Positions 1 to 64,000 of a stretch of 64,000 nt of DNA are shown here, piece after piece. Within the stretch, counting starts at the first letter, position 1; each line of letters begins with the position of its first letter. The DNA is from Acidobacteriota bacterium (lineage in GTDB: Bacteria > Acidobacteriota > UBA6911): assembly GCA_016929335.1 (NCBI GenBank), contig JAFGIY010000130.1, forward strand, positions 1 to 64,000, given 5' to 3'. A program made the translations under genes and the position numbers. The notes under the pieces were generated by a model. The model was not told the origin of the DNA, ran no database searches, and was given only the letters and a program-made list of their open reading frames with translations.

Positions 1-78
1 GCATTGCCTGCGTCGCGGCGCCTTGCATCTGCCCGCCCGGCGCTCGCGTCAAAATGTAAACTTATTGTTGCGCGGGCC

Positions 79-1230
79 CTAAGGCCTGTATTCTACATCG
101 AACAATCTCTCTTCGCTCCAGTTTCCCCACATGCCATCGGCACCCAGAGCCCTGACGCTCCATCTCCATCCAAGCGCATTGCAATCCACGATATAGCTTG
201 AGCTTTTTGGAATAACAAGAGACGTCGAAGTGGTTCCAGCGTCAACCAGGAAAAAAGCGGCCTTGGATCCTAAAACCACGATTTGATAATACAGCGCTCC
301 GGGGACGCTGTCCCACTCAAATAACCACTGCTCCGCATCAGGCTGGGGCATCACGGCCGCCGGTTCAGGGCTGATCAGAACGGGAGCTGAAGGACCTCTG
401 GCTTTGATCGTCAAGGGGTAGCTTAAAGACTGTCTTTGCAGATCATATGCAGAATTCTCTTCCAGAAATTCAAGCACATTCTCAAGCAGAGATCCTCCAC
501 ATATTGTTGCGCTCGTGCCGATGAACAGAACATATCCTTCAGAGAAAGTGCTATAGCCCAAAACCGGGTCCTCACCCGGCCCCCATGCCAAAGTCACAGC
601 ATTCACGGGCATTTCCTGAACGGTTACCCACGGGATGGCGCGCGCTATGATTCTCCATGTTAGAAGATGCGGAATGACCTTTTCGACCATAATATGTCGA
701 CGGCCACCAAAACGCAGTCCCAATATGTTGGCGACTGCATCATCATATCCCGCCGCAGAACCCATGAGAAACAGCCGGACACCGCCGGCCACGGCCTCCC
801 GGTAGGCGCCCGCTTCACTCGCGCTATAGCAGAAGTAAGGTTCGGGCCGGATTACAATATCGTAGCCATTGAGTGTGTCCGCGGTGATGACTTCTCCCCG
901 AGGCAGTTCTATCACTTCCCATCCTCTCGTCCGCATGGCATCCGCCATCGCTTTGCCCTGGTGATCTTTGTCCTGATCAAATCCCGTATCCGAATATTGC
1001 GGGAACCACCATTGCCCTCCATCTTTGCTGGCATCAACAAGAGCCCGGATCGGCCGGGCGGACATTGCCCTGAGGGTATGCCTGCCTGTCTCAGCACGGG
1101 CGCTTGCCCTGCCGCGTACAACTCCACTGGATCTTCTTGATAATCCCTGGCCGTGGAGTTCAATCATAAAGAGGATTAAAATCGCTAAGCCTGCAATTAT
1201 GGCGGATTTCAGCTTCCGGTTTGCACCCAT
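79..1230 (-). CDS. Exported protein with GATase-like domain and C-terminal FnIII-like domain
   Basis: Function unknown. The 383-residue product starts with a basic stretch and a hydrophobic segment (about residues 9-24), which reads as a signal peptide or membrane anchor. Residues of about 60-270 have the alternating strand/helix look of a ThuA/DUF4350-type glutamine amidotransferase-like fold (segments such as DIVIRPEPYF and GGVRLFLMGSA). The last ~90 residues (WLFEWDSVPGALYYQIVV ... WRWSVRALG) look like a fibronectin type III or Ig-like domain, a binding module in exported proteins. A purine-rich GGGGGTGGGG lies just before the ATG at 1230. It is divergent from the GH13 gene. No catalytic Cys-His pair is evident, so an enzyme role is not claimed. 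Confidence 0.6.
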   Translation of the reverse strand: MGANRKLKSAIIAGLAILILFMIELHGQGLSRRSSGVVRGRASARAETGRHTLRAMSARPIRALVDASKDGGQWWFPQYSDTGFDQDKDHQGKAMADAMRTRGWEVIELPRGEVITADTLNGYDIVIRPEPYFCYSASEAGAYREAVAGGVRLFLMGSAAGYDDAVANILGLRFGGRRHIMVEKVIPHLLTWRIIARAIPWVTVQEMPVNAVTLAWGPGEDPVLGYSTFSEGYVLFIGTSATICGGSLLENVLEFLEENSAYDLQRQSLSYPLTIKARGPSAPVLISPEPAAVMPQPDAEQWLFEWDSVPGALYYQIVVLGSKAAFFLVDAGTTSTSLVIPKSSSYIVDCNALGWRWSVRALGADGMWGNWSEERLFDVEYRP

Positions 1231-1536
1231 TTCCCCACCCCCTATTGATCGAAGGACTTCTGTAATTTCCTTGTTTCTTCGGATAAATTCCGGGCCGGAG
1301 AAACAACATGCTCATCAACTACAAAAAGAAGCGGCCGATGGTCTTGTTTTCGCACTTCCCAGGTTGAATTCGACATTTCGAATTCCGGCACCATTCGCTT
1401 TTTCCATCGATTTATTACCATTCTCTTTCTGCACCTGAAATGATATTTATTATTACGTTTAGTTCCAATCGTTGCGAATGTCAATACGTTCTTTCTTCTA
1501 CAATATTAGGTTTTCAGATTCATAGGGGAGGTACCT
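1231..1536. other. Divergent intergenic region, no gene recognised
   Basis: About 300 bases between two divergent genes. It is expected to hold promoters for both, but I see no clear -35/-10 pair. The strand leading to the GH13 gene ends in a strong Shine-Dalgarno AGGGGAGG at 1524-1531. An 80-codon minus-strand reading frame (1242-1484) ends 11 bases before the gene at 1230. I recognise no family in it and do not call it. Confidence 0.4.
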
Positions 1537-3519
1537 ATGGCTGCGCTTCGCAGCGTCATCAGAATGCCGATCCATTTGTCTCCTGATCACATTGCGTCGG
1601 ATACGCCCATGGGCGCCCGCCTGCAGCCGGGAACCGCAGGCGCAACATTCAGGGTATGGGCGCCTCGTGCACGAGAAATCAAATTGCTCTGGAATTTCAC
1701 AAAACAATCCGATGGGACATGGAAACACAGCAAGGAAGGGATTCTTTCTCAAACCGGCAATGAAAGATGGGGAGGCTTTGTCCCCAGGATCAAAGCTGGT
1801 GAAACATATATGTTTTATGTCACGGGGCCTGAAAACGGGACTGAAGGATTGAAGCGCGACCCCTATGCCCGCGACCTCACCGATGACCCGATGTGGCCGG
1901 AATGTTTTTGTCTGCTTGATGATCCGGCGGCGTTTACCTGGCATGACGACAACTGGAAGCCGCCGATGTTCCATGAAATGATCATTTATCAGATTCACAT
2001 TGGGACCTGGTATATTCCGAACGGGAGGCATCACTGCACGTTTCCGGATGTCATTGAGCGGTTGCCCTATCTGAAATCACTGGGGATAAATGCTCTGCTG
2101 ATCTTGCCTGTCGTTGAATTTCCGACGATTTTCAGCCTGGGATATAACGGTGTCGATTACTTCTCACCTGAAACGGATTACGGCATTCCCCAAAGCGATC
2201 CTGAGCTGAATAATTACCTGGCAGCGATCAACAATCTGCTGCGCCAAATCAATCCAGGCTCAAAATCCTATTCGATAGCAGACATCACGGGCACGGCAAA
2301 CCAGTTCCGGATGATGGTGGACATGTGCCATATGCATGGAATCGCCGTGATTCCCGACGTCGTTTACAACCATGCCGGAGGCGGTTTCGGCGACCGCAGT
2401 ATCTACTATTTCGACCGCCTCGCCCAAGGCGACAACAACGACAGCCTTTACTTCACGGATGCAGGACATGCAGGCGGTCTTGTTTTTGCCTATTGGAACG
2501 ATAATGTAACGCAATTTCTTATCGACAACGCGGTCTACTATCTCAAAGAATGCCACTGTGACGGCCTCCGCTATGATCAGGTGAGTGTTATTAAGAACGA
2601 CGGAGGAGAACACGGATGGAAATTCTGCCGGCATGTCACCGACACATGCCATTATGTGAAACCGGAAGCGATTCACATTGCCGAAAGCTGGCCGGTCGAA
2701 CAGGCGATTGTTACTCCCACGGGAGAAGGGGGCGCCGGATTCGATGCTGCGCAGAATGACGGGTTGCGCGATGCAATCCGCTGCGCCATAGGCCAGGCGG
2801 CCGCGGGTTCCTATGCTTTTATCGACATGGACAGAATCGCCCGGGAACTGGCATCCCCGAACCTCAAAGACAGCTGGCGAGCGATGCAATGCAGCGAAAA
2901 TCATGATCTCGTATTCCAGGGAAGAGGATGGAGAATTGCGAAAATTGCCGACGGCAACAACAGCCGTTCATGGTATGCCAGAAGCCGGTCACGCATCGCC
3001 TTGGGGCTTACCATCACTGCTCCCGGGATACCCCATATTTTTATGGGCCAGGAAATACTGGAAGACAAACAATGGAGCGATGAACCCGGAGGCTTTCATC
3101 AGATATGGTGGGATGGATTACAGCAGGACAAATCGATGCAGGACTTCCTGCGTTTCTCCAGCGAACTTATTTCGGTTCGGAATCGATTGCCCGGTCTGCG
3201 CGGATCCGGCTTAAACGTCTTCCATGTGCACAACGAAAACAGGATTTTAGCTTTTCACCGATGGGTCTCCGGCATCGGGAATGATGTTGTCGTCATTGCC
3301 AGCCTGAACGAGTCGACATTCTGGGGATACAATATCGGAATGCCTATATCCGGATACTGGCATGAAGCATTCAATAGTGATGTGTATGACAATTGGATCA
3401 ATCCAATGTCGGCTGGAAATGGAGGCGGCATCTATGCCACGGGCAGCCCGATGCACAATCTCCCCGCATCGGCGCGAATAATAATACCCGCAAATGGGCT
3501 GCTCATCTTTACCCGATAG
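1537..3519 (+). CDS. GH13 alpha-amylase-family enzyme with CBM48 domain, branching-enzyme-like
   Basis: Acts on alpha-1,4/1,6-glucans. Residues of about 20-120 form a CBM48/isoamylase N-terminal domain (GATFRVWAPRAREIKLLW). The TIM barrel carries the conserved GH13 regions: DVVYNHAGG from D274, GLRYDQV with nucleophile D347, IAESWP with acid/base E383, and SENHD with D457. The C-terminal all-beta domain resembles that of glucan branching enzymes (FNSDVYDNW ... GGGIYATG). The length of 660 residues fits GlgB-like members. The start is set by AGGGGAGG at 1524-1531, five bases before the ATG. No signal peptide is seen, so it should be cytoplasmic. It stands alone, without other glycogen genes in view. 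Whether it is a branching enzyme, a debranching enzyme or an amylase cannot be settled from motifs alone. Confidence 0.85.
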   Translation: MAALRSVIRMPIHLSPDHIASDTPMGARLQPGTAGATFRVWAPRAREIKLLWNFTKQSDGTWKHSKEGILSQTGNERWGGFVPRIKAGETYMFYVTGPENGTEGLKRDPYARDLTDDPMWPECFCLLDDPAAFTWHDDNWKPPMFHEMIIYQIHIGTWYIPNGRHHCTFPDVIERLPYLKSLGINALLILPVVEFPTIFSLGYNGVDYFSPETDYGIPQSDPELNNYLAAINNLLRQINPGSKSYSIADITGTANQFRMMVDMCHMHGIAVIPDVVYNHAGGGFGDRSIYYFDRLAQGDNNDSLYFTDAGHAGGLVFAYWNDNVTQFLIDNAVYYLKECHCDGLRYDQVSVIKNDGGEHGWKFCRHVTDTCHYVKPEAIHIAESWPVEQAIVTPTGEGGAGFDAAQNDGLRDAIRCAIGQAAAGSYAFIDMDRIARELASPNLKDSWRAMQCSENHDLVFQGRGWRIAKIADGNNSRSWYARSRSRIALGLTITAPGIPHIFMGQEILEDKQWSDEPGGFHQIWWDGLQQDKSMQDFLRFSSELISVRNRLPGLRGSGLNVFHVHNENRILAFHRWVSGIGNDVVVIASLNESTFWGYNIGMPISGYWHEAFNSDVYDNWINPMSAGNGGGIYATGSPMHNLPASARIIIPANGLLIFTR

Positions 3520-3675
3520 TCCCAAGAAGGAGCGACGAGACCGCAGGAAGGGCGATTTGCCAATTGCCCGGTGATGCCGGATTGATATGCGGTTTATGTG
3601 GTTTCAAGACAACCGGTCTTGCCGATTAATGGAGGTCGGTGTTATCTTACCCTTTTCTCCCCAAGGAGGCTAATC

Positions 3676-4854
3676 TTGCAAAGCGCTAAATACACATTGT
3701 CGTTGTTAATCGGTCTGATTCTGATTGCCGCAGGATGCGAAAAGAAGGAACCGGAAATCCGCAGCGCCGCGGAAAGCATGGCGAAGAACAAGAAGGTGAA
3801 CATCATCACCGACGGAAGGAACGCTCCCTTTGTGTTCGGCTCCGGAACCGGCGTACAGGGTTTGGATGTAGACCTCGGCAACGAGATTGCGAAGGACCTG
3901 AACATCGAAGCCAACTGGGTAAAAGTCGAGGATATCGAAAGAAGTCAACCGGGTTACGTCGGCCCCAAGGGATACGAACATATGTTCCAGCTGCTCGCGG
4001 ATGGGAGTGCGGAGATGATCATTTCCGCGGTCGCCATTGATCCCAAAAGGACCGACAAATTCGCATTCTCAAAATCCTATTTTGAGGGCGGCGATGTGAT
4101 CGCGCACCAGCGAAGCGTTTTCGACATCAAAGATCTCTCCAGCATCTCGGGAAAGAAGATCGGGGTGGTAACCGACCGTCCTGCCGACGTCTTTATGACT
4201 TCAAATGCAAGCGGCGCAGTCCTTACGAAATTTCCGACCGTGGACGACGCGCTCGGAGCCCTGAACCGGACTGAACTGAACGCGGTCGCAGGGGACCAGG
4301 TCATCGTTGCCTACAGCATCGTGAACAGTTTCGGGAACACGACGCTGCTGCCGAACCTGATCAACAAGTACCAATACGCCGTCGTGGTTCGGAAGGAAGA
4401 GACGGATCTCCTGGACAAGATCAACGCCACAATTGACCGCCTGCAGAACTCCGGCGAACTGCAGAAGATGAAAGACAAATGGCAGGTTGTCGAAATAGTC
4501 GACCAGGCTATCAAGAGGGGCGAGGCAGACAAGGCGGAAGACGAAAGACGAAAGGCGCCAAAAACGATCGCGGTCACAATCCAGAAGCTCAGCGGCGACT
4601 GGAGCATGGACCGACTCGACGGTTTCCAGCTCGTGCTCGCAGGCTCCACCGGCAGTTACCAGTCGAACCACATCGAGACTGAGGGGAACCGCGGCCGATG
4701 TTCATTCACACGCCCCGTTCCTCCCGGAAAATACAGGCTGCAGATGCCGATCTCGCGTGTCCCGACCGAAATCGACGTGCCGGACCTCGCAAAGACATCG
4801 CTGGCAATGCAGATGAATATTTCCGGCAGCAGGATCTCGATTCAATTCAAGTAA
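3676..4854 (+). CDS. Amino-acid-type periplasmic substrate-binding lipoprotein (SBP_bac_3) with C-terminal extension
   Basis: Solute-binding protein of the family that serves polar amino acid ABC importers. I place the start at TTG 3676 because AAGGAGG (3663-3669) lies six bases upstream; a longer in-frame reading from 3598 has no such site. From this start the product has 392 residues, a lipobox LIAAGC with Cys21, and then a bilobed SBP_bac_3 domain to about residue 280 (segments FVFGSGTGVQGLDVDLGNEI, EMIISAVAIDP, GDQVIVAYSI). After a charged linker, the final ~100 residues form an extra domain that looks beta-rich (LDGFQLVLAGSTGSY ... PPGKYRLQMPI) and is not part of the usual family length. 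No permease or ATPase gene is adjacent, so it is an orphan or a sensor-like binding protein. Confidence 0.75.
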   Translation: MQSAKYTLSLLIGLILIAAGCEKKEPEIRSAAESMAKNKKVNIITDGRNAPFVFGSGTGVQGLDVDLGNEIAKDLNIEANWVKVEDIERSQPGYVGPKGYEHMFQLLADGSAEMIISAVAIDPKRTDKFAFSKSYFEGGDVIAHQRSVFDIKDLSSISGKKIGVVTDRPADVFMTSNASGAVLTKFPTVDDALGALNRTELNAVAGDQVIVAYSIVNSFGNTTLLPNLINKYQYAVVVRKEETDLLDKINATIDRLQNSGELQKMKDKWQVVEIVDQAIKRGEADKAEDERRKAPKTIAVTIQKLSGDWSMDRLDGFQLVLAGSTGSYQSNHIETEGNRGRCSFTRPVPPGKYRLQMPISRVPTEIDVPDLAKTSLAMQMNISGSRISIQFK

Positions 4855-4864
4855 CATCGCGCAA

Positions 4865-4903
4865 GCATCCTCTCTGAGCCTTCACCGCGCTCAGAGAGGA
4901 TGC
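4865..4903 (+). terminator. Hairpin between convergent genes, probable bidirectional terminator
   Basis: Perfect 15-base arms GCATCCTCTCTGAGC (4865-4879) and GCTCAGAGAGGATGC (4889-4903) around a 9-base loop, ten bases after the stop of the lipoprotein gene. It also lies downstream of the convergent PEP-CTERM gene. There is no T tract, so it is not a textbook intrinsic terminator. Confidence 0.65.
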
Positions 4904-4953
4904 CGACCCGACGGAAAATCCATTCAACTCATTATTCGAGAAACCTGAGATCC

Positions 4954-5622
4954 CTATTTCTTCCTTCGCCAGGCAGCCAGGCCGATCACGCCTAATCCGG
5001 TACCGAGAAGAAGGAGAGATGCCGGTTCAGGAACCTCTGAAAATGTGAGATTATCAATCGCAAATGCATCGCCGTACGCATTTGACGGCCCGAACTGAAT
5101 TGAATAGATATCCCCTTCCGTGCGGCTGAATCCAACGAAAACGCCACAGCCGTCCACATCGCATGGCGAGACGGGAAACTGAGCTTTGGTGATAAGCAGG
5201 CTTTCCAAGAGCACATTTCCGGCCCCAAAGGCGGAAACAGTATAATCTCCCAGCGGAGCAGTATCCGACATAAACGCTCCTGCCTGATTCACAGGCAACG
5301 AGAATGTAGCAATAAGCCCTGCCGTCGTGGGAAATTGGTTTTCTCCCTGCTGTGATCCTGTCAGAACTCCGGAGCCCGAATAGGCTTCGTATGCATACAG
5401 AAATCCATCATTGTCAATCTGGGGAAAACCACCGCCAGTTTGCGTGAACGATACACCGGGATATTGATTTGTGATAATCGTTCCTTCATCAAAACCTTCA
5501 AATGTAAGCACCGTTCCTGAAAAAGGGGAAACGGGATACGGTCCGGCCACAAACACCGGGTCCGCGTATGCGGCGACTGATGCAACCAAACATATAAACA
5601 ATACACTCAACAAGCTCTTCAT
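4954..5622 (-). CDS. Exported PEP-CTERM sorting-domain protein
   Basis: The product has 222 residues, with a signal peptide (MKSLLSVLFICLVASVAAYA) and a C-terminal sorting signal VPEPASLLLLGTGLGVIGLA followed by WRRKK. This is the PEP-CTERM arrangement: Pro-Glu-Pro motif, membrane span and basic tail, recognised by exosortase in Gram-negative bacteria. The middle part is a beta-rich domain with VLTFEGFDEGTIITNQY and DNLTF motifs seen in many PEP-CTERM proteins; ligand unknown. The ATG at 5622 is chosen because GGAGG (5629-5633) sits at proper spacing; an earlier ATG at 5628 is too close. No exosortase is in the window. Role: probable surface or exopolysaccharide-associated protein (inference). 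Confidence 0.8.
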   Translation of the reverse strand: MKSLLSVLFICLVASVAAYADPVFVAGPYPVSPFSGTVLTFEGFDEGTIITNQYPGVSFTQTGGGFPQIDNDGFLYAYEAYSGSGVLTGSQQGENQFPTTAGLIATFSLPVNQAGAFMSDTAPLGDYTVSAFGAGNVLLESLLITKAQFPVSPCDVDGCGVFVGFSRTEGDIYSIQFGPSNAYGDAFAIDNLTFSEVPEPASLLLLGTGLGVIGLAAWRRKK

Positions 5623-6044
5623 TCGCATTCCTCCAAATCTGCTTCCCACCAGTACTGCAACAAAGACATTAGCCTTTTGTTCATCTAAATCAGCAATAAC
5701 CATGCCAACATTTGAAGCTGATGCGCTTTGAAACGGGAAGGCATTGATTTAAAACGACTTAAGAAGATTTGCCAAATCATGGTGCAAGAGTCATATAGCG
5801 GCCGTTCGCGGTTATGTAAATCTTGTTTACATAAATGCAGCGGGTAGCGCAATGTTTAATGCATATAAATGATTATAAGATAATAACTTGCGCCAAATCC
5901 CGGTGAATGTAAGATTTCCTTACAGTTAACCTCCATTTCTCACAGCATCGATCCCCTCGACAGTCGACAAACGGCGGCACAGATTCAGAGCTTCCGTGTA
6001 CTCATTCGTCGTGAGCGGCCCCTCCCCCGCTGCCCATGCGCAAT
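5623..6044. other. AT-rich intergenic region upstream of the PEP-CTERM gene
   Basis: About 420 bases between the PEP-CTERM start and the modC stop. The part at 5750-5940 is clearly AT-rich and contains the palindrome listed separately. I found no convincing sigma-54 (GG-N10-GC) or sigma-70 promoter and no RNA gene. Confidence 0.4.
5812..5834. promoter_or_regulatory. Palindrome, candidate operator
   Basis: Perfect 9-base inverted arms TTATGTAAA and TTTACATAA around TCTTG. It lies about 190 bases upstream of the PEP-CTERM start in an AT-rich stretch. The size and symmetry fit a site for a dimeric regulator; the regulator is unknown. Confidence 0.4.
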
Positions 6045-7136
6045 TCATTCATCGTTGTGCATCCAGAACAACGCATTGTGCGGCAAGCCGATCATTATGT
6101 CGGTCTGTCCGTCGGTCAGATCAAAGTGCTGAACCATTCGCCGGCCGGCGTGGAACTCCAAAACAAGATCAGATGCAGCCGGATGAAACTGAACAACGGA
6201 TCTCGGACCCAAATCCATGAGATGAATCCGTCCGGTCAATATGTGTTCGTCTGATTTAGGCGGATGCGTGGCATCGCGAAACGCTATATGCTCCGGCAGA
6301 ATGCCTACCGTGACGCGAGTTTGCAGTGCGGGTGGATTGTTTCCCTCCGGAAGGGAGACCGTAATGCCCGCCGCCGGGCACTTAATCGTCAACCGATCGC
6401 CTTCCCGGCCTGTTACTACGCCATCCCACAGATTGTTTATACCGAGGAACCGTGCAATTGCCCGTGTGGCCGGACGCCGATATACCGATGCCTTGTCTCC
6501 GGTTTGCCCGATACGACCGTCCATAAGCACACTGATTTTGCCTGCCAGAAAATAGGCTTCAATCAGGTTATGCGTGACAAGCAAAACGGTCAGCTGTTGC
6601 CGGAGCTGCAGTTCGCGCAGCAATCCCCAGAGTTCCTGCCGCAAGGATTCGTTCAGAGAGGCAAACGGTTCGTCGAGCAAAACCAGACGGGGCTGACTGG
6701 CAAGGGCCCGCACAAGCCCGACGCGCTGGCGCTCTCCTCCCGAGAGCGTTTGCGGAAGCCGTCCCAGCAGTTCGCCTATGCCTGTCGCCTCGACCAGTTT
6801 ATTCACAAGCGGTTGATATTGAGCCGCGGGCAGGCCCCGTGCGCGGGGGCTATAGGAAAGATTTTCGCGCACGCTCAGGTGTGGGAACAATCCGGTTTGC
6901 TGCGGCAGATACCCCAATCCGCGCCGTTCAATAGGCGTATGGGTGACGTCTTCACCATTGAGCCGGATGGAACCTCCCAGCGGCGGCAGGATGCCGAGCA
7001 CGGCATGGAGCAGCGTAGACTTTCCGGATCCGGACGGGCCGAGCACCGCGTGACATTCACCTTCCGCCACTTTCAGATCTATATTATGAAGTCTGAAACT
7101 GCCGGCGGCTACGCTGAGAGATTCCACTTTAAGCAT
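6045..7136 (-). CDS. modC: Molybdate/tungstate ABC transporter ATP-binding protein
   Basis: Energises oxyanion import. The 363-residue product has Walker A GPSGSGKST (33-41), signature LSGGERQR (131-138) and Walker B LVLLDEPF (151-158), followed by a C-terminal TOBE region (about 235-340; WDGVVTGREGDRLTIKC) as in ModC/WtpC. The ATG at 7136 is chosen: it overlaps the end of the permease gene by eight bases, which suggests coupled translation. A longer reading from 7196 would run deep into the permease gene. It is the last gene of the operon tupA-like, modA, modB, modC. Molybdate, tungstate or sulfate cannot be separated by this subunit alone; the neighbouring binding protein favours molybdate or tungstate. 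Confidence 0.85.
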   Translation of the reverse strand: MLKVESLSVAAGSFRLHNIDLKVAEGECHAVLGPSGSGKSTLLHAVLGILPPLGGSIRLNGEDVTHTPIERRGLGYLPQQTGLFPHLSVRENLSYSPRARGLPAAQYQPLVNKLVEATGIGELLGRLPQTLSGGERQRVGLVRALASQPRLVLLDEPFASLNESLRQELWGLLRELQLRQQLTVLLVTHNLIEAYFLAGKISVLMDGRIGQTGDKASVYRRPATRAIARFLGINNLWDGVVTGREGDRLTIKCPAAGITVSLPEGNNPPALQTRVTVGILPEHIAFRDATHPPKSDEHILTGRIHLMDLGPRSVVQFHPAASDLVLEFHAGRRMVQHFDLTDGQTDIMIGLPHNALFWMHNDE

Positions 7137-7905
7137 GCGCAACCTTCCCCAGCAACCAGCGAGAAAGAGATAACGCGGCAAGCCCCGTAAAAACAAGCAC
7201 GAGAATCAACGCCACCGTGCCCTCGATATCGGCGCCCGCGAGGCGCATATAAATGGCGATAGGCAGCGTTTCGGTGCGCATCGCCATGGTGCCTGCCACC
7301 ATGATCGTCGCTCCGAATTCTCCGAGCGCCTTGGCCCACGACAGGATGAAGGCTGCCAGAAGGCCGCGGCGAGCCAACGGCAGCGTTATTGTGAAAAAAG
7401 TGTGGCGCGGCGTTGCACCCAATGAACGGGCGACCGTTTCCAATTCGACAGGGACTTCATCAAAGGATGTTTTCAGCAGGCGCACCGCCACACCCAGAAT
7501 CGTCACGAACTGCGCCAGCACGATGCCGAAAAAAGTGAATACAAATCTTACACCATGAGATTGAATCCATTCGCCGATCGGATTGTTGAAGAAAATCAAT
7601 AGAATTGCGCCCAGCGCCGCAGGCGATACGATGATGGGAAATTCCAGGATAGTGTCGACCAGTTCGCGAAAACGGAATCGATAGCGCGACAATCCATAGG
7701 CTGCCGGCACTGCCAATAGAATCGCCAGAAGGGCCGCAAACGATGCCCCGATGAGAGACAGCCGGATGGAAAACAATGTCCGCGTCGAACTCAGCGCATC
7801 GCGCAGCGTGGACAACTCAAGAAACCAGCCCAGAGAAACAATCAGCCCGCCATACAATGCCAGAACCAGCAGGGCGGCAATAATGGTTGTGCGGCGCAAG
7901 CTCAT
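7129..7905 (-). CDS. modB: Molybdate/tungstate ABC transporter permease
   Basis: Inner-membrane channel of the importer. The 258-residue product has about six hydrophobic spans (e.g. IIAALLVLALYGGLIVSLGW near the N-terminus and VALILVLVFTGLAALSL near the end). It carries the BPD-type EAA-like loop ETVARSLGATPRHTFFTITL and the segment SWAKALGEFGATIMVAG, which is characteristic of ModB/WtpB/CysT permeases. It begins 18 bases after modA and its 3' end overlaps modC by eight bases. Confidence 0.85.
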   Translation of the reverse strand: MSLRRTTIIAALLVLALYGGLIVSLGWFLELSTLRDALSSTRTLFSIRLSLIGASFAALLAILLAVPAAYGLSRYRFRFRELVDTILEFPIIVSPAALGAILLIFFNNPIGEWIQSHGVRFVFTFFGIVLAQFVTILGVAVRLLKTSFDEVPVELETVARSLGATPRHTFFTITLPLARRGLLAAFILSWAKALGEFGATIMVAGTMAMRTETLPIAIYMRLAGADIEGTVALILVLVFTGLAALSLSRWLLGKVAHA

Positions 7906-7923
7906 CGGTTGTTCACCATTGCA

Positions 7924-8784
7924 TCATTTCCTGATCCAGGCAGCCGGCACTTCATATTCGCCGCCGATCGGCTTCCGAGCGCCCAGCCAGTTCGTGGCTT
8001 CTTCGGGCGTGGCGAAGTATTTGTGGCGCGCAAATATCTTGCGGCCCTCGGGACCTGCTATAAAATCAATGAATCTTTGCGCTTCGTTTCTGTTTTTGGT
8101 GAATCTGGATATTGCGATGGGTATATAGCCGATGCGGGGGACCTGGGCGGACGGAAGGCGCACGGTTTGAATACGCTCGGGATCCCAATGCTCAAAGACG
8201 CTCCAGCCGATGACCGCATCCACCATCTTCAGCGATATTGCAGTAGCGGTTTTCTCGCAGGACTCCGTATAGTTGATGAGATTGCGCTGAAACGCCGCTT
8301 TCTCGGGATTGCTCAGCGATTTCTCAATGATCTCAACCGCATAGGTCCCGACGCAGACCATTTCAGGATTTGCTATGGCAATGCGCAGGCCGGGCCTTGT
8401 TAAATCCTTCAGTGTGCGGATGCCGTGCGGATTGCCTTTCGCTACATTAATGGCTGAAACCAGATAGACAATGATTTTTTCGGAATCCGCATAGACAACT
8501 CCGTTGCGCTTGGCTTTTTCCATGTAATCGGACGATCCGGGGAAGTAAATATCGCCTTGTTTGGCCAGCTTCATTTGAGACAGGACGGAACCGGAACCGC
8601 CGAACACCAGATCCACCTTTACTCCGGTTCTCTGCTCGTAGAGTCTGGCTGCCTCCTCGGCGGGCGGTTTTGAGGCTGCGCCGGCATAAATCAGCAGGCT
8701 TCCGGCAGCGAATCCCGTCGCGCTGTTCAGGCAAGCTCCGAACCCGATTGCCATGATGATAGTTTTTAGAAGGATTGAATTCAT
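7924..8784 (-). CDS. modA: Molybdate/tungstate-binding periplasmic protein, ModA-like
   Basis: Captures the oxyanion in the periplasm and delivers it to ModB. The product has 286 residues with a signal peptide (residues 1-26, cut near GFAAG) and a ModA-type domain: LLIYAGAASKPPAEE at the start of lobe 1, FGGSGSVLSQM, and GDIYFPGSSDYMEKA; lobe 2 contains DAVIGWSVFEHW and PIAISRFTKN. The Ser residues in the AGAAS and GGSGS turns are those that usually contact the oxyanion. The start ATG overlaps the stop of the preceding short TupA-like gene (ATGA at 8781-8784), so the two are translationally coupled. Confidence 0.8.
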   Translation of the reverse strand: MNSILLKTIIMAIGFGACLNSATGFAAGSLLIYAGAASKPPAEEAARLYEQRTGVKVDLVFGGSGSVLSQMKLAKQGDIYFPGSSDYMEKAKRNGVVYADSEKIIVYLVSAINVAKGNPHGIRTLKDLTRPGLRIAIANPEMVCVGTYAVEIIEKSLSNPEKAAFQRNLINYTESCEKTATAISLKMVDAVIGWSVFEHWDPERIQTVRLPSAQVPRIGYIPIAISRFTKNRNEAQRFIDFIAGPEGRKIFARHKYFATPEEATNWLGARKPIGGEYEVPAAWIRK

Positions 8785-9110
8785 CTTGAGTTGCCAGGAA
8801 TCCAGTGTTCCTGCGCCGATGCGGTTAAAAATGATAGCGCATCACTCGAATGCATGGTTAGAAAATCCACCCTGCCTTCCTTCATGGCGCGCGCCAGGAC
8901 GGGCTTCTCGCCTGTGACCACGACATCGATCCGGATCCCGGTTTCGGCTTCAAACCTCTTCTGTATTTCACCCCAGAGAGGCGTCATGGTCATGCCCCCG
9001 ATAACGGCAACACGGACAGGTCTTGCATCCGATCCGTCGGCCTTCTCTTCAGGACTCAGGATGAAGAGCATCGCAGCGGCAACGGCCACATACAAAATCC
9101 GATTGCGCAT
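8781..9110 (-). CDS. Half-length TupA-like tungstate-binding protein
   Basis: The product has 109 residues. A signal peptide is followed by VRVAVIGGMTMTPLWGEIQK, VVVTGEKPVLARAMKEGRVD and FLTMHSSDA, the beginning of the TupA/PBP-like family of tungstate-binding proteins. Such proteins are normally about 270 residues with two lobes; only the first third to half is present. I choose ATG 9110 over TTG 9113 because GAGG (9117-9120) gives six-base spacing. The stop overlaps the modA start. Either it is a decayed binding protein kept as the operon leader, or a genuine short partner of ModA. The clean ATGA overlap argues that the reading frame is still translated. Confidence 0.6.
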   Translation of the reverse strand: MRNRILYVAVAAAMLFILSPEEKADGSDARPVRVAVIGGMTMTPLWGEIQKRFEAETGIRIDVVVTGEKPVLARAMKEGRVDFLTMHSSDALSFLTASAQEHWIPGNSR

Positions 9111-9184
9111 CAATCACCTCATATGTATTTATTAGAATATATAGTCCTTTAATAAAGACATTTTTATACCACATCCATGTATCG

Positions 9185-9195
9185 CATAAGTAACA
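9185..9195 (-). promoter_or_regulatory. Shared 11-mer TGTTACTTATG upstream of the mod operon
   Basis: On the minus strand this reads TGTTACTTATG, 75 bases before the first gene of the molybdate operon. The same 11-mer occurs upstream of bfr (34548-34558) and at the start of the Gate-permease gene (48522-48532), always in the orientation of the downstream gene. Confidence 0.3.
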
Positions 9196-9303
9196 TTATT
9201 TATAAAGATATCTACCCGCCGGATCTGAAAGCGCGACGGAAGCAAATTCGCTGCAGTCTGAATTGAATCACCAAAGACACAAAGATTATTAAACAAAACG
9301 ATG

Positions 9304-9807
9304 CTAAGGCTTTGCTTCAACGAGCTGCTTCACATATTCGAGAACGACATCCTTTCCGCTGGCGATCTGTTCTTGCGAGGGCTTTATTTCCACATCAGGA
9401 CGAACACCATGCAGGTCCTTGTCGGAGCCGGGCAAAATAAACTTTATCCATACTGTAAATGGGAAGAGATTGCCTCCTTTTTCAAAGAAGGTGTTTCGCT
9501 CTTCGGGAGGAAACGAAAGAGACGTATGGCCGTTTTCCAGCATCGCCACAATCGGGATCGCCTTGCGGGCAAATTCCAGCCGCGTCATAGGACTGTTCAG
9601 TTCCTTTTCCAGGACGGCGCGAGCTTCCTGGACTTTGTCTTTCGAAGTGTAGTGATACGCCGAAGGATGAATGCTCTCCAGCTTTTCGAAAAGGCGGTTC
9701 AGATCGGATTTCAATTCATCCGGGCTGAAACGCTTGAGTTCAATGGCCGATTGACTAAAAAGGGATTCCGGCAGGAGCAGGCAAATCAAAACAATAATTT
9801 TTTTCAT
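9304..9807 (-). pseudogene. Internally deleted S41-family (tail-specific type) peptidase
   Basis: The 167-residue frame has a signal peptide (MKKIIVLICLLLPESLFSQ) and the N-terminal domain typical of exported S41 peptidases (LESIHPSAYHYTSKD, then MTRLEFARKAIPIVAMLENG and HTSL). It then passes directly to a C-terminal S41 tail (HGVRPDVEIKPSQEQIASG, then KDVVLEYVKQLVEAKP). Full proteins are about 450-500 residues. The catalytic core with its Ser and Glu/Asp residues is missing, without loss of frame. It therefore looks like an in-frame deletion derivative. A product may still be made and exported but should lack protease activity. It lies alone downstream of the molybdate operon promoter region. 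Confidence 0.65.
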
Positions 9808-10337
9808 TTCCCAAATATCCCGCTTGTCAATGATCGAATGAGAGCTTATATCTCTTTAGCTGTTCAGAGGTCAATAGGATATATGAATAGCGTGTGTTTC
9901 ATGGTGTGATGCGGCGTTCTTGACGGCATCAAAGGTGGAAGATATGGTTCAGATCTTCCAGCGCGTTGTATTCGCCTCGAATCTCCGCCTGTCGAGAAGA
10001 ACTGAAAAAACTGTTATATAACTCCCGACGGCGGAGTGAAGGGTTTCGACTTCGTATTAGCGAAAACCTTTGCCGGCGGGACATAGTTCTGCATAACTTG
10101 TGCCGGGAAGCAATATCCAACGCTCGGATCTTCGGGAAGAATGCTGCAAGAGTTGAGATAATGCAATTGCAGGCAATATAATTGGATTTCGAGATTGAGA
10201 TGAAGCGGCCGCATGCTTTCGACCGTCAGCTTTCAGCTCTCAGTCACACAGACCTTCTTTGCAAAACACAAAGAAGTCGTGAATAAGGAATCTATCCTTT
10301 CACAACAAAAAATGGGGAGCACATTTGGAGGCAATTT
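9808..10337. other. 530-base region without a recognisable gene
   Basis: Several short frames exist on both strands (e.g. minus-strand 9929-10120), but none has a ribosome binding site or a family I recognise. This stretch, together with the decayed neighbours on both sides, suggests gene loss in this area. A weak GGAG-like site (10312-10333) precedes the flavodoxin-like gene. Confidence 0.4.
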
Positions 10338-10943
10338 ATGAAACTTTTGGGTCTTTCATTCAGTCCCCGAAAAGGAGCGAACACGGAACTGCTTATGGAA
10401 AAGGCTTTCGCCGGCGCCCGCCTGCTCGGAGCTGAAACGGAGCTCTATCGAATTGCGGAGAAAAAAATTACGCCCTGCGATGGATGCGGTGCCTGCATGG
10501 GTACCGGGGAGTGCCCTATCCAGGATGATATGCAGGAACTATGCGAGAAGATGCTTAATGCGGACGGCATTATCTTCGGCACTCCCGTCTATTTTTACAA
10601 TATAACGGCTCAAGGCAAAGCGGCTATAGACCGCTCGATCATGATCAACCGTCCGGACAGAAATCTGACCAACAAGGTGGGCGGCCTTGTCGTCGTAGGA
10701 GGCAGTCTGGGATTGATTGACGCCGTTAAAGACCTTTATTTCTATATGGTGATACGCCAGATGCTGCCCGCCAATTTTGTGGCAGCTTATGCCAGCCGAG
10801 CCGGTGATATAGAGATGCTTCCGAAATGTATGGCTGCCGCGGAAGACCTCGGGAAGCAGATGGTGAAGATATCCGAAAAGAGGTTTACCTATCCACCGGA
10901 GTTTCAAGCAAACCATATAGGATACGGGACGCATACGCGGTAG
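10338..10943 (+). CDS. Flavodoxin-fold NAD(P)H:FMN reductase / iron-sulfur flavoprotein family
   Basis: The 201-residue product opens with the flavodoxin-like phosphate loop LGLSFSPRKGANTELLMEKA, which binds FMN. It carries a compact cysteine motif CDGCGACMGTGEC (Cys47, 50, 53 and 59), the signature of the iron-sulfur flavoprotein (Isf) group, where it holds a 4Fe-4S cluster. DGIIFGTPVYFYNITAQGKA is the second FMN-contacting loop. Role: cytoplasmic electron transfer or reduction of small electron acceptors. It appears monocistronic, with decayed DNA on both sides. The exact substrate is unknown. Confidence 0.75.
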   Translation: MKLLGLSFSPRKGANTELLMEKAFAGARLLGAETELYRIAEKKITPCDGCGACMGTGECPIQDDMQELCEKMLNADGIIFGTPVYFYNITAQGKAAIDRSIMINRPDRNLTNKVGGLVVVGGSLGLIDAVKDLYFYMVIRQMLPANFVAAYASRAGDIEMLPKCMAAAEDLGKQMVKISEKRFTYPPEFQANHIGYGTHTR

Positions 10944-11186
10944 CGTACGGTGCGAACAGTCATAAATGAGGCATGGGGTCGCATTGGAAATCCTATTCAA
11001 TGTGAATGAAGTCTATAGGCTCCATGGTTTCATGCCGATCCTCAGAACCTCTGGTTTGCTCCCGATAACGCCACGTTGCCTAAACCGGAACGAGGCATCA
11101 AACAGGATTGGGAAACGAGCGGGACGATCCAAATATCCGAAGTCGGGATATGAATCCAATAAGCCTATGATAAAATCGGGCAGAGA

Positions 11187-11420
11187 TTGAGCGCAACAAT
11201 TGTAAAGAACATAAAGCTCTCAGCAGATATCGCGGACGAGGCGGCAGTCCCCTATTTTCTATGGGATGGGCCGATGAGTATTGCCCAACTGAAAGAAAGA
11301 CTGCACACTGCGTCCCATCCGGAACGTATCCGCCTGCTTGGCAAGATTCTGCGTGAGACACGGGATACGGATGTATGGCAATTCACCAGCCCGGGCGAAA
11401 TTCGTCAACTATGGCCTGAT
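11187..11420 (+). pseudogene. Remnant of the protein family that accompanies AbiEii-type nucleotidyltransferase toxins
   Basis: From TTG 11187 the frame gives IVKNIKLSADIADEAAVPYF, then QLKERLHTASHPERIRLLGK and ILRETRDTDVWQFTSP. I recognise this from a conserved protein of about 100 residues usually found just upstream of an AbiEii/AbiGii nucleotidyltransferase toxin gene. The similarity ends near LWP (about 11418), some 20-30 residues before the usual C-terminus. The remaining codons to 11537 only read antisense through the end of the VWA gene at 11445. No toxin gene follows. There is no good ribosome binding site. I call it a truncated remnant. Confidence 0.55.
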
Positions 11421-11444
11421 TGCCAACGGCTGACAGCCAGCGCT

Positions 11445-14400
11445 TTACTTATTGGCTTTGGGCAGGGTGATTTCGTATCTGCTGTCAACGGTAAACAGAT
11501 GATGATCGGAATATCTATGCTGATTTCTAAAGATTAGATCCAGCTTGTCATTATTCGGAAACTCCCAGCTGACATTAATCTCACGCGGCAACCAGAATTC
11601 CTGCTGCATATCACCAAATAGAACTCTTCCGTAAAGAATATCCGTGATGGTTTCCTTTAGTGTTGTCTGCCTTTCCGGCACGAGCATTCTAGTCCGCATG
11701 CGCGATATTTGATGCTTCTCCGGGTCTACCCAAATAAATCCTTGCACAAGAAAGCGGACTGGCTCCGCTGAAGCATCATCGGTGGCATCGAAGTATTGCG
11801 CCAGATAGTCATTGGATTCAGGTTTCTGAGCAAAAGCAATGATGTGGGCATGTGGCTTTTTCTTTTCACGTCCCAGATAGCGGAATATCGAATTTGCCTG
11901 ATGACGCGGGTGGAGGTACTGGCAAAGAAGTGTATGCCCCGAGCTCATGATAAATTCCGAAATATCTTTTGGATTAGCCGGGCGGCCTTCTTTGTCGGTC
12001 CTGTCCTCTATCCAAGACGTTCTACTATTCCTTGAGCCGGGAAGGATAAAATAGTTAAACTCCGCGGAATACTCCTTCAACAGAATGGTCCTTGAACCGG
12101 CTTTGGGTATGGCTTGCGTGTCCATTTGGCTGCAGCCGAGTTGAGCGCACATAGGCTCATTCCCGGGCTTGTCGCAACCAAGCTGATCGCAAATAAATCC
12201 AATCCTCGGATCAGAGAGCGGCACGGCTATTGCGCCTTTTCCTGGCGCATCTAACAGCGCCGGCTGGCTCTGCCTCTTTTTCCGCCCATCCCCCTGGCTC
12301 TCAGCTAAATAGCGCTGCATGCAGACAAGCTCTTTCGAAGAGGTATTGGGAAAATCCCGGAAGAAAGCCACTACTCGGTTTCCAACTTTCTCCAGGAGGA
12401 AGGAGAGCTCTGTCTGGCTCTGACTGAAATTCAGATCGGCAAGCGCAAGATCGTATCGGCGCAGTTCTTCAGCGGTCATTTCGATCACACTCCGAGGCAT
12501 CGCCGAAACTTCCAACTGAGATAGAGCATGGGCAGCGGATGTGCCGGAGAGCTTTTCTGCAATTTCGAAATCAAGTGTCTGGGTGGCGAGGTTCCTCTCA
12601 TGCGACCGCTTATCCATTACCCGCAACTGCAACACATAGTCACCCGGCTGCATTCCGTTCTTGAGCTTCAGCCTTTTCCTTATCAATATTCTCGCCGGAT
12701 CCTTCGCTCCGCGAATATCGACAGCCTCCGGTTTGCTTTTAAGGATCTCTTTCCCATTTCCATAGAGTGCGAATTGATATTCCAGATCCGGCGGCAGCCC
12801 ACTTTTGGTTTCCGCACCATAAACAATCGTCAGATATTCGAATCCCTCTCCGGGCATGTAGCTCCTCAGAGCCTGGCTTCTGCGCGCGATTTGGCGGGAC
12901 CGGTTAGGCTGGCCCCGTGGCTCCTCCGCCGCTCCCGATTGGATCCAGGCCGCATCGTCGTCTCGATTCAGGATGAAGATGCTGGATAGCGACAAACCGT
13001 CCCTTTTCAAGTCAGGTATTTCAATAAACTGATAGGCTGATCCTATGGCGCCGGATGACTGATCTTTGACAGCCACGCGCACATAATAGGCTCCGGCTTT
13101 TTGTGCAGGAAGAGAGAGGGAAAACCTGATGCCGTTTTCCCGGATCCACTGGATGTCCTTGCTATTAACACGAAATCCTATCCGCGTGCTGCCTGAGTCT
13201 TGAATGATGCTATGAATATCGGATGTTGCAGCGACAGCTTCCAGAGAGATCGAGTGCCCTCCGTCTTTTTCATTCACAAAACCCAGGCGCTGCCCGTCCA
13301 GATGCAGCCAGGCTCTGAGCAAATAACCCTTTTGAGGATCATTAATGTATCCCGAAGCCAAACTCAGTTTGAGGTCGCTATACCGGAATGGAGAAAACAG
13401 CGCATCTTCGAGTGGATTCCTGTCTTTTGCCGCTTCCATCGAAGCTCCGGGATTTCCATAAAAACCATCGCGAGTGTGGACGACGCTTCCCGGACGTTTA
13501 ACTTTAATTGTTACTTTGTGGTAGGCTGCCGACGAGCTGCCTGACGTGAAGGTATTTGCCGCAGGCACATATGAAAGCAGATAATATCCCTTCATCTCCT
13601 CTTCTGCGATGCCGATACCATCGATGAAAAAGTTATTCCCTGTAAGAAAGATACCTCCGGTTTTTTGAGATAGCGGGCTTTCTCTATTCACCATCCTTTC
13701 CTGGGCCTGCAAACGCCTGACCTCAGACTGCCTGGGCCCGAAAATCTGGTCCAATTTCGCTTCGTTTTCCAGTTGTGCTATTTCGCCGGGTGATCGAGGC
13801 ATATTATCCTCTGCGGTAGGGCTGATGCTATATCGATGCGGCCTGGTTTCAGCATCGAGGGTCCTTTCCTTGACGGCCTTATCTTTGTCCAAACCGGTTA
13901 TAGTCTGGCTGTTAATCCCTCCCAGAATATCCAGCGTATGAATCACGACGCCGGCACGCAAAGCTTCATCTGCAAGCCTGTTGAACAGGGCATCGCTATC
14001 CTCCTTTTCCGGAAGCATGATCTGAGCCGACAGCAAGAACAAAAATTTGCGCCCGGGCACATCCCGTAGCGCTTTGATGCCATAAGCAAGTGAAGCGATC
14101 TGCTGGATTCCGCCGGACTGAAGATTCATACTCCATCGGATGCTGCCGATCCTGGCAAGCAATTCCCGTTTGTCTGAGCTGAATGCCTGAAGCCCGGCAT
14201 TTCCTTTTCCTGTTTGCATGATGGCGACCAGATCACCCGGGTACATTTGAGTCTCAACAAATTTTTGAAGAGACATGCGCGCGTTATGAAGATCCTGAAA
14301 GCTCATCGAAAGATCGTCGACCAGAAAAACAATCGTTCGCCGCACCACACCCTTTGTCAGCGCACGAGCGGGGATTTGCGGAGGTTTCTCAGGCTCCTGT

Positions 14401-14744
14401 GCGCGAACGGTCTTCTTGTCCGGCGACGTTTGACGTTCGACGATGTATGTACTGGAAGTAACTTTTTGCGGCTGGCCATCTTGATAAATCTCAAAATCGT
14501 CCGCCATCAGATCCGTGATTTGACGGCCTTTCCCATCCACAACCACAGCATCAATCCGTACCTCTTCAACTCCAATGCGAATTTTGAAATCTTCTTCTGT
14601 GCTTGTGGATTGTGCGGCGTCATAGCGGAGAGGAACCCGGCTCTCCTGTCCTTTCGAATCAATCATCAAGCCAAGCCAGAAGATTCCGGTCCACATGAGC
14701 ACCCGGAGCCAAATGTCAGGATATAACCAGCCGACATTTTTCAT
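11445..14744 (-). CDS. Large exported VWFA-related protein
   Basis: A 1099-residue member of the VWFA-related family expanded in Acidobacteria. It has an N-terminal hydrophobic segment (about 11-27) and the family's leader domain (VEEVRIDAVVVDGKGRQITD, then DDFEIYQDGQPQKV). A von Willebrand A domain begins at RRTIVFLVDDLSMS; DLSMS matches the metal-binding MIDAS pattern DxSxS. The strand ending KGYYLLSYVPA closes the VWA part at about residue 400. The following ~650 residues include Ig-like beta domains and a charged tail ending in VDSRYEITL. It is the longest of the six paralogues here and is not in an operon. Function of the family is unproven; adhesion or protein-protein contact at the cell surface is the usual inference. 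Confidence 0.8.
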   Translation of the reverse strand: MKNVGWLYPDIWLRVLMWTGIFWLGLMIDSKGQESRVPLRYDAAQSTSTEEDFKIRIGVEEVRIDAVVVDGKGRQITDLMADDFEIYQDGQPQKVTSSTYIVERQTSPDKKTVRAQEPEKPPQIPARALTKGVVRRTIVFLVDDLSMSFQDLHNARMSLQKFVETQMYPGDLVAIMQTGKGNAGLQAFSSDKRELLARIGSIRWSMNLQSGGIQQIASLAYGIKALRDVPGRKFLFLLSAQIMLPEKEDSDALFNRLADEALRAGVVIHTLDILGGINSQTITGLDKDKAVKERTLDAETRPHRYSISPTAEDNMPRSPGEIAQLENEAKLDQIFGPRQSEVRRLQAQERMVNRESPLSQKTGGIFLTGNNFFIDGIGIAEEEMKGYYLLSYVPAANTFTSGSSSAAYHKVTIKVKRPGSVVHTRDGFYGNPGASMEAAKDRNPLEDALFSPFRYSDLKLSLASGYINDPQKGYLLRAWLHLDGQRLGFVNEKDGGHSISLEAVAATSDIHSIIQDSGSTRIGFRVNSKDIQWIRENGIRFSLSLPAQKAGAYYVRVAVKDQSSGAIGSAYQFIEIPDLKRDGLSLSSIFILNRDDDAAWIQSGAAEEPRGQPNRSRQIARRSQALRSYMPGEGFEYLTIVYGAETKSGLPPDLEYQFALYGNGKEILKSKPEAVDIRGAKDPARILIRKRLKLKNGMQPGDYVLQLRVMDKRSHERNLATQTLDFEIAEKLSGTSAAHALSQLEVSAMPRSVIEMTAEELRRYDLALADLNFSQSQTELSFLLEKVGNRVVAFFRDFPNTSSKELVCMQRYLAESQGDGRKKRQSQPALLDAPGKGAIAVPLSDPRIGFICDQLGCDKPGNEPMCAQLGCSQMDTQAIPKAGSRTILLKEYSAEFNYFILPGSRNSRTSWIEDRTDKEGRPANPKDISEFIMSSGHTLLCQYLHPRHQANSIFRYLGREKKKPHAHIIAFAQKPESNDYLAQYFDATDDASAEPVRFLVQGFIWVDPEKHQISRMRTRMLVPERQTTLKETITDILYGRVLFGDMQQEFWLPREINVSWEFPNNDKLDLIFRNQHRYSDHHLFTVDSRYEITLPKANK

Positions 14745-14813
14745 GTAATAACCCTGAATGACGAATGCCTTGAATATTTTTGAATATTTCCTTTCTTTAT
14801 TCGATGATGATAC

Positions 14814-14853
14814 CCCTTAAATGGTTCTCCTCCCACACAGTTATATTTAAGGG
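14814..14853. repeat. Inverted repeat upstream of the large VWA gene
   Basis: Perfect 9-base arms CCCTTAAAT (14814-14822) and ATTTAAGGG (14845-14853) with a 22-base loop, 70 bases before the start of the minus-strand VWA gene. The rest of 14745-15032 holds a 68-codon plus-strand frame without recognisable features. The repeat could be an operator or a hairpin in the leader. Confidence 0.35.
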
Positions 14854-15032
14854 AATGCCCTATCGTGGCCCGACCCGGGAACTCGTTTTACGCTTGTGCC
14901 ATCTCAAAGGAATGCTGATAAAGGTACTTCCTGAAAAAAGTGCTTTTATATCGACAGGAATCCCGATCGGTTCCCTATTAAAATAGAATTTCAGTTGGTA
15001 TCACATTGTAAAGCATTTGAAGATATGAGGCG

Positions 15033-15125
15033 TGGCGGAGAGGGGGGGATTCGAACCCCCGATACCGGTTTTGCCAGTATAACTGCTTAGCAGGCAGCCC
15101 TGTTCGACCACTCCAGCACCTCTCC
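15033..15125 (-). tRNA. tRNA-Ser(GCT)
   Basis: On the minus strand the acceptor arm GGAGAGG pairs with CCTCTCC, followed by discriminator G and an encoded CCA (15033-15035). The anticodon loop reads CTGCTAA with anticodon GCT. The long variable arm TACTGGCAAAACCGGTA is the class II hallmark of serine tRNAs. The T arm has GGTTCGAATCC. Length 93. Confidence 0.95.
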
Positions 15126-15195
15126 GCGGTCGAATGATTCAAATCGAGAGGACATAGTAGCCCATTCACCCGGCAAAATCCACCAGGAACCCCAT

Positions 15196-15492
15196 GGGGG
15201 AGGGGTAGAGGGAGGGGCAAAGGGGTAGAGGGAGGGGCAAAGGGGTAAAGGGGTTGAGGGGTTGAGGGGTTGAGGGGTTGAGGCGAATGAGAGGGTGAAG
15301 AAATGAGGGAATGAGAGAATGAGGGTAAGGAAGACAAGGGTGTAACAGAATATATAGGCAAACTACTTCTTCCATTATTCCTCCTACCCCTCTGCCCCTT
15401 TACCCCTTTGCCCCTCTGCCCCTTTGCCCCTTTGCCCCTCTGCCCCTTTGCCCCTTTGCCCCTCTGCCCCTCTACCCTTCTGCCCCTCTACC
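15196..15492. repeat. G-rich / C-rich tandem octamer arms (GGGGTTGA, GGGGCAAA words)
   Basis: Between tRNA-Ser and gltX. The left arm (15196-15293) is tandem G-rich words such as GGGGCAAA, GGGGTAGA and GGGGTTGA. The right arm (15382-15492) is tandem C-rich words TTTGCCCC and TCTGCCCC, broadly the reverse complement. Spacer about 90 bases. The same words recur after nikR (49057-49230). The pair could form a very large hairpin, and the G-rich runs could form G-quadruplexes. Confidence 0.85.
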
Positions 15493-15549
15493 GCTGCTTT
15501 TGCATTGACGAAAGGCGTGGTAAGCTTGCCATTTCCATGAGGTTGGCCG

Positions 15550-16998
15550 ATGTCCCCGAAAGAAAAAGTCCGCGTCCGCTTTGCTCCAAGCCCTACAGGG
15601 TATCTTCATGTGGGAGGAGCCCGTACTGCTTTGTTTAACTGGCTGTTCGCGCGCCATCATGGCGGCCAATTCATCCTGAGAATCGAGGACACCGATTTCG
15701 CCCGGTCGTCGGAAGAAATGGTGGAGGGCATTCTGAAGGGGATGCGCTGGCTGGGACTGAACTGGGACGACGGCCCGTTTTTCCAGTCCCGGAGGCTCGA
15801 TCGCTACAAGAAATTCGCCCTCAAGCTGATAGCGAGCGGCCACGCCTATCGATGCTTCTGCGGCACAGAAGAAGGCGTCGGCCGGAAGGGCTACGATGAA
15901 AACCAGTCCGCCGGGGAACATGCCTGTGCGAATCTTGCGCGGGAAAAATCCGAGGTGCGCGCCGAGGCCGGAGAGCCATTCGCCATCCGCTTCCGTGTCC
16001 CTCCGGGCAAAACGTCATTTGAGGACCAGGTCTTCGGCGCAATTGAGGTTGACAACGCGACCATTGAAGATTTCGTGCTTCTGAGATCCGACGGCATCCC
16101 GACCTATCATCTGGGAGTGGTTGTGGATGACCTCGACATGGACATCACCCACGTCGTTCGCGGTGCGGATCATATTTCAAATACTCCAAAACAGATCCTG
16201 CTGTATCGCGCCGCGGGAACTCCCATCCCGCAATTTGCACACCTTCCCCTTATCCTGGGCCCGGATAAACAGCGCCTATCCAAACGACATGGGGCAACAT
16301 CCGTGATGTCGTACGCGGAAATGGGATATCTGCCCGAAGCCTTCTTCAATTTCCTGGCGCTGCTCGGATGGTCCCCCGGCGATGATCGCGAAGTGCTTGC
16401 CCGGCAGGAATTGATCGATTTGTTTTCATTGAAGGGCGTAGGGAAAGCGAATGCCGTATTCGGGCTCGATAAGCTCGACTGGTTCAACAGCCAGTATATC
16501 CGCAATGCATCGAAGGAAAGCCTGCGCACGATGGTCAGGAACGAGCTGCAATCCAAACAGCTGTGGAGCAACGCCAATCCGGCTCTTTCGCCGGAAGCAC
16601 TCGACGCGGCTATCGAGCTGGTAAAGCCTCGTGCACGCAAGATCAGCGATTTCAGCAGCACCTTCAGTGCGTTCTTCTCCGATGACTTTGCCTATGACGA
16701 AGCTGCCGCAGAAAAATTCCTGAAAGATCCCAGGCTGGGAAGCCTTATTCGGGCGCTAATCGACCGATACAGCGCGGAGGACACCTTTACGCTGCAGTCC
16801 ACCGAAGAAACGCTGCGCCGTTTTGCCGAGAAAGAAGGCGTCAAAGCCGGCCTCCTCATCAATGCACTCCGCGTCGCCCTGACAGGACAGGGGGTTGCTC
16901 CCGGCTTGTTCGAAATCATGCAGGTTCTTGGACGCGAGCGGACGTTGCAGAGGATGCAGCGCCTGAACACATATTTACGATTGACGATTGACGATTGA
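15550..16998 (+). CDS. gltX: Glutamyl-tRNA synthetase
   Basis: Charges tRNA with glutamate (class I synthetase). The product of 482 residues has the HIGH-equivalent PSPTGYLHVGGA (His20) and the KMSKS-equivalent QRLSKR (241-246), plus FILRIEDTD and DITHVVRGADHISNTPKQ; the anticodon-binding helices follow. GAGG at 15539-15542 places the start. The last codons (LRLTIDD and TGA stop) lie inside the GATTGAC repeat, so the natural C-terminus has been replaced or extended by repeat sequence. With gatC and gatA in the same window, this enzyme may be non-discriminating and feed the Gln-tRNA amidotransferase route (inference). Confidence 0.95.
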   Translation: MSPKEKVRVRFAPSPTGYLHVGGARTALFNWLFARHHGGQFILRIEDTDFARSSEEMVEGILKGMRWLGLNWDDGPFFQSRRLDRYKKFALKLIASGHAYRCFCGTEEGVGRKGYDENQSAGEHACANLAREKSEVRAEAGEPFAIRFRVPPGKTSFEDQVFGAIEVDNATIEDFVLLRSDGIPTYHLGVVVDDLDMDITHVVRGADHISNTPKQILLYRAAGTPIPQFAHLPLILGPDKQRLSKRHGATSVMSYAEMGYLPEAFFNFLALLGWSPGDDREVLARQELIDLFSLKGVGKANAVFGLDKLDWFNSQYIRNASKESLRTMVRNELQSKQLWSNANPALSPEALDAAIELVKPRARKISDFSSTFSAFFSDDFAYDEAAAEKFLKDPRLGSLIRALIDRYSAEDTFTLQSTEETLRRFAEKEGVKAGLLINALRVALTGQGVAPGLFEIMQVLGRERTLQRMQRLNTYLRLTIDD

Positions 16999-17242
16999 CG
17001 ATTGACGATTTTAAACAGACGGGAGTACTGCTGGCTTTTTAAACGGACATTGCGTTAGATACAATATTTGAAAATAAATGCAGGATGAAGAACCATTGCG
17101 GTATATGTTTTCAATCGTCAATCATCCCATGGAGATATTCTATTCCGGCGCTGAAAGCTTTATTGACAAGGTTGCGCAAAGTACTATGAATGAGCCGTCA
17201 TTGCAGCGTATGGTTTCAATCGTCAATCGTAAATCGTCAATA
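16977..17242. repeat. GATTGAC word repeat, forward and reverse arms, gltX-pdxJ gap
   Basis: Tandem GATTGAC copies at 16977-17011 run forward from inside the end of gltX. Reverse-complement GTCAATC copies occur at 17111-17125 and 17216-17242, just before pdxJ. The stretch 17095-17242 is also a near copy of 18089-18242 in the next gap, alignable almost without gaps. Because the unit is 7 bases and contains TGA, three copies give a stop in every forward frame. Confidence 0.9.
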
Positions 17243-17255
17243 AGAAAGGGGGGGT

Positions 17256-17984
17256 ATGACCAAGTTGGGGGTGAATATCGATCATATTGCCACGATCCGG
17301 CAGGCACGCAGGGCGCTTGAGCCGGATCCGGTTGCCGCGGCGATTCTGGCTGAACTCGCCGGCGCTGACGGCATCACAGTCCACTTGCGCGGCGACCGGC
17401 GGCATATTCAGGACAGCGATGTACTCCGGTTGCGGGAAACGGTTACTACGCGGCTGAACCTTGAAATGGCTGCAACCGCCGAGATGGCCCGGATCGCATG
17501 TGAGCTGCGCCCCGACCAGGCCACTCTTGTGCCGGAAAATCCATCCGAGGTCAGCACGGAAGGAGGGCTGAATGTAGCCGGAGCTATGGAACCTATTTCT
17601 GCGGTAATCAAGGCGCTATCGGCTAAAGGCATTCAGGTGAGTCTCTTCATCGATCCGGATCCGCAACAGATAGACGCTTCAGCCGGACTGGGCGTTCCGA
17701 TGATTGAGCTTTGCACCAAGGCATTTTCCGAAGCATGCCCCAGGAGCCCGGATCTTGCCGGTCCCGCGCTTGAACGTGAACTGACAAAGGTTGTACAGGC
17801 TTCCGAACGAGGGAAAAAACTGGGCCTGAATATTCTGGCCGGCCATGGCTTGACTTACCGGAACGTTCGCCTCATTTCCAGCATTCCGGAAATCGAAGAA
17901 CTCAATATCGGCCACAACATCATCGCAAGAGCTTCACTGGTCGGCATGGAACGCGCTGTTCGTGAAATGCTGCAAGCGATGTGA
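17256..17984 (+). CDS. pdxJ: Pyridoxine 5'-phosphate synthase
   Basis: Last step of de novo (DXP-dependent) vitamin B6 synthesis: joins 3-amino-2-oxopropyl phosphate and deoxyxylulose 5-phosphate. The 242-residue product begins [19 protein letters not shown] and contains [21 protein letters not shown] and [11 protein letters not shown], which carry the active-site His, Glu and His. HLRGD replaces the commoner HLRED. It ends with the phosphate-binding [13 protein letters not shown] purine run AAGGGGGGG directly before the ATG is the ribosome binding site. It lies between repeat-bearing gaps and appears as part of a gltX-pdxJ-rsmI series. Confidence 0.95.
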
Positions 17985-17990
17985 TGGATT

Positions 17991-18242
17991 TACGATTGAC
18001 GATTTAAAACACACGGCAATTTTTGCGTCAGCTTCTTCATAGAAGGCTTATTGATGTGGTTGCGAAAAGAATAATGATGGGGCCATCATTGCGGGCTGTG
18101 TTTTCAATCGTCAATCATCCTATGGGATTATTTTGTTCCGGCGCTAAAAGGTTTATTAACAGGGTTGCGCAAAGCACTATGAATGAAGCGTCATTGCAGC
18201 GTGTGTTTTCAATCGTCAATCGTCAATCGTAAATCGTCAATC
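17991..18242. repeat. GATTGAC word repeat, pdxJ-rsmI gap, with duplicated spacer
   Basis: One forward GATTGAC arm (17991-18008) follows the pdxJ stop. Reverse GTCAATC words lie at 18105-18119 and 18211-18242, ending five bases before the rsmI start. The spacer 18089-18242 is a diverged duplicate of 17095-17242 (shared blocks TTCCGGCGCT, GGTTGCGCAAAG, ACTATGAATGA and CGTCATTGCAGCGT). Confidence 0.9.
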
Positions 18243-18247
18243 AACTT

Positions 18248-19078
18248 ATGGGTATACTTTATCTTGTTGCGACGCCGATCGGGAATCTTGAGGACATTTC
18301 TTTGCGCGCGCTGCGCATCTTGAAGGAAGCAGACCTCATCGCCTGTGAAGACACGCGACACACCGCCAAGCTTCTGACTCATTACGGTATAAGGACTCTA
18401 AGGGAGAGCTATCACCAGTTTAACGAGGCAAGCCGTGCGCCGCGGCTGCTTCAAATGCTGCGCGACGGCAAAAACATTGCCCTTGTCAGCGATTCGGGGA
18501 CGCCGCTGGTTTCCGATCCCGGATACGAGCTGGTTTCCCTGTGCCGGAGTCAAGGCATACAGGTAATTCCCATACCCGGGCCGTCAGCGGTTATCGCCGC
18601 ACTTACTGCCTCCGGACTTCCGGCCGAAAACTTTTTCTTTGCCGGTTTCCTTCCATCCCGCGCAACGCTTCGGAAGCGACGGATCGAGGAATTGAGGAGC
18701 ATACCCTCTACTCTGATCCTTTATGAAGCGCCCCACCGGCTTCTCCATTCACTGGAAGATATGACGGCAATATTGGGCGCAAGGCGAGCCACTCTCGCAC
18801 GGGAACTCACCAAGATCCACGAAGAACTGCTCCACGGCACCCTGCCGGAAATCCTGGATATCCTCCGAACACGCCCACGCATCCAGGGCGAGATAACGCT
18901 GGTAATCGAGCGCGGCGAATTCGCTCCTGCAGTTTCCTCCTATCCCGATTCGCTCAGGCAACATCTGGAAGAGGAAATGCAGAGAACAGGCCTCCCCCGA
19001 AATGAAGCGCTGAAGGCTGTCGCCAGACAGCGCGGACTGTCGCGAAAACAAGCCTATGAAAAGCTGATTGACGATTGA
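18248..19078 (+). CDS. rsmI: 16S rRNA (cytidine1402-2'-O)-methyltransferase
   Basis: Methylates C1402 of 16S rRNA in the ribosomal P site with S-adenosylmethionine. The 276-residue product shows the tetrapyrrole-methylase fold: MGILYLVATPIGNLEDISLR at the start, LIACEDTRHTAKLL, ALVSDSGTPLVSDPGYELV and PIPGPSAVIAALTASGLP, all diagnostic for RsmI. No Shine-Dalgarno is seen; the repeat ends just before the ATG. The last residues KLIDD and the TGA are supplied by the GATTGAC repeat. Confidence 0.93.
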   Translation: MGILYLVATPIGNLEDISLRALRILKEADLIACEDTRHTAKLLTHYGIRTLRESYHQFNEASRAPRLLQMLRDGKNIALVSDSGTPLVSDPGYELVSLCRSQGIQVIPIPGPSAVIAALTASGLPAENFFFAGFLPSRATLRKRRIEELRSIPSTLILYEAPHRLLHSLEDMTAILGARRATLARELTKIHEELLHGTLPEILDILRTRPRIQGEITLVIERGEFAPAVSSYPDSLRQHLEEEMQRTGLPRNEALKAVARQRGLSRKQAYEKLIDD

Positions 19079-19222
19079 CGATTTGCGATTGAAAACATAC
19101 TCCGCGATCAACCCTCATTCATCATTCATATTGCATTCTGCGTAATAAGGCTTGATATAAAGGAGCAGCCGCCAACACTTCCGTATGCTTCAAATCGTCA
19201 ATCGTAAATCGTCAATCGTCAA
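19068..19222. repeat. GATTGAC word repeat between rsmI and the coiled-coil gene
   Basis: The forward arm at 19068-19092 overlaps the rsmI end. The reverse arm at 19190-19222 overlaps the end of the convergent minus-strand gene, giving it its stop codon as well. Both converging genes thus stop inside the same repeat pair. Confidence 0.9.
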
Positions 19223-19761
19223 TGAAGGAATCTTCCTTCCAGTTCGCCCGGAAGGAAACCGGCTTTTTTCCCGGACTCCCAGACATCGTAGCGTTCGTCG
19301 CGCAGCTGTTTCAGCTTCAGCTGCAGTTCATCTATTTGACTCTGCAGTTGGCTCTGCGAATTCCCGGATTTGCCGCTGCCGGAGGAGCGCCCCAATTTTA
19401 CCGGAGCCCATTTCTCCTTCTGCAGACGGGCCCTTTTGGACGCCAGGCGGTCTTCGGTTTTCTGTATCTCACGATCCAGTTTCTTCAACGTGGCCTGATA
19501 CCGGCGAAGGGATGCCTGGTTTTTTGACGAATCCGATCGCGCCGAAGTTTTCTCCGGTTCATATGAGGGGCCGATGGAAGTGGTGATATTTCCGCTCGGC
19601 GCCGTGGAGGTTCCATTCCCTTCGATAACCCTGCCCTTAATTCCCTGCTGCTCCAGCAGTCTTCTCCTTTCCGCCTCTTCACGGGCGACATCAACAAGAG
19701 ACTGCATATCCAAAACCAAAAGAATGATCACGCAGAAAGACCTGAATTTTTGAATTCTCAT
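19219..19761 (-). CDS. Exported coiled-coil protein of unknown function
   Basis: I do not recognise a named family. From ATG 19761 the 180-residue product has a short hydrophobic leader (FRSFCVIILLVLDM), then SLVDVAREEAERRRLLEQQ, a motif common in small exported acidobacterial proteins. A low-complexity linker is followed by a long heptad-like helix (LRRYQATLKKLDREIQKTED, then SQIDELQLKLKQLRDERYDV), and the end is a short globular WESGKKAGFLPGELEG. The frame could begin earlier at 19827, but the leader fits 19761 better. The stop TGA comes from the GATTGAC repeat. Location: periplasm or envelope. Confidence 0.65.
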   Translation of the reverse strand: MRIQKFRSFCVIILLVLDMQSLVDVAREEAERRRLLEQQGIKGRVIEGNGTSTAPSGNITTSIGPSYEPEKTSARSDSSKNQASLRRYQATLKKLDREIQKTEDRLASKRARLQKEKWAPVKLGRSSGSGKSGNSQSQLQSQIDELQLKLKQLRDERYDVWESGKKAGFLPGELEGRFLH

Positions 19762-19941
19762 ACCAATCAAACAGCCGATCCGCTTTTTGAGCAAAAATTT
19801 TTCGGCCTGAATCGTCAACGAAGCCATTAGTGATATCCTGGACTATCTATCCGGAATCAGCATCAAAGGCTTTGAAGTTCGACAGGCTTTAGGCAAAGAT
19901 ATACAGGAATCCGTTTATCAATCTGGAGGAGGGTATTAAAA

Positions 19942-21672
19942 ATGGCGAAAGCCGCGCGCGGCATCCTCCGGCGTTTTGGAATTCCGCTGAGCTTAACGAT
20001 GCTGCTGCTGTTCTACTGCGCCTATCTCTTTCCGCAAAGCAGGAATGACAAAAACGAGGCTGCGCAAAAGAGCCAGGACATTATCAGAGTTCCGATCAAT
20101 GTGGTTGTTGTGAATGCGACCGTGACAGACCGCGATGGTAATTTCGTAACGGACCTGACGTCGAAGGATTTCCGGGTATACGATGACGGAAAACTGCAGG
20201 ACATCCAGACTTTCGCCCTGGAATCCTACGGGCCCGCTGAGCCGGAGGAATCGAAAGAGCCTGTCACCTCGCCCAGGCGTGAAGCCATGGAGCGGAATGC
20301 CTCGCGTCCCCGCATGATTTCACTGGTGATCGATGACCTCACGATGGAATCGGTGGTGAATTTCCCGCGCATGATCGATGCCATGAAAGATTATGTCAGA
20401 AAGGAAATGAGACCTCAGGATCAGGTCGCGGTTTTATCGGGATCCGGCAAGGTTCAGGTGCCGTTCTCCGACAACAAACAGCATCTGCTGGATGAGCTTG
20501 AAGTCATTTACAGGAAGCTGAATCTCAGCCCGGTTTCCCGGTCGACCTGTCCCAAAATGACGGATCTTGAAGCATGGCGGGCTGCCGATGCCATGCATGA
20601 GTATCAGATCGACCGTGAAAAACTAATCAATAGAACCGTCGATTGCATGGGCCTGAGAGATTCCATGGGCGGCGGAGAAAATGCCTATAAGCGGTCGGCA
20701 GAAACCTATCTCAGAACGGCGGCGTCGCTGCAACGCCATGTCGTCGAATTCCAAACCCATAATCTTTTATACACTCTGCGGCAGCATATCCGGACCCTGA
20801 AGCATTTCGAAGGAGCAAAAACCGTTGTGCTCTTCTCGGATGGATTTCTGTCCGAAAGCGAAACCCCGGCGGCGTATCAACTCCAGGAATTGATTGACAT
20901 GTCGCTGCGCTCCGGGATTGTGCTGAACAGCGTAAGCATTCGCGGCCTCGTCATCGAGGGGTACGAAGGGGGAATATTTACGGCTACGGATGACGAGAAC
21001 AGGCAATCCAAGGAGGGTCCGCTATCTCAGGCAGCTTATGAAACAGGAGGCATGTTTTCCCACAGCCGCAACGATCTGTATCTGGGAATCCAGGAAATTG
21101 TTCGCCGCCAGGTCTATTACTACATTCTGTCTTATGGTATCCCCGCGCGAAAAGCGGACGGTTCCTATCACAAAATCAAACTGGAACTGACCCGGCCCGA
21201 TCTGAAGCTTTCCTACAGGAAGGGATATTACGTCCAGAAAGAAGAACTGAAATACGAAAACACCAAAAAGGAAGACATCATAGACGCATTGAATGCTCCC
21301 GGTAATATGAGCGAAATTCCGATGACCCTTTCCTACAACTATTCCCAGGAGGCCGATGCCACTTATGCTGTTTCCTTTATTACCAGGGCAAATATCCAGG
21401 GGCTGCAATTTCTTGAGGAAGACTCAAGGCGAAAGAACATGATCAGCCTTATCCTGGCGGCCTTTGACGAAAGCGACAAATATATCAGCGGGCTGGACAA
21501 ATCGATTGAGTTTCGATTGCTGGAGGAAAGCTATGCCGGTCTGCGCGACCAGGGGCTTACCTCCAGAGTCGAACTCAAACTCCCCATAGGCCGCTATAAG
21601 ATCAAAGCGGTAGTGCGCGAAAGCAACCAGGGGAAAATGGGCTCTGTGACAAAATCCGTCGAAATCCCCTGA
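19942..21672 (+). CDS. Exported VWFA-related protein, module type A, copy 1
   Basis: A 576-residue paralogue of the VWFA-related family. It has a basic N-terminus and hydrophobic signal (SLTMLLLFYCAYLFPQS), and the leader domain INVVVVNATVTDRDGNFVTD with FRVYDDGKLQDIQTF. A VWA domain starts at RMISLVIDDLTMES. The MIDAS position reads DLTME rather than DxSxS, so metal binding is doubtful. The VWA part ends in YYYILSYGIP and SYRKGYYVQKEE; a C-terminal beta domain ends GRYKIKAVVRESNQGKMGSV. GGAGGAGGG before the ATG is a strong ribosome binding site. It is followed by a type B gene, and the pair is repeated at 23835-27532. Confidence 0.85.
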   Translation: MAKAARGILRRFGIPLSLTMLLLFYCAYLFPQSRNDKNEAAQKSQDIIRVPINVVVVNATVTDRDGNFVTDLTSKDFRVYDDGKLQDIQTFALESYGPAEPEESKEPVTSPRREAMERNASRPRMISLVIDDLTMESVVNFPRMIDAMKDYVRKEMRPQDQVAVLSGSGKVQVPFSDNKQHLLDELEVIYRKLNLSPVSRSTCPKMTDLEAWRAADAMHEYQIDREKLINRTVDCMGLRDSMGGGENAYKRSAETYLRTAASLQRHVVEFQTHNLLYTLRQHIRTLKHFEGAKTVVLFSDGFLSESETPAAYQLQELIDMSLRSGIVLNSVSIRGLVIEGYEGGIFTATDDENRQSKEGPLSQAAYETGGMFSHSRNDLYLGIQEIVRRQVYYYILSYGIPARKADGSYHKIKLELTRPDLKLSYRKGYYVQKEELKYENTKKEDIIDALNAPGNMSEIPMTLSYNYSQEADATYAVSFITRANIQGLQFLEEDSRRKNMISLILAAFDESDKYISGLDKSIEFRLLEESYAGLRDQGLTSRVELKLPIGRYKIKAVVRESNQGKMGSVTKSVEIP

Positions 21673-21766
21673 TCGGGTGCACTTAAGATCCGGACAAAAA
21701 ACATGCCACGGATTGCACGGATTGCAAAAATGTTAAATGGAAAAACTCATCCCGGATTGTCTGATT

Positions 21767-21789
21767 TTCGAATCTCGAATCTCGAATTC
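21767..21789. repeat. GAATCTC word repeat (single arm) upstream of type B gene
   Basis: TTCGAATCTCGAATCTCGAA and a few more bases, ending just before the AAGGAG ribosome binding site (21791-21796) of the next gene. No forward partner arm is seen in this gap. Confidence 0.75.
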
Positions 21790-21800
21790 TAAGGAGAATC

Positions 21801-23768
21801 ATGTCTGCTAAATTCCGATTCATCCTTCCTCTTTATTTCCTATGCCTTATAAATCTGAATCCCGGCACCGCTGTCCCCGGCGCTTATGCGCAATCCGATG
21901 AAGCCTATAAAGTGCGGGTTGACGTCGAGATGGTCACAGTTGAGGTGATCGCGCTGGATAAAAAGGGGGATCCTGTGCGAAACCTGAAGGTGGAAAACTT
22001 CCAGCTTTACGAGGACGGGAAAAAGCAGGAGATACTCAGCCTGGACGAAGTGAATGCGGAATCCGGAGCATCGGCTCTGGGAATGCCCCTTCTCGGCGGC
22101 GGCCCGCGCCTTCGCGGCAAGACCGTGGCCATCATTTTTGATGACAGCGCAATTTCGCCGCAGTACATCAAGACCTCGCGCGATACGGCTGAGAGGTTTG
22201 TCAGGGAACGCATGCGGCCTCAGGATCTGTTTGCCGTAGCACAGTACGACATGTCCATGAAGATACTTCAGAACTTCACAAGCGACCGGGAACTGGTACT
22301 GGCAGCCATCCGGAAGCCCGCCGCATCCATTGCCGGAAACGCGCTTTACTTTGAAAACCTGCTGCGATCGCTGGACGCGATCTGCCTGGCAATGGCTCCA
22401 ATCAAGGGCCAGAAATCGGTCCTGGTCTATTCACAGTCGGGATTTTCCTATGGCTACAGCACTCCCACTCTGGGTGCCACTTACAACAAAACCCTGCACA
22501 CAGCCAAAAGATCCAATGTGGTTTTCTACACCCTGAGTCCCGAGACGCTGGGCAGCTCGGGCGGAGGCATGGCCGGACCGGCGATGGTGTCGCTGCCTTC
22601 CGGCGGACCGATGGGAGCACCTATGGGAGGGCGGGGCGGCGGCATGGGAGCCATTTCCAGCATGGGCCCTGCGGTGACATTAAGATCGCTCGCAACCGAA
22701 AGCGGCGGATATTCCATTTACAACACCAACAACTTCGATGCCGAACTGGATAGTTTTGACCGGCAGATCAGCAATTATTACGTCCTTGGATTCCAATCCA
22801 ACAATCCAAAACATGACGGCGCTTTCCGCAAACTCGAGATCAAGACCAAAATAAAGGGCTTGACGCTGAACCATAAGCCCGGCTACCAGGACCGGCGCCC
22901 CATTGATGTTCTGGCAAGCTCTAAACAGGAAAAGACCCTGTTAACAGCCCTCGCTTCTCCCGGCACAGCAACGCAGCTGCCGGTTGCCTTCCGGCCGGCA
23001 TATTTTTACGATTCGCCTCAGACGGTCAGAGTTTTGATTGCGGCGAAAATCGATACGGAGAAAATTGCGCTTCGGAAAAAGGGCGGGCAGATCGGCGCCG
23101 ATCTGAACATCATGGGTGTAGCCTATGCGGAGGACGGCAGCGTCGCGGCACGATTCAGCGAAACTTTGCCCCTCAGTTTCGATAAAGAGAAGGAATCGGA
23201 ATTCCGAAAGGCGGACCTGCCCTACCGCAATTATTTTAAAGTGCGCCCGGGAAAATATCGTCTGAAACTGGCTGCATCCGACGAATCCAATAACCTGGGT
23301 GCGATGGAGCAATCGCTGGAAGTGCCCGTTTTTACGGAACAAGGATTTGCCGTCAGCAGCCTGGTACTGGCAGAGCAGTTGTCGGAGTTGCCTGATTTGA
23401 TAAAAAACCTACAAGTTCAACTGCTCGACCAAAGCAATCCGCTGCTCTATTCCAAAATGCAGATCGAGCCGAGTGTGGAGAACAAGTTTCCTGTCGGTTC
23501 TGTCGTTTCCGCTTTGTTCAGAGTATATAACTGGCCCAGCCGGCCGGCCCAATGGGATCCGGTTGCCAAGGTAAAGCTTTTCGACGGAACAACCGAAAAA
23601 TTTGCGCTGACACCAATCCACATGAAAGAGTTGATGTCCCCTGTGAGTCAGACGGAAGCCGTCGTAGGGCTCCGGTTGCCGTTCCAGCCTGTGCCTGCCG
23701 GCAAATACCGGCTGGTAATCGAAACAACAGAAGCCGGAACCCTCCAAACCGATCTGGAGCTTTTCTAA
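21801..23768 (+). CDS. Exported VWFA-related protein, module type B, copy 1
   Basis: A 655-residue paralogue. Signal peptide (residues 1-31, ending GAYAQ) and leader domain VRVDVEMVTVEVIALDKKGD with FQLYEDGKKQEILSL. The VWA domain starts at TVAIIFDDSAIS (MIDAS degenerate, DSAIS). A Gly/Met-rich loop (GGGMAGPAMVSLPSGGPMGA) interrupts it at about residue 255-290 and is absent from copy 2. It then runs SNYYVLGFQSNNPKHDGAFR, and a long C-terminal beta-rich part ends in PAGKYRLVIETTE. Start supported by AAGGAG at 21791-21796. Probably co-transcribed with the type A gene 128 bases upstream. Confidence 0.85.
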   Translation: MSAKFRFILPLYFLCLINLNPGTAVPGAYAQSDEAYKVRVDVEMVTVEVIALDKKGDPVRNLKVENFQLYEDGKKQEILSLDEVNAESGASALGMPLLGGGPRLRGKTVAIIFDDSAISPQYIKTSRDTAERFVRERMRPQDLFAVAQYDMSMKILQNFTSDRELVLAAIRKPAASIAGNALYFENLLRSLDAICLAMAPIKGQKSVLVYSQSGFSYGYSTPTLGATYNKTLHTAKRSNVVFYTLSPETLGSSGGGMAGPAMVSLPSGGPMGAPMGGRGGGMGAISSMGPAVTLRSLATESGGYSIYNTNNFDAELDSFDRQISNYYVLGFQSNNPKHDGAFRKLEIKTKIKGLTLNHKPGYQDRRPIDVLASSKQEKTLLTALASPGTATQLPVAFRPAYFYDSPQTVRVLIAAKIDTEKIALRKKGGQIGADLNIMGVAYAEDGSVAARFSETLPLSFDKEKESEFRKADLPYRNYFKVRPGKYRLKLAASDESNNLGAMEQSLEVPVFTEQGFAVSSLVLAEQLSELPDLIKNLQVQLLDQSNPLLYSKMQIEPSVENKFPVGSVVSALFRVYNWPSRPAQWDPVAKVKLFDGTTEKFALTPIHMKELMSPVSQTEAVVGLRLPFQPVPAGKYRLVIETTEAGTLQTDLELF

Positions 23769-23778
23769 GTGCCTTTCA

Positions 23779-23817
23779 GCCACGAATTACACGAATTTAA
23801 TTCGCGTAATTCGTGGC
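23779..23817. repeat. CACGAATT word palindrome
   Basis: GCCACGAATTACACGAATT followed after a short centre by TTCGCGTAATTCGTGGC, a near-perfect hairpin between the two VWA modules. It ends five bases before the ribosome binding site of the next gene. Confidence 0.9.
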
Positions 23818-23834
23818 ACTCAGAGGAGTGCGGT

Positions 23835-25535
23835 ATGATCGGGAATGCTGGGATTTGCTCAGCCCTGGCATTGCTATTGTTCATCTCCTGCCCCCTACTT
23901 TTTCCGCAAATCAAGAAAGAAACGGGAACCAAGGGCCGGGCTATCTTCAGGGTCCCGGTCAACGTTGTGGTTTTGAATGCTACCGTGACCGACAAGGACG
24001 GGAATCCTGTAACGGATCTGACCGCGAACGATTTCCGCGTGTATGACGACGATGTGCTCCAGAATATTCAGACGTTTGCACTGGAATCCTTCGGATCTTC
24101 TGAATTGGAGGAAACGAAAACCGACCGCACATCCCCCACTCCCGTGCTGAAAAAGGAAAAGGAAACGCAACCCCGGTTGATCTCGATAGTAATCGATGAT
24201 CTCACCATGCCTTCACTTCATAACTTTCCCCTGGTCGTTGAAGCGGTGAAGGAATTTGTCAGAAATAGCATGGGTCCTACGGACCAGGTCGCTATTCTTT
24301 CAGGATCCCGAATTGTGAAGGTTCCGTTCTCCGATAACAAGGAGTATCTTCTGGAGGCTCTTGCTGCGGTGCCCAGCAAGCTGAATATCGACACTATCCC
24401 GCGCGTATTTACTGATCTCGAAGCCTATTATCTTTCCGATATGATGCGGGAATCCAACAGTCCCCACTGGGTGCAACTGATACGCAAGGCTTCCGCCTGG
24501 ATGGCGGATGCATCCGAGGGGAAACGCGGCCGGGCGGCGCCGCTGCGACCGTCTAACTCAGCAGAGGCCGCGACCACCATAGCCGCAAAGGTCCAGTTCG
24601 GGAACATCGAATTCCGATATCGAAACCTTCTGGAAACGCTCCGACAAAACATCCGGGCATTGCGTCATTTCGAAGGTTTCAAAACCCTTGTGTTGTTCTC
24701 CTACGGCTTCCTTGCTCAAAGCGAAATGGCCACGACCTATCAACTGCAGGAGGTGATCGATCTGGCATTGCGGTCCGGAATCGTCTTAAACACCCTAAGT
24801 ATTCGCGACGTTACTACATCCATGAGCAATGATCCCTCTGAAATCATGATGCATGAGGAAGATAAAAGGGCGCAGGAGAGTCCTCTGATCCAGATGGCTT
24901 CGGATACAGGAGGAATGTTCTCGCACAGACGAAATGATCTGGCTAAAGGGCTTCGGGAAATTGCCAGCCGCCAGTCCTATTACTACATCCTGACCTACAA
25001 TATGCCGCCCAAACAGGCTGATGGCTCCTATCACAAAATCCGGATGGAAGTGACTCGCCCCGGCATGGTTCTCTCTTATCGCAAAGGCTATTACACCCCG
25101 AAGGAACAGCTGACATTTCATAATACAAGGAAGACGGACATCATCGATGCCCTGGATACTCCGGGCGACATGAACGAAATTCCGATGACGCTGGCGTACA
25201 ACTATACGCAGGAGGAGGATTATTCCTATACCGTATCTTTTGTCACCGGCGTCGACATCCAAAAGCTGTCATTTCTGGAGGAAGACGCCAGGCGCAAAAA
25301 CACAGTCAGCCTGATTCTGGCAGCCTATGATGAAGCGGATAATTTTATCGACGGCCTGGACAAGTCCATCGAATTCCGGTTGCAGGAAGGCAATTATGTG
25401 GAGCTTCGCAATCAGGGATTGACGTCGAAGGTTGAACTGAAACTGCCGACAGGCCGGTACAAAATCAAAGCCGTTGTCAGGGAGCATAATCAGGGCAAAA
25501 TGGGTTTGGTAACCAAGTCAGTCGAGATCCCATGA
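23835..25535 (+). CDS. Exported VWFA-related protein, module type A, copy 2
   Basis: The paralogue of the gene at 19942. The start is ATG 23835, with GAGGAG at 23823-23828; a longer frame from 23769 would translate the CACGAATT palindrome and is rejected. The 566-residue product has a signal peptide (ICSALALLLFISCPLLFPQ), leader VPVNVVVLNATVTDKDGNPV and a VWA domain at RLISIVIDDLTMPS (MIDAS reads DLTMP, degenerate). Long near-identical blocks are shared with copy 1, e.g. KADGSYHK/QADGSYHK and the end GRYKIKAVVREHNQGKMG. It is followed after 50 bases by the type B copy 2. Confidence 0.85.
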   Translation: MIGNAGICSALALLLFISCPLLFPQIKKETGTKGRAIFRVPVNVVVLNATVTDKDGNPVTDLTANDFRVYDDDVLQNIQTFALESFGSSELEETKTDRTSPTPVLKKEKETQPRLISIVIDDLTMPSLHNFPLVVEAVKEFVRNSMGPTDQVAILSGSRIVKVPFSDNKEYLLEALAAVPSKLNIDTIPRVFTDLEAYYLSDMMRESNSPHWVQLIRKASAWMADASEGKRGRAAPLRPSNSAEAATTIAAKVQFGNIEFRYRNLLETLRQNIRALRHFEGFKTLVLFSYGFLAQSEMATTYQLQEVIDLALRSGIVLNTLSIRDVTTSMSNDPSEIMMHEEDKRAQESPLIQMASDTGGMFSHRRNDLAKGLREIASRQSYYYILTYNMPPKQADGSYHKIRMEVTRPGMVLSYRKGYYTPKEQLTFHNTRKTDIIDALDTPGDMNEIPMTLAYNYTQEEDYSYTVSFVTGVDIQKLSFLEEDARRKNTVSLILAAYDEADNFIDGLDKSIEFRLQEGNYVELRNQGLTSKVELKLPTGRYKIKAVVREHNQGKMGLVTKSVEIP

Positions 25536-25585
25536 CCCGGGAGCGTCGGCGCTCCCGGCAATTGGTGGACAGCGTTGGGAGGAGC

Positions 25586-27532
25586 ATGAAAGGCAAAAAC
25601 AGATTCGTCCTGCTTCTTGCATGCATGTGCTTCCCGGCTTCCATTTTTGCCCTGTCCATTCCGGGGGCCTTTGCGCAGTCAGAAGATGGCCTTAAGCTGC
25701 GGGTGGATGTTGAGCTGGTGACCGTGGAGGTGTCGGCGCTGGATCGTGACGGGAACCCGGTGCGCAACCTCAAGCGGGAAGACTTTGAGCTCTACGAAGA
25801 TGGCAAAAAACAGGAGATCATCAGCATTGACGAAGTGAACGCGGAAACAGAGATTCCCTCCCTCGGTGCAAGCCCGATTTACGAAGACACAAAACGTCAG
25901 GGCAAGACCATCCTCATTCTGTTTATTGACGGCACGCTGGGGAAGAAAAACGTCAAGGCGTCACGCGATTCCGCGGAGAAGTTTGTCAGGGAACACATGC
26001 GGCCGCAGGATTTGATTGCCGTAGGCTCCTACGATCACGTAATGAAAATCCTTCAAAACTTTACAAATGATCCGGAGGACGTTTTAGCCGCGATCGGCCG
26101 GCCAGCTGATCCGGAATTAGTTGAACACTACAACGCGTCTGAGTTTCTCTGCGCGCTTGAAAGAATCATCTACTCGATTGGACGGCTCAAGGGACGAAAA
26201 ACACTGCTGCTTTATACCCGCGCACACCATTTCCCTGCTTATAGTTCCGACAGTATCTATTTCAAAGCCCTGAATTCGGCCAGGAAGGCCAACGCCGTGA
26301 TTTATACCATAGATCCAATCGCAGCCATCGAAAGCGACCCGGTCGCAAGCCAGAGAATATTCACTCCGTCTGGATTAGAGATATCGCTCCCGACGGGTCG
26401 CCCCACCACCTGGCAAATTTCTCAGACTACGCAAAAATCCCTGGCGATAGAAAGCGGCGGCTCGAAAATCACGGCAAGCGACATCAATTCCCAGATGGAC
26501 AAGCTGGACCGGCAAACCAGCAACTATTACATCCTCGGTTTTCAATCAAGCAATCCTAAGCACGATGGATCCTATCGGAAGCTGAGGGTGAAAACGAACC
26601 TGAAGGGTATGACGCTGAAACACCGCCCCGGCTACCAGGACCGGAGTCCCGTCGATGTGTTGGCAAGTTCAAGGCAGGAAAAGAAGCTTATGACCGCCCT
26701 GGCCTCTCCTGCCGCGGCATCGCAGCTGCCGGTCGTTTTCCGTCCAGTGTATTTTTATGATTCCCTTCGAACCGCCAGAGTGCTGATTGCCGCGAAAATC
26801 CGCACGGAGAAACTGGAACTCAGGAAAAAGGGAGAGCAGTTGGGCACGGAACTCAACATCATGGGAGCCGCCTATGGCGAGGACGGCAACATCGCCGCCC
26901 GCTTCAGCCAGACTTTGCCGATCACAGTTGATAAAAACAAGGAATCAGCATTCCGCAAGCAGGATTTTTCGTACCGTAATTACTTCAAGCTGCGGCCGGG
27001 CAAATATCGGCTGAAGCTCGCCGTTTCAGACGAATCGAGCAACCTGGGAACGGTCGAGCAGCCGCTGGAAGTGCCCGCTATGCCTGAAAGCGGTTTCGCA
27101 GGCAGCAGCCTGGTTCTGGCAGAGCAGTCGTCACGGATGCCGGAACTGATTCAGGACCTTAAAGCTCAACTGCTCGAAGAGATCGATCCGTTGACTTACG
27201 CCGGCATGCAGATTGAACCAAGCGTGGGAAACCGATTGCCGGCAAATTCCCCAGTTCCTGTTCTGTTCAGGATATACAATCCCGCCGGCGGCTTTGATCA
27301 TTGGATGCTGGATGCTTATGCCATGCTTCAGGACGCTGTCGGCAAGGAATATGTCACGGCGCCGTTCTCTCTTCAAAACAACATGATCGCGGCCGGAAGG
27401 ACGGAGGCGGCGGTCTCGTTGAATCTGGCGTTCCGTAATGTCCCGCCCGGGAAATACCGGCTTATCATCAAGATCACGGAAGCATCTTCGCCTCAGTCTG
27501 CGATGATCCAGACCGACATCGAATTATTCTGA
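25586..27532 (+). CDS. Exported VWFA-related protein, module type B, copy 2
   Basis: The paralogue of the gene at 21801. ATG 25586 is preceded by GGGAGGAG (25577-25584), which decides this start over one at 25532. The 648-residue product has a signal peptide (FVLLLACMCFPASIFALS ... AFAQ), leader LRVDVELVTVEVSALDRDGN and FELYEDGKKQEIISI, and a VWA start at TILILFIDGTLGKK, where the MIDAS Ser residues are lost. The block SNYYILGFQSSNPKHDGSYR and the C-terminal part match copy 1 closely; the Gly/Met-rich loop is absent. Last gene of the duplicated module. Confidence 0.85.
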   Translation: MKGKNRFVLLLACMCFPASIFALSIPGAFAQSEDGLKLRVDVELVTVEVSALDRDGNPVRNLKREDFELYEDGKKQEIISIDEVNAETEIPSLGASPIYEDTKRQGKTILILFIDGTLGKKNVKASRDSAEKFVREHMRPQDLIAVGSYDHVMKILQNFTNDPEDVLAAIGRPADPELVEHYNASEFLCALERIIYSIGRLKGRKTLLLYTRAHHFPAYSSDSIYFKALNSARKANAVIYTIDPIAAIESDPVASQRIFTPSGLEISLPTGRPTTWQISQTTQKSLAIESGGSKITASDINSQMDKLDRQTSNYYILGFQSSNPKHDGSYRKLRVKTNLKGMTLKHRPGYQDRSPVDVLASSRQEKKLMTALASPAAASQLPVVFRPVYFYDSLRTARVLIAAKIRTEKLELRKKGEQLGTELNIMGAAYGEDGNIAARFSQTLPITVDKNKESAFRKQDFSYRNYFKLRPGKYRLKLAVSDESSNLGTVEQPLEVPAMPESGFAGSSLVLAEQSSRMPELIQDLKAQLLEEIDPLTYAGMQIEPSVGNRLPANSPVPVLFRIYNPAGGFDHWMLDAYAMLQDAVGKEYVTAPFSLQNNMIAAGRTEAAVSLNLAFRNVPPGKYRLIIKITEASSPQSAMIQTDIELF

Positions 27533-27542
27533 CCTGCTCAAA

Positions 27543-27561
27543 GCCACGAATTACACGAATT
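27543..27561. repeat. CACGAATT word, single arm
   Basis: GCCACGAATTACACGAATT, identical to the left arm of the palindrome at 23779, in the same relative position after a type B gene. The right arm is missing. Confidence 0.8.
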
Positions 27562-27630
27562 AAAATGCGGGCTGTTCTTGAGAAGCGGATTTGGGTATCT
27601 TATTGCGTCTGAAAAAGGGTACCCGGTTCT

Positions 27631-28518
27631 ATGCATCCTGGTTTTGAAAAAGCTTCGCGCATCCTCGTTACCGGCATTACTTCCATCCATGGCTGGCCGG
27701 TGTATCAGAAGCTGCGATCGGTCATTGCTTCCGGCCGCCTCTTCGGCATTCGTCCTCCGAACATGAAAATTCCGAAGGATGAAAACGTTGCGTCCATGTG
27801 CATGACCGACAGCGCGGGACTCGTACGCCTCAGGGAGGAGTTCCAGCCCACGCATGTGCTGCATGCAGCCGGCGTATGTGATCTGGATATGTGCGAAGCA
27901 AATCCGCTCTTTGCCTACGATATCAACGTAAATGGAGCGAAGAATATCGTGTCGGTCTTCTCAGCCTCCTCTTACATCATGTATCTGAGCGCAGACCTGG
28001 TCTTCTCAGGTGATAAGCCTTCTGTGCGGGGATATGCGGAGACAGACACCCCGGATCCCGTCAGCGTCGTCGGGAAAACATATGCGCTCGCGGAAAAGGA
28101 GATCGCAAAGGCTGCCAGGAATTCCATCATCCGCATCGGGCTTCCCATGGGCGATTCCATTCAAGGAGAAAAAGGCGCGATCGACTTTATCGAAGGCAGG
28201 CTTAAGCGCGGCCTCCCCATGTCGCTGTTTCATGATGAATACAGAAGCTGCATCCATTGCGAAGATCTTGCCGATGCCGTTGTTTCGCTGTTCTCCATCG
28301 AAGCTGAAGGGCTGTACCACGTGGGCGGGCCAAAACCTGTGAGCTTGTATGAAATCGGCGAGCGGATTCTGAGGCGCGGCAACTACCGGCGCGATGCTCT
28401 GAGAAAATGGTCACGTGTCGATGATGTAAACGGCCCGCCGAGAATAGGCAACGTGCATCTGAATTCCCAAAAAGCAGAACGTCTCCTGGGAAGACCTTTC
28501 AAGCATTGGAACTATTAA
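27631..28518 (+). CDS. RmlD-like extended short-chain reductase/epimerase lacking the YxxxK dyad
   Basis: The 295-residue product has the Rossmann start SRILVTGITSIHGWPVY (glycine-rich loop GITSIHG) and the RmlD substrate-binding layout: THVLHAAGVCDLDMCEANP, YDINVNGAKNIV, MYLSADLVFSGDK and CIHCEDLADAVVSLF. In RmlD the next motif is VYGRTK, carrying catalytic Tyr and Lys; here it is SVVGKTYAL, so Tyr is replaced by Val and Lys by Tyr. The nucleotide-binding part is kept, the reductase activity is doubtful. No sugar-nucleotide genes are adjacent. No clear ribosome binding site. Confidence 0.7.
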   Translation: MHPGFEKASRILVTGITSIHGWPVYQKLRSVIASGRLFGIRPPNMKIPKDENVASMCMTDSAGLVRLREEFQPTHVLHAAGVCDLDMCEANPLFAYDINVNGAKNIVSVFSASSYIMYLSADLVFSGDKPSVRGYAETDTPDPVSVVGKTYALAEKEIAKAARNSIIRIGLPMGDSIQGEKGAIDFIEGRLKRGLPMSLFHDEYRSCIHCEDLADAVVSLFSIEAEGLYHVGGPKPVSLYEIGERILRRGNYRRDALRKWSRVDDVNGPPRIGNVHLNSQKAERLLGRPFKHWNY

Positions 28519-28578
28519 AGACTTCTGTTCCTGACATGTGGGTGCAGGCTTCAGCCCCGGGAGCGCCGGCAGGACGTC

Positions 28579-28834
28579 GAGGCTGTCTCAAAAGCCGCAG
28601 AACAAATGGAAGCGAGGCGCAGATTCAAGCAGGAATGAGGTGAATCATGTGGGTCGCGGCTTCAGCCGCGACATGCTGGTGCCAACAGTAGATCAGGCAT
28701 AAATATCTCTTACACATGGGATTTATTGCGCGTCGCTGCTGAAAGCCGCGACCCACATTAAAATCCTTGCTTATGCAGATTCCGTCATCGCCACCACGGT
28801 ATTAAACCCTATTGTTGAGTTTTGAGACAGCCTC
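28579..28834. mobile_element. MITE-like element, 256 bases, 15-base terminal inverted repeats
   Basis: Perfect ends GAGGCTGTCTCAAAA (28579-28593) and TTTTGAGACAGCCTC (28820-28834), a type of terminus I associate with transposase-bearing insertion sequences. There is no transposase frame inside. A second inverted pair, TGTGGGTCGCGGCTT (from 28649) and AAGCCGCGACCCACA (to 28757), is nested inside. Outside lie CATGTGGGT (28535-28543) and ACCCACATG (28845-28853), so the element may have entered a larger REP-like palindrome. No clear target duplication is seen. Confidence 0.65.
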
Positions 28835-28874
28835 TGAAGGCCGGACCCACATGAAGGCAGAAGCTTTGATTCAA

Positions 28875-30323
28875 CTATGCCTTGAGCTGGGGAGTGGCAA
28901 GCGGAAATGCTTCGGCGTAGGCTTTTGCAAGGTGAAGCAGGGTTGCTTCGCGGAATTGATTTGCCAGGATCTGAAGGCCGACGGGCAGTCCGGCCCGCGT
29001 GAATCCGCAGGGAATCGACATCGCCGGTATGCCCGCGAGATTTGCGGTGACCGTATAGATATCCGAAAGATACATAGCCAGAGGGTCGGAGATTTTTTCT
29101 CCGATCTTGAATGCGGGAGTCGGGCTAACCGGACTCAGCAGTGCATCGACTTTTTCGAAGGCCCGGTCATAGTCCCGCTTGATCAGGGTCCGCACTCTCA
29201 TTGCGCGGCCGTAGTAGGCCTCATAATATCCGGATGAAAGCGCATAAGTCCCGATCATAATGCGCCGTTTCACCTCTTCTCCAAAACCCTCGCTCCGCGT
29301 CCGTTTATACATATCCAGCAGATCTTCCGGAGAGGGAGTGCGATATCCGTATCGCACGCCGTCAAAACGCGCCAGATTGGAGCTCGCTTCTGCGGGCGCA
29401 ATGATGTAGTAGTCGGCGATCGCATAGCCTGTGTGAGGCAGAGAAACCTCGATCAGTTCGCAGCCGAGCGATCCTGCGTTGCGAATCCCCGCTTCAATGA
29501 TGGATTTCACCTCAGGATCGAGCCCTTCTCCAAAGAACTCCTTTGGAATTCCCAATCGCATACCGCTGAAAGGCCGGCTCAGCTCTTCGGAATAATCCGG
29601 CACAGGCACGGTCGCAGACGTCGCATCGTGTTCGTCTCTGCCGGCGATGCACGCAAGCAGAAGTGCAATGTCCTGCGCATTATTGGCGATCGGCGAAATG
29701 CAATCGAGCGAAGACGCATAGGCAACCAGCCCGTAGCGGGAAACTCTGCCGTAGGTCGGCTTCAGTCCGACGACATTGCAGAATGAAGCAGGCTGGCGGA
29801 CGGATCCGCCGGTATCGGATCCCAGCGCGAGAGGCGCCATTCCTGCAGCCACCGCCACAACGCTGCCGCCACTGCTCCCTCCGGAAACGCGATCCAGGTC
29901 ATAGGGATTCCGGGTCACCTTAAATGCGGAGTTCTCCGTCGACGATCCCATGGCAAATTCGTCACAATTGGCTTTCCCGATTATGACGGCCCCTGCATTC
30001 TCCAAGCGCTGGACTGCCGTAGCGCTGTAAGCGGGTATATATCGGTCCAGGATTCTGGAAGCGCACGACGTGCGCAGGCTGCGCGTGCAGATATTGTCCT
30101 TGATTGCAATCGGGACGCCGGCCAGAGGCAGCGGTTTTTCTTTTGCCGTCCGGCTGATGGCATCCGCGCGCTTCAATACAAGCTCCGGCTCGAGTGTAAG
30201 GAAGGCTCCCAGTGCGCCGTCCGCAGCCTCGACCCGTTTAAGCGCGGCTTCGGCCACTTCCCTCGCAGACACTTTTCCTGAATTCACTGCATCGCGTATG
30301 TCGTGCGCATTTCGGAGGTTCAT
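28875..30323 (-). CDS. gatA: Aspartyl/glutamyl-tRNA amidotransferase subunit A
   Basis: Glutaminase subunit of GatCAB, which converts Glu-tRNA(Gln) or Asp-tRNA(Asn) to the amide. The 482-residue product has the amidase signature with catalytic Lys75 (GVPIAIKDN), the cis-Ser in [11 protein letters not shown] (150-151) and nucleophile Ser174 in [14 protein letters not shown]. The motif [20 protein letters not shown] is diagnostic for GatA. It starts 15 bases after gatC and is the last gene of the DUF1844-ribF-gatC-gatA series. gatB is not in the window. Confidence 0.95.
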
Positions 30324-30338
30324 TTCATTCCCTTGGAA

Positions 30339-30635
30339 TCACAATACTTTGGGCACACGGAAGTGCCCGGCCCCGGGATCCGGGGCGTTTGCCAGGCTTT
30401 CTTCGACCGACAGCGAAGCTTTGACTTCATCTTCCCGGAAAATATGCTTTTCGAAATCCTGCGCCAGGGAAACGTGGCTTGTCGGCTCGATATCTTCCAC
30501 ATTCACCTGTTTGAGCTGCTCCACATAATCAAGGATCCTCTGGAACTGAACGGTAAAAGCGTCCAGTTCTTCCTCGCTGAAATGAAGTCTCGCCAGATCG
30601 GCAATTTTCAGAACTTCCTCACGTGTAATAGCCAC
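30339..30635 (-). CDS. gatC: Aspartyl/glutamyl-tRNA amidotransferase subunit C
   Basis: Small subunit that stabilises GatA-GatB. The 98-residue product has the family pattern: EVLKIADLARLHFSEEELDA, FQRILDYVEQLKQVNVEDIE, PTSHV, then the conserved end GHFRVPKVL. The usual length is 95-100. It sits directly upstream of gatA. Confidence 0.93.
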   Translation of the reverse strand: MAITREEVLKIADLARLHFSEEELDAFTVQFQRILDYVEQLKQVNVEDIEPTSHVSLAQDFEKHIFREDEVKASLSVEESLANAPDPGAGHFRVPKVL

Positions 30636-30650
30636 AATCTGCTCTTTCCG

Positions 30651-30668
30651 TCCGGGCTGAAGCCCGGA
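30651..30668. repeat. REP-like hairpin between ribF and gatC
   Basis: TCCGGGCT-GA-AGCCCGGA, followed by CCCACATG. The same GGCTGAAGCC and ACCCACATG words occur around the MITE-like element at 28535-28853. Lying between two genes of one operon, it could tune the 3' end of ribF mRNA or the gatC start (inference). Confidence 0.6.
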
Positions 30669-30677
30669 CCCACATGT

Positions 30678-31631
30678 TCAGGTTTTGTTCATGCGCTTCA
30701 ACCAGCGAAAATAGCGCCGGGCATTCATGATGTCCCTGCGGATTTGAGCGACCAGGTCGTTCACGCCGGCGAAGCCGCGTTCATCGCGCAATCGTATCAG
30801 GAACTCAAGGGAGACATTTTTCCCATAAACATCATCATTGAAATCGAGCATATGAGTTTCGATGCTCAGGGAAGCAACCGATTCGCGGTCGATCGTCGGA
30901 CGGAATCCAATGTTTGTCACGCCCGGGTGTTTGATTCCGTCGATATCAATAGTGGTTACGTAAACACCTCGACGGGGGATCAGTTCGTTGAGCGACTTCA
31001 GATTCGTCGTAGGAATTCCCAGTTTTGTCCCCAGTCCTCTTCCCGGAATGATGGAACCGGACAGCGCGAAAGGCCGGCCCAGGAGACGACGCGCCAGGCC
31101 GACCTGGCCGGAAACCAGTGCCTGGCGGATTGCTGTGCTCGATACGCGGTTCCCGCGGAATTGCACCTGATGGATCTTCCCAACCCAGAAGCCTTTTTCC
31201 TCACCGAGTTCTTTGAGGAGATTGAAACTTCCCTGCCTGCGATGCCCGAAAGCGAAGTTGGGGCCCACATAAATTTCCTTCGGATGCAGCTTCTCCCATA
31301 AAACCCTGGCTGCAAAATCGCGTGCGCTGGTCTGAGCAAGCTGCATGTCAAAAGGCACTATTATAATCAGCGGTATCCCAAGAGCCTCGATGACGGCCAG
31401 TTTCTGAGCCAGAGTCTGGATCTGCAACGGTGCATTGTTCGGCGCGAGGACCTGAAGCGGATGAGGATTGAAAGTCAAGACTATGGGAGTGCCGGTGAGA
31501 TTGGCTGCTCGCGTGCACAAATCCCGCATGAGATTCTGGTGCCCAAGATGGACGCCATCGAAGTTGCCGATCGTAACCACAGGCGCCGGATATTCCGGTG
31601 CAAACTCATCCAGGCTGCTGACTACTTTCAT
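30678..31631 (-). CDS. ribF: Bifunctional riboflavin kinase / FMN adenylyltransferase
   Basis: Makes FMN and FAD from riboflavin. The 317-residue product has the N-terminal adenylyltransferase domain (VVTIGNFDGVHLGHQNLM, YVGPNFAFGHRRQG) and the C-terminal kinase domain from about residue 185 (GRPFALSGSIIPGRGLGTKL, GIPTTNL, GVYVT, NIGFRPT, then HMLDFNDDVYG). It begins eight bases after DUF1844 and lies upstream of gatCA. Length is normal. Confidence 0.95.
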   Translation of the reverse strand: MKVVSSLDEFAPEYPAPVVTIGNFDGVHLGHQNLMRDLCTRAANLTGTPIVLTFNPHPLQVLAPNNAPLQIQTLAQKLAVIEALGIPLIIIVPFDMQLAQTSARDFAARVLWEKLHPKEIYVGPNFAFGHRRQGSFNLLKELGEEKGFWVGKIHQVQFRGNRVSSTAIRQALVSGQVGLARRLLGRPFALSGSIIPGRGLGTKLGIPTTNLKSLNELIPRRGVYVTTIDIDGIKHPGVTNIGFRPTIDRESVASLSIETHMLDFNDDVYGKNVSLEFLIRLRDERGFAGVNDLVAQIRRDIMNARRYFRWLKRMNKT

Positions 31632-31639
31632 GCTACCTA

Positions 31640-32065
31640 CTAATATTTTATCTGTTTGGTCCTGGCCATAAACTTCATGCGGAGTTCATAGAGAACGGAT
31701 TCAAGAAGCTGCTGCTCTTCTTTAGTAAGGTTCCCCCGCGTCTTCTGCTCAAGCATCGATAGGATATCGATGGTATGGCGGGCTGCGTCCACGTCTTCTT
31801 CCTTCTTATTTGTATAGGGATTCGGAACCTCACCCAAGAGCACCAGACCTTGAGTGTAGTAGGACAATAAATAGGAGGGGAAATCAATCGGAGTCCCGGG
31901 AGGAGCCTCCTTTCCCGAAGATGCATTTTCTGCCGCAAAGGAGGACTCGCTCGCCGACGGCTCTTCCTCTTTTCCTGCGGCTTCCGGAGCCCGCACTTCG
32001 CCGTCTTCCCGAAATCCACGCTTATCTGTAATTCTGAAACCCTGTTCTTCCTGTTCTTTGGTCAT
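31640..32065 (-). CDS. DUF1844 family protein
   Basis: Function unknown. ATG 32065 is chosen, with AGGTG about nine bases upstream; the longer frame from 32101 adds a non-conserved leader. The 141-residue protein has a charged disordered N-terminal half (Glu/Ala-rich, 10-60) and the conserved DUF1844 domain: IDFPSYLLSYYTQGLVLLGE, then ARHTIDILSMLEQKTRGNLT and LLESVLYELRMKFM. Members are small cytoplasmic proteins common in Acidobacteria and deltaproteobacteria. It is the first gene of the operon with ribF. Confidence 0.85.
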   Translation of the reverse strand: MTKEQEEQGFRITDKRGFREDGEVRAPEAAGKEEEPSASESSFAAENASSGKEAPPGTPIDFPSYLLSYYTQGLVLLGEVPNPYTNKKEEDVDAARHTIDILSMLEQKTRGNLTKEEQQLLESVLYELRMKFMARTKQIKY

Positions 32066-32251
32066 AACAACACCTGTAGTAAAGGCTACAAATGCTAACA
32101 CTTAGCCTGACATCGGCTCAAGGGAAATTCCTGCTCATTTACAGGATCCGCATATACTTCGGCATTCGAGAGTTTTCCCGGGTAATGATGCCCCTCGAAA
32201 ACTTGCCCGTTCCCACCAGGTCTGATCACCAATGCTTCGGCTATCGCAGAA

Positions 32252-32809
32252 CTAGGAAACCGGTTTCTTCCCGGCCATTACCAATTCCGCGTTGTATATC
32301 TTGGCCTGTATTTCCTGCGCCAGCTTCTTTCCCTTTACAAATTCTCCCTTGCTTGCCAGGCCGTCCAAAGATTCTATATCCTGATCAATTTCCGCTGCAA
32401 TCGCCTGGACTTGCTTTTTAATCCTGGAAGACATCCGCCCTCTTTCAAGGGCAGCTTTTACTTTGGAAAACCGATTCATGATCGAAAGCTGCATGTCCGC
32501 AACATCTCTCGACCATACAGCACTCTGCGACTTTGCGATTGCCGCCGTCTTTTCAAAGCGGGACTTGGCTCTTGTGAAGAATGTTTTTGCGGATTTCCCT
32601 TCTTTGACCGCCGCCTCCCCCTGCTCCCAGGCCTTCATTGCGTCCAGCCAATCAGAGGCCGCCAGTTCTTCGGCGTGAAAGCTTTTCGCATTTTCCATGG
32701 CCTCAAGGGCCGCGTTCCTTTCAGCTTCGGAACTTGGGACACCACAACTGGAGCAGGCAACCAGTATCAAGAGGCTGCAACCAACAAAAAATCGTTTCGA
32801 GTTTTTCAT
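32252..32809 (-). CDS. Helical lipoprotein, DUF4398-like
   Basis: The 185-residue product has a lipoprotein signal with lipobox LVAC (Cys19). The rest is helical and charged: AERNAALEAMENAKSFHAEE, then ASDWLDAMKAWEQGEAAVKE, resembling DUF4398-type envelope lipoproteins that carry repeated helical hairpins. No catalytic motif. It probably sits in the inner leaflet of the outer membrane or at the inner membrane facing the periplasm. It stands alone; 32066-32251 between it and DUF1844 shows nothing recognisable. Confidence 0.65.
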   Translation of the reverse strand: MKNSKRFFVGCSLLILVACSSCGVPSSEAERNAALEAMENAKSFHAEELAASDWLDAMKAWEQGEAAVKEGKSAKTFFTRAKSRFEKTAAIAKSQSAVWSRDVADMQLSIMNRFSKVKAALERGRMSSRIKKQVQAIAAEIDQDIESLDGLASKGEFVKGKKLAQEIQAKIYNAELVMAGKKPVS

Positions 32810-32866
32810 TGAGAACCTCCGTTGAATTTTCCGAGTAGATCCATATTATGAAAAATTGAAATAAAA

Positions 32867-32917
32867 CGCCACGAATTCCACGAATTATGGGCAATTTTAT
32901 TCGTGGAATTCGTGGCG
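32867..32917. repeat. CACGAATT word palindrome
   Basis: CGCCACGAATTCCACGAATT and its reverse complement AATTCGTGGAATTCGTGGCG around a short centre, between the divergent lipoprotein and VWA genes. Confidence 0.9.
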
Positions 32918-32981
32918 CTTTGCTTTCTATGATCCCCCGGCTTTCCGGATGCATCCTATAAAAGGTGGATGGGAGGTCCTT

Positions 32982-33989
32982 ATGAGCTTTAAGTCACTGA
33001 TCTTTTTTGCTGCCATGATTCCGCTTCTCTTTTCCGCATTCGCCTCAGGGCAGAAGCAGAAAGATGATCAGGTCATCCGGGTAGCCGTCGATATGATTTC
33101 GCTGCCTGTGGTGGTGACCACAAAAGACGGCAGAAGAGTTACAGACTTAAAAAAGGAGGATTTCCAGATATTCGAAAATGGTGCAAAACAGGAAATCGCA
33201 GGATTTGCTGCCACCGATGAGCCCATCTGCGTAGCACTGGCTTTGGACACCAGCGGCAGCACCGAACTGAAACTTGCCAGGATTCAGAACGCCGCAATCA
33301 AGTTTGTCCATCAGCTTCACCCGGATGACGAAGTTGCTGTGATGTCGTTTGCGGATGACGTCCGGCTGCAGGAAGATTTCACCATAGATCGCGACAAAAA
33401 CGAGTACGGCATCAAGAAGACCAGGACGGGCGGATGGACGGTTCTATACGAAGCCGTTTGGCTTGCCCTGGAAGATGTTCTTAAACCGATTCGAGAGCGC
33501 AAAGCGCTTGTGCTCTTCAGGGATGGAGTCGACACCCACAGTGGGAGAGCGACCATGAACGAAACGCTTGACCTGGCAAGAGAATCCCCGGCTACAATTT
33601 ATTGCATCTATTTCGATACCGAGCGCGATCAATATGAAATCAACCGCAGGAGTTCGGGACGAACGCTGCCGCCGGTAATCTGGAATCCATTGCCCCCTGT
33701 GACAGGGGGAAGCTCAGGTCCCAGTCCCGAGGAATACCAGAGAGGGAAAGCATATTTGAACGGTCTGGCGGAATACAGCGGAGGTATAGTCCTTGACGGT
33801 ACGAACGATCTCGATGAAGCCTTCGCACAGATTGCGAAGGAGCTCGCCAGCCAGTACAGCATCGGCTACTATTCTTCCGATCCCCGGCACGACGGCAAGT
33901 TTCGCAAGGTCCAGGTAAAGCTGAACAAGGAGGGCCTTGTTGCCAGAACCAAAAAGGGGTACTACACGAAAAAGGATAAAAAGAAGTAG
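32982..33989 (+). CDS. Exported VWFA-related protein with intact MIDAS
   Basis: ATG 32982 is chosen from GGGAGG at 32971-32976. The 335-residue product has a signal peptide (SLIFFAAMIPLLFSAFASGQ), the leader domain VAVDMISLPVVVTTKDGRRV with FQIFENGAKQEIAGF, and a complete VWA domain. VALALDTSGSTELK gives the metal-binding DxSxS exactly, unlike the duplicated type A and B proteins. The domain ends in QYSIGYYSSDPRHDGKFRKV and KKGYYTKK. It is the shortest of the six and close to the core of the family. The stop codon touches a CACGAATT palindrome. Confidence 0.85.
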   Translation: MSFKSLIFFAAMIPLLFSAFASGQKQKDDQVIRVAVDMISLPVVVTTKDGRRVTDLKKEDFQIFENGAKQEIAGFAATDEPICVALALDTSGSTELKLARIQNAAIKFVHQLHPDDEVAVMSFADDVRLQEDFTIDRDKNEYGIKKTRTGGWTVLYEAVWLALEDVLKPIRERKALVLFRDGVDTHSGRATMNETLDLARESPATIYCIYFDTERDQYEINRRSSGRTLPPVIWNPLPPVTGGSSGPSPEEYQRGKAYLNGLAEYSGGIVLDGTNDLDEAFAQIAKELASQYSIGYYSSDPRHDGKFRKVQVKLNKEGLVARTKKGYYTKKDKKK

Positions 33990-34034
33990 CCACGAATTTC
34001 GCGAACTGCGAATCAATTTCGCGAAATTCGTGGC
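33989..34034. repeat. CACGAATT word palindrome at the VWA stop codon
   Basis: GCCACGAATTTCGCGAA and TTTCGCGAAATTCGTGGC around an 11-base centre. The first G is the last base of the TAG stop of the VWA gene. It lies between convergent genes and may act as a terminator. Confidence 0.9.
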
Positions 34035-34048
34035 CGGCTTTATGCTGG

Positions 34049-34516
34049 CTATCCCTGGATGCTGAGGTAGTAGATCTGCACGCCCATGTCTCGGATCTTG
34101 TCCTGCATCTCTTCCAGGCCGTCGACGTGGGATTCCTCGTCTTTGAGTATCTTTTTGAGCATTTCGGCAGTTCCCTGATCATTCTTCTCGACCGATTTAT
34201 CAATGATCCGGTTATACAAATCCACGGCAGCCAATTCCAGTTTCAGGTCGTTTGTTATCATTTCCGGAACAGTCTGACCGATATTCAGCTTCTGATATTT
34301 GCTCAGGTTCGGTGCGCCTTCGAGAAAAAGAATTCTCTCGATCAGCTCTTCCGCATGCTTCATCTCGTCAATCGCCTGCTTTTTGGACGCAGCCGATTGC
34401 TTCTTATAGCCCCAGTTTTCGCACATCTCGGCATGCAGGAAATATTGGTTGATGGCAGTCAGTTCTTCGCTCAATGCTTCATTCAGCAGTTCAAGAATCT
34501 CCTTATTCCCTTTCAT
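34049..34516 (-). CDS. bfr: Bacterioferritin
   Basis: Iron-storage ferritin of 155 residues. ATG 34516 follows AAGGAG (34526-34531). The residues of the ferroxidase site are present: Glu18 in LSEELTAINQYFLHAEM, Glu51 and His54 in DEMKHAEEL, then ITNDLKLELAAVDLYN and DEESHVDGLEEM with the second half. Met52 is the haem-binding Met of true bacterioferritins. Start, length and motifs all fit. It is monocistronic. The 11-mer TGTTACTTATG lies 32 bases upstream. Confidence 0.93.
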   Translation of the reverse strand: MKGNKEILELLNEALSEELTAINQYFLHAEMCENWGYKKQSAASKKQAIDEMKHAEELIERILFLEGAPNLSKYQKLNIGQTVPEMITNDLKLELAAVDLYNRIIDKSVEKNDQGTAEMLKKILKDEESHVDGLEEMQDKIRDMGVQIYYLSIQG

Positions 34517-34547
34517 AATCTGTCTCCTTATCAATTGAAGCTACAAG

Positions 34548-34558
34548 CATAAGTAACA
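34548..34558 (-). promoter_or_regulatory. Shared 11-mer TGTTACTTATG upstream of bfr
   Basis: Second occurrence of the 11-mer also found before the molybdate operon and at the Gate-permease start, 32 bases before the bfr ATG on the minus strand. Confidence 0.3.
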
Positions 34559-34595
34559 TATAGACTCAAAGAGGAAAAGACCGGGCAGGTAAATA

Positions 34596-36644
34596 TTACA
34601 TACTCTTCAAGCGGTCGCCAAGATCCTGCGGTGTGGTGACGGGCAAGCCGCACCAGAAGTTTTCACAAACATAGGCCGTCGGCCGGCCTTCCGTTTGAGT
34701 TCTGTCCTTAAGCAGAAATGGATAGCCGCCCGTACCGCAGGCCACAACCCTGTTCGGAAGATATCTGTGAAATATTTCGCTCAACAGCTCACCGGTTCGG
34801 GGATCCAGGGGATCGCCGACGACGGCGATTTCCTTTAACGGGGCGAAGTAATAATCCAGTGAGCATAGGAGGTGAGGGAATGCCGCGGGATGCTGCGCCA
34901 TAGGCTCCGCCATAACCTCGAGTATCGAAACGGAATATTGCGGCCATTCTGAATTTCCCGTGAGCTTCCAGAGGCGCAGCAGTGCAAGGGCAGCCGCGGA
35001 ATTCCCCGAAGGTACGGCATTATCGTAGAATTCCTTGGGGCGAAAGATCAGCGATTCGTGATCATCCGATGTGAAATAAAAGCCTTTGTCCTGCGGATCC
35101 CAGAATTTCCGCGTCATGATGGCGGCCAGGTCCTCCGCTTCATGCAGCCATCGAGCCTCAAACGTTGATTCATAAAGCGAAATCAGGCCGTCGATCAGAA
35201 ATGCATAATCCTCCAGATAGGCGTTGAATCGCGATTTTCCGTCTTTATAGCTTCGCAGCAGTCCTCCGTGGGAGTGAAGTTTCGAAAGCAAAAATTCTCC
35301 ATTTCGAACGGCGATCCGGCGATAATCTTCGCGATTCAGCGAATTGGCAGCCTCGGCAAAGCTGCGCAGCATTAATCCGTTCCATCCGGTCAGAATTTTT
35401 TCATCACGGCCCGGCTTCGTCCGGCGTTCGCGGATATCGAAAAGCTTCTTCCTGCCGCGGTCGATGATTTCCTGCAATTGGTCTTCGGCAATATCATTGA
35501 GACGCGCAATACCGTCCGGAGATCTCGGCACGTAAAGAATATTCTTCCCTTCAAAATTTCCTTCAGCAGTGATTCCAAAATAACGGCAGAACAGGTCCGC
35601 ATTTTCCTCCCCGAGGATGGATTTCACTTCGTTTATGGTCCAAAGGAAAAAAGAGCCTTCTTTCCCATCGCTGTCCGCATCCTGCGACGAATAGAATCCT
35701 CCTTCCGGCGAGGTCATCTCGCGCGCTGCGTAATCCAGAATCTCCCCGGCTATTTTGCGGTAGAAAACGTTTTGAGTAAGCAGCCAGGCATCCAGGTACA
35801 CGCGGCTTAACAGGGCATTGTCATAAAGCATTTTTTCGAAGTGCGGCACCAGCCATTGCTCGTCAACCGAGTATCGGTGGAATCCCCCTCCAAGCTGGTC
35901 ATACATTCCGCCGCAGGCCATCCTGGTAAGAGTATTGTTAATGATATCGAGATATTTGTCCCCACCCTTGCGAAGGTGGCAGCGCATGAGATAGCTCAGC
36001 GCCATGGCCGGCGGAAATTTGGGTGCGGCGCCGAAGCCGCCGTTGCGTGAATCGTAATTCCTGATGATGCCGGACGCGGCTGTATCCAGAATCCCCGGAT
36101 GGAGTTCGCCCCGCGATTCCGGGATGGCATTTGAGTTTCGCAGATCGTTCGCGATGGAGTAAACATCGCTGTAAAACGGTTCTCTCCTCTCACGATAGGC
36201 CTGGGCTATGCCCAGCAGAACGCGCCTGAAACCGGGCCTTCCGTAACGGTCTTCCGGAGGGAAATAAGTGCCGGCATAAAAAGGGATCTGATCCGGAGTA
36301 AGAAAAACCGTCATCGGCCAGCCGCCGCTGCCCGTCATCTTCTGGACCGCCGTCATATAGATTGAATCCAGGTCGGGCCGCTCCTCCCTGTCGACTTTGA
36401 TGCAGATGAAGTTGGCATTCATCAACGCAGCTATTTCCTCGTTTTCAAAGCATTCGTGCGCCATCACATGACACCAGTGACAAGCTGAATATCCGATACT
36501 CAGAAGAATCGGCGTATCTTCCTTCTTCGCCAGCGACAGCGCCTCGTCCCCCCACGGATGCCAATCCACCGGATTATGGGCATGCTGCATCAAATACGGA
36601 CTCGTTTCGTTGATCAGAGCGTTGGTGTGTTTAGGCTTTATCAT
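34596..36644 (-). CDS. YyaL/DUF255 family thioredoxin-domain protein
   Basis: A 682-residue member of the family that includes bacterial YyaL and animal SPATA20. Residues of about 1-165 are a thioredoxin-like domain (DUF255): [29 protein letters not shown] with Cys55 and Cys58, and [15 protein letters not shown]. The rest is an alpha/alpha barrel of the six-hairpin glycosidase type (e.g. [20 protein letters not shown] and [17 protein letters not shown]). Cytoplasmic; its reaction has not been settled for the family. It appears monocistronic. Confidence 0.9.
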
Positions 36645-36678
36645 GGATGAAGGTTATGCCCGGTCGCGAAGATGGTCA

Positions 36679-37143
36679 ATTCGAGATTCGAGATTCGAGA
36701 TTATTTTCTGTGAGGTAGCTTTTTAAGATAATTCATGAAACCGGTTATTTGGCGACTGATGGATTCAGCCTGAGCTGCAATTCTCGCAAAATCGGAACTG
36801 GATAAGTAGCCAAGATCCAAAGCCAAATAAAGCTGCGCTCTCACCTCAGCAGCAGATCCTCGGGCTGAGGAAAGAAACCGGCAAAAGATTGGATTGCTCT
36901 GGCTTTCAAAACCTTCCGCGATGTTGCTGGCTATGCTAATCGATGCTCGGCGGATCTGATCCCGCAACCCATAATCCCTATAAAATGAAGGATTTCTGGA
37001 AACCACATAAATGTTCTGAACAAGCTCTCTCGCCGATATCCACATTCCCATTTCTTCAAATCGCCTAAGTTTTGCCATGTATATCTAACGGAGATTTGGC
37101 AGAAGGAGCTAAAACTTAATCTCGAATTTCGAATCTCGAATTG
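36679..37143. repeat. GAGATTC word arms enclosing a four-helix-bundle gene
   Basis: Left arm 36679-36703: tandem ATTCGAG. Right arm 37119-37143: the reverse complement, TCTCGAATTTCGAATCTCGA. Between them lies exactly one gene, whose stop codon TAA overlaps the left arm. This is the only place where the two arms enclose a coding gene rather than a spacer. Confidence 0.85.
36701..37078 (-). CDS. Four-helix-bundle protein (23S rRNA intervening-sequence protein family)
   Basis: The 125-residue product has the family pattern: ARELVQNIYVVSRNPSFYRD, YGLRDQIRRASISIASNIAE, GFESQSNPIFCRFLSSARGS, then AEVRAQLYLALDLGYLSSSD. Members form a small pentameric helical bundle and are found inside rRNA intervening sequences or scattered in genomes; function unknown. 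It is boxed in by inverted GAGATTC repeats, which suggests a cassette. Confidence 0.88.
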   Translation of the reverse strand: MAKLRRFEEMGMWISARELVQNIYVVSRNPSFYRDYGLRDQIRRASISIASNIAEGFESQSNPIFCRFLSSARGSAAEVRAQLYLALDLGYLSSSDFARIAAQAESISRQITGFMNYLKKLPHRK

Positions 37144-37277
37144 CTATTACTCGAAATTAGGGCGGATGGGGGGATTTCTACAGGCTTGCCGCCATGCATC
37201 GCGACGATCGTCATTCTGCCGGATGAATCCACGTCGGCCCAGCGGACTGTTTATCTAATCTCTATCGATTGCATCTG

Positions 37278-37661
37278 TTATGGCCGAACATATCGAGCTT
37301 CAATGCGGCTTTGAATTCCCCCGCGAGGCGTAAATTCTCCGCGGACGGTCATGGAAACCGGCTTGCAGGCATCCACCAGATCGTTCAGGATGCGGTTTAC
37401 GGCGTTCTCATAAAAAATGCCGAGGTTTCGATAGGCATTGATGTATTCCTTCAGCGACTTCAGCTCCAGGCACCATTTGTCGGGCACGTAGCTGACATAG
37501 ATGGTTCCGAAATCCGGCAATCCCGTCTTGGGGCAAATCGCCGTATATTCCGGGAGGATAATTTCAATATCGTACCCGGGATACTGATTTTCCCAACACT
37601 CGATGGACGGCAGCGGAGCCGAAATCCCCGCTTTGGCATGTTCTTTCGTATATCTTCTCAT
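37278..37661 (-). CDS. queF: NADPH-dependent 7-cyano-7-deazaguanine (preQ0) reductase
   Basis: Reduces preQ0 to preQ1 in queuosine biosynthesis. The short form (127 residues, one T-fold domain). Catalytic Cys43 and Asp50 lie in YTAICPKTGLPDFG. The QueF NADPH motif is LELKSLKEYINAYRN with Glu66, and NLGIFYE follows. Other queuosine genes are not in the window, and no preQ1 riboswitch is visible upstream. Confidence 0.93.
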   Translation of the reverse strand: MRRYTKEHAKAGISAPLPSIECWENQYPGYDIEIILPEYTAICPKTGLPDFGTIYVSYVPDKWCLELKSLKEYINAYRNLGIFYENAVNRILNDLVDACKPVSMTVRGEFTPRGGIQSRIEARYVRP

Positions 37662-37683
37662 GATGACAACCTAGCATAAAGCA

Positions 37684-37731
37684 ATTCGAGATTCGAAATT
37701 AATTCCGAATTTCGAATCTCGAATTCCGAAT
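37684..37731. repeat. GAGATTC word palindrome at the end of the membrane-TPR gene
   Basis: ATTCGAGATTCGAAATT followed by AATTTCGAATCTCGAATT. The last eight codons and the stop of the adjacent minus-strand gene (NSRFEIRN) are read from it. Confidence 0.88.
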
Positions 37732-38916
37732 CATGTTTCTGGCCCGATATATCCATTCACGATTTTCTTTCCGGAAGAATCTCGGATGCGAGCGGGCTTG
37801 CTCTATTATCCTGTTCAGTTGCACCCGCATCTGTTCGATATCGCCGCGCTTTTGAAGGGCAACCGCGAGCCAGTATCTCCCTTCCGGGTCCGAACCGCGC
37901 TTGTTCAGGAAAAATTCCAGAAATTCGATTGCTTTGTTTTCATTTCCCGTATGCAGATAGGCTTTACCGACCTCGCGGAAGATATCTCCCAGTCCGTACT
38001 CCGGATCGAGCCGGTACGTTTCCTCGTATTGCTCCAACGCCCGGGCCCAATCACCTTTGAGCTCATAAACGCGCCCGAGAGAATAGGAATAGTCCGGAAT
38101 CTTAGGATCGATTTTAATCGCGCTCTCGAAGTACCTGCGGGCAGCATCCAGACTTCTGCGTTCAAGGTGTATGAGTCCAAGCTGATATGGAGCATCCGCG
38201 TCCTGAGGATTGGCGGTCAGGGTGTGAAGATGCTGTTGATAGGCACGTCCGCTCGAATGCGCCGTCTGATAGCCGCGAATCCACTGATACCCCAGATAAA
38301 TCAGAGGGATCATGATAAAAAACGGCAGGGCAAAGAAAAAGGATGTCAGGATGTAATAGATTGGAAGCGTAAAACAGGATAGCGCGAAAACTCCCAGGGC
38401 CTGGACGGGCGCCAGATAATTGAGCATCTTGATGGCCCAAAAAGTGTAGATAAGAATCAGTATCGAGCGCACAAGCATTCCGATAGAGATTTCGAAAAGC
38501 CCGACGATCAGAAAATGAGGGATCAGCCATTGCAGCGGTGCGCAAATGAAAAACAGCAGACCCCATAAAGGCATAAGCGCGGAGACGTGAGTCTGATATT
38601 CCTGTCTGGACACGGAAAAGCCGAGTCCGTCACCTGAGATGGCGTTGCTCATCACGATTACGGCAGGAATATAAATCAGCAGAAGGAACAGAAGGATATG
38701 AAGCAGCTGCAAATCGAAAACAGCCCCCATCAACCCGGTCTGCTGCAACCGGACTTCCGGCAGAATCGCATAGACTGAATTCCGTACCAGAGCATAGGCG
38801 ATATATCCCGCGCAAAAGAAGACAACACCGGCAATCGGAGCACGCCGTTCGGCCTGCGCCCGGAAAGCATCCGTTCGAAATGCGAGCATACCCAGGAGGT
38901 TTCCAATGAATGTCAT
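37699..38916 (-). CDS. Yip1-like membrane protein with C-terminal TPR repeats
   Basis: The 405-residue product has about five hydrophobic spans between residues 25 and 215 (Yip1-like: PIAGVVFFCAGYIAYALV, LLHILLFLLLIYIPAVIV, FLIVGLFEISIGMLV). Three to four TPR units follow (PQDADAPYQLGLIHLERRSL, IPDYSYSLGRVYELKGDWAR, GKAYLHTGNENKAIEFLEFF). The last residues NSRFEIRN come from the GAGATTC repeat. Its start overlaps the response-regulator stop (ATGA at 38913-38916), so the histidine kinase-regulator-TPR genes form an operon and this protein is a likely output or partner of the two-component system. Confidence 0.75.
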   Translation of the reverse strand: MTFIGNLLGMLAFRTDAFRAQAERRAPIAGVVFFCAGYIAYALVRNSVYAILPEVRLQQTGLMGAVFDLQLLHILLFLLLIYIPAVIVMSNAISGDGLGFSVSRQEYQTHVSALMPLWGLLFFICAPLQWLIPHFLIVGLFEISIGMLVRSILILIYTFWAIKMLNYLAPVQALGVFALSCFTLPIYYILTSFFFALPFFIMIPLIYLGYQWIRGYQTAHSSGRAYQQHLHTLTANPQDADAPYQLGLIHLERRSLDAARRYFESAIKIDPKIPDYSYSLGRVYELKGDWARALEQYEETYRLDPEYGLGDIFREVGKAYLHTGNENKAIEFLEFFLNKRGSDPEGRYWLAVALQKRGDIEQMRVQLNRIIEQARSHPRFFRKENREWIYRARNMIRNSRFEIRN

Positions 38917-39590
38917 GGGCTGAGCTTGTATCCGATACCGTATATCGTGAGGATATGCCGGGGATTTCTGTAGTCCTCCTCCAGTTTTTTCCGGAGCTTC
39001 ACTATGAAATTGTCCACGGTTCGATTTGTAGGGAAATTGTCCGTTCCCCAGACCTTGTCCAGAATTTCATCACGCGTGACAGGCTGGTTTGCATGCGAGT
39101 AGAGCAGCTTGAAAAGCTCCACCTCATAATGAGACATGGAGTATTCCTTTTCCCCTCGCAGGATTATGAAGTGCTTTACATCAACGGTATTAGGCCCTAT
39201 GCGAATCAAATCCATTTCCTGAGCATATTGGCCATGGCGCCGGAGGAGCGCCATGACGCGAGCCGATAATTCACCCACACTGAAGGGCTTCGTAAGATAA
39301 TCGTCGGCGCCGACCTTGAATCCGCGAATCTTGTCGTGATCCTGAGATTTTGCAGTCAGCATGAGGATGGGGATGCGATGCTTCCTGCGAATCTGCTCGC
39401 ACACCTCGTAGCCGCTGATGTCCGGCAGCATCAGATCCAGGATGATGCAGTCCGGCTCCCTGCGGCTTGCCGCCTGAATGCCTTCCTTCCCTGTTTCCAC
39501 GGTCACTACCTCATACCCGTCATACTCCAGGATATCTTTCAGTCCCCGGGCCATTTCCTTTTCATCTTCGATAACAAGTATCTTTTGCAT
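38913..39590 (-). CDS. OmpR/PhoB-family response regulator
   Basis: The 225-residue product has a receiver domain with Asp52 as phosphoacceptor (IILDLMLPDISGYE), the acidic pocket in VIEDE, and Lys in YLTKPFSVGE. A winged-helix DNA-binding domain follows (MSHYEVELFKLLYSHANQPV, TVDNFIVKLRKKLEED, then ILTIYGIGYKL). It regulates transcription on phosphorylation by the kinase encoded just upstream. Its targets are not evident. Confidence 0.93.
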   Translation of the reverse strand: MQKILVIEDEKEMARGLKDILEYDGYEVVTVETGKEGIQAASRREPDCIILDLMLPDISGYEVCEQIRRKHRIPILMLTAKSQDHDKIRGFKVGADDYLTKPFSVGELSARVMALLRRHGQYAQEMDLIRIGPNTVDVKHFIILRGEKEYSMSHYEVELFKLLYSHANQPVTRDEILDKVWGTDNFPTNRTVDNFIVKLRKKLEEDYRNPRHILTIYGIGYKLSP

Positions 39591-39599
39591 AGATAAATA

Positions 39600-39692
39600 A
39601 ATTCGAGATTCGACATTCGAGATTCGAGATTAAAGATTTGAGATTCGAGATGTGAGATTATGGCTTCGAATCTCGAATTTCGAATCTCGAAT
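39600..39692. repeat. GAGATTC word repeat between histidine kinase and regulator genes
   Basis: Forward words at 39600-39660 (ATTCGAGATTCGACATTCGA and further) and reverse words at 39665-39692 (TTCGAATCTCGAATTTCGAA and further). The 3' end of the kinase gene lies inside it. Confidence 0.88.
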
Positions 39693-41238
39693 CATCTTCC
39701 GATTCTCGGATCGGGATTTTTAAGGTAAAGGTGCTTCCTTTTCCGGCTTCGCTCTTTACCAATATCTCTCCCCCGTGCATTTCGGCAACATGCTTGGTAA
39801 TGGCAAGACCGATCCCGCTTCCTCTTATTCTCCGGACTGAAGGATCGCTGCCGCGGTAAAATTTGTCAAATATCTTCTGTTGCTCGGATTCCGGGATGCC
39901 GACGCCCTTATCTGCAACGGACAGGTCCACGAAGCCATTACTGCATGCCACTTTGATATCGATGCATTTCCGGTCTCCCGAATATTTTACGGAATTATCC
40001 AGAAGATTCAAAAACGCCATGGCAATTGAATTGGGATCCACATATGAATCGGGAATACCCGGATCCACATCCAGGTTCAACTGAAATCCGTCTTTCTGAA
40101 TCTCGGCGCCATAGGCTTCCAGGACTTCGACAACCAGTTGCGCAATATTGATTTTTTCAAAATGCCTGTATTCGACTCCGCGCCCCAGATTGGCGAAATC
40201 AAGCAGGTTGGCGATAAGGCGCGTCATCCGGTCGCTTTCGCTATGAATGATCCGATAGTACTCAAGCCTTTTATTCTCTTCTTTTGCTCTGCCCATAAGC
40301 AGCATTTCACTGAACATGCGTATCAGGGACAGCGGAGTCTTGAGCGCATGGCTGACGTTGCTGATAAAATCTTCCTTCAGTTTTCTAAGCTGGCGGTCGC
40401 GCCGCCAGGCAACAAATATGATCGCAACGCTGATGAATGTAAGCGACATGCTCGTGATGACGAAAAAAAGGTTCCTGAGCCGCTGGTTCCGGACTCCCTG
40501 TTCGAGTTCCGTGTAGTTGCGGGGCAATATCTGCAGGAGCCATTTGTACAGCGTATTCGGGAATCTGGTTTCGAAACGATATTTGGAAGGAGAGATCGGC
40601 TGGCCGTAAACGCCGTTGCCTTCGAAATCCACAACACTTACATAAAACCGGTCCTGAAGCTCGCGCAGCCGGCTGTCTACCAAAGCCATGATCTTGTCGA
40701 AGCTCATCTGGTAGCAGACCAGTATGCGCGTCCCGTCTCCAGCCTCCTTCAGAGCATAGGTGGCGAAGAAGTAATTTTTGGGCCGTTCCATGTGCAGGTG
40801 ATGCGGCTGATCCAGCGCTATGCGATCGAGATCGAGTTCCTTCACTTTGAAGCTGGCGCGGAATGCTCCCCACTGATTTCTTATCTCATGAGAATACAAG
40901 GGGTACAAAGGCCAGTCGCTGTCCGGCTTGAGAAAATAGACCTGGTCCACGTTTAGGTCGGCTTTCCTGATGGCATCCACCATCTCAGGCCAGCGAGAGG
41001 GGTCATTGACATCAACCATATCCAGCAGGATTCGATCGTTTTCCTCTATCTTCTTTTCAATGCGATTCACGGTCTGGGATGCAAGCTTGTTGTTGCTCTG
41101 AATCAGGGATGTCTCGACCAGGTTTTCACGGCCAACCGTGTAGTAGTAGCTGAAATAGCTTAGCGCAGCGGTCGAGATGACGATCAAACCGATGCCGATC
41201 AAAATCAGAGGCGCCTTTTGCACAAACGGTATCTTCAT
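39658..41238 (-). CDS. Membrane sensor histidine kinase
   Basis: The 526-residue product has a first membrane span at about 10-32, a periplasmic sensor region of about 220 residues, a second span at about 256-278, a HisKA domain with phosphoacceptor His297 (EDFISNVSHALKTPLSLI), and a HATPase domain (FLNLLDNSVKYSG, DKGVGIPESEQQKIFDKFY, RIRGSGIGLAI). No HAMP domain is obvious. The C-terminal tail SRFEIRDSKP is encoded by the GAGATTC repeat. It forms an operon with the response regulator and the Yip1-TPR protein. Signal unknown. Confidence 0.92.
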   Translation of the reverse strand: MKIPFVQKAPLILIGIGLIVISTAALSYFSYYYTVGRENLVETSLIQSNNKLASQTVNRIEKKIEENDRILLDMVDVNDPSRWPEMVDAIRKADLNVDQVYFLKPDSDWPLYPLYSHEIRNQWGAFRASFKVKELDLDRIALDQPHHLHMERPKNYFFATYALKEAGDGTRILVCYQMSFDKIMALVDSRLRELQDRFYVSVVDFEGNGVYGQPISPSKYRFETRFPNTLYKWLLQILPRNYTELEQGVRNQRLRNLFFVITSMSLTFISVAIIFVAWRRDRQLRKLKEDFISNVSHALKTPLSLIRMFSEMLLMGRAKEENKRLEYYRIIHSESDRMTRLIANLLDFANLGRGVEYRHFEKINIAQLVVEVLEAYGAEIQKDGFQLNLDVDPGIPDSYVDPNSIAMAFLNLLDNSVKYSGDRKCIDIKVACSNGFVDLSVADKGVGIPESEQQKIFDKFYRGSDPSVRRIRGSGIGLAITKHVAEMHGGEILVKSEAGKGSTFTLKIPIRESEDDSRFEIRDSKP

Positions 41239-41303
41239 ATCCAGCCATTATATTACTCTGGAATCAGAGAGACTCCGCCGGATTATTTGGTTTGGCAGAA
41301 TAA

Positions 41304-41361
41304 GCCACGAATGAACACGAATTCCGACGAATGGATGCATTCATTCGTGTTCATTCGTGGC
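41304..41361. repeat. CACGAATT/ATTCGTG word palindrome
   Basis: GCCACGAATGAACACGAATT and the mirror ATTCATTCGTGTTCATTCGTGGC around a short centre, between the kinase gene start and the exbD stop. It may act as a terminator of the tonB-exbD transcript. Confidence 0.88.
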
Positions 41362-41366
41362 TCCAG

Positions 41367-41813
41367 CTAGCGGCTGGCTCTGGAATTGTTTTCGGCCACA
41401 GGTTTGTTCTTCTGTTCGAGCAGGGCGATATCGGCAACTCCGGAACGTTTGGCAATATCCAGCAGGACAAAAACATCTCCATACGGGAGATCGGAATCTC
41501 CGCGAATAAAAAGGTTCTTGACCGCCCGCCGGCTGAAAACGTCCGTCAGTGTGGATTCCAGCTTATCCAAGGTGATCGGCTGGTTGTTCAATCGAATCGT
41601 ATGATCCAGATCCATATCAACGATTATCGAATCGGGCTTAACGTCCTTCGGCTGGGTTGCCGGCGCGGGCTGAGGGACCCGAACCGGGTGTTCATGCTGT
41701 TTCAGCGGAGCTACCATCATGAAGATGATGAGCAAAACAAGCAGAATATCAATATAGGGAGTGATATTGATATTTGAGTTATATCCCGATTTTTTCCCAA
41801 CCGACATTGACAT
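41367..41813 (-). CDS. exbD: ExbD/TolR-type biopolymer transport protein
   Basis: Proton-motive-force coupling subunit with TonB. The 148-residue product has one N-terminal membrane span with the essential Asp (Asp22 in INITPYIDILLVLLIIFMM) and a periplasmic domain including LFIRGDSDLPYGDVFVLLDI. Its gene follows tonB after 41 bases. No exbB lies on either side, so the motor's third subunit must be encoded elsewhere. Confidence 0.88.
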   Translation of the reverse strand: MSMSVGKKSGYNSNINITPYIDILLVLLIIFMMVAPLKQHEHPVRVPQPAPATQPKDVKPDSIIVDMDLDHTIRLNNQPITLDKLESTLTDVFSRRAVKNLFIRGDSDLPYGDVFVLLDIAKRSGVADIALLEQKNKPVAENNSRASR

Positions 41814-41854
41814 GGATTAATGCTCCTGAATCCGAGGCAGTCACACGGATTCCG

Positions 41855-43006
41855 TTAATAGAGCCGGAAAGAAACCTCGATTAGGATTTGCACATCGGCC
41901 GGCACGCCATTGTACGTTCCGGGCCTGAAGCGCCATTTATTGGCAACCGTGCTGATTGCCGACTCATCCAGACCGTAGCCTAATCCTCTGAGGACCTTAA
42001 AGCTGTCCGGTGTTCCGTCCTTGCGAACAACAAGCTGAAGCAGAACTATCCCTTCGGTACGAGCCTTGCGGGCTTCTTCCGTATAGTAAGGCAGCGGCTG
42101 AGACAGAACCACGGGGGCCTTCACTCCGTTTCCGGGCACATACGGCCCAACGCCACGGCCGATCCCTCCGCCGGAACCGCCCCCCATGCCGCCGCCACTG
42201 CCAGGCCCGACGCCGGCCCCTGTGCCGGGCCCTACACCCGTACCGCGCCCCGTGCCAATTCCGCCGCCACTGCCGGGTCCGGATGACGTGGAGTAATTCG
42301 GAGGCGCCGAAATATCTCCGATGGGCAAAGACTGATCCTGCGGGATATCGATAGGCATCTGTACGCTGGCTACCTGCGTCAGAAGATCTTCGACAGGGAC
42401 CAGGGGCTTGGGACTATCCGGATCGGGAGGTATCATCTGCACCCGTGTGGTTTCCGGCATCCGTCCTGTAGCCGGAGGCTCAGGCTCATTTTTCCCTCCA
42501 CCGCCTCCACCGCCCCCTTCCTGACTATCCGTACCCTCAAAGGGCAATTGGATCGGATTATTTATGAAAACAATGTTTTCATTCTCCAGGATGGGTTTTT
42601 CCGTCTCATGCACTGCAAGGAAAAGCAGGCCGATGACAATAGCGTGAGCAAATATCGATAGCGTTCCCGCTTCCATTTTTCGAGTCCTGCCCTGAGCACG
42701 CTCCAATACCCAGTCATCGGGCTTGGAAAAGACCGAAGGGATGAAAAGCGGATTGCGGAATCCGGTGAACAGATCACCGATAAACTCCTTCCAGCTGAAT
42801 GGAGTTTTCGGCTCCTCATCGATATAGTGAAACAGAGACGGCTTGGTTCGGGGCGCCTTCCATGCCTGAACCATCGAGCGGATCGGGTGGCGAAGAAAAC
42901 TCCAGTCCATGTCCTCCCAGACGCTGGGCTCAGGGGTGTCCTTAATGTAGTGGAAAAGAGAGGCCTGAGTTCTGGGTTCAGAGAAACGCTTAATCTTGAT
43001 CAACAT
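41855..43006 (-). CDS. tonB: TonB-family energy transducer with repeated cytoplasmic N-terminus
   Basis: Links the inner-membrane motor to outer-membrane receptors. The 383-residue product is unusual. It has about 113 cytoplasmic residues before the single membrane span (114-132, TLSIFAHAIVIGLLFLAV). This part holds two copies of a SLFHYI unit (16-21, 57-62), each followed by an acidic-proline stretch. After the span come a Gly-rich linker (about 150-172 and 240-300) and a C-terminal TonB domain (PYYTEEARKARTEGIVLLQL, VVRKDGTP, KWRFRPGTYNG). The N-terminal repeat resembles the leader seen in acidobacterial TonB-like proteins and might contact a cytoplasmic partner. It lies upstream of exbD and is divergent from a TonB-dependent receptor. 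Confidence 0.88.
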   Translation of the reverse strand: MLIKIKRFSEPRTQASLFHYIKDTPEPSVWEDMDWSFLRHPIRSMVQAWKAPRTKPSLFHYIDEEPKTPFSWKEFIGDLFTGFRNPLFIPSVFSKPDDWVLERAQGRTRKMEAGTLSIFAHAIVIGLLFLAVHETEKPILENENIVFINNPIQLPFEGTDSQEGGGGGGGGKNEPEPPATGRMPETTRVQMIPPDPDSPKPLVPVEDLLTQVASVQMPIDIPQDQSLPIGDISAPPNYSTSSGPGSGGGIGTGRGTGVGPGTGAGVGPGSGGGMGGGSGGGIGRGVGPYVPGNGVKAPVVLSQPLPYYTEEARKARTEGIVLLQLVVRKDGTPDSFKVLRGLGYGLDESAISTVANKWRFRPGTYNGVPADVQILIEVSFRLY

Positions 43007-43394
43007 GCTATCGTTCTGCTTCCTGCAATCAGGATTTTCTTGCTCTCATAATATATTGGCTTTTCTTAAATGGCGCAACCATCCAGCTTAACCCGTTCAG
43101 GCAGATCTTGTCACGGCTAAACAGCCCAATTACCCGTTCCATTAGACGTGCAGAGATAGAGATGGTTTCACTAAAACTAACGGGACTCTTTCCGCTCAAA
43201 AATCCAACCATCCCGGCAAAAAACCGCACAGCCGCAATACTCCTTCCAAATTGCCTTAACTTTAGATATACGGGTCAGGCAACAAGCGCTTCAAATTTTA
43301 TCATCAGGCAGCGAAGCCGTCTATAAACAAAACCCCTTGAGTCTATGAATCTGCACGGCTTAGGGATTTTTTGGGAATCACAAAAAAATTCGCA
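43007..43394. other. Intergenic region between divergent tonB and receptor genes
   Basis: About 390 bases without a credible gene. I looked for a cobalamin riboswitch and found no B12-box-like sequence, and the receptor promoter at 43395-43423 leaves too short a leader for one. A T-rich stretch (43366-43375) precedes the promoter. Confidence 0.4.
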
Positions 43395-43423
43395 TTGACA
43401 CGAAGCAAAAGGGCGAATAGTAT
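43395..43423 (+). promoter_or_regulatory. Sigma-70 promoter of the TonB-dependent receptor gene
   Basis: TTGACA (43395-43400), 17-base spacer, TAGTAT (43418-43423). Transcription should begin near 43430, giving a short leader to the ATG at 43468, preceded by AAGGAAA. Confidence 0.7.
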
Positions 43424-43467
43424 TACGAATTGTTATTTCGTGTTACCATCCAATAAGGAAACCGAGC

Positions 43468-45741
43468 ATGTCTCCTCTGATCTATCTCCTGTTCCTTTTG
43501 CAATTATCGGTCGCTGCTGATCCATCCGCCGCAGTCCTTGCGGATAAGGAAAAGGGTTCCCAGTCAACGAATGCCATTCACATCCGAACTACCGTCGTTG
43601 TTACAGCGACACGCACTGAGGTTGAATTGGGCAAATCCCCCGCATCCGCAAGCGTAATCACCCGCGAGGATCTGGAGATGAGCAACACGCAGCTTGTGGA
43701 TCAAAGCCTGAGCTTATTGCCCGGAGTTCACGCCTTCCGAACGAAGGGGCCGCAGGATACTTCCAACGGCGTGGGCATGCGGGGATTCAATGGACGCGGA
43801 GTGGACGGTTCACGGGTATTGGTGCTGCTCAACAGCCAGCCTATGAACAGCGCCTATGACGGCGCGGTGCAGTGGACCACAGTTCCTGTGGATGAGGTGG
43901 ATCGGGTTGAAGTCGTTAGAGGCCCCTTTTCATCGTTATACGGGGGCAATGCAATGGGAGGCGTGGTAAGCATCACGACCCGTCCTGTTGAAAACCGCCA
44001 GGTCGACATTTCCGCCCAGTATGGTTCGCATAAATCGGTTCTTTATTCGGGATCGTTTAGCGATCGATTCTGGAACCGTCTGGGGCTGCGCGCCGGATAT
44101 CAGAGGCTTCAGAACGGCGGGTATTCCGTGCAGGGGGTGTTCGCCACCGCGTCATCCGCATCTACGGTCACGGGGCCGCTGGTCACCGGGGCTATCCCGT
44201 TCGTCAGCACCACCGGAACGAAGCGTTACGCGGTAGGGGAGCAGGGGGACAACTGGTACAACCAGCATGCCTGGTGGATGCGAGGTGAATATGCCTTGGC
44301 GAAATCTTCCACCGTTTCTTTTCAATACATGCGTCGAAGATATGGATACGGATACAAAGCCTACGGAAGCTTTTTAAAAAACGAAGCAGGCAGCCCGGTC
44401 GACTCTGGAACGGTCTTCTTTTACGACGGAGCATTACGTCGAGCGACTCTTTCTACTGGAAGCTTTTTGGGCGGACCGGGCGGGGGCGAATCCAATCTGG
44501 CCGGCGCTCAACTCCTTCATGCATTCTCACCGCGCAGTCATCTGCGCGTGACCGGAGGAGTGTCCGATCTATCTTCGGAGTGGTTCACGACTCCGTCGAA
44601 CTCTGCGACACTGACGGGCGGCACCGGGACTACGGCCGATCGTCCAAGCCGTTCCTGGCATGGCGAGGCTCAATGGAACTGGATCCGCTCCAGCCGCCAC
44701 AACATAGTTATGGGCGCCGCGATCCGGAACAACAGCAGTTCGGCTGCGGAATATGAGCTCTCGAATTATGCTCTGAGGGACAGCCGATTGCGCCTGACTG
44801 CCTCCAGTGCGGGGAAAGACTCCAGCCAGGCGATCTTCGCCCAGGACCAAATCAGGGTGGGCAAGCGTCTGCTGCTGATCGTCGGCGGACGCTTCGATAA
44901 CTGGTCAAGCATGGATGGGGCGGCAAATCCTTATTTCGGCGCAGAATTGATTACCTATCCTTCAAGAGATGCAAATTCGTTCTCAGGTAAGATATCTGCG
45001 CTTTACGAAGGTCCTTCACAGTGGATTATCAGGGCCGGAGCCGGCAATTCATTCAGGAATCCATCCGTCTATGAATTGTTCCGTTCCTGGCGTTCAAGCT
45101 CCGGGATTCAATATCTGTCCAATCCGGACCTGCAGCCGGAGCGGCTGACCAGTTGGGAAACAGGGGTGCGTAAGAAGTTCGGCACGCGGATTGATCTGGA
45201 TGCCGGCTATTTTGAAAACCACGTACGCGATCTCATCTACCGCTCGACCGATTTAAAGATCGATTCCTCCGGGAAGACACGGGTTTTTTCGAATGCGGGG
45301 AAAAGCCGTACTCGTGGAGTGGAAATAACCGTGCAGCAGAATGCGTTGTCCTGGCTTCAACTGAGGCAGAGCTACACATGGAACGATGCCGGAATTATGC
45401 GCAACGATTTTGCTCCGCAGACAGTCGGGAAACAGGTTCCTTATGTGCCCCGCCATATAGCATCCTTCGTCGCTATTGCCGGACGGAAGCAGTGGACGGC
45501 AACTCTGAACGGGCGCTACGTCGGCAGGCTTTTCAGCAATGATTCCAATAGCGATACAATCAAGGGCGTTCCGGGCGCGTATGATCCGTATTTTGAATTG
45601 GGCGGGTCTGTAAGCTATGCCTTCGAAAGCCAGGTAACGCTGACTTGCAGTGCGGACAACCTGCTGGATCGCCTCTATTACCAGTATTACCGCACTCCCG
45701 GACGCACCATCTCCGCCGGCCTGCGCTTCCGCCTGAAATAG
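43468..45741 (+). CDS. TonB-dependent outer-membrane receptor
   Basis: Imports a scarce ligand across the outer membrane. The 757-residue product has a short signal peptide (LIYLLFLLQLSVAA), a plug domain (TTVVVTATRTEVELGKSPAS, SVITREDLEMSNTQ, VDRVEVVRGPFSSLYGGNAM, GGVVSITTRP) and a 22-strand-type barrel ending with the aromatic-rich RTISAGLRFRLK; NLLDRLYYQYYRTPGR is the conserved barrel end. The TonB box is likely at TTVVVTA. It resembles siderophore or cobalamin receptors, but the ligand cannot be named. It is divergent from tonB-exbD and has its own good promoter. Confidence 0.9.
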   Translation: MSPLIYLLFLLQLSVAADPSAAVLADKEKGSQSTNAIHIRTTVVVTATRTEVELGKSPASASVITREDLEMSNTQLVDQSLSLLPGVHAFRTKGPQDTSNGVGMRGFNGRGVDGSRVLVLLNSQPMNSAYDGAVQWTTVPVDEVDRVEVVRGPFSSLYGGNAMGGVVSITTRPVENRQVDISAQYGSHKSVLYSGSFSDRFWNRLGLRAGYQRLQNGGYSVQGVFATASSASTVTGPLVTGAIPFVSTTGTKRYAVGEQGDNWYNQHAWWMRGEYALAKSSTVSFQYMRRRYGYGYKAYGSFLKNEAGSPVDSGTVFFYDGALRRATLSTGSFLGGPGGGESNLAGAQLLHAFSPRSHLRVTGGVSDLSSEWFTTPSNSATLTGGTGTTADRPSRSWHGEAQWNWIRSSRHNIVMGAAIRNNSSSAAEYELSNYALRDSRLRLTASSAGKDSSQAIFAQDQIRVGKRLLLIVGGRFDNWSSMDGAANPYFGAELITYPSRDANSFSGKISALYEGPSQWIIRAGAGNSFRNPSVYELFRSWRSSSGIQYLSNPDLQPERLTSWETGVRKKFGTRIDLDAGYFENHVRDLIYRSTDLKIDSSGKTRVFSNAGKSRTRGVEITVQQNALSWLQLRQSYTWNDAGIMRNDFAPQTVGKQVPYVPRHIASFVAIAGRKQWTATLNGRYVGRLFSNDSNSDTIKGVPGAYDPYFELGGSVSYAFESQVTLTCSADNLLDRLYYQYYRTPGRTISAGLRFRLK

Positions 45742-45768
45742 GAAACTGGATCATTGAGGAGAATATTA

Positions 45769-45863
45769 GCCGCGGATTTTCACTGATCTGCACGGATTCA
45801 GCTTTTTTGATCGCCTCATGCGCTGTTATTCTGCAAGAAGAATAATCCGCGAAAATCCGTGAG
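45769..45863. repeat. Inverted GCGGATTTTCAC / AAAATCCG word repeat
   Basis: CCGCGGATTTTCACTGATCT at the left and AATCCGCGAAAATCCGTG at the right, with about 55 bases between, after the receptor gene and before the DUF2117 stop. A further family with the same arm-spacer-arm layout, between convergent genes. Confidence 0.7.
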
Positions 45864-45873
45864 GAAATGCGGG

Positions 45874-46935
45874 TTAATAATCCTGGCGATGTATCAGTTC
45901 CCGGCCAATCAGGGCTGAAATCCGGTCTTTGATGGTGCGGAATTCGTCCTCGATTACCGGCTGATTCCGGAAAATTTCCGATAAAATCCGCAGTCCCATC
46001 TGATCATCCTCCGGCACGGTGAATACGGTTGATCCGGGGGCAAATCGCGTATCTCCGAGCAGCGAGTCCTTGTCGCCATCCGTGATGCCGATCAGGGGAA
46101 TCTGGGACCGATATAAGATATCACCAACGATCGCGGTGGTATCATCGCCAATGGTCACAATCCCTTCTCGCTTTGCCATGAGATCATAGATATGCATCCC
46201 CGCATGATCCACAAAGGCCACTCCCTTCCCATAGGTTGCAGCCACCCGAGGCGCGTGTGCTGTTCGACGGAGAGATGAAGTCGAAGCCAGTTTTGCAGTG
46301 CTTAAATCAATGCCGCCCAGGCGATGAAGCTTTTCAATTCCATGCAGTTTGATATCGATATTTTTGGTCCCGACAATTTGCCTGCCGGAGCATTCAACAA
46401 CCACTTCCCCTCCCAGAGCCCTGCCGATCACTATCCCATCGATGAGCACAAATTCGCCGGCCGAGGCGGTCGTGAGACGCCGGAAGACCCTGCCGTCCTC
46501 CTCCCAGATTGAAGATTCCTGGCGAGGGCGATCTTTTCTCTCAAGTCCCAGCTTGTTCAACTCCTCGATGACCTCCGGGTTGATTCCCTCCTTCCACTCG
46601 ACATAGCAGCGGCCCGAACACTCAATCTGCAGCAGCGGGATTTTGATTTCGGATTTATGGACAATCATGGCGCCATGCAGCAGCCCGGAATGTTCCGATT
46701 TCGCATAGTTTGCAAATACGACCGAATCCACGGCGCCCTGCAACTCCCTGAGAATTTGACTGGGCTGCGTCCCTGGAGATTCAATTCCCTGCAATCCGCT
46801 GTCTATGGCGGCAGTTCTGCCCATGGTTCCGGCGAGCACACAGCGAACCCGATCAACTCGTTCCAGAACCTCGATAATGATCCGTGCCCATCCGCTGTCA
46901 AAGACTTCAGGGCCGTGGAAAAGCACACCGATCAT
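45874..46935 (-). CDS. DUF2117-like protein, archaeal-type
   Basis: The 353-residue protein opens MIGVLFHGPEVFDSGWARII, followed by CVLAGTMGRTAAIDSGLQGI. From memory this N-terminal pattern is that of DUF2117, known mainly from methanogenic archaea; function unknown. The middle has ECSGRCYVEWKEGINPEV and FVLIDGIVIGRALGGEVVVE. Near the end, IVTIGDDTTAIVGDILYRSQ and PLIGITDGDKDSLLGDTRF look like a nucleotide- or phosphate-binding beta/alpha part. No signal peptide or span, so it is cytoplasmic. Its start overlaps the preceding TPR-like gene by four bases. It is the third gene of an operon with a Gate-domain permease, divergent from nikR. Confidence 0.6.
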   Translation of the reverse strand: MIGVLFHGPEVFDSGWARIIIEVLERVDRVRCVLAGTMGRTAAIDSGLQGIESPGTQPSQILRELQGAVDSVVFANYAKSEHSGLLHGAMIVHKSEIKIPLLQIECSGRCYVEWKEGINPEVIEELNKLGLERKDRPRQESSIWEEDGRVFRRLTTASAGEFVLIDGIVIGRALGGEVVVECSGRQIVGTKNIDIKLHGIEKLHRLGGIDLSTAKLASTSSLRRTAHAPRVAATYGKGVAFVDHAGMHIYDLMAKREGIVTIGDDTTAIVGDILYRSQIPLIGITDGDKDSLLGDTRFAPGSTVFTVPEDDQMGLRILSEIFRNQPVIEDEFRTIKDRISALIGRELIHRQDY

Positions 46936-47504
46936 GCCGGACGTCCTCCGAACAGGCTTTTATAAAGCTCAATATGGCGCTCGCTCCAGCGGGCGTCATC
47001 CTCATGTCCCTTTTCGCGCCAATTTCCGGCGTTCCTCTCCCATAACTCGATCGGCTTCGCATAGGCGGCAGCATCCCTGCCCGTTTTGTACAGGATTTCA
47101 GCGACATGCTCATAGGCATCCGCTGCAAGGAAAAAGCTCCCCTGCTCTTCGCAATATCTCCCAAGAGATTCATAAACCTCGATGCAGCGATCCCATTGTC
47201 CCGCCCTTTCCGCCAGTATGGCGTGATGATAGGCAACAATCAGGGCCAGCTCTTTGCTTCCGCTCTTGAGGGCATTATGAAACGCTTTCGATAAATGCCC
47301 GAAAGCCTGATCCGGTTGATCATGCCGTTCGCAGGACAGCGCTGCGTTCAGATAGCCGTGGACAGCCAGAGCGTAGCTCCCTTTGCTCGCCTTGAGAGCG
47401 GCAAATGCTTCCCATTCGTCGGCCGATCCCCCTTCTCTTGCTTTGGCTTCTATGGCCCTGCCCCGATAGTATGGATCGTCCTGCACCAGATGCCAGTTCA
47501 TCAT
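46932..47504 (-). CDS. TPR/SNAP-like helical-repeat protein
   Basis: The start at 47504 follows AGGAAAGAG; ATG 47501 is an alternative. The 190-residue product is almost entirely helical, with TPR/SNAP-like hairpins: SKGSYALAVHGYLNAALSCE, QAFGHLSKAFHNALKSGSKE, RCIEVYESLGRYCEEQGSFF and AADAYEHVAEILYKTGRDAA. Such proteins act as scaffolds. It lies between the permease and DUF2117 genes and shares four bases with the latter, so it probably works with one or both. No enzyme motif. Confidence 0.65.
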   Translation of the reverse strand: MMNWHLVQDDPYYRGRAIEAKAREGGSADEWEAFAALKASKGSYALAVHGYLNAALSCERHDQPDQAFGHLSKAFHNALKSGSKELALIVAYHHAILAERAGQWDRCIEVYESLGRYCEEQGSFFLAADAYEHVAEILYKTGRDAAAYAKPIELWERNAGNWREKGHEDDARWSERHIELYKSLFGGRPA

Positions 47505-47561
47505 CAGCTCTTTCCTTTCGGGCAATCCGCCCGGAATAAAACGAGCGCCATTGGAAGCGCC

Positions 47562-48524
47562 TTAAACCATGAATGAAACCATACCGACAATTGCGGCAAA
47601 AACCACAATCCTCATTGCCGTGGATACGATCACCAATTGCAGTCCTGTGGTGGGTCCGAAAATTCCGAAGTAGTACGGGATCAGATATCGTACGTTTGGA
47701 ACCGTTGCCAGAAGTGTCCCGACCAGCAGGGCAATCACGATGTCTCCGCCTCCCAGAACGCCCTTATTTAGCAGGCTTCCCGCAACCGTGTATGCGCCGA
47801 CAGGACTTACCAGACGGGTTGCGACAATCGGCAAGGATTCCACAGGAATGGGGAAATAGCGGAAAACCGCGCCCAAGTGCCTTGCTGCATAATTAAAGAC
47901 TCCCAGATTAATCAGCACGAAAACCAAAAATGTAACCGGGATCATGGTCAGCAAAATTTTCGGGACGGTCTTTCCCGCACCCTGCAATGAGTTGCGCAGC
48001 GCCTGCTTCAGGTCCGGACGCTGCCGATGCGATGCTCCTTCGACGTCCGCTTTTATGAAATCTCTCTCCGGCAGAATAAATCGTCCTACCGTCAGCAGAA
48101 GCAGCGATTTGATAAGATCGGCGAATAAAACCATGCCGTAGAACACAACTCCGAATACGCCGAGCAGAGGAATCGTTATCGGAAGAACGCTGCGCCCCTG
48201 CGCGATATAGCCCGGAAGCGCGTTGACGATAGCGGCGATGATCAGCTCCGCACGACGGATCTTCTTTTCGGCAAAATATTTCGCCAGCATCGAGTGTGCA
48301 GCCGTGGGAGAAATGACGGCAACGACAAAAGCTCCGGCACATTCGGGATGAAGATGTCCGAGTTTAGCAAAAGGCCGGGCCAACCATGACAATTTGTCCA
48401 GCCATCGGAGTTCGACGAAGAGTTGAGCCAGGATAACGCCCAATATAAAAAGCGGGATCACGGAGATCAGAAACTTCCCGGTGGCAATAAGAGCATCCAC
48501 AATCACCGCAGATACATCAACCAT
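47562..48524 (-). CDS. Gate-domain (nucleoside-recognition) membrane protein, candidate metal-related permease
   Basis: ATG 48524 is chosen; a longer frame to 48746 would run into nikR. The 320-residue product has about eight hydrophobic spans and two Gate-type halves: FAKLGHLHPECAGAFVVAVI with SPTAAHSMLAKYFAEKKI, and ATRLVSPVGAYTVAGSLLNK. NALPGYIAQGRSVLPITIPL is a conserved loop. Gate domains occur in FeoB, SpmA/B and nucleoside carriers, so the substrate is not fixed by family. The position directly divergent from nikR, 119 bases apart, makes a nickel-related role plausible (inference). First gene of a three-gene operon. Confidence 0.65.
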   Translation of the reverse strand: MVDVSAVIVDALIATGKFLISVIPLFILGVILAQLFVELRWLDKLSWLARPFAKLGHLHPECAGAFVVAVISPTAAHSMLAKYFAEKKIRRAELIIAAIVNALPGYIAQGRSVLPITIPLLGVFGVVFYGMVLFADLIKSLLLLTVGRFILPERDFIKADVEGASHRQRPDLKQALRNSLQGAGKTVPKILLTMIPVTFLVFVLINLGVFNYAARHLGAVFRYFPIPVESLPIVATRLVSPVGAYTVAGSLLNKGVLGGGDIVIALLVGTLLATVPNVRYLIPYYFGIFGPTTGLQLVIVSTAMRIVVFAAIVGMVSFMV

Positions 48525-48532
48525 AAGTAACA
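48522..48532 (-). promoter_or_regulatory. Shared 11-mer TGTTACTTATG at the Gate-permease start
   Basis: Third occurrence of the 11-mer. Here its last three bases are the permease ATG itself. Confidence 0.3.
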
Positions 48533-48553
48533 CCAATATATAATTCGTAATAC
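48527..48553. promoter_or_regulatory. Direct repeat GTAACAC-N13-GTAATAC, candidate NikR site
   Basis: Two half-sites 20 bases apart between the divergent permease and nikR genes. NikR operators of Geobacter type are, from memory, GTGTTAC-N13/14-GTAACAC. The spacing fits, but the two copies here are in the same orientation rather than inverted, so this is only a candidate. Confidence 0.3.
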
Positions 48554-48643
48554 CGCACATTAACATAGAAAGTCTGCGGCTCAAAGGCACTCCGGTCATG
48601 TAAAATGGTCTGGTCAATTTAAAGCCAATGGAGAATTCATCGC

Positions 48644-49057
48644 ATGACATCGCTAATACGGACAGGCATTTCTCTTGAGCGGGATCTTCTGGAACGGTTT
48701 GATCGGATGATCGAACAAAAAGGCTACGGCAGCCGATCCGAGGCAATACGGGATCTTGTGCGTGATCACTTTGTAGAAGAGGACGTCATATCCAACAAAG
48801 TGGTCGTAGCGACCCTCACGTTGGTTTATGACCATCATCAACCGAAGCTTTCGGAACAGCTTATTGAAGCGCAGCATGATTACAAAGGACAGGTTCTGGC
48901 GACTACACATGTGCACCTGGATCATCATACCTGCCTCGAAGTCATCATTCTCAAAGGGCGCGGAACGGAAGCCAAGGTCTTTGCCGATCACCTCCTATGC
49001 CTCAAGGGCGTAAAGCATGGGAAACTGGTTCTAACCAACGCCGGCGCAGAGGAATAA
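48644..49057 (+). CDS. nikR: Nickel-responsive regulator NikR
   Basis: Ribbon-helix-helix repressor controlled by Ni2+. The 137-residue product has an N-terminal RHH domain (LIRTGISLERDLLERFDRMI, GYGSRSEAIRDLVRDHF) and a C-terminal ACT-like metal domain. The four Ni ligands are present: His78, His89, His91 and Cys97 (QHDYKG, TTHVHLDHHTCLEVI). The stop touches a GGGGCAAA repeat. It is divergent from the Gate-permease operon, which it probably controls along with itself (inference). Confidence 0.93.
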   Translation: MTSLIRTGISLERDLLERFDRMIEQKGYGSRSEAIRDLVRDHFVEEDVISNKVVVATLTLVYDHHQPKLSEQLIEAQHDYKGQVLATTHVHLDHHTCLEVIILKGRGTEAKVFADHLLCLKGVKHGKLVLTNAGAEE

Positions 49058-49230
49058 GGGGCAAAGGGGTAGAGGAATAGAGGAGAAAAGAGGGAAACCT
49101 GTAAACATAAGGCTTATGGATTGCAGGATGGAGTAATGGATTTTCATCCATCCCCCTCTACCCCTTCCTCTGCCCCTTTGCCCCTTTACCCCTCTACCCC
49201 TTCCTCTGCCTCTTCCCTCTGCCCCTCTAT
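49057..49230. repeat. G-rich / C-rich tandem octamer arms after nikR
   Basis: Left arm 49057-49096 starts at the nikR stop (GGGGCAAAGGGGTAGAGG). Right arm 49150-49230 has CCCCTTCC, TCTGCCCC and TTTGCCCC words. Same words and layout as 15196-15492. Confidence 0.85.
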
Positions 49231-49297
49231 TGGATAAACTGACAATGTATCCCATTTGGATCGACTTTTTGCCGGGCTTTGATGTCCAATCAAAGTG

Positions 49298-49915
49298 ATG
49301 AGCGAATACATGAGTTCCGCAATCGGCCGAACAAGTTCTTCGTCAGTCTCCTCTGATCGATCTCAGGAGCTTTCATGGGTGGTTGAAAGCCGGCGAGGCA
49401 ACGCGCAGGCATTCAATCGTCTGGTATTGAAATGGGAAAAGCCAATTTACAGCCTCGCTTTTCGAATGCTCCAGGATCGTGAGGAAGCGGAAGAAGCAAC
49501 CCAGGAAGTTTTTCTGCTGGCGTTCAAAGGCATCCAGCGTTTCCGCCAGGACTCAACCTTCTCAACATGGCTTTATAGAATCGCCCTGAATCATTGCTCC
49601 ACGCGCATCAAACAGCGGCCGTCCGGAATCAGCCTCTCGCTCGACGACAACGGCGCCGTCATCCATCCGATGGACAAGCTGGCAGTTGACGGATCACAGC
49701 CTGATGAATTATTGCGCGCGGAACAACGACATAGAGTTCTGAAAGCGCTCTCCCGGCTGCTTCCCGAACAGCGGGCAGTGATCGAATTGAAGTTTTATCA
49801 GGAGCTGACCTTTGAAGAAATTGCGGAAGTTCTCGCCGTTCCACTGAGCACCATCAAGTCTCGTCTTTACTCTGGGCTTGAAATGCTGAAGGGCAGGCTG
49901 GGAAGCCAGGACTGA
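49298..49915 (+). CDS. ECF-type RNA polymerase sigma factor
   Basis: The 205-residue product (ATG 49298; 49310 is possible) has sigma region 2 (FNRLVLKWEKPIYSLAFRML, EEAEEATQEVFLLAFKGIQR, FSTWLYRIALNHC) and region 4 (LPEQRAVIELKFYQELTFEE, IAEVLAVPLSTIKSRLYSGL). It resembles RpoE-type ECF sigmas. The anti-sigma gene follows after about 20 bases. No clear ribosome binding site is seen before either start. Likely autoregulated and envelope-stress-related. Confidence 0.9.
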   Translation: MSEYMSSAIGRTSSSSVSSDRSQELSWVVESRRGNAQAFNRLVLKWEKPIYSLAFRMLQDREEAEEATQEVFLLAFKGIQRFRQDSTFSTWLYRIALNHCSTRIKQRPSGISLSLDDNGAVIHPMDKLAVDGSQPDELLRAEQRHRVLKALSRLLPEQRAVIELKFYQELTFEEIAEVLAVPLSTIKSRLYSGLEMLKGRLGSQD

Positions 49916-49935
49916 TTTTTATGGAGGGGATTAAC

Positions 49936-50664
49936 ATGAAACCGGAATGCAGCGAGTATCAAAGAAAAATCGCAAGGTCCCTCATGGGAGATCTGACTGT
50001 CGAAGAAAGGCGATCTCTCGAGGATCATCTGGCCACATGTCCCCACTGCCGCGCGGAGCAAGAAAGCTATATCCGGACATTGGATATCATGAAGGCAGCC
50101 GACAATGAACCGGTCCCCCGCCATTTCTTCGTTTATCCGGAGGAGAAAAATCTGAATCCGTGGGCGCTGTTCCGCCTGATGAAGCCGCGCTGGCAGGCAA
50201 TAACCGCCGCTGTCGCCGGTCTGTTTCTATTTGCCGGCATCGGAGGCATCCTGAGTTTCACCCGAAGCGAAATTGACGTCATCGCCCTCAAGGAAGATAT
50301 CCTTAAAGCCGCAGAGCAAAAGAACCGGGAAGCCGGATCGCTCTGGCTTCAGGAAGTGCGGGCAGAGATGGCCCGGTCTCAATCCGATCTCACCCAGCAG
50401 CAGAAAACGGAGCTCACTGCAGCTATGAACCGGCTGGATTCCCGTATGACAGGTCGCCTGACAGCCGCCGAGGACCGCGTGCGGGACGACACGAAGCAAT
50501 TGGCAGTCAATCTCTATCGGACGGTTGCTCAGGATCGCGCACGGGACCTCAGCTTCATCAACCTCCGTTTCGACAGAATCGAGACACGCAACGCAATTGA
50601 AACACAGCAGACTGACGCCATTCTCGACACTTTGCTGCAGGCCGCCGAACTAAGGCTTAAATAG
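49936..50664 (+). CDS. Membrane-anchored zinc-finger anti-sigma factor
   Basis: ATG 49936 is placed by GGAGGGG (49923-49929). The 242-residue product has an N-terminal zinc anti-sigma motif HLATCPHC (His31, Cys35, Cys38; Cys5 as a possible fourth ligand), one membrane span at about 78-100 (AITAAVAGLFLFAGIGGILS), and a periplasmic coiled coil of about 130 residues (LKEDILKAAEQKNREAGSLW, ELTAAMNRLDSRMTGRL). It should hold the preceding sigma factor inactive at the membrane and respond through the coiled coil. Translationally close to the sigma gene. Confidence 0.85.
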   Translation: MKPECSEYQRKIARSLMGDLTVEERRSLEDHLATCPHCRAEQESYIRTLDIMKAADNEPVPRHFFVYPEEKNLNPWALFRLMKPRWQAITAAVAGLFLFAGIGGILSFTRSEIDVIALKEDILKAAEQKNREAGSLWLQEVRAEMARSQSDLTQQQKTELTAAMNRLDSRMTGRLTAAEDRVRDDTKQLAVNLYRTVAQDRARDLSFINLRFDRIETRNAIETQQTDAILDTLLQAAELRLK

Positions 50665-50678
50665 ACTGGAGGATCATC

Positions 50679-51548
50679 ATGAAAAAGCACATGTCATTCA
50701 TTCTAATCATACTAAGCCTCGGGGTGTTCTCCTGGGCTCAGTCATCGCAAAACCTGTTTGATGCAAAAAAATCCCAAAATGAACTGGAGATCATGAAGGG
50801 GATTCTCAGTACGACAATCTCCCATGCGGCGCAAGACATTCGGAAGCGCGATTCCCAATTGCCGGCTTCCGAGATCAACGCCTATTACCTCTTTGGTCAG
50901 GGAGCAGTGTTTGCAATACCAACTTCCAGCTTCCGTGAATGGAATCGGAGAGGATCTTCCGATATGAGCTTTTTCCCGTTTTCTGCTTCCGAAGAGGATA
51001 TTGAAGATATAGAGGAAATAATGACGAAGGAGTCTGCGGAGCTTGCCCTCTCACTGGCAGAAAGGGAGGTGGAGGAGGTCGCAGCTAAAGCGGAGGAAGT
51101 GGCCAGCAGATTTGCAGAGCAGCAGACAGAAACACAAGCCGCGCCTGCTCTTCCTGCTCCCCCAGCTCCTCCTGCTCCTCCTGCTCCGCCTAGGTCATTT
51201 CAGGTAAACCGAGAGGATATCCAAAAGAAGCTCGAAGAATATAAAGCCAGACTGGAAAAGAAACGGGAAGAGGCGGAAGCAAACCGGCAAAAGTTCCTTG
51301 AAAGCCTGGAGCAGCTGCGGATGCCTCTTGTCGAAGCTCTGGCTAACTATGGCGACTCGTTGACGACTGTCAAACCTGGCGAGTATATCAATCTTATTCT
51401 GATAACGGACCCTCAGTCTGCCCTTTACGGCAGATCGGAGACGCGCCACGACATCATCTCCGCACAAAAATCCTGGATCACCGATTACAAGGCCGGAAGG
51501 CTGACTCTCGAGAACTTCAAGCAGAAAGTCCTGCAGTATACAGAATAA
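50679..51548 (+). CDS. Exported protein of the sigma/anti-sigma operon
   Basis: GGAGG at 50668-50672 places the ATG. The 289-residue product has a signal peptide (FILIILSLGVFSWAQ), a first domain with INAYYLFGQGAVFAIPT, an acidic coiled-coil part, a Pro-Ala tract (LPAPPAPPAPPAPPRSF, about 154-171), a Lys/Glu-rich helix (IQKKLEEYKARLEKKREEAE), and a final domain with LVEALANYGDSLTTVKPGEY. I do not recognise a named family; similar proteins are seen next to ECF sigma operons in Acidobacteria. A role as periplasmic ligand or sensor for the anti-sigma factor is an inference. Confidence 0.7.
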   Translation: MKKHMSFILIILSLGVFSWAQSSQNLFDAKKSQNELEIMKGILSTTISHAAQDIRKRDSQLPASEINAYYLFGQGAVFAIPTSSFREWNRRGSSDMSFFPFSASEEDIEDIEEIMTKESAELALSLAEREVEEVAAKAEEVASRFAEQQTETQAAPALPAPPAPPAPPAPPRSFQVNREDIQKKLEEYKARLEKKREEAEANRQKFLESLEQLRMPLVEALANYGDSLTTVKPGEYINLILITDPQSALYGRSETRHDIISAQKSWITDYKAGRLTLENFKQKVLQYTE

Positions 51549-51550
51549 AC

Positions 51551-51610
51551 GATTTGAGATTGCAGATTCGAGATTCGAGATTTTTATTTCGAATCTCGAA
51601 TCTCGAATTC
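51551..51610. repeat. GAGATTC word palindrome between convergent genes
   Basis: Forward words at 51551-51580 (GATTTGAGATTGCAGATTCG and further), a short T-rich centre, then reverse words TTCGAATCTCGAATCTCGAA to 51610. It separates the exported-protein gene from hppA and ends four bases before the hppA stop. Confidence 0.9.
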
Positions 51611-51613
51611 GCT

Positions 51614-54094
51614 CTAGGATGCATCCGAGCGGATGCGCATACCATAGAAAGAACGATACACAAACACCATCGCGATCAGCAGAAACGCTCCCGCAATAAA
51701 CAGGGTGCTGCCGGACGCCGTGTGCGACATGCTCACGGCAAGCTCCACGGCGAGCAGTCCGAACAGCGTCGTGAATTTGATGACGGGGTTCATGGCGACG
51801 GAAGACGTATCTTTGAACGGATCGCCGACTGTATCGCCCACAACCGTCGCGGCGTGAAGCGGAGTTCCTTTCTCCTTCAATTCCACCTCAACGATCTTCT
51901 TCGCATTGTCCCAGGCTGCGCCGGCATTCGCCATGAAGATGGCCTGGAACAATCCGAAGAGCGCGATCGAAATGAGATAGCCGATAAAGAAGAAAGGCTC
52001 TACAAATGCGAAGGCCAGCGTCGAAAAGAAGACCGTGAGGAAGATGTTGAACATCCCCTTCTGGGCATACCGTGTGCAAATCGCCACTACCTTTTTGCTG
52101 TCGCTGACGGAGGCCTTCTCGGCGCCTTCAAGATTGATATTGGCCTTGATAAATTCCACCGCGCGATAGGCGCCCGTGCTTACCGCCTGCGTCGAGGCGC
52201 CTGTAAACCAGTAAATAACCGCTCCGCCCGTAATCAATCCCAACAGGAATGGAGGATGCAATAGGGACAGCATATCCTGGTTTACCGTCAGGCCGTTTGT
52301 AAGCAACACGATGATCGAAAAGATCATCGTTGTCGCCCCGACCACGGCCGTCCCGATTAAGACCGGTTTCGCGGTTGCTTTGAACGTATTGCCGGCCCCA
52401 TCGTTTTCTTCGAGAAGATCCTTGGCTTTTTCAAATCTGACGTCAATCCCATACTCTTTTTTGATTTCCTGTTTGATGCCTGGTATCTGCTCGATCAGAG
52501 AAAGCTCAAAAACGGACTGGGCGTTGTCGGTTACCGGCCCGTAGGAATCGACGGCAATGGTGACAGGTCCCATTCCCAAAAATCCGAAAGCCACCAGGCC
52601 GAAGGCGAATACGGCAGGAGCCAGCATCAGGGCGCCAAGGCCCATGGTGCTGACGATATAGGCTGCGGTCATCAGTGCTATGATGGCAAATCCCAGCCAG
52701 TAAGCGCTGAAATTTCCGGCGACAAATCCCGATAGAATACCGAGTGATGCTCCGCCTTCACGACAGGAAGCAACCACTTCACGCACGTGGCGCGATTTTG
52801 TGGATGTGAAGATTTTTACGAACTCCGGAATAACCGCTCCGGCCAATGTGCCGCAGGTAATGACCGTCGACAGTTTCCACCAGAGCATGCCGTCTCCCAG
52901 ATTCCCGATCAGGAAGTAGGAAACAATGTAGGTTATCACCACTGAAACAGCGGAAGTCAGCCAGACCAGGAATGTAAGCGGCGCCTCGAAATTCATTTTC
53001 TCGGCGTTTCCGTAACGCGCCTTGGCAATCGCTTCATTGATCAGATAGGAAAGTCCGCTCGCAATGATCATCATAATGCGCATGACAAAGATCCAAACGA
53101 GCAGCTGTACCTGGATCGCTTCCTGAGGCACTGCGAGAAGAATGAAAGATATGAGGGCGACTCCCGTAACGCCGTATGTTTCAAAACCATCAGCGGTGGG
53201 TCCGACGGAATCCCCGGCATTATCGCCGGTGCAGTCCGCGATGACGCCGGGATTGCGCGCGTCGTCCTCTTTGATCTTAAAAACGATCTTCATCAGATCG
53301 GATCCGATGTCGGCAATCTTCGTAAAAATCCCGCCGGCTATGCGCAGGGCTGCAGCGCCGAGTGACTCGCCGATGGCGAAACCGATAAAGCAAGGTCCGG
53401 CATAGTCGCCCGGGATAAACAGCAGGATGCACAGCATCATGAACAGCTCGACGCTGATGAGAGCCATTCCAATGCTCATTCCGGCTTTCAGAGGAATCGC
53501 ATAGCAGGGGAACGGTTTCCCGGCAAGGCCTGCGAATGCCGTACGCGAGTTGGCAAAAGTATTGATGCGGATTCCGAACCAGGCTACGCCATAGCTTCCG
53601 CCTATACCTATGAGACTGAAAATCAGGATTATGGCAACCTTCTCGGCGGCGAAATGCTGCAGGAAGCCGAAGTAAATCAACATGATGATGCCGATGAAGA
53701 CCTCGAGAATGAGGATGAACTTGCCTTGCGTAATCAGATAGGTTTTACAGGTTTCGTAGATCAGCTCGGAAATTTCCCTCATCGCCTTGTGAACGGGGAG
53801 GTTCTTTAGCTGCATAAATATGATCAGGCCGAAAAGAAGACCGAGGATACAAACCACAAGTCCCGCCATCAACAGAGTGCGGGCATTGTATCCGTGAAAA
53901 TCTACCTGGCCCAGATCCGGAAGCACCAGTGCTGCCTCACCGCCACCTTCATGCGCAACAGGGACTTGCGCCGGTTCCGCATCCTGAGCCATGGCAGCGG
54001 GCATAGCGAGTGCACCAAAAATCAGCATTGTGAGGATCACTACCCACGCGCGGGTGGGGATCCTCCTTGAACTATCTGCATTATTCACAATCAT
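51614..54094 (-). CDS. hppA: Membrane-bound ion-pumping inorganic pyrophosphatase
   Basis: Couples pyrophosphate hydrolysis to H+ and/or Na+ export. ATG 54094 follows AGGAGA (54102-54107); the longer frame to 54178 lacks a site. The 826-residue product has a signal-like N-terminus and about sixteen spans. The active-site motifs are present: EDDARNPGVIADCTGDNAGD and SVGPTADGFETYG in the central part, and VGDTVGDPFKDTSSVAMNPV near the end. The CTGDNAGD form is like that of Bacteroides-type Na+/H+ enzymes, but ion choice cannot be settled by eye. An 80-residue N-terminal extension (AQDAEPAQVPVAHEGGGEAA) precedes the core. Confidence 0.93.
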   Translation of the reverse strand: MIVNNADSSRRIPTRAWVVILTMLIFGALAMPAAMAQDAEPAQVPVAHEGGGEAALVLPDLGQVDFHGYNARTLLMAGLVVCILGLLFGLIIFMQLKNLPVHKAMREISELIYETCKTYLITQGKFILILEVFIGIIMLIYFGFLQHFAAEKVAIILIFSLIGIGGSYGVAWFGIRINTFANSRTAFAGLAGKPFPCYAIPLKAGMSIGMALISVELFMMLCILLFIPGDYAGPCFIGFAIGESLGAAALRIAGGIFTKIADIGSDLMKIVFKIKEDDARNPGVIADCTGDNAGDSVGPTADGFETYGVTGVALISFILLAVPQEAIQVQLLVWIFVMRIMMIIASGLSYLINEAIAKARYGNAEKMNFEAPLTFLVWLTSAVSVVITYIVSYFLIGNLGDGMLWWKLSTVITCGTLAGAVIPEFVKIFTSTKSRHVREVVASCREGGASLGILSGFVAGNFSAYWLGFAIIALMTAAYIVSTMGLGALMLAPAVFAFGLVAFGFLGMGPVTIAVDSYGPVTDNAQSVFELSLIEQIPGIKQEIKKEYGIDVRFEKAKDLLEENDGAGNTFKATAKPVLIGTAVVGATTMIFSIIVLLTNGLTVNQDMLSLLHPPFLLGLITGGAVIYWFTGASTQAVSTGAYRAVEFIKANINLEGAEKASVSDSKKVVAICTRYAQKGMFNIFLTVFFSTLAFAFVEPFFFIGYLISIALFGLFQAIFMANAGAAWDNAKKIVEVELKEKGTPLHAATVVGDTVGDPFKDTSSVAMNPVIKFTTLFGLLAVELAVSMSHTASGSTLFIAGAFLLIAMVFVYRSFYGMRIRSDAS

Positions 54095-54176
54095 TGTGGA
54101 TTCTCCTGAGTGGGTGAAAAAGGGGCGCGCGTATCTACTCCAAATATTGCTTAACATCGTACTGAATGAAGGCGGC

Positions 54177-54182
54177 ATTATA
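54177..54182 (-). promoter_or_regulatory. Possible -10 element for hppA
   Basis: TATAAT on the minus strand, 83 bases before the hppA ATG. The -35 region 17 bases further is poor (TCGCGG), so the promoter is only tentative. Confidence 0.3.
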
Positions 54183-54262
54183 CTCTGTACCGAGGGAATC
54201 CGCGATGAAATATTTAACGCTCCCCAAAATTCTTGCAGGCTAAAGGTTTTTTAACCTTGAAG

Positions 54263-54799
54263 TTACAGAAACGCCAGCCTGCAGACAATAATGGCCGCGA
54301 TCAGGCTCACTATATCTGCAATGAGTCCGGAGAGGACCGCATGGCGCGCTTTCTTGATACCTACGGCACCAAAATAGATTGCCAGAACATAAAATGTAGT
54401 TTCCGTGCTGCCGTAAGCCGAAGCGGCAAGCCTTCCAATAAAGGAATCCGGGCCATGCACGTTGACCAGTTCCGTGACAATGCCCAGCGAACCGCTCCCC
54501 GATAAAGGACGCATGATGGCAAGCGGAAGGATCTCAACCGGGAATCCTATTTTGCCCAGCAGAGGATCCAGCCATTTGGCAAGCATATCGATGCCCCCGG
54601 CGCCCCGCAGCATTCCAACCGCAACAAGAATTGCGACAAGATAAGGGATGATGCGGATAGCCATCTGAAAACCGCCCTTAGCCCCGTCCACGAAACTTTC
54701 GTATACCTTGACGCCTTTAAATACTCCGTAGACTGGAATCGCCACAAGGAACAGCGGGATGACCCAGATCGATACCGTGCCTATTATATTCGGAATCAT
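54263..54799 (-). CDS. spmB: SpmB-like Gate-domain membrane protein
   Basis: The 178-residue product has four to five membrane spans and the Gate-domain motifs of spore maturation protein B: AKGGFQMAIRIIPYLVAILV, EILPLAIMRPLSGSGSLGIV and ASAYGSTETTFYVLAIYFGA. Non-spore-formers also carry spmAB; function there is unknown. It shares four bases with spmA upstream and forms a pair with it. Confidence 0.85.
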   Translation of the reverse strand: MIPNIIGTVSIWVIPLFLVAIPVYGVFKGVKVYESFVDGAKGGFQMAIRIIPYLVAILVAVGMLRGAGGIDMLAKWLDPLLGKIGFPVEILPLAIMRPLSGSGSLGIVTELVNVHGPDSFIGRLAASAYGSTETTFYVLAIYFGAVGIKKARHAVLSGLIADIVSLIAAIIVCRLAFL

Positions 54800-55410
54800 G
54801 ATGACTCCCCCTTCCGGTAACGCGCGATCGAGAAAACAGGAAGCTTTTCCAGCAGCTTAACGGCAGTTATTCCCGCAATAAGAGCTGTACAGGTCGCGGC
54901 TATTGTAGTCCCGATTATGGCCGTCGGATCCTTTGAACCGGCTGAAGCCATGATTCCGATCATGGTAGCCGGGACCAGCTGCAATCCGGCAGTATTGATT
55001 GTGAGAAATGTGCACATGGCATTGGTCGCCGTTCCCGGCTGAGCATTCAGTTTTTCGAGATCCTCCATGGCCTTTAATCCGAAAGGCGTTGCCGCATTGC
55101 TCAATCCCAGCATGTTGGCCGCAATGTTCATGGTCATGCTCGCCATAGCTGGATGTCCCTTGGGAACATCAGGAAACAGTTTTTTCAGAAAGGGGGCGAT
55201 AGCTTTTGCCGCCAAGGTCATCAGGCCGGAATCCTCAGCAATCTTCATGATGCCAAGCCAAAGGGCCATAACACCCACCAGACCTATGGCAATCGTCACC
55301 GAATTACCGGCCGCATCAATCGCCGATTTTGTGACGTTTTCAATTTTGCCGTTGATTCCGCCCAAGACAATGGCAAGAATGACTATCGTAAGCCAAATAT
55401 AGTTCATCAT
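54796..55410 (-). CDS. spmA: SpmA-like Gate-domain membrane protein
   Basis: The 204-residue product has the SpmA pattern: IWLTIVILAIVLGGINGKIE, IAIGLVGVMALWLGIMKIAE, NIAANMLGLSNAATPFGLKA, then INTAGLQLVPATMIGIM. The start is the first of two ATG codons, with GGAG eight bases upstream. Partner of SpmB. The Gate fold is shared with the NikR-linked permease at 47562. Confidence 0.87.
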   Translation of the reverse strand: MMNYIWLTIVILAIVLGGINGKIENVTKSAIDAAGNSVTIAIGLVGVMALWLGIMKIAEDSGLMTLAAKAIAPFLKKLFPDVPKGHPAMASMTMNIAANMLGLSNAATPFGLKAMEDLEKLNAQPGTATNAMCTFLTINTAGLQLVPATMIGIMASAGSKDPTAIIGTTIAATCTALIAGITAVKLLEKLPVFSIARYRKGESS

Positions 55411-55479
55411 ATTATGATCTCCACGGGTCTATGGTCTCCATAACTCCTGGATTCTTGGGATCGTATCTTATCACCGGAT

Positions 55480-56418
55480 ATGAAAAATCAGACTATTCAA
55501 CCACCCGCTATAAAAAAAGGGGACACGATTGCCGTTATTGCTCCCGCCAGTCCGATTGATGGACGCGAGGGACTGGAACGAGGTATCTCCGTACTGGAAG
55601 CAATGGGATTCCACGTTCGGTTTGACGAGCGCATATTCGAGTCTTTTCGATATCTCGCCGGAGAAGACTCCGCAAGAGCAGAAGAGCTCATGAGCACATT
55701 TGAAGATCCCTCAATACAGGCAATTATTGCACTTCGAGGCGGGTACGGATGCTCGCGGCTGATCCCACTGATTGCAGAGAAGCGTCTGCGCCGTCACTCC
55801 AAAATTTTTATGGGCTTCAGCGATTTGACAACGCTTTTCCTTTATTTCAAAAGGCGTTTCGGCTGGATTACCATTCATGGCCCCATGGCAGTTTCTCCCT
55901 CATTAGGGGATCTTTCTCCGAATCAGGCGGAACATTTATTTTCGCTGTTGACGGATCCCGGGTATTGCCCGGAGCTACATTTCACGCAATGTGAATCCTG
56001 GATACCGGGCGTAGCAGAAGGAGAACTGGTGGGCGGATGCCTTTCCATCATCGCTGCAAGTATCGGGACTCCCTATGAAATCAAGGCGGACGGAAGAATT
56101 CTATTTCTTGAAGATCAAGGAGAACCGCCGTACAGACTTGATCGGATGCTGACGCATCTTCATCTCGCCGGGAAGCTTCAGTCGCTTGCGGGTGTATTAT
56201 TGGGAAGCTTTCTTGACTGCGAATCTGCTCAAGGCAACTATCACTCAAGCGATGTGCTTCGTGATATCCTCGCGAAGCTTCATGTCCCAATCATGGCCAA
56301 TTTCCCGGCAGGACATGGAATTGAAAACTGGGCCATTCCACTAGGTGTCAGAGTACGAATGGATTCCAATGCCGGCACTATTACATTGCTTGAACCGGCA
56401 GTGCGCATGCGCGACTGA
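55480..56418 (+). CDS. ldcA: LD-carboxypeptidase (peptidase family S66)
   Basis: Removes the terminal D-Ala from murein tetrapeptides in peptidoglycan recycling. The 312-residue product has the Ser nucleophile Ser114 in FMGFSDLT, the catalytic Glu211 in LEDQGEPPYRLDRML, and His279 in AGHGIENWAIPLG; ALRGGYGCSRL is also conserved. No signal peptide, so it is cytoplasmic. Divergent from spmA. Neighbouring cell-wall genes are not evident. Confidence 0.9.
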   Translation: MKNQTIQPPAIKKGDTIAVIAPASPIDGREGLERGISVLEAMGFHVRFDERIFESFRYLAGEDSARAEELMSTFEDPSIQAIIALRGGYGCSRLIPLIAEKRLRRHSKIFMGFSDLTTLFLYFKRRFGWITIHGPMAVSPSLGDLSPNQAEHLFSLLTDPGYCPELHFTQCESWIPGVAEGELVGGCLSIIAASIGTPYEIKADGRILFLEDQGEPPYRLDRMLTHLHLAGKLQSLAGVLLGSFLDCESAQGNYHSSDVLRDILAKLHVPIMANFPAGHGIENWAIPLGVRVRMDSNAGTITLLEPAVRMRD

Positions 56419-56665
56419 ATCTCCTGTAACCCGTGATTCGTATTTGTTTGAAAGCAAGATTGTTACAGATAACAACCCGCCGATGTTCCTCAAGTTATGC
56501 GTCCCCGATCCGGCACTCCCGGCCCCGAGCTAAACAGTCAAAAATAAAATGAACAAGATGCTTTACAGCAGCTAAGGGAGTCTGATACATTTCGTCCTTG
56601 GGCGCCTCCCCTAAACAAATATCAGAGTCGTTGGTCCTCTAATTGGCGACAAGCGAGAGCGGCGT

Positions 56666-57361
56666 ATGAACCTAAATGGTTCCATCAAAGATCTACAAAA
56701 CACAATAGTTCAGCTATATCTCAATCTAGAACAGCGATTTAGCGAGAACCATCTCATTCGCGAACTATGGGGCGCAATGGCTCACGACGTATCTCAGCAG
56801 ATACTCAGCCTAAATGCTCTGCCACAGTCCTTCTGGAATCAGCTCAAGAAAGAGAAAAATGGACTGTTAATCGAAACGGCCCAAAGCATAAGACGCCAAA
56901 TGATTGATATTAAAGAGGATCAGCCTTTGGTGAGTTGCTTCGAGCATGCGCTTCGCCTTGAGGAGCCGACTATCCTGAAGGTATATGCCCCCCTAATCCG
57001 CAGACTTCGGGAAAACCTGACGGCGCCGGCTCTGGATTTCTACATAGTCGTCAAAGCGCATCTCGCCCGGATATCGAGGGAAACAAAAGCTTTTTCAGGC
57101 GATCCCGTGCTTATAGAGCGATCCGATTCGCTGCTTCAAGCATTTGAAAAGGAAGTTCAGGAACCTCACATTGAAGTGCAGATACATGCCGGGAAGAAGC
57201 CACAGGTTCGCCATATGGGCCCGGGCAAAGTAACTGTGAAGAAGGTCCAAAAAGCCGTGCCAAAAGCACGCCCTCTTGCTAAACGCGCAAAAATCCTCCA
57301 TAGCAGGACTAAACCTCTGGTTAAAAAAGTCAGCATCCAGCGCCGCCGCGCACGCCGATAA
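56666..57361 (+). CDS. Helical protein with a strongly basic C-terminal tail
   Basis: I do not recognise the family. Residues 1-180 are predicted helical, with a ferritin-like flavour (LIRELWGAMAHDVSQQILSL ... VVKAHLARISRETKAFSG), but the metal ligands of ferritins are not complete. The last ~50 residues are Lys/Arg/Pro/Ala-rich (KKVQKAVPKARPLAKRAKIL to SIQRRRARR), like histone H1-type bacterial DNA- or RNA-binding tails. The ribosome binding site is weak (GCGAGAG). The next gene is the ClpX-like ATPase, 170 bases away; a link is possible but unproven. 56419-56665 upstream shows nothing recognisable. Confidence 0.55.
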   Translation: MNLNGSIKDLQNTIVQLYLNLEQRFSENHLIRELWGAMAHDVSQQILSLNALPQSFWNQLKKEKNGLLIETAQSIRRQMIDIKEDQPLVSCFEHALRLEEPTILKVYAPLIRRLRENLTAPALDFYIVVKAHLARISRETKAFSGDPVLIERSDSLLQAFEKEVQEPHIEVQIHAGKKPQVRHMGPGKVTVKKVQKAVPKARPLAKRAKILHSRTKPLVKKVSIQRRRARR

Positions 57362-57533
57362 GATAAATCAGCCATAAATTGTGCTGACAATTTGCCCGCA
57401 TATTCGTTCGGGCATTCGCGTGATTCCTGGCCTGCTTTTTGTGCCCGCGGTTGATTTTTCGGGTTTCCGAACCCATACTCTATTTTAGATCGAAAAGCGA
57501 CTTCAAAAATGCTGCGATCCGAGGAGGTTGGTT

Positions 57534-59099
57534 TTGCCGATAAATTCTGGTACCAAATGGCCTAATCCCGACGAGTTGCGCAAGGATATGGAAGAGTTCT
57601 TTTCAAAAAAGTACGGAGACAAGGTCAAACTTGGCGTTTTAGGAGCCGAGCCGGACCAGGCGCTTACAGCCGACGAAGGCACTGAGACGAAGAACGCTCC
57701 TCTGGACCTGCAATTTGATTACCTTCCCCGGGATATAAAAAAATATCTGGATCGCTTCGTTGTAAAACAGGATGCCGCCAAGAAGGTTTTGGCTACCACA
57801 ATCTGCGACCATTACAATCACATCAAACGCTGCTCCGTGAAAGGTCCCTGCAAAGAGTATTCCAAGCAGAACATAATCATGCTCGGGCCGACCGGAGTGG
57901 GAAAAACTTACCTGGTCCGAACAATCGCGGATCTGATTGGAGTTCCTTTCGTCAAAGCGGACGCTACCAAGTTTTCAGAAACCGGGTACGTCGGCGGAGA
58001 TGTGGAAGACCTGGTGCGGGAGCTTGTTCATAAGGCGGACGGGAATATCCAGTTGGCGGAATACGGCATTATCTATCTCGATGAGATCGACAAGATCGCC
58101 ACGCCAACAAATATACTGGGTCGCGATGTAAGCGGCGGCGGCGTTCAACGCGGTCTGCTTAAGCTGATGGAAGAAACGGAAGTAAGCCTTCGTACGCCGT
58201 TCGACTTGACCTCACAGCTGCAGGCGGCAATGGAATTCCAGTCCAAAGGCAAGGTTGCCCGCTCGGTGATTAATACGCGCCATATATTGTTTATTGTCAG
58301 CGGCGCGTTCAACGGTCTCGCCGATATCATTCGCCGCCGTCTCGGCGCAAAAACCATCGGTTTCAGTTCCACCGGCAGATCGGCGCCTCGAGATGAAGAT
58401 TACTTCCAGTATGCGAAAAGCAACGACTTCATTGAATACGGATTCGAATCGGAATTCGTGGGCCGGTTGCCTGTTGTTGTCAGCTGTCATGAACTGGGCG
58501 TCGACGATCTCTTCCAGATTCTAAAAAATTCAGAGGGATCCATTATCCGTCAGTATGTCAACGCCTTTGAAGCCTATGGCATAGACTTGGCTCTAACGGA
58601 CGCAGGGCTCTACCGCATTGCACAAAAGGCCTATGAAGATCACACCGGCGCGCGAAGCCTTGTCGGTGTCTGCGAGCGCACATTTCGCGAGTATAAGTAC
58701 AGCCTGCCCCACTCTCCCGTCAAATGCCTGGAACTGACCGAAAGACTTGTGAATCAACCGGATGAAGTGCTCGAAGAAATCTTGCGGGACGCAAAAGCCG
58801 CTCGGCTGGAGGAAATGACCCTCGAATTCCATTCAATAGCCGAAGAATGGTCGAAGAAGAACGGCATTCAGATTCATCTTCGGCCGGAAGCCGCTCGCAT
58901 GTTGAGCCGGAAAGCCCTTGAAAGAGGAGACAAACTCGAAGACATATTTTCCGAGATTTTTAAAGATTACGAACACGGCTTGAACTTGATCCGCAGAATG
59001 GGAAGCGCTCAACAATTCGAAATAACCGAGGATGTGGTCCGCGATCCCCGGGCAGCCCTGGATCAGTGGATTCGTTCCTATTATGTTAGTCGGCAGTGA
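57534..59099 (+). CDS. ClpX-like AAA+ unfoldase without zinc-binding domain
   Basis: TTG 57534 lies six bases after GAGGAGG (57521-57527), which decides this start over TTG 57528. The 521-residue product has a novel ~85-residue N-terminus in place of the ClpX C4 zinc domain. The AAA+ core has Walker A LGPTGVGKT, pore loop GYVG in ETGYVGGDVEDLVRELV, Walker B IIYLDEIDKI and sensor SGAFNGLADIIRRR. The ClpP-docking IGF tripeptide is kept (AKTIGFSST). The stretch where ClpX has its RKH substrate loop is different (DLTSQLQAAMEFQSKGKVAR). A C-terminal helical extension (LEFHSIAEEWSKKNGI and on) goes beyond ClpX length. The last residues VSRQ come from the CGGCAGT repeat. Confidence 0.85.
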   Translation: MPINSGTKWPNPDELRKDMEEFFSKKYGDKVKLGVLGAEPDQALTADEGTETKNAPLDLQFDYLPRDIKKYLDRFVVKQDAAKKVLATTICDHYNHIKRCSVKGPCKEYSKQNIIMLGPTGVGKTYLVRTIADLIGVPFVKADATKFSETGYVGGDVEDLVRELVHKADGNIQLAEYGIIYLDEIDKIATPTNILGRDVSGGGVQRGLLKLMEETEVSLRTPFDLTSQLQAAMEFQSKGKVARSVINTRHILFIVSGAFNGLADIIRRRLGAKTIGFSSTGRSAPRDEDYFQYAKSNDFIEYGFESEFVGRLPVVVSCHELGVDDLFQILKNSEGSIIRQYVNAFEAYGIDLALTDAGLYRIAQKAYEDHTGARSLVGVCERTFREYKYSLPHSPVKCLELTERLVNQPDEVLEEILRDAKAARLEEMTLEFHSIAEEWSKKNGIQIHLRPEAARMLSRKALERGDKLEDIFSEIFKDYEHGLNLIRRMGSAQQFEITEDVVRDPRAALDQWIRSYYVSRQ

Positions 59100-59272
59100 G
59101 CAGTGGGCAGTCGGCAGTCAGCGGTCGGCAGTCAGCGGTCGGCAGTGGATAGCTAAAATGGGAGAAATGAGGCTGCGTCTAAGCTTGTTTCCCTGCCGAC
59201 TGCCGACCAACCGCTGATCACTGCCGACTGCCGACTACTCACTGCCCACTGCCGACTGCCGACTGCCGACTG
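59089..59272. repeat. CGGCAGT heptamer arms between convergent genes
   Basis: Left arm 59089-59148: GTCGGCAGT, GTCAGCGGT and related words. Right arm 59192-59272: tandem CCGACTG, the reverse complement. Spacer about 45 bases. The ClpX-like gene ends in the left arm and the radical SAM gene ends in the right arm, so both C-termini are repeat-coded. Confidence 0.92.
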
Positions 59273-60171
59273 CTTTTTCTCCCCTGATAGGTGTCCCGCT
59301 CCTCAAACCTCCGCTCAATGCAGGCACGGATCTCCGCTTTGCTCTTTCCCCATATGGGCTCGATCAATTGCTCCCTCGGCGCAGTCCCAAACAGCCGCTC
59401 TATATAAATGGCCGGATCCAGCCGCTCGAGAAAATCCACAACAAGCTCCGCGTATTCCTGCAATCCCGGCAGCGGGAATGGATTTGAGAGATACTCACGT
59501 TCCATTGCCGTGTTTCGCACTATATGAAGATGGTGCAGCTTTAAGACATTTAATCCCTGGCCCGACAGGACATCCGCACTACGGAGCATTTCTTCGCGAG
59601 TTTCCCAGGGAAATCCCAGAATCAGATGCGTGCATAGCCATATTCCCCGGTCGCGCGTGCGCCGCATCGCATCAAGCCAGCATTTGAAATCGTGACCGCG
59701 ATTGATTCGTGAAAGGGTGGAGTCGTATATGGACTGAAGTCCATACTCCAGTGTCACGAAATGTGTCCGGGCGAGTTTTTCGAGCCATGCAATCTTCTCT
59801 TCATCAACACAGTCGGGCCGGGTTCCCAGGGAAATGCCAACCACATCCGGGTGGCCAACGGCTGCTTCATACATTGGTATCAACTTATCCAGAGGAGCAT
59901 GTGTATTTGTAAACGGCTGAAAATAAACGATAAATTTGTCGGCTCTACTGTGCTTTCGCAGAAACTCGATCCCCGTACTAACTTGCTCCGAAACCGGTTT
60001 CAACCGGTTGGCGCTTCTGGCACGGAATGAGTCATTATTGCAGTAGGTGCACCCTCCCACGCCGACCGTTCCGTCCCGATTGGGGCAGCTGAATCCCGCA
60101 TCCACGCTGACCTTGTAAACTCTGCAGCCGAACTTTTCCTTCAGGAATCGGCTATAGGGATTGTAGCGCAT
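59239..60171 (-). CDS. Radical SAM protein, TIGR01212/YhcC family
   Basis: ATG 60171 (MRYNPYSRFLKEKFGCRVYK) fits the family start; longer starts at 60213 or 60252 would translate a GAGATTC repeat. The 310-residue product has the radical SAM cluster motif CPNRDGTVGVGGCTYC, then YFQPFTNTHAPLDKL, VGISLGTRPDCV, LEYGLQSIYDSTLSRINRGH, and GLNVLKLHHLHIVRNT, all typical of YhcC-like enzymes. The substrate is not known. The C-terminal SSRQSAVGSGQ is encoded by the CGGCAGT repeat, so both ends of the gene border repeats. No clear ribosome binding site. Confidence 0.88.
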   Translation of the reverse strand: MRYNPYSRFLKEKFGCRVYKVSVDAGFSCPNRDGTVGVGGCTYCNNDSFRARSANRLKPVSEQVSTGIEFLRKHSRADKFIVYFQPFTNTHAPLDKLIPMYEAAVGHPDVVGISLGTRPDCVDEEKIAWLEKLARTHFVTLEYGLQSIYDSTLSRINRGHDFKCWLDAMRRTRDRGIWLCTHLILGFPWETREEMLRSADVLSGQGLNVLKLHHLHIVRNTAMEREYLSNPFPLPGLQEYAELVVDFLERLDPAIYIERLFGTAPREQLIEPIWGKSKAEIRACIERRFEERDTYQGRKSSRQSAVGSGQ

Positions 60172-60200
60172 TCGAGATTCGAGATTCGGGATTCGGGATT
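60170..60200. repeat. GAGATTC word repeat, single arm
   Basis: ATTCGAGATTCGAGATTCGG and further, overlapping the ATG of the radical SAM gene. A lone AATCGAGATTCGG lies at 60303-60315. Confidence 0.75.
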
Positions 60201-60325
60201 GACTGTCGGACATGAGTAACAAAATACAGCAATTCCAGCCGCAAATGGACACGAATTCTCAAATATGCATACTGGCGCTGTTGCGATTCGCGGCATGCGA
60301 AAAATCGAGATTCGGGTGGATACCG

Positions 60326-60356
60326 AGTGGCGGCCTCCGGTTCGGAGGCCGCCACT
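60326..60356. repeat. GC-rich perfect hairpin
   Basis: AGTGGCGGCCTCCG and CGGAGGCCGCCACT with a 3-base loop, 118 bases downstream of the zinc-ribbon gene (minus strand) and upstream of the radical SAM gene. No T tract. It may end or stabilise the zinc-ribbon transcript. Confidence 0.75.
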
Positions 60357-60474
60357 GGATTGCTGGTTTGAATTAGTGCTGAATGGGGAGAATCAAAGAA
60401 GTTTCAAAATGCAATTGACGTACTCGGAAAACCCTTAATTCGTCATTCGTAATTCGTTACTCCCTCTTGATCGG

Positions 60475-60654
60475 TCAGATCTTGATGCGATGATCGTCTT
60501 TAGGACAGATCCAATACATTCCGCCCGGCATTTCCCGATACTTCATGACCTTTGTAGCCACCATCGAGGTGCCGCACTGCGGACATATATGTGCGTGGGT
60601 TTCACCCTTATCGCCAAGGCTCGCCCGCGCCGTTTTGGATAATTTTTCTGCCAT
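60475..60654 (-). CDS. Small zinc-ribbon protein (59 residues)
   Basis: ATG 60654 has AAGGAGGG eight bases upstream; the longer frame to 60726 runs over this site. The product is MAEKLSKTAR and on, with a CPQCG knuckle (Cys24, Cys27) and a second CPKDDH (Cys50, His55) that could complete a Cys3His zinc ribbon. Cytoplasmic, basic. Function unknown; zinc ribbons of this size often bind nucleic acid or ribosomes. Monocistronic, with a hairpin downstream. Confidence 0.7.
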   Translation of the reverse strand: MAEKLSKTARASLGDKGETHAHICPQCGTSMVATKVMKYREMPGGMYWICPKDDHRIKI

Positions 60655-60772
60655 TAAGAAAATCCCTCCTTTTACAATAAGTGCAAGAGATACAAAAATC
60701 GTGCAATATATCGATCCACACCCCATCAGTCAATAGTAATTTTTGTATATTTATCGCGCGCGCTTTCGGATA

Positions 60773-63700
60773 TCAGATGATCCGGATGGCTTTGCCGGTG
60801 CGCGCAAGCAGAAGGTAGGCCGCTTCGACTTGTATCGAAAGGGACGTCAAAGCATTGACATATTCCCGTATTTGATCTCCGTACTTGTTTCGAAAGAATT
60901 TCTCAACATCTTCTTCAATGCTCGCCGCCCGGTCGGTTTTGTAATCCACGAGCACCCACCCGGAGTCTCCCTCAAAAATTAGGTCGATTTTCCCTTCCTC
61001 AACTGATTTATCGTCCAGCGGCCGCACAAAAGGCAATTCACGTAATACCCTTTTTTGCGAACGGGCAGCTTCGCGGGCCTCGTTCAGCAGATCTGAACCC
61101 AAGCTTGTGCGCATCATGCTTTCCAGCATTCCTATGCCGGCCGGATCCAGCCTGTGCTTTGTCGCGACATTTTGGACCAACCGGCTTATGCCCACGGATT
61201 TCAAGAAATCCACCCGTTCCATCGCTTCGTGAAATGCGACTCCCAGTCGAACAGATCTGCTTCCCGCAATTTCGGGGGCACGATCTTCTGCAGGACGGTG
61301 CTCCGAATCAGGCGCATCCGGAATCTGCCCAGCCGCTTTCAAGCTTTCCGAAGAAGGGGTTTTTTCGATTAAAGCGTGCAGCTCTTCGCATTCGCGGATC
61401 GCAACAGCCTGCCAGTCGATGCCGGTTTTGATATCCCTGGATTGGGGAACCTTTAGCGACCTATCCAGTTCGGCCGCATCAATCAATCGAGCCGGACCGT
61501 CTTTGCCAAGATAGCAATCCGCTATAAATGAACCCAAGGGATCCAGCCGCGTCCCATCCGTAGCCGGCACCCATTCCCCGGGATTGCCCGATTCTTTCAT
61601 GCCTGCCGTATGTGTGCTCAGGATCAGATGATCTCTGGCTCGAGTCAGCCCAACATAAAGGAGCCTGACAAGCTCCGCGCTTTCCCGTTTCTTCTCCTCC
61701 TCCGCCAGTTCCTGCCAGAGCGGCGTGCGCAGTCCCGAATCTTTGGAACCGATGCCGAGCGCAAAAAGTCTCCTGTTTCGAGGATCGGCCAGAATGCTTT
61801 TGCCTCGGACCTGCCTCCGTAATCCGAGTGCGGCAACGATGACAATTGGGAAATCGAGCCCCTTCGCTTTATGAATCGACATGATCCGAACCGCGTCGCT
61901 GCGATCCTCCATCAGTCGGCTTTCGCTCTCGGCCAGTCCTTCTTCATCCATTGTGCCCAACAGATCCACGACCTGAGAAAAAGCAGCGTCGCCCTGGAGT
62001 GCGCGAAGAGTGCGCCCCAGCTTGTTCAGATTAGCCAGCGATTGAAATCCGCCTGCTGCAAGAACCTCCCTCGCACCGGTCTTCTGCAAAAGAACTTCGA
62101 AGCTTTCTGAAGCCCTCCTTTCGTGCCGGTGAAGATGAAGATTGCGCAGGATTTCAAAGGGGAAGTGGAGGGGCGAATCGTCCGGCACCTGTTCGCGATA
62201 ATCCAGCGGAAGCCCTTCAATATGAGCTCGCAGCAGATCTTCATCCGAAAGCCCGAAAAAAACCGACCGGAGCGAGCCATATAGCGCAACGCTGTCGTTC
62301 GGATTGGCAACGGCCCGCAGAACCGTAATAGCGGAAGATACCTCGCTGCGGGCGTAATAGAACTTGCCTCCTTCCAAAACATACGGGATCCCCATTTCAC
62401 GGAACTCGTCTTCCAGAACATCGACGCGCGTCAGTACCGGGAGCAAAACGGCAATATCTCCGTATTGAGGCACGCGCCATCCGCTCTCCTCCTTGTGTAT
62501 GGAGTCAGCGATTTTCCAGGAGTCGGATCCGTGAATCGCGCAGATGAGTCCGGCTATCTTTTTCGACTCAAGCTTGACAAATTCCTTCGTGTTCCGTTTT
62601 GCTCGGCTCTCGTCTGCCTTATCTCCAAGCAGATGAACGGAGGGGGCGTGCAGCTCTTCCGTACGATATCCCTGTCCTCCAAAGGGCAGGTAATCGCCTT
62701 GGTAGCGTCTTTCATCCGGCCCGGCCTTCATCACCGGTGCGAATGCGTTGTCCACGAAACTCAGGATAGAAGGGACGGAACGGAAGTTTGTCGTCAATTC
62801 CAACAGGCCCAATCCCAGAGACTCTCTGTGTTCCCGGTTCACTACTTCGAGGTAGGTTTCAATATCCGCATTACGGAATCGATAGATGGATTGTTTGGGG
62901 TCTCCGACGATGAACAGCCGTCCCGGCTCAGGGCGGAGTCCGGCCAAATCCTGTCCCTCCATATCCGCCGACGTCAGGAGAAGAACGATATCCCACTGAA
63001 TGGGATCCGTATCCTGGAATTCGTCAACCAGCAGTGTCCTGTATTGAAGCTGAAATTCGCGCCTAACCGTCTTGTTCTTAAGCAGCATCTCGCGCGCCAG
63101 CCAGAGCTGATCATCGAAATCAATGCGTCCGCATGCCTGCTTTCGTTTCTCCCACTCGCCCACTATAAAGTCTGTGCGGATCCAGCAAACGACTTCATAG
63201 AGAAGCTGCTGTTTAGGCAGGTTTTCGCAGGCGGCACGGAATTCTACAATCTCCCTGAGATACTCCTGAACCGCCGCCACTGTGCTTTTGCCGTCTTTCC
63301 AATTCGCTGCTGCTCCGGCCTTCCCCGGCCTGGACAGGGCGGCGATTGTATCTTCCGGATTTTCAAGCCAGTGCAACGCACTCAGCAAATAGGCAGCCAG
63401 CTTATCTTCGGGATCTTTCAGCTTCTCCAGATAGCTTTTCCCCAGTTCCAGAAGACCGTGAACTTTTTCCTGATACTCCTCTTTTGCCGGAGGAGGATCA
63501 CAGTCCAGGCTGCGGATTTTTATCCAGCTGTGACGCAGCGTCCGGGCCAGCTCTTCCAGGGTATCCAGGCGGAATCCGTTTCGCAGCGCTTTCTCCAGAA
63601 CGGGATGGCGATCCACAAGAGCACGGCTGATCCAGGGTTCCCATATCTCCCTAAAAAATAACTCGCTTTGAATGGCATCCAGCGCCGTGAACCGCGGATC

Positions 63701-64000
63701 CAGTCCGGCTTCCACAGGCCTTTCTTTTAAGAGCGAAACGGCAAAAGAATGAAAAGTCGAAATCGCGGCCGTCTCCAGATCGTTGAGCGCTTCGAGCGCT
63801 CTCTCCGACTGCTCCTTTGGCGACCGCTCATGAAGGAGAATCTGCTCAAAATGCTGCCGCAACCGCACCCTCATCTCACTTGCGGCTTTCTCCGTAAAAG
63901 TTATGGCGCAGATGTGCGAAAGGGGCAAAGGCGGGCCCGCAGGTCCTTTCTCCAGCACAAGATGGAGAATCCGGTTGATGAGAATGCTGGTCTTTCCGGT
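60773..64000 (-). CDS. AddA/RecB-like UvrD-family helicase-nuclease (5' end outside the window)
   Basis: Double-strand break processing. The visible 1075 residues start inside Walker A (TGKTSILINRIL at the right edge of the window), so the N-terminus is cut off. Motifs follow: AITFTEKAASEMRVRLR (motif Ia), LLVDEFQDTDPIQWDIVLLL (II), VGDPKQSIYRFRNADIETYL (III), TTNFRSVPSIL (IV), MSIHKAKGLDFPIVIVAALG (V), LLYVGLTRARDHLILS (VI). A C-terminal RecB-type nuclease domain has DLIFEGDSGWVLVDYKTDRA. The gene begins the AddAB-like system; addB is presumably next door to the right. It ends about 118 bases before the zinc-ribbon promoter region. Confidence 0.88.
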   Translation of the reverse strand, partial: TGKTSILINRILHLVLEKGPAGPPLPLSHICAITFTEKAASEMRVRLRQHFEQILLHERSPKEQSERALEALNDLETAAISTFHSFAVSLLKERPVEAGLDPRFTALDAIQSELFFREIWEPWISRALVDRHPVLEKALRNGFRLDTLEELARTLRHSWIKIRSLDCDPPPAKEEYQEKVHGLLELGKSYLEKLKDPEDKLAAYLLSALHWLENPEDTIAALSRPGKAGAAANWKDGKSTVAAVQEYLREIVEFRAACENLPKQQLLYEVVCWIRTDFIVGEWEKRKQACGRIDFDDQLWLAREMLLKNKTVRREFQLQYRTLLVDEFQDTDPIQWDIVLLLTSADMEGQDLAGLRPEPGRLFIVGDPKQSIYRFRNADIETYLEVVNREHRESLGLGLLELTTNFRSVPSILSFVDNAFAPVMKAGPDERRYQGDYLPFGGQGYRTEELHAPSVHLLGDKADESRAKRNTKEFVKLESKKIAGLICAIHGSDSWKIADSIHKEESGWRVPQYGDIAVLLPVLTRVDVLEDEFREMGIPYVLEGGKFYYARSEVSSAITVLRAVANPNDSVALYGSLRSVFFGLSDEDLLRAHIEGLPLDYREQVPDDSPLHFPFEILRNLHLHRHERRASESFEVLLQKTGAREVLAAGGFQSLANLNKLGRTLRALQGDAAFSQVVDLLGTMDEEGLAESESRLMEDRSDAVRIMSIHKAKGLDFPIVIVAALGLRRQVRGKSILADPRNRRLFALGIGSKDSGLRTPLWQELAEEEKKRESAELVRLLYVGLTRARDHLILSTHTAGMKESGNPGEWVPATDGTRLDPLGSFIADCYLGKDGPARLIDAAELDRSLKVPQSRDIKTGIDWQAVAIRECEELHALIEKTPSSESLKAAGQIPDAPDSEHRPAEDRAPEIAGSRSVRLGVAFHEAMERVDFLKSVGISRLVQNVATKHRLDPAGIGMLESMMRTSLGSDLLNEAREAARSQKRVLRELPFVRPLDDKSVEEGKIDLIFEGDSGWVLVDYKTDRAASIEEDVEKFFRNKYGDQIREYVNALTSLSIQVEAAYLLLARTGKAIRII

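Follow-up and report, generated by a model that had tools for sequence, protein, structure and literature searches.

Tandem-word arrays at gene junctions of an Acidobacteriota genome as the probable ends of small mobile elements with gene-less copies

According to parts of the published description, the intervening sequence (IVS) in the 23S rRNA of Coxiella and Leptospira has 428 nt and carries the S23p/IVP open reading frame and terminal inverted repeats. In Coxiella, tandem heptamers adjoin this frame and the IVS is called a selfish element (PMC4990558). REPIN/RAYT systems, as outlined in excerpts of PMC3116915, consist of extragenic inverted doublets that are gene-less satellites of a single-copy master, with co-evolution of repeat and protein. 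The GGGAATC heptamers of Xanthomonas occur mostly in four units with positions 1–4 and 6 conserved; passages of the same paper list 70 (Xcc) and 75 (Xac) convergent pairs, nearer to the 5′ neighbouring ORF (PMC4692102). TAACTGA and other heptamers form intergenic sets in Beggiatoaceae, Cyanobacteria and Bacteroidetes, for which sections of the source suspect horizontal spread and propose a regulatory function (PMC4679880). Finally, extracts of PMC10053308 describe the Avd protein (4DWL) of diversity-generating retroelements as homologous to 2GSC and PF05635.

The window analysed in this report is a stretch of 64,000 nucleotides from an Acidobacteriota bacterium (contig JAFGIY010000130.1, positions 1–64,000). 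An initial annotation had noted five tandem words in it, paired with their reverse complements at 14 sites. Inspection of the sequence confirmed the words at all 14, and 11 of these two-arm sites have a TRF row. In every two-arm site inspected, the arm with the forward word X comes first and the reverse-complement arm follows.

One pair, at 36679–37143 (minus strand), is a complete master element. Its inverted ATTCGAG arms (36679–36702 and 37118–37141) enclose a gene at 36701–37078 on the minus strand, which had been overlooked. The gene product P0001 (125 residues) belongs to PF05635/TIGR02436 (Pfam E 1.4e-32, NCBIfam E 2.1e-32), the four-helix bundle family of the 23S rRNA intervening-sequence protein (IVP). 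It is related to PDB entry 2gsc (E 4.9e-20), and its closest PDB relative is XCC0516 of Xanthomonas campestris. Both 2gsc and a further relative, 2rld, have five chains. The element sits between queF and another protein gene and is absent at the same gene junction in the congeners G003 and G001.

Four strong PF05635 genes (L009, L010, L011 and L012) and one PF13366 gene (GxxExxY, L054) are present in the genome; the weak PF05635 matches L013 and L014 lie in longer frames and were left out of the masters. GxxExxY genes, which occur beside such repeats, were tried as masters for that reason, and the search then agreed. By its Pfam name, PF13366 belongs to the PD-(D/E)XK superfamily. Each of the five small genes is bracketed by inverted arms that carry a word of its own, and together these make up the five words noted before; this one-to-one assignment of words to resident small genes had also escaped notice. 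Full-length elements have a single ORF between their arms, either PF05635 or PF13366. No transposase, such as a classical MITE or insertion-sequence system would have in its full-length element, was found there, nor was a catalytic domain found in the IVP element. The IVP domain has a median net charge of only +1. Searches of viral contigs with an IVP query gave 21 pattern matches and no relative, and a second IVP query against phages found none.

The other sites in the window carry gene-less elements or short hairpins. The GATTGAC word of L012 forms gene-less elements at 16973–17242 (left arm containing the gltX stop codon), at 17987–18243 (between pdxJ and rsmI) and at 19066–19223 (left arm containing the rsmI stop codon). 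The gap between pdxJ and rsmI is 263 bp here and 1–53 bp in G004, G005, G008 and G009; in the congener G001 a GATTGAC hairpin, shorter than the element here, occupies the junction. Gene-less elements with the GGGG-type 8-mer word of L010 are located between a tRNA gene and gltX (15196–15492) and at 49054–49230, and one with the CGGCAGT word of L009 lies between convergent ORFs (59088–59273). The GAGATTC word of L011 builds a short hairpin that overlaps the end of ORF 37699–38916 (37684–37731), a gene-less hairpin with the last codons and stop of ORF 39658–41238 in its arm (39600–39692) and another flanked by two convergent stop codons (51551–51610). Short hairpins of the CACGAATT word of L054 are found at 23779–23817, 32867–32917 and 33989–34034, the last immediately 3′ of a stop codon, and a mixed CACGAATT/CACGAATG hairpin at 41304–41361.

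The pairing of words with their complements exceeds chance expectation. In 282,720 bases of the genome, made up of the window and at most 20 kb from each of 20 contigs (every 13th by number), the search detected 11 inverted pairs and no direct pair, compared with no inverted pair in each of five dinucleotide shuffles. These 11 represent 10 distinct pairs, because 15241 and 15255 are one site, and 7 of the 10 lie within the window. The count is a lower bound, since two-copy CACGAATT hairpins fall below the TRF threshold. Genome-wide, CCACGAATTNCACGAA occurs 151 times and GATTGACGATTGACGATT 30 times, with 0 occurrences of either reversed control. The objection that the arrays are assembly artefacts is not upheld, as finished plasmids show the same architecture. 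Independent microsatellites or palindromes made by slippage would fit the very variable arm length in a minority of loci, but this origin is hardly credible: polarity is fixed, several GATTGAC copies have their inner ends in common, and the word is identical to that of a master gene. It was rejected because inverted pairs are missing both from the shuffles and from displaced control windows (0/63, for the best 80 of at least 540 places described below).

The architecture extends to many other genomes. PF05635 was located at 147 places in 60 genomes, and 96 loci were examined; the 51 unscored places are mostly weak, partial or at contig ends, with a few stronger ones among them. Ten loci with less than 200 bp on one side were dropped. 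The 86 scored loci of this genome and its relatives have arrays on both sides in 70 cases and inverted partners in 64 (22 are not inverted at the threshold), whereas mismatched pairs gave 23 inverted partners in 830. A set of named loci from many phyla comprised the best 80 of at least 540 confirmed places, of which 10 were dropped for the same lack of flank and 70 had both flanks. Arrays were present on both sides in 56 of these 70 and were inverted in 53, with 17 not inverted at the threshold. Mixed partners match in 191 of 548 combinations of this set, because words are shared there. For GxxExxY, 49 of 66 places were examined (4 had no tblastn match and 3 too little flank), and inverted arms were present at 28 of 42 loci versus 18 of 206 mixed pairs. 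The GxxExxY locus of the window's own genome scores 16, just below the threshold of 17. Plasmids contributed only four GxxExxY records; in the one inspected, from Treponema (L369), the short inverted pair ACACGGATTCG flanks the gene, tandem repetition not being evident by eye. An exception to the inverted arrangement is Pseudanabaena L364, where the arms next to the gene are direct. A small mobile gene with its own word on both sides looks common in bacteria, and the proposal that unrelated words with one architecture form one system is borne out.

Arms with a period of 7 have a modal length of 31 nt. The figure of five cores per arm comes partly from reading the arms; under a strict in-phase count, chains of at least three cores most often have four, and 34/75 upstream and 34/75 downstream arms have 0–2. 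Among 60 named loci, drawn from the best 80 of at least 540, 43 have two or more copies of AGT[GAT]G in the upstream arm.

Similar proteins tend to carry similar words. The Mantel correlation of protein and word similarity is 0.29 among the relatives (0/2000 permutations) and 0.55 for 126 loci (0/1000 permutations). In the latter set, 82% of the most similar protein pairs have a word in common, compared with 3% of the least similar ones, and the nearest neighbour has the same word in 68 of 126 cases, compared with 18.1 expected. Word and protein are therefore co-inherited. The suggestion that layout rather than sequence is kept holds for the layout, which is common to all loci, but not for the sequence, since members of one protein clade have largely retained the word core even in different phyla. 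These data bear on the idea that structural hairpins are recognised by their shape and moved by a generic host or trans-acting enzyme, with a neutral word and the gene as a passenger. Two unrelated protein families have the same layout, the unit lacks a transposase and the 14 window elements fold strongly, all of which would agree with such a scheme. It is nevertheless unlikely in view of the co-inheritance, of the 95 of 104 same-genome pairs of masters that have no word in common, and of satellites that match one master. Furthermore, the bases at positions 6 and 7 of the unit vary almost freely. Between the arms, the variable positions agree at 0.70 in the outer register (p 0.006) and 0.67 in both the inner and the cross-register, in a test where the core positions are partly fixed by the search pattern and only positions 6 and 7 are exempt. 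As these positions are nearly free and the register advantage is slight, perfect hairpins are not what is kept, and strict hairpin pairing was rejected as the conserved feature.

Of 32 gene-less pairs, 25 agree in word and polarity with a master of the genome in which they lie; the other 7 have no such master at the threshold. By genome, the matches are 13/16 in G042, 5/6 in G045 and 7/9 rows in G000 (one site counted twice). The G042 value is biased because its stretches were picked from places listed for the G042 word; those of G045 and G000 were chosen independently of the word. G042 contains 156 copies of AGTTCAAAGTTCAAAGT, against 4 of the reversed control, and the other 59 genomes contain none. 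The gene-less copies are largely private to a genome. G014 and G031 contain many CACGAATT pairs yet no PF13366 match, and G001 has many GATTGAC arrays, while the two IVP genes inspected there carry other words.

Insertion as a unit is seen in finished cyanobacterial plasmids. In Trichormus plasmid C, the gene with its arms forms a 423 bp insertion at a stop codon, bordered by the 5-bp duplication GTAAT, and the site is empty in 98% identical plasmids. The duplication was observed in two filled plasmids and is the sole clean target duplication. A second one, TTCTA, was identified by eye and differs in one base; the automatic search found none at four other junctions. Further filled and empty sites are present in these plasmids. 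At the same site, pC052_E of Nostoc C052 has a decayed copy composed of one arm and an N-terminal remnant of the IVP, and the gene-less counterpart in pNsp_c has a single arm that passes TRF. The full element thus inserts as a mobile unit and decays. Since gene and arms form a clean insertion and masters are accompanied by gene-less copies, the arrays are best read as the two ends of small mobile elements, and the gene-less pairs as satellites of a master in the same genome (estimated probability about 0.64).

Movement through RNA was considered as well. Here the unit would enter or adjoin transcripts at stop codons and be reverse transcribed by an enzyme encoded elsewhere, with the IVP in an Avd-like role. 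The homology of Avd (4DWL) to 2GSC, given in part of PMC10053308, and the junctions at stop codons are in line with this route. Gene orientation agrees as well: where the neighbours are co-directional, the IVP gene is in the sense direction in 58 of 71 cases (24/27 and 34/44), but this bias, counted without a control gene set, is equally expected from selection for expression. In N. edaphicum the gene lies antisense between nrdB and nrdA, and the unit contains no reverse transcriptase. Target duplications of 5 bp typically arise from staggered cuts in DNA. An RNA route is accordingly rated as improbable.

The arrays had been placed only at gene ends or starts. This is nearly true; a single arm at 60170–60200 falls inside a predicted ORF. 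Around 42 gene-less elements of three genomes, 32 of 47 neighbouring 3′ ends are at most 10 nt away or overlapping, with overlaps of up to 324 nt in simple ORF calls, and so are 14 of 29 neighbouring 5′ ends. The distances to 3′ and 5′ ends differ weakly (p 0.055). The expectation that transcripts stop at the arrays receives weak support: the 14 elements of the window have stable folds (z −3.1 to −9.8), but an intrinsic-terminator T-run (at least 5) follows the arm at only 2 of 28 ends, and a main role as terminator was rejected on this ground. Stable folds and the position at gene ends, a purine-rich upstream arm in 47 of 63 cases and the regulatory role proposed for TAACTGA heptamers in sections of PMC4679880 would suit regulatory RNA sites (terminators, stabilisers or translation control) with the enclosed protein as regulator, spread by ordinary duplication and selection. 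The rarity of T-runs, the empty junctions in close relatives and the insertion of the master as a unit make this very improbable.

In the favoured reading as mobile elements, a master measures about 0.4–0.5 kb and has a single PF05635 or PF13366 gene, with tandem X in the arm upstream of it and reverse-complement X in the arm downstream. It inserts where two genes meet, in many cases at the stop codon of the first and ahead of the second, and, judging from the one clean case, with a 5-bp target duplication. Gene-less derivatives would have kept the arms without the gene and would multiply as satellites of the resident master. Most likely the protein recognises its own word, and it may move the gene-less copies in trans. 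The enzyme for cutting and joining is presumably encoded outside the IVP element, which encodes none.

A wider proposal is offered tentatively and is rather doubtful as a whole. The elements could form a widespread transposase-free class. A small pentameric protein would recognise a 7-nt word of its own, with some five units to an arm and with five bases of the word specified and two free, and would direct the copying of anything between inverted arms of that word into stop-codon junctions. The same layout would have arisen in two separate inventions, one based on a four-helix bundle and one on a PD-(D/E)XK protein, and the 23S rRNA IVS would be one landed member. If each protein clade has its own word, such proteins would account for many orphan heptamers of bacteria (GGGAATC, TAACTGA, AGTGGnn) as their satellites. 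Heptamer repeats that were reported piecemeal and without a cause gain a gene, an architecture and a mobility record from the present elements, and a role is proposed for IVP/four-helix bundle and GxxExxY, two common families that are poorly understood. A code of recognition between protein and word is predicted; it is testable on natural diversity, of which 126 protein-word pairs were compared here. Origin and movement of the 23S rRNA IVS become testable outside rRNA.

An element of this kind was not found described as such in the open-licence PMC literature, and the available passages of PMC10053308, PMC8700078, PMC5524665 and PMC11637426 do not tie the IVP family to heptamer arms. The remark of the initial annotation that the system is undescribed therefore stands for the whole, but not for its parts: convergent GGGAATC pairs (in the sections seen of PMC4692102) and the Coxiella IVS heptamers (likewise in PMC4990558) are published. 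The Xanthomonas repeats share heptamers in convergent pairs with the present elements. The accessible text of PMC4692102 contains no mention of XCC0516 or of a four-helix or intervening-sequence protein; a link of GGGAATC to an IVP master is predicted because XCC0516 is the closest PDB relative. TAACTGA-type sets are mostly single-arm and direct, with one inverted, and no master gene is named in the excerpts of PMC4679880. With Avd, the elements have the homology to PF05635 in common (PMC10053308, in part), and no reverse transcriptase is annotated beside the IVP genes of the inspected plasmid loci. As in REPIN/RAYT, inverted doublets and gene-less copies occupy extragenic space, and by analogy the elements may work like REPIN/RAYT without a transposase. 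The REPIN/RAYT master is a Y1 (HuH) transposase, whereas the master here is IVP (PF05635) or GxxExxY (PF13366), the arms are tandem words, mostly 7-mers, and the master itself is found as an insertion. The 23S rRNA IVS has the same PF05635/S23p protein family and inverted-repeat ends. It sits in helix 45 of the 23S rRNA and is excised by RNase III, whereas the present elements lie at protein-gene junctions and have two arms of tandem words, and both their words and their gene-less copies are numerous. A location in rRNA was rejected, as the only Rfam match of the window is a tRNA and there are none around 11 other IVP loci. The elements are kin to the selfish 23S rRNA IVS.

Reading of the sequence confirmed every two-arm repeat that the initial annotation had reported in the window. 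In all five word families the tandem word comes first and its reverse complement second. Within 282,720 bases examined of the genome (6.5 Mb assembly, 258 contigs), 11 inverted pairs (10 distinct) and no direct pairs are present, and the shuffled control called for by that annotation gave 0 inverted pairs in five shuffles. Single unpaired arms at 21707-21787 and 60170-60200 (CACGGATTG twice; TCGAATC; ATTCGAG) are probably decayed elements.

The interior of the pair at 36679-37143 (415 bases) is a gene of PF05635 (E 1.4e-32; TIGR02436, four helix bundle protein), the family of the 23S rRNA intervening-sequence protein (IVP). Each of the four strong PF05635 genes of this genome lies between inverted tandem arms, with a different word in each case: CGGCAGT (L009), an 8-mer of the AGAGGGGT type (L010), ATTCGAG (L011, the window copy) and GATTTAC/GATTGAC (L012). 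A single PF13366 (GxxExxY) gene, L054, was detected in the genome; its arms, of about two units each, have the word CACGAATT. Thus, the five words are those of five small genes. An IVP or GxxExxY gene between inverted arms is termed a master here and a gene-less arm pair a satellite. Two further PF05635 matches, L013 (C242) and L014 (C128), are weak (scores of 34.8 and 24.5 bits), longer and of another type. They adjoin arrays of 9-10-base words (GTCCGTG- and GTGGAC-type) and perhaps represent a further sub-type.

A PF05635 search of 60 genomes (that of the window and relatives) gave 147 places; 96 from 36 genomes were examined, 86 of them with flanks of 200 bases or more to each side. Arrays are present to the left of 79, to the right of 73 and on both sides of 70 of these 86 loci. 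Inverted partner arms were found at 64/86, compared with 23/830 for partners mixed between loci. The arm period is 7 in 101 of 132 cases, 8 in 25, 6 in 4 and 9 in 2. Named genomes, scanned with a single IVP as query, gave at least 540 places, of which the best 80 were taken (70 with flanks). Both arrays are present at 56 and inverted partners at 53 of these 70, and windows 600 bases further out contain no inverted pair (0/63). In this best-80 set, 191 of 548 mixed pairs are matches as well, because words are common to many loci there. Among the matches listed, inverted loci include those of Planctomycetota, Acidobacteriota, Chloroflexi, several proteobacterial groups, Verrucomicrobia, Lentisphaerae, Cyanobacteria, Omnitrophota, Hydrogenedentota, Chlorobiota, Synergistaceae and one member of the Clostridiaceae. 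GxxExxY genes (words such as CACAGAGA, CGCAGAGA and CACGAATT) have inverted flanks at 28 of 42 loci versus 18 of 206 mixed partners at threshold; the score of L054 is just under it.

In two cyanobacteria, Anabaena sp. 90 pANA02 (L350) and Pseudanabaena galeata pPg_01 (L364), an IVP gene is placed among CRISPR genes, with cas6 on one side and cas4 on the other. Their words differ, and the L364 arms adjoining the gene are direct, not inverted. In Nostoc edaphicum (L351, 1831-6318) an antisense IVP gene is located between ribonucleotide reductase genes.

The word follows the protein. Among 126 loci, protein and word similarity correlate with r 0.55 (0/1000 permutations); for the relatives alone, the Mantel r is 0.29 (0/2000 permutations). 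Among protein pairs of the 126, words match in 82% at the highest similarity and in 3% at the lowest, and for 68 of the 126 (18.1 expected) the nearest neighbour bears a matching word. Masters sharing one genome have non-matching words in 95 of 104 pairs. In the named set (best 80 of at least 540), whose members are all relatives of one IVP, most words vary on the core AGT[GAT]Gnn across phyla, with two or more occurrences in the upstream arm at 43/60 loci; the remaining words closely resemble it (AGGGGAG, AGTTCTC) or are distinct (TCGTTGG).

Unit positions 6 and 7 are nearly free and the variable positions of the two arms agree only weakly, which suggests recognition unit by unit, each unit serving as a site, and not the maintenance of a perfect stem between the arms. 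Lengths of period-7 arms below 60 nt peak at 31 nt (29/184; 30-33 nt in 71/184), and 113/184 are of length 7n+3 to 7n+5 (p 1e-5), the pattern predicted for arms with a core at both ends. By reading, many 31-nt arms consist of four full units and a final AGT, that is, five cores. Counted strictly, chains of at least three cores most often have four, and many arms contain shorter chains; the lengths of gene-less arms are more spread. Five chains make up each of the PDB relatives 2gsc (XCC0516) and 2rld, and XCC0516 is reportedly, by a title in a reference list, the subject of a paper on five four-helix bundles. The match of five cores per arm to five protein chains is suggestive, not proof.

The cleanest cases of mobility are finished cyanobacterial plasmids. 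The IVP element of Trichormus variabilis plasmid C, with a TrbI/VirB10 gene two genes on, lies in an apparent conjugation operon. It is missing from surroundings of ~98% identity in Microchaete, Tolypothrix and Nostoc linckia plasmids (with the junction itself inspected in Microchaete and N. linckia). The insert of 423 bp has GTAAT, containing the stop codon, on both sides; a Scytonema copy (409 bp) has the identical duplication, and at the same site Nostoc C052 pC052_E retains one arm and an IVP N-terminus remnant (AKTFQYLIVWQKAHQF). At a second site, Nostoc ATCC 53789 pNsp_a and C052 pC052_D have the insert; pNsp_b, pNsp_c and C057 lack it. By eye, TTCTA is on both sides, at a stop codon, and one base differs beyond; one gene further, pNsp_c has another IVP, whose word also differs. 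At a third junction, gene and arms are present or absent in Calothrix versus Tolypothrix and N. carneum. A fourth, at a TraM-like gene, is filled in C052_D and N. edaphicum and unfilled in C057; neither of these two junctions has a clear duplication. In ATCC 53789 pNsp_c, the fourth junction has no annotated IVP, the same left boundary and, by eye, GGGAAC-like arms (only the right one passes TRF), perhaps a gene-less counterpart.

On the chromosome, the order gltX-pdxJ-rsmI is kept in congeners. The pdxJ-rsmI gap is 263 bp with the element in the window versus 1-53 bp in G004, G005, G008 and G009, and the G001 junction contains a shorter hairpin of the GATTGAC word. The queF junction, 633 bp with the IVP element in the window, measures ~51 bp in G003, 85 bp in G001, 405 bp in G008 and 286 bp in G009. 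Arrays of other words are present at this junction in G008 (GAAGCCG, GGAATCG and AACGTTC; L306) and G001 (ACGCAAAG-like; L309), which makes it a possible insertion hot spot. The last codons and stop of gltX, rsmI and the ORF at 39658-41238 are supplied by the arm enclosing their ends.

Gene-less pairs mostly bear words of masters resident in their own genome (25 of 32 in sampled stretches, score at least 14, same polarity). The word of one IVP of G042, AGTTCAAAGTTCAAAGT, has 156 occurrences in that genome, compared with 4 for the reversed control, and none in the 59 other genomes. CCACGAATTNCACGAA is present 151 times in the genome of the window, 391 in G011, 79 in G014 and 106 in G031; none of the other genomes has it more than once. 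Despite these many copies, PF13366 has no match in G014 and G031, which speaks for masters lost or unassembled, or else counts against a strict rule. GATTGAC arrays are common to G001 and the genome of the window; the two G001 IVP genes that were read have hexamer-like words. Inspection by eye shows a common inner sequence (about GATTGAAAACATA) beside the arms of several GATTGAC elements, which therefore look like copies, not independent expansions. At L172, two inverted pairs of the hexamer TCGGGG (8151-8265 and 14760-14868) have no master in this genome. Similar hexamers flank IVP genes L154 (G026) and L148 (congener G001); the L172 master was lost or missed, or the contig is a stray (contamination given as 6.3%).

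We propose a protein-addressed mobile unit of master and satellites that would enter gene junctions, often at a stop codon, via a staggered cut. The protein would bind its own word and movement would occur in trans; the near-neutral charge of the IVP domain does not help the claim of binding. Cutting and joining would be done by an enzyme of the host or of another element, although the GxxExxY protein may itself cut, since its family is assigned to a nuclease superfamily. Where neighbours agree, the gene is in sense direction in 58/71 cases, counted without a control gene set. This bias would fit an RNA route and also selection for expression.

The supposition of the initial annotation that such a system is undescribed holds in part. 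Convergent GGGAATC pairs, with one word, are already in print for Xanthomonas (PMC4692102). In the searched text of that paper no IVP-type gene is tied to them, and no paper joining gene family and arms was found in searches of open-licence PMC papers. The working proposed here is similar to that of REPIN/RAYT (PMC3116915), but the present elements are without a Y1 transposase. The 23S rRNA intervening sequence (PMC4990558) has 428 nt, a 28-bp terminal stem and tandem GACAGAT. Unlike it, the tested IVP copies are outside rRNA; protein family, size, inverted ends and heptamers agree with it and argue for kinship.
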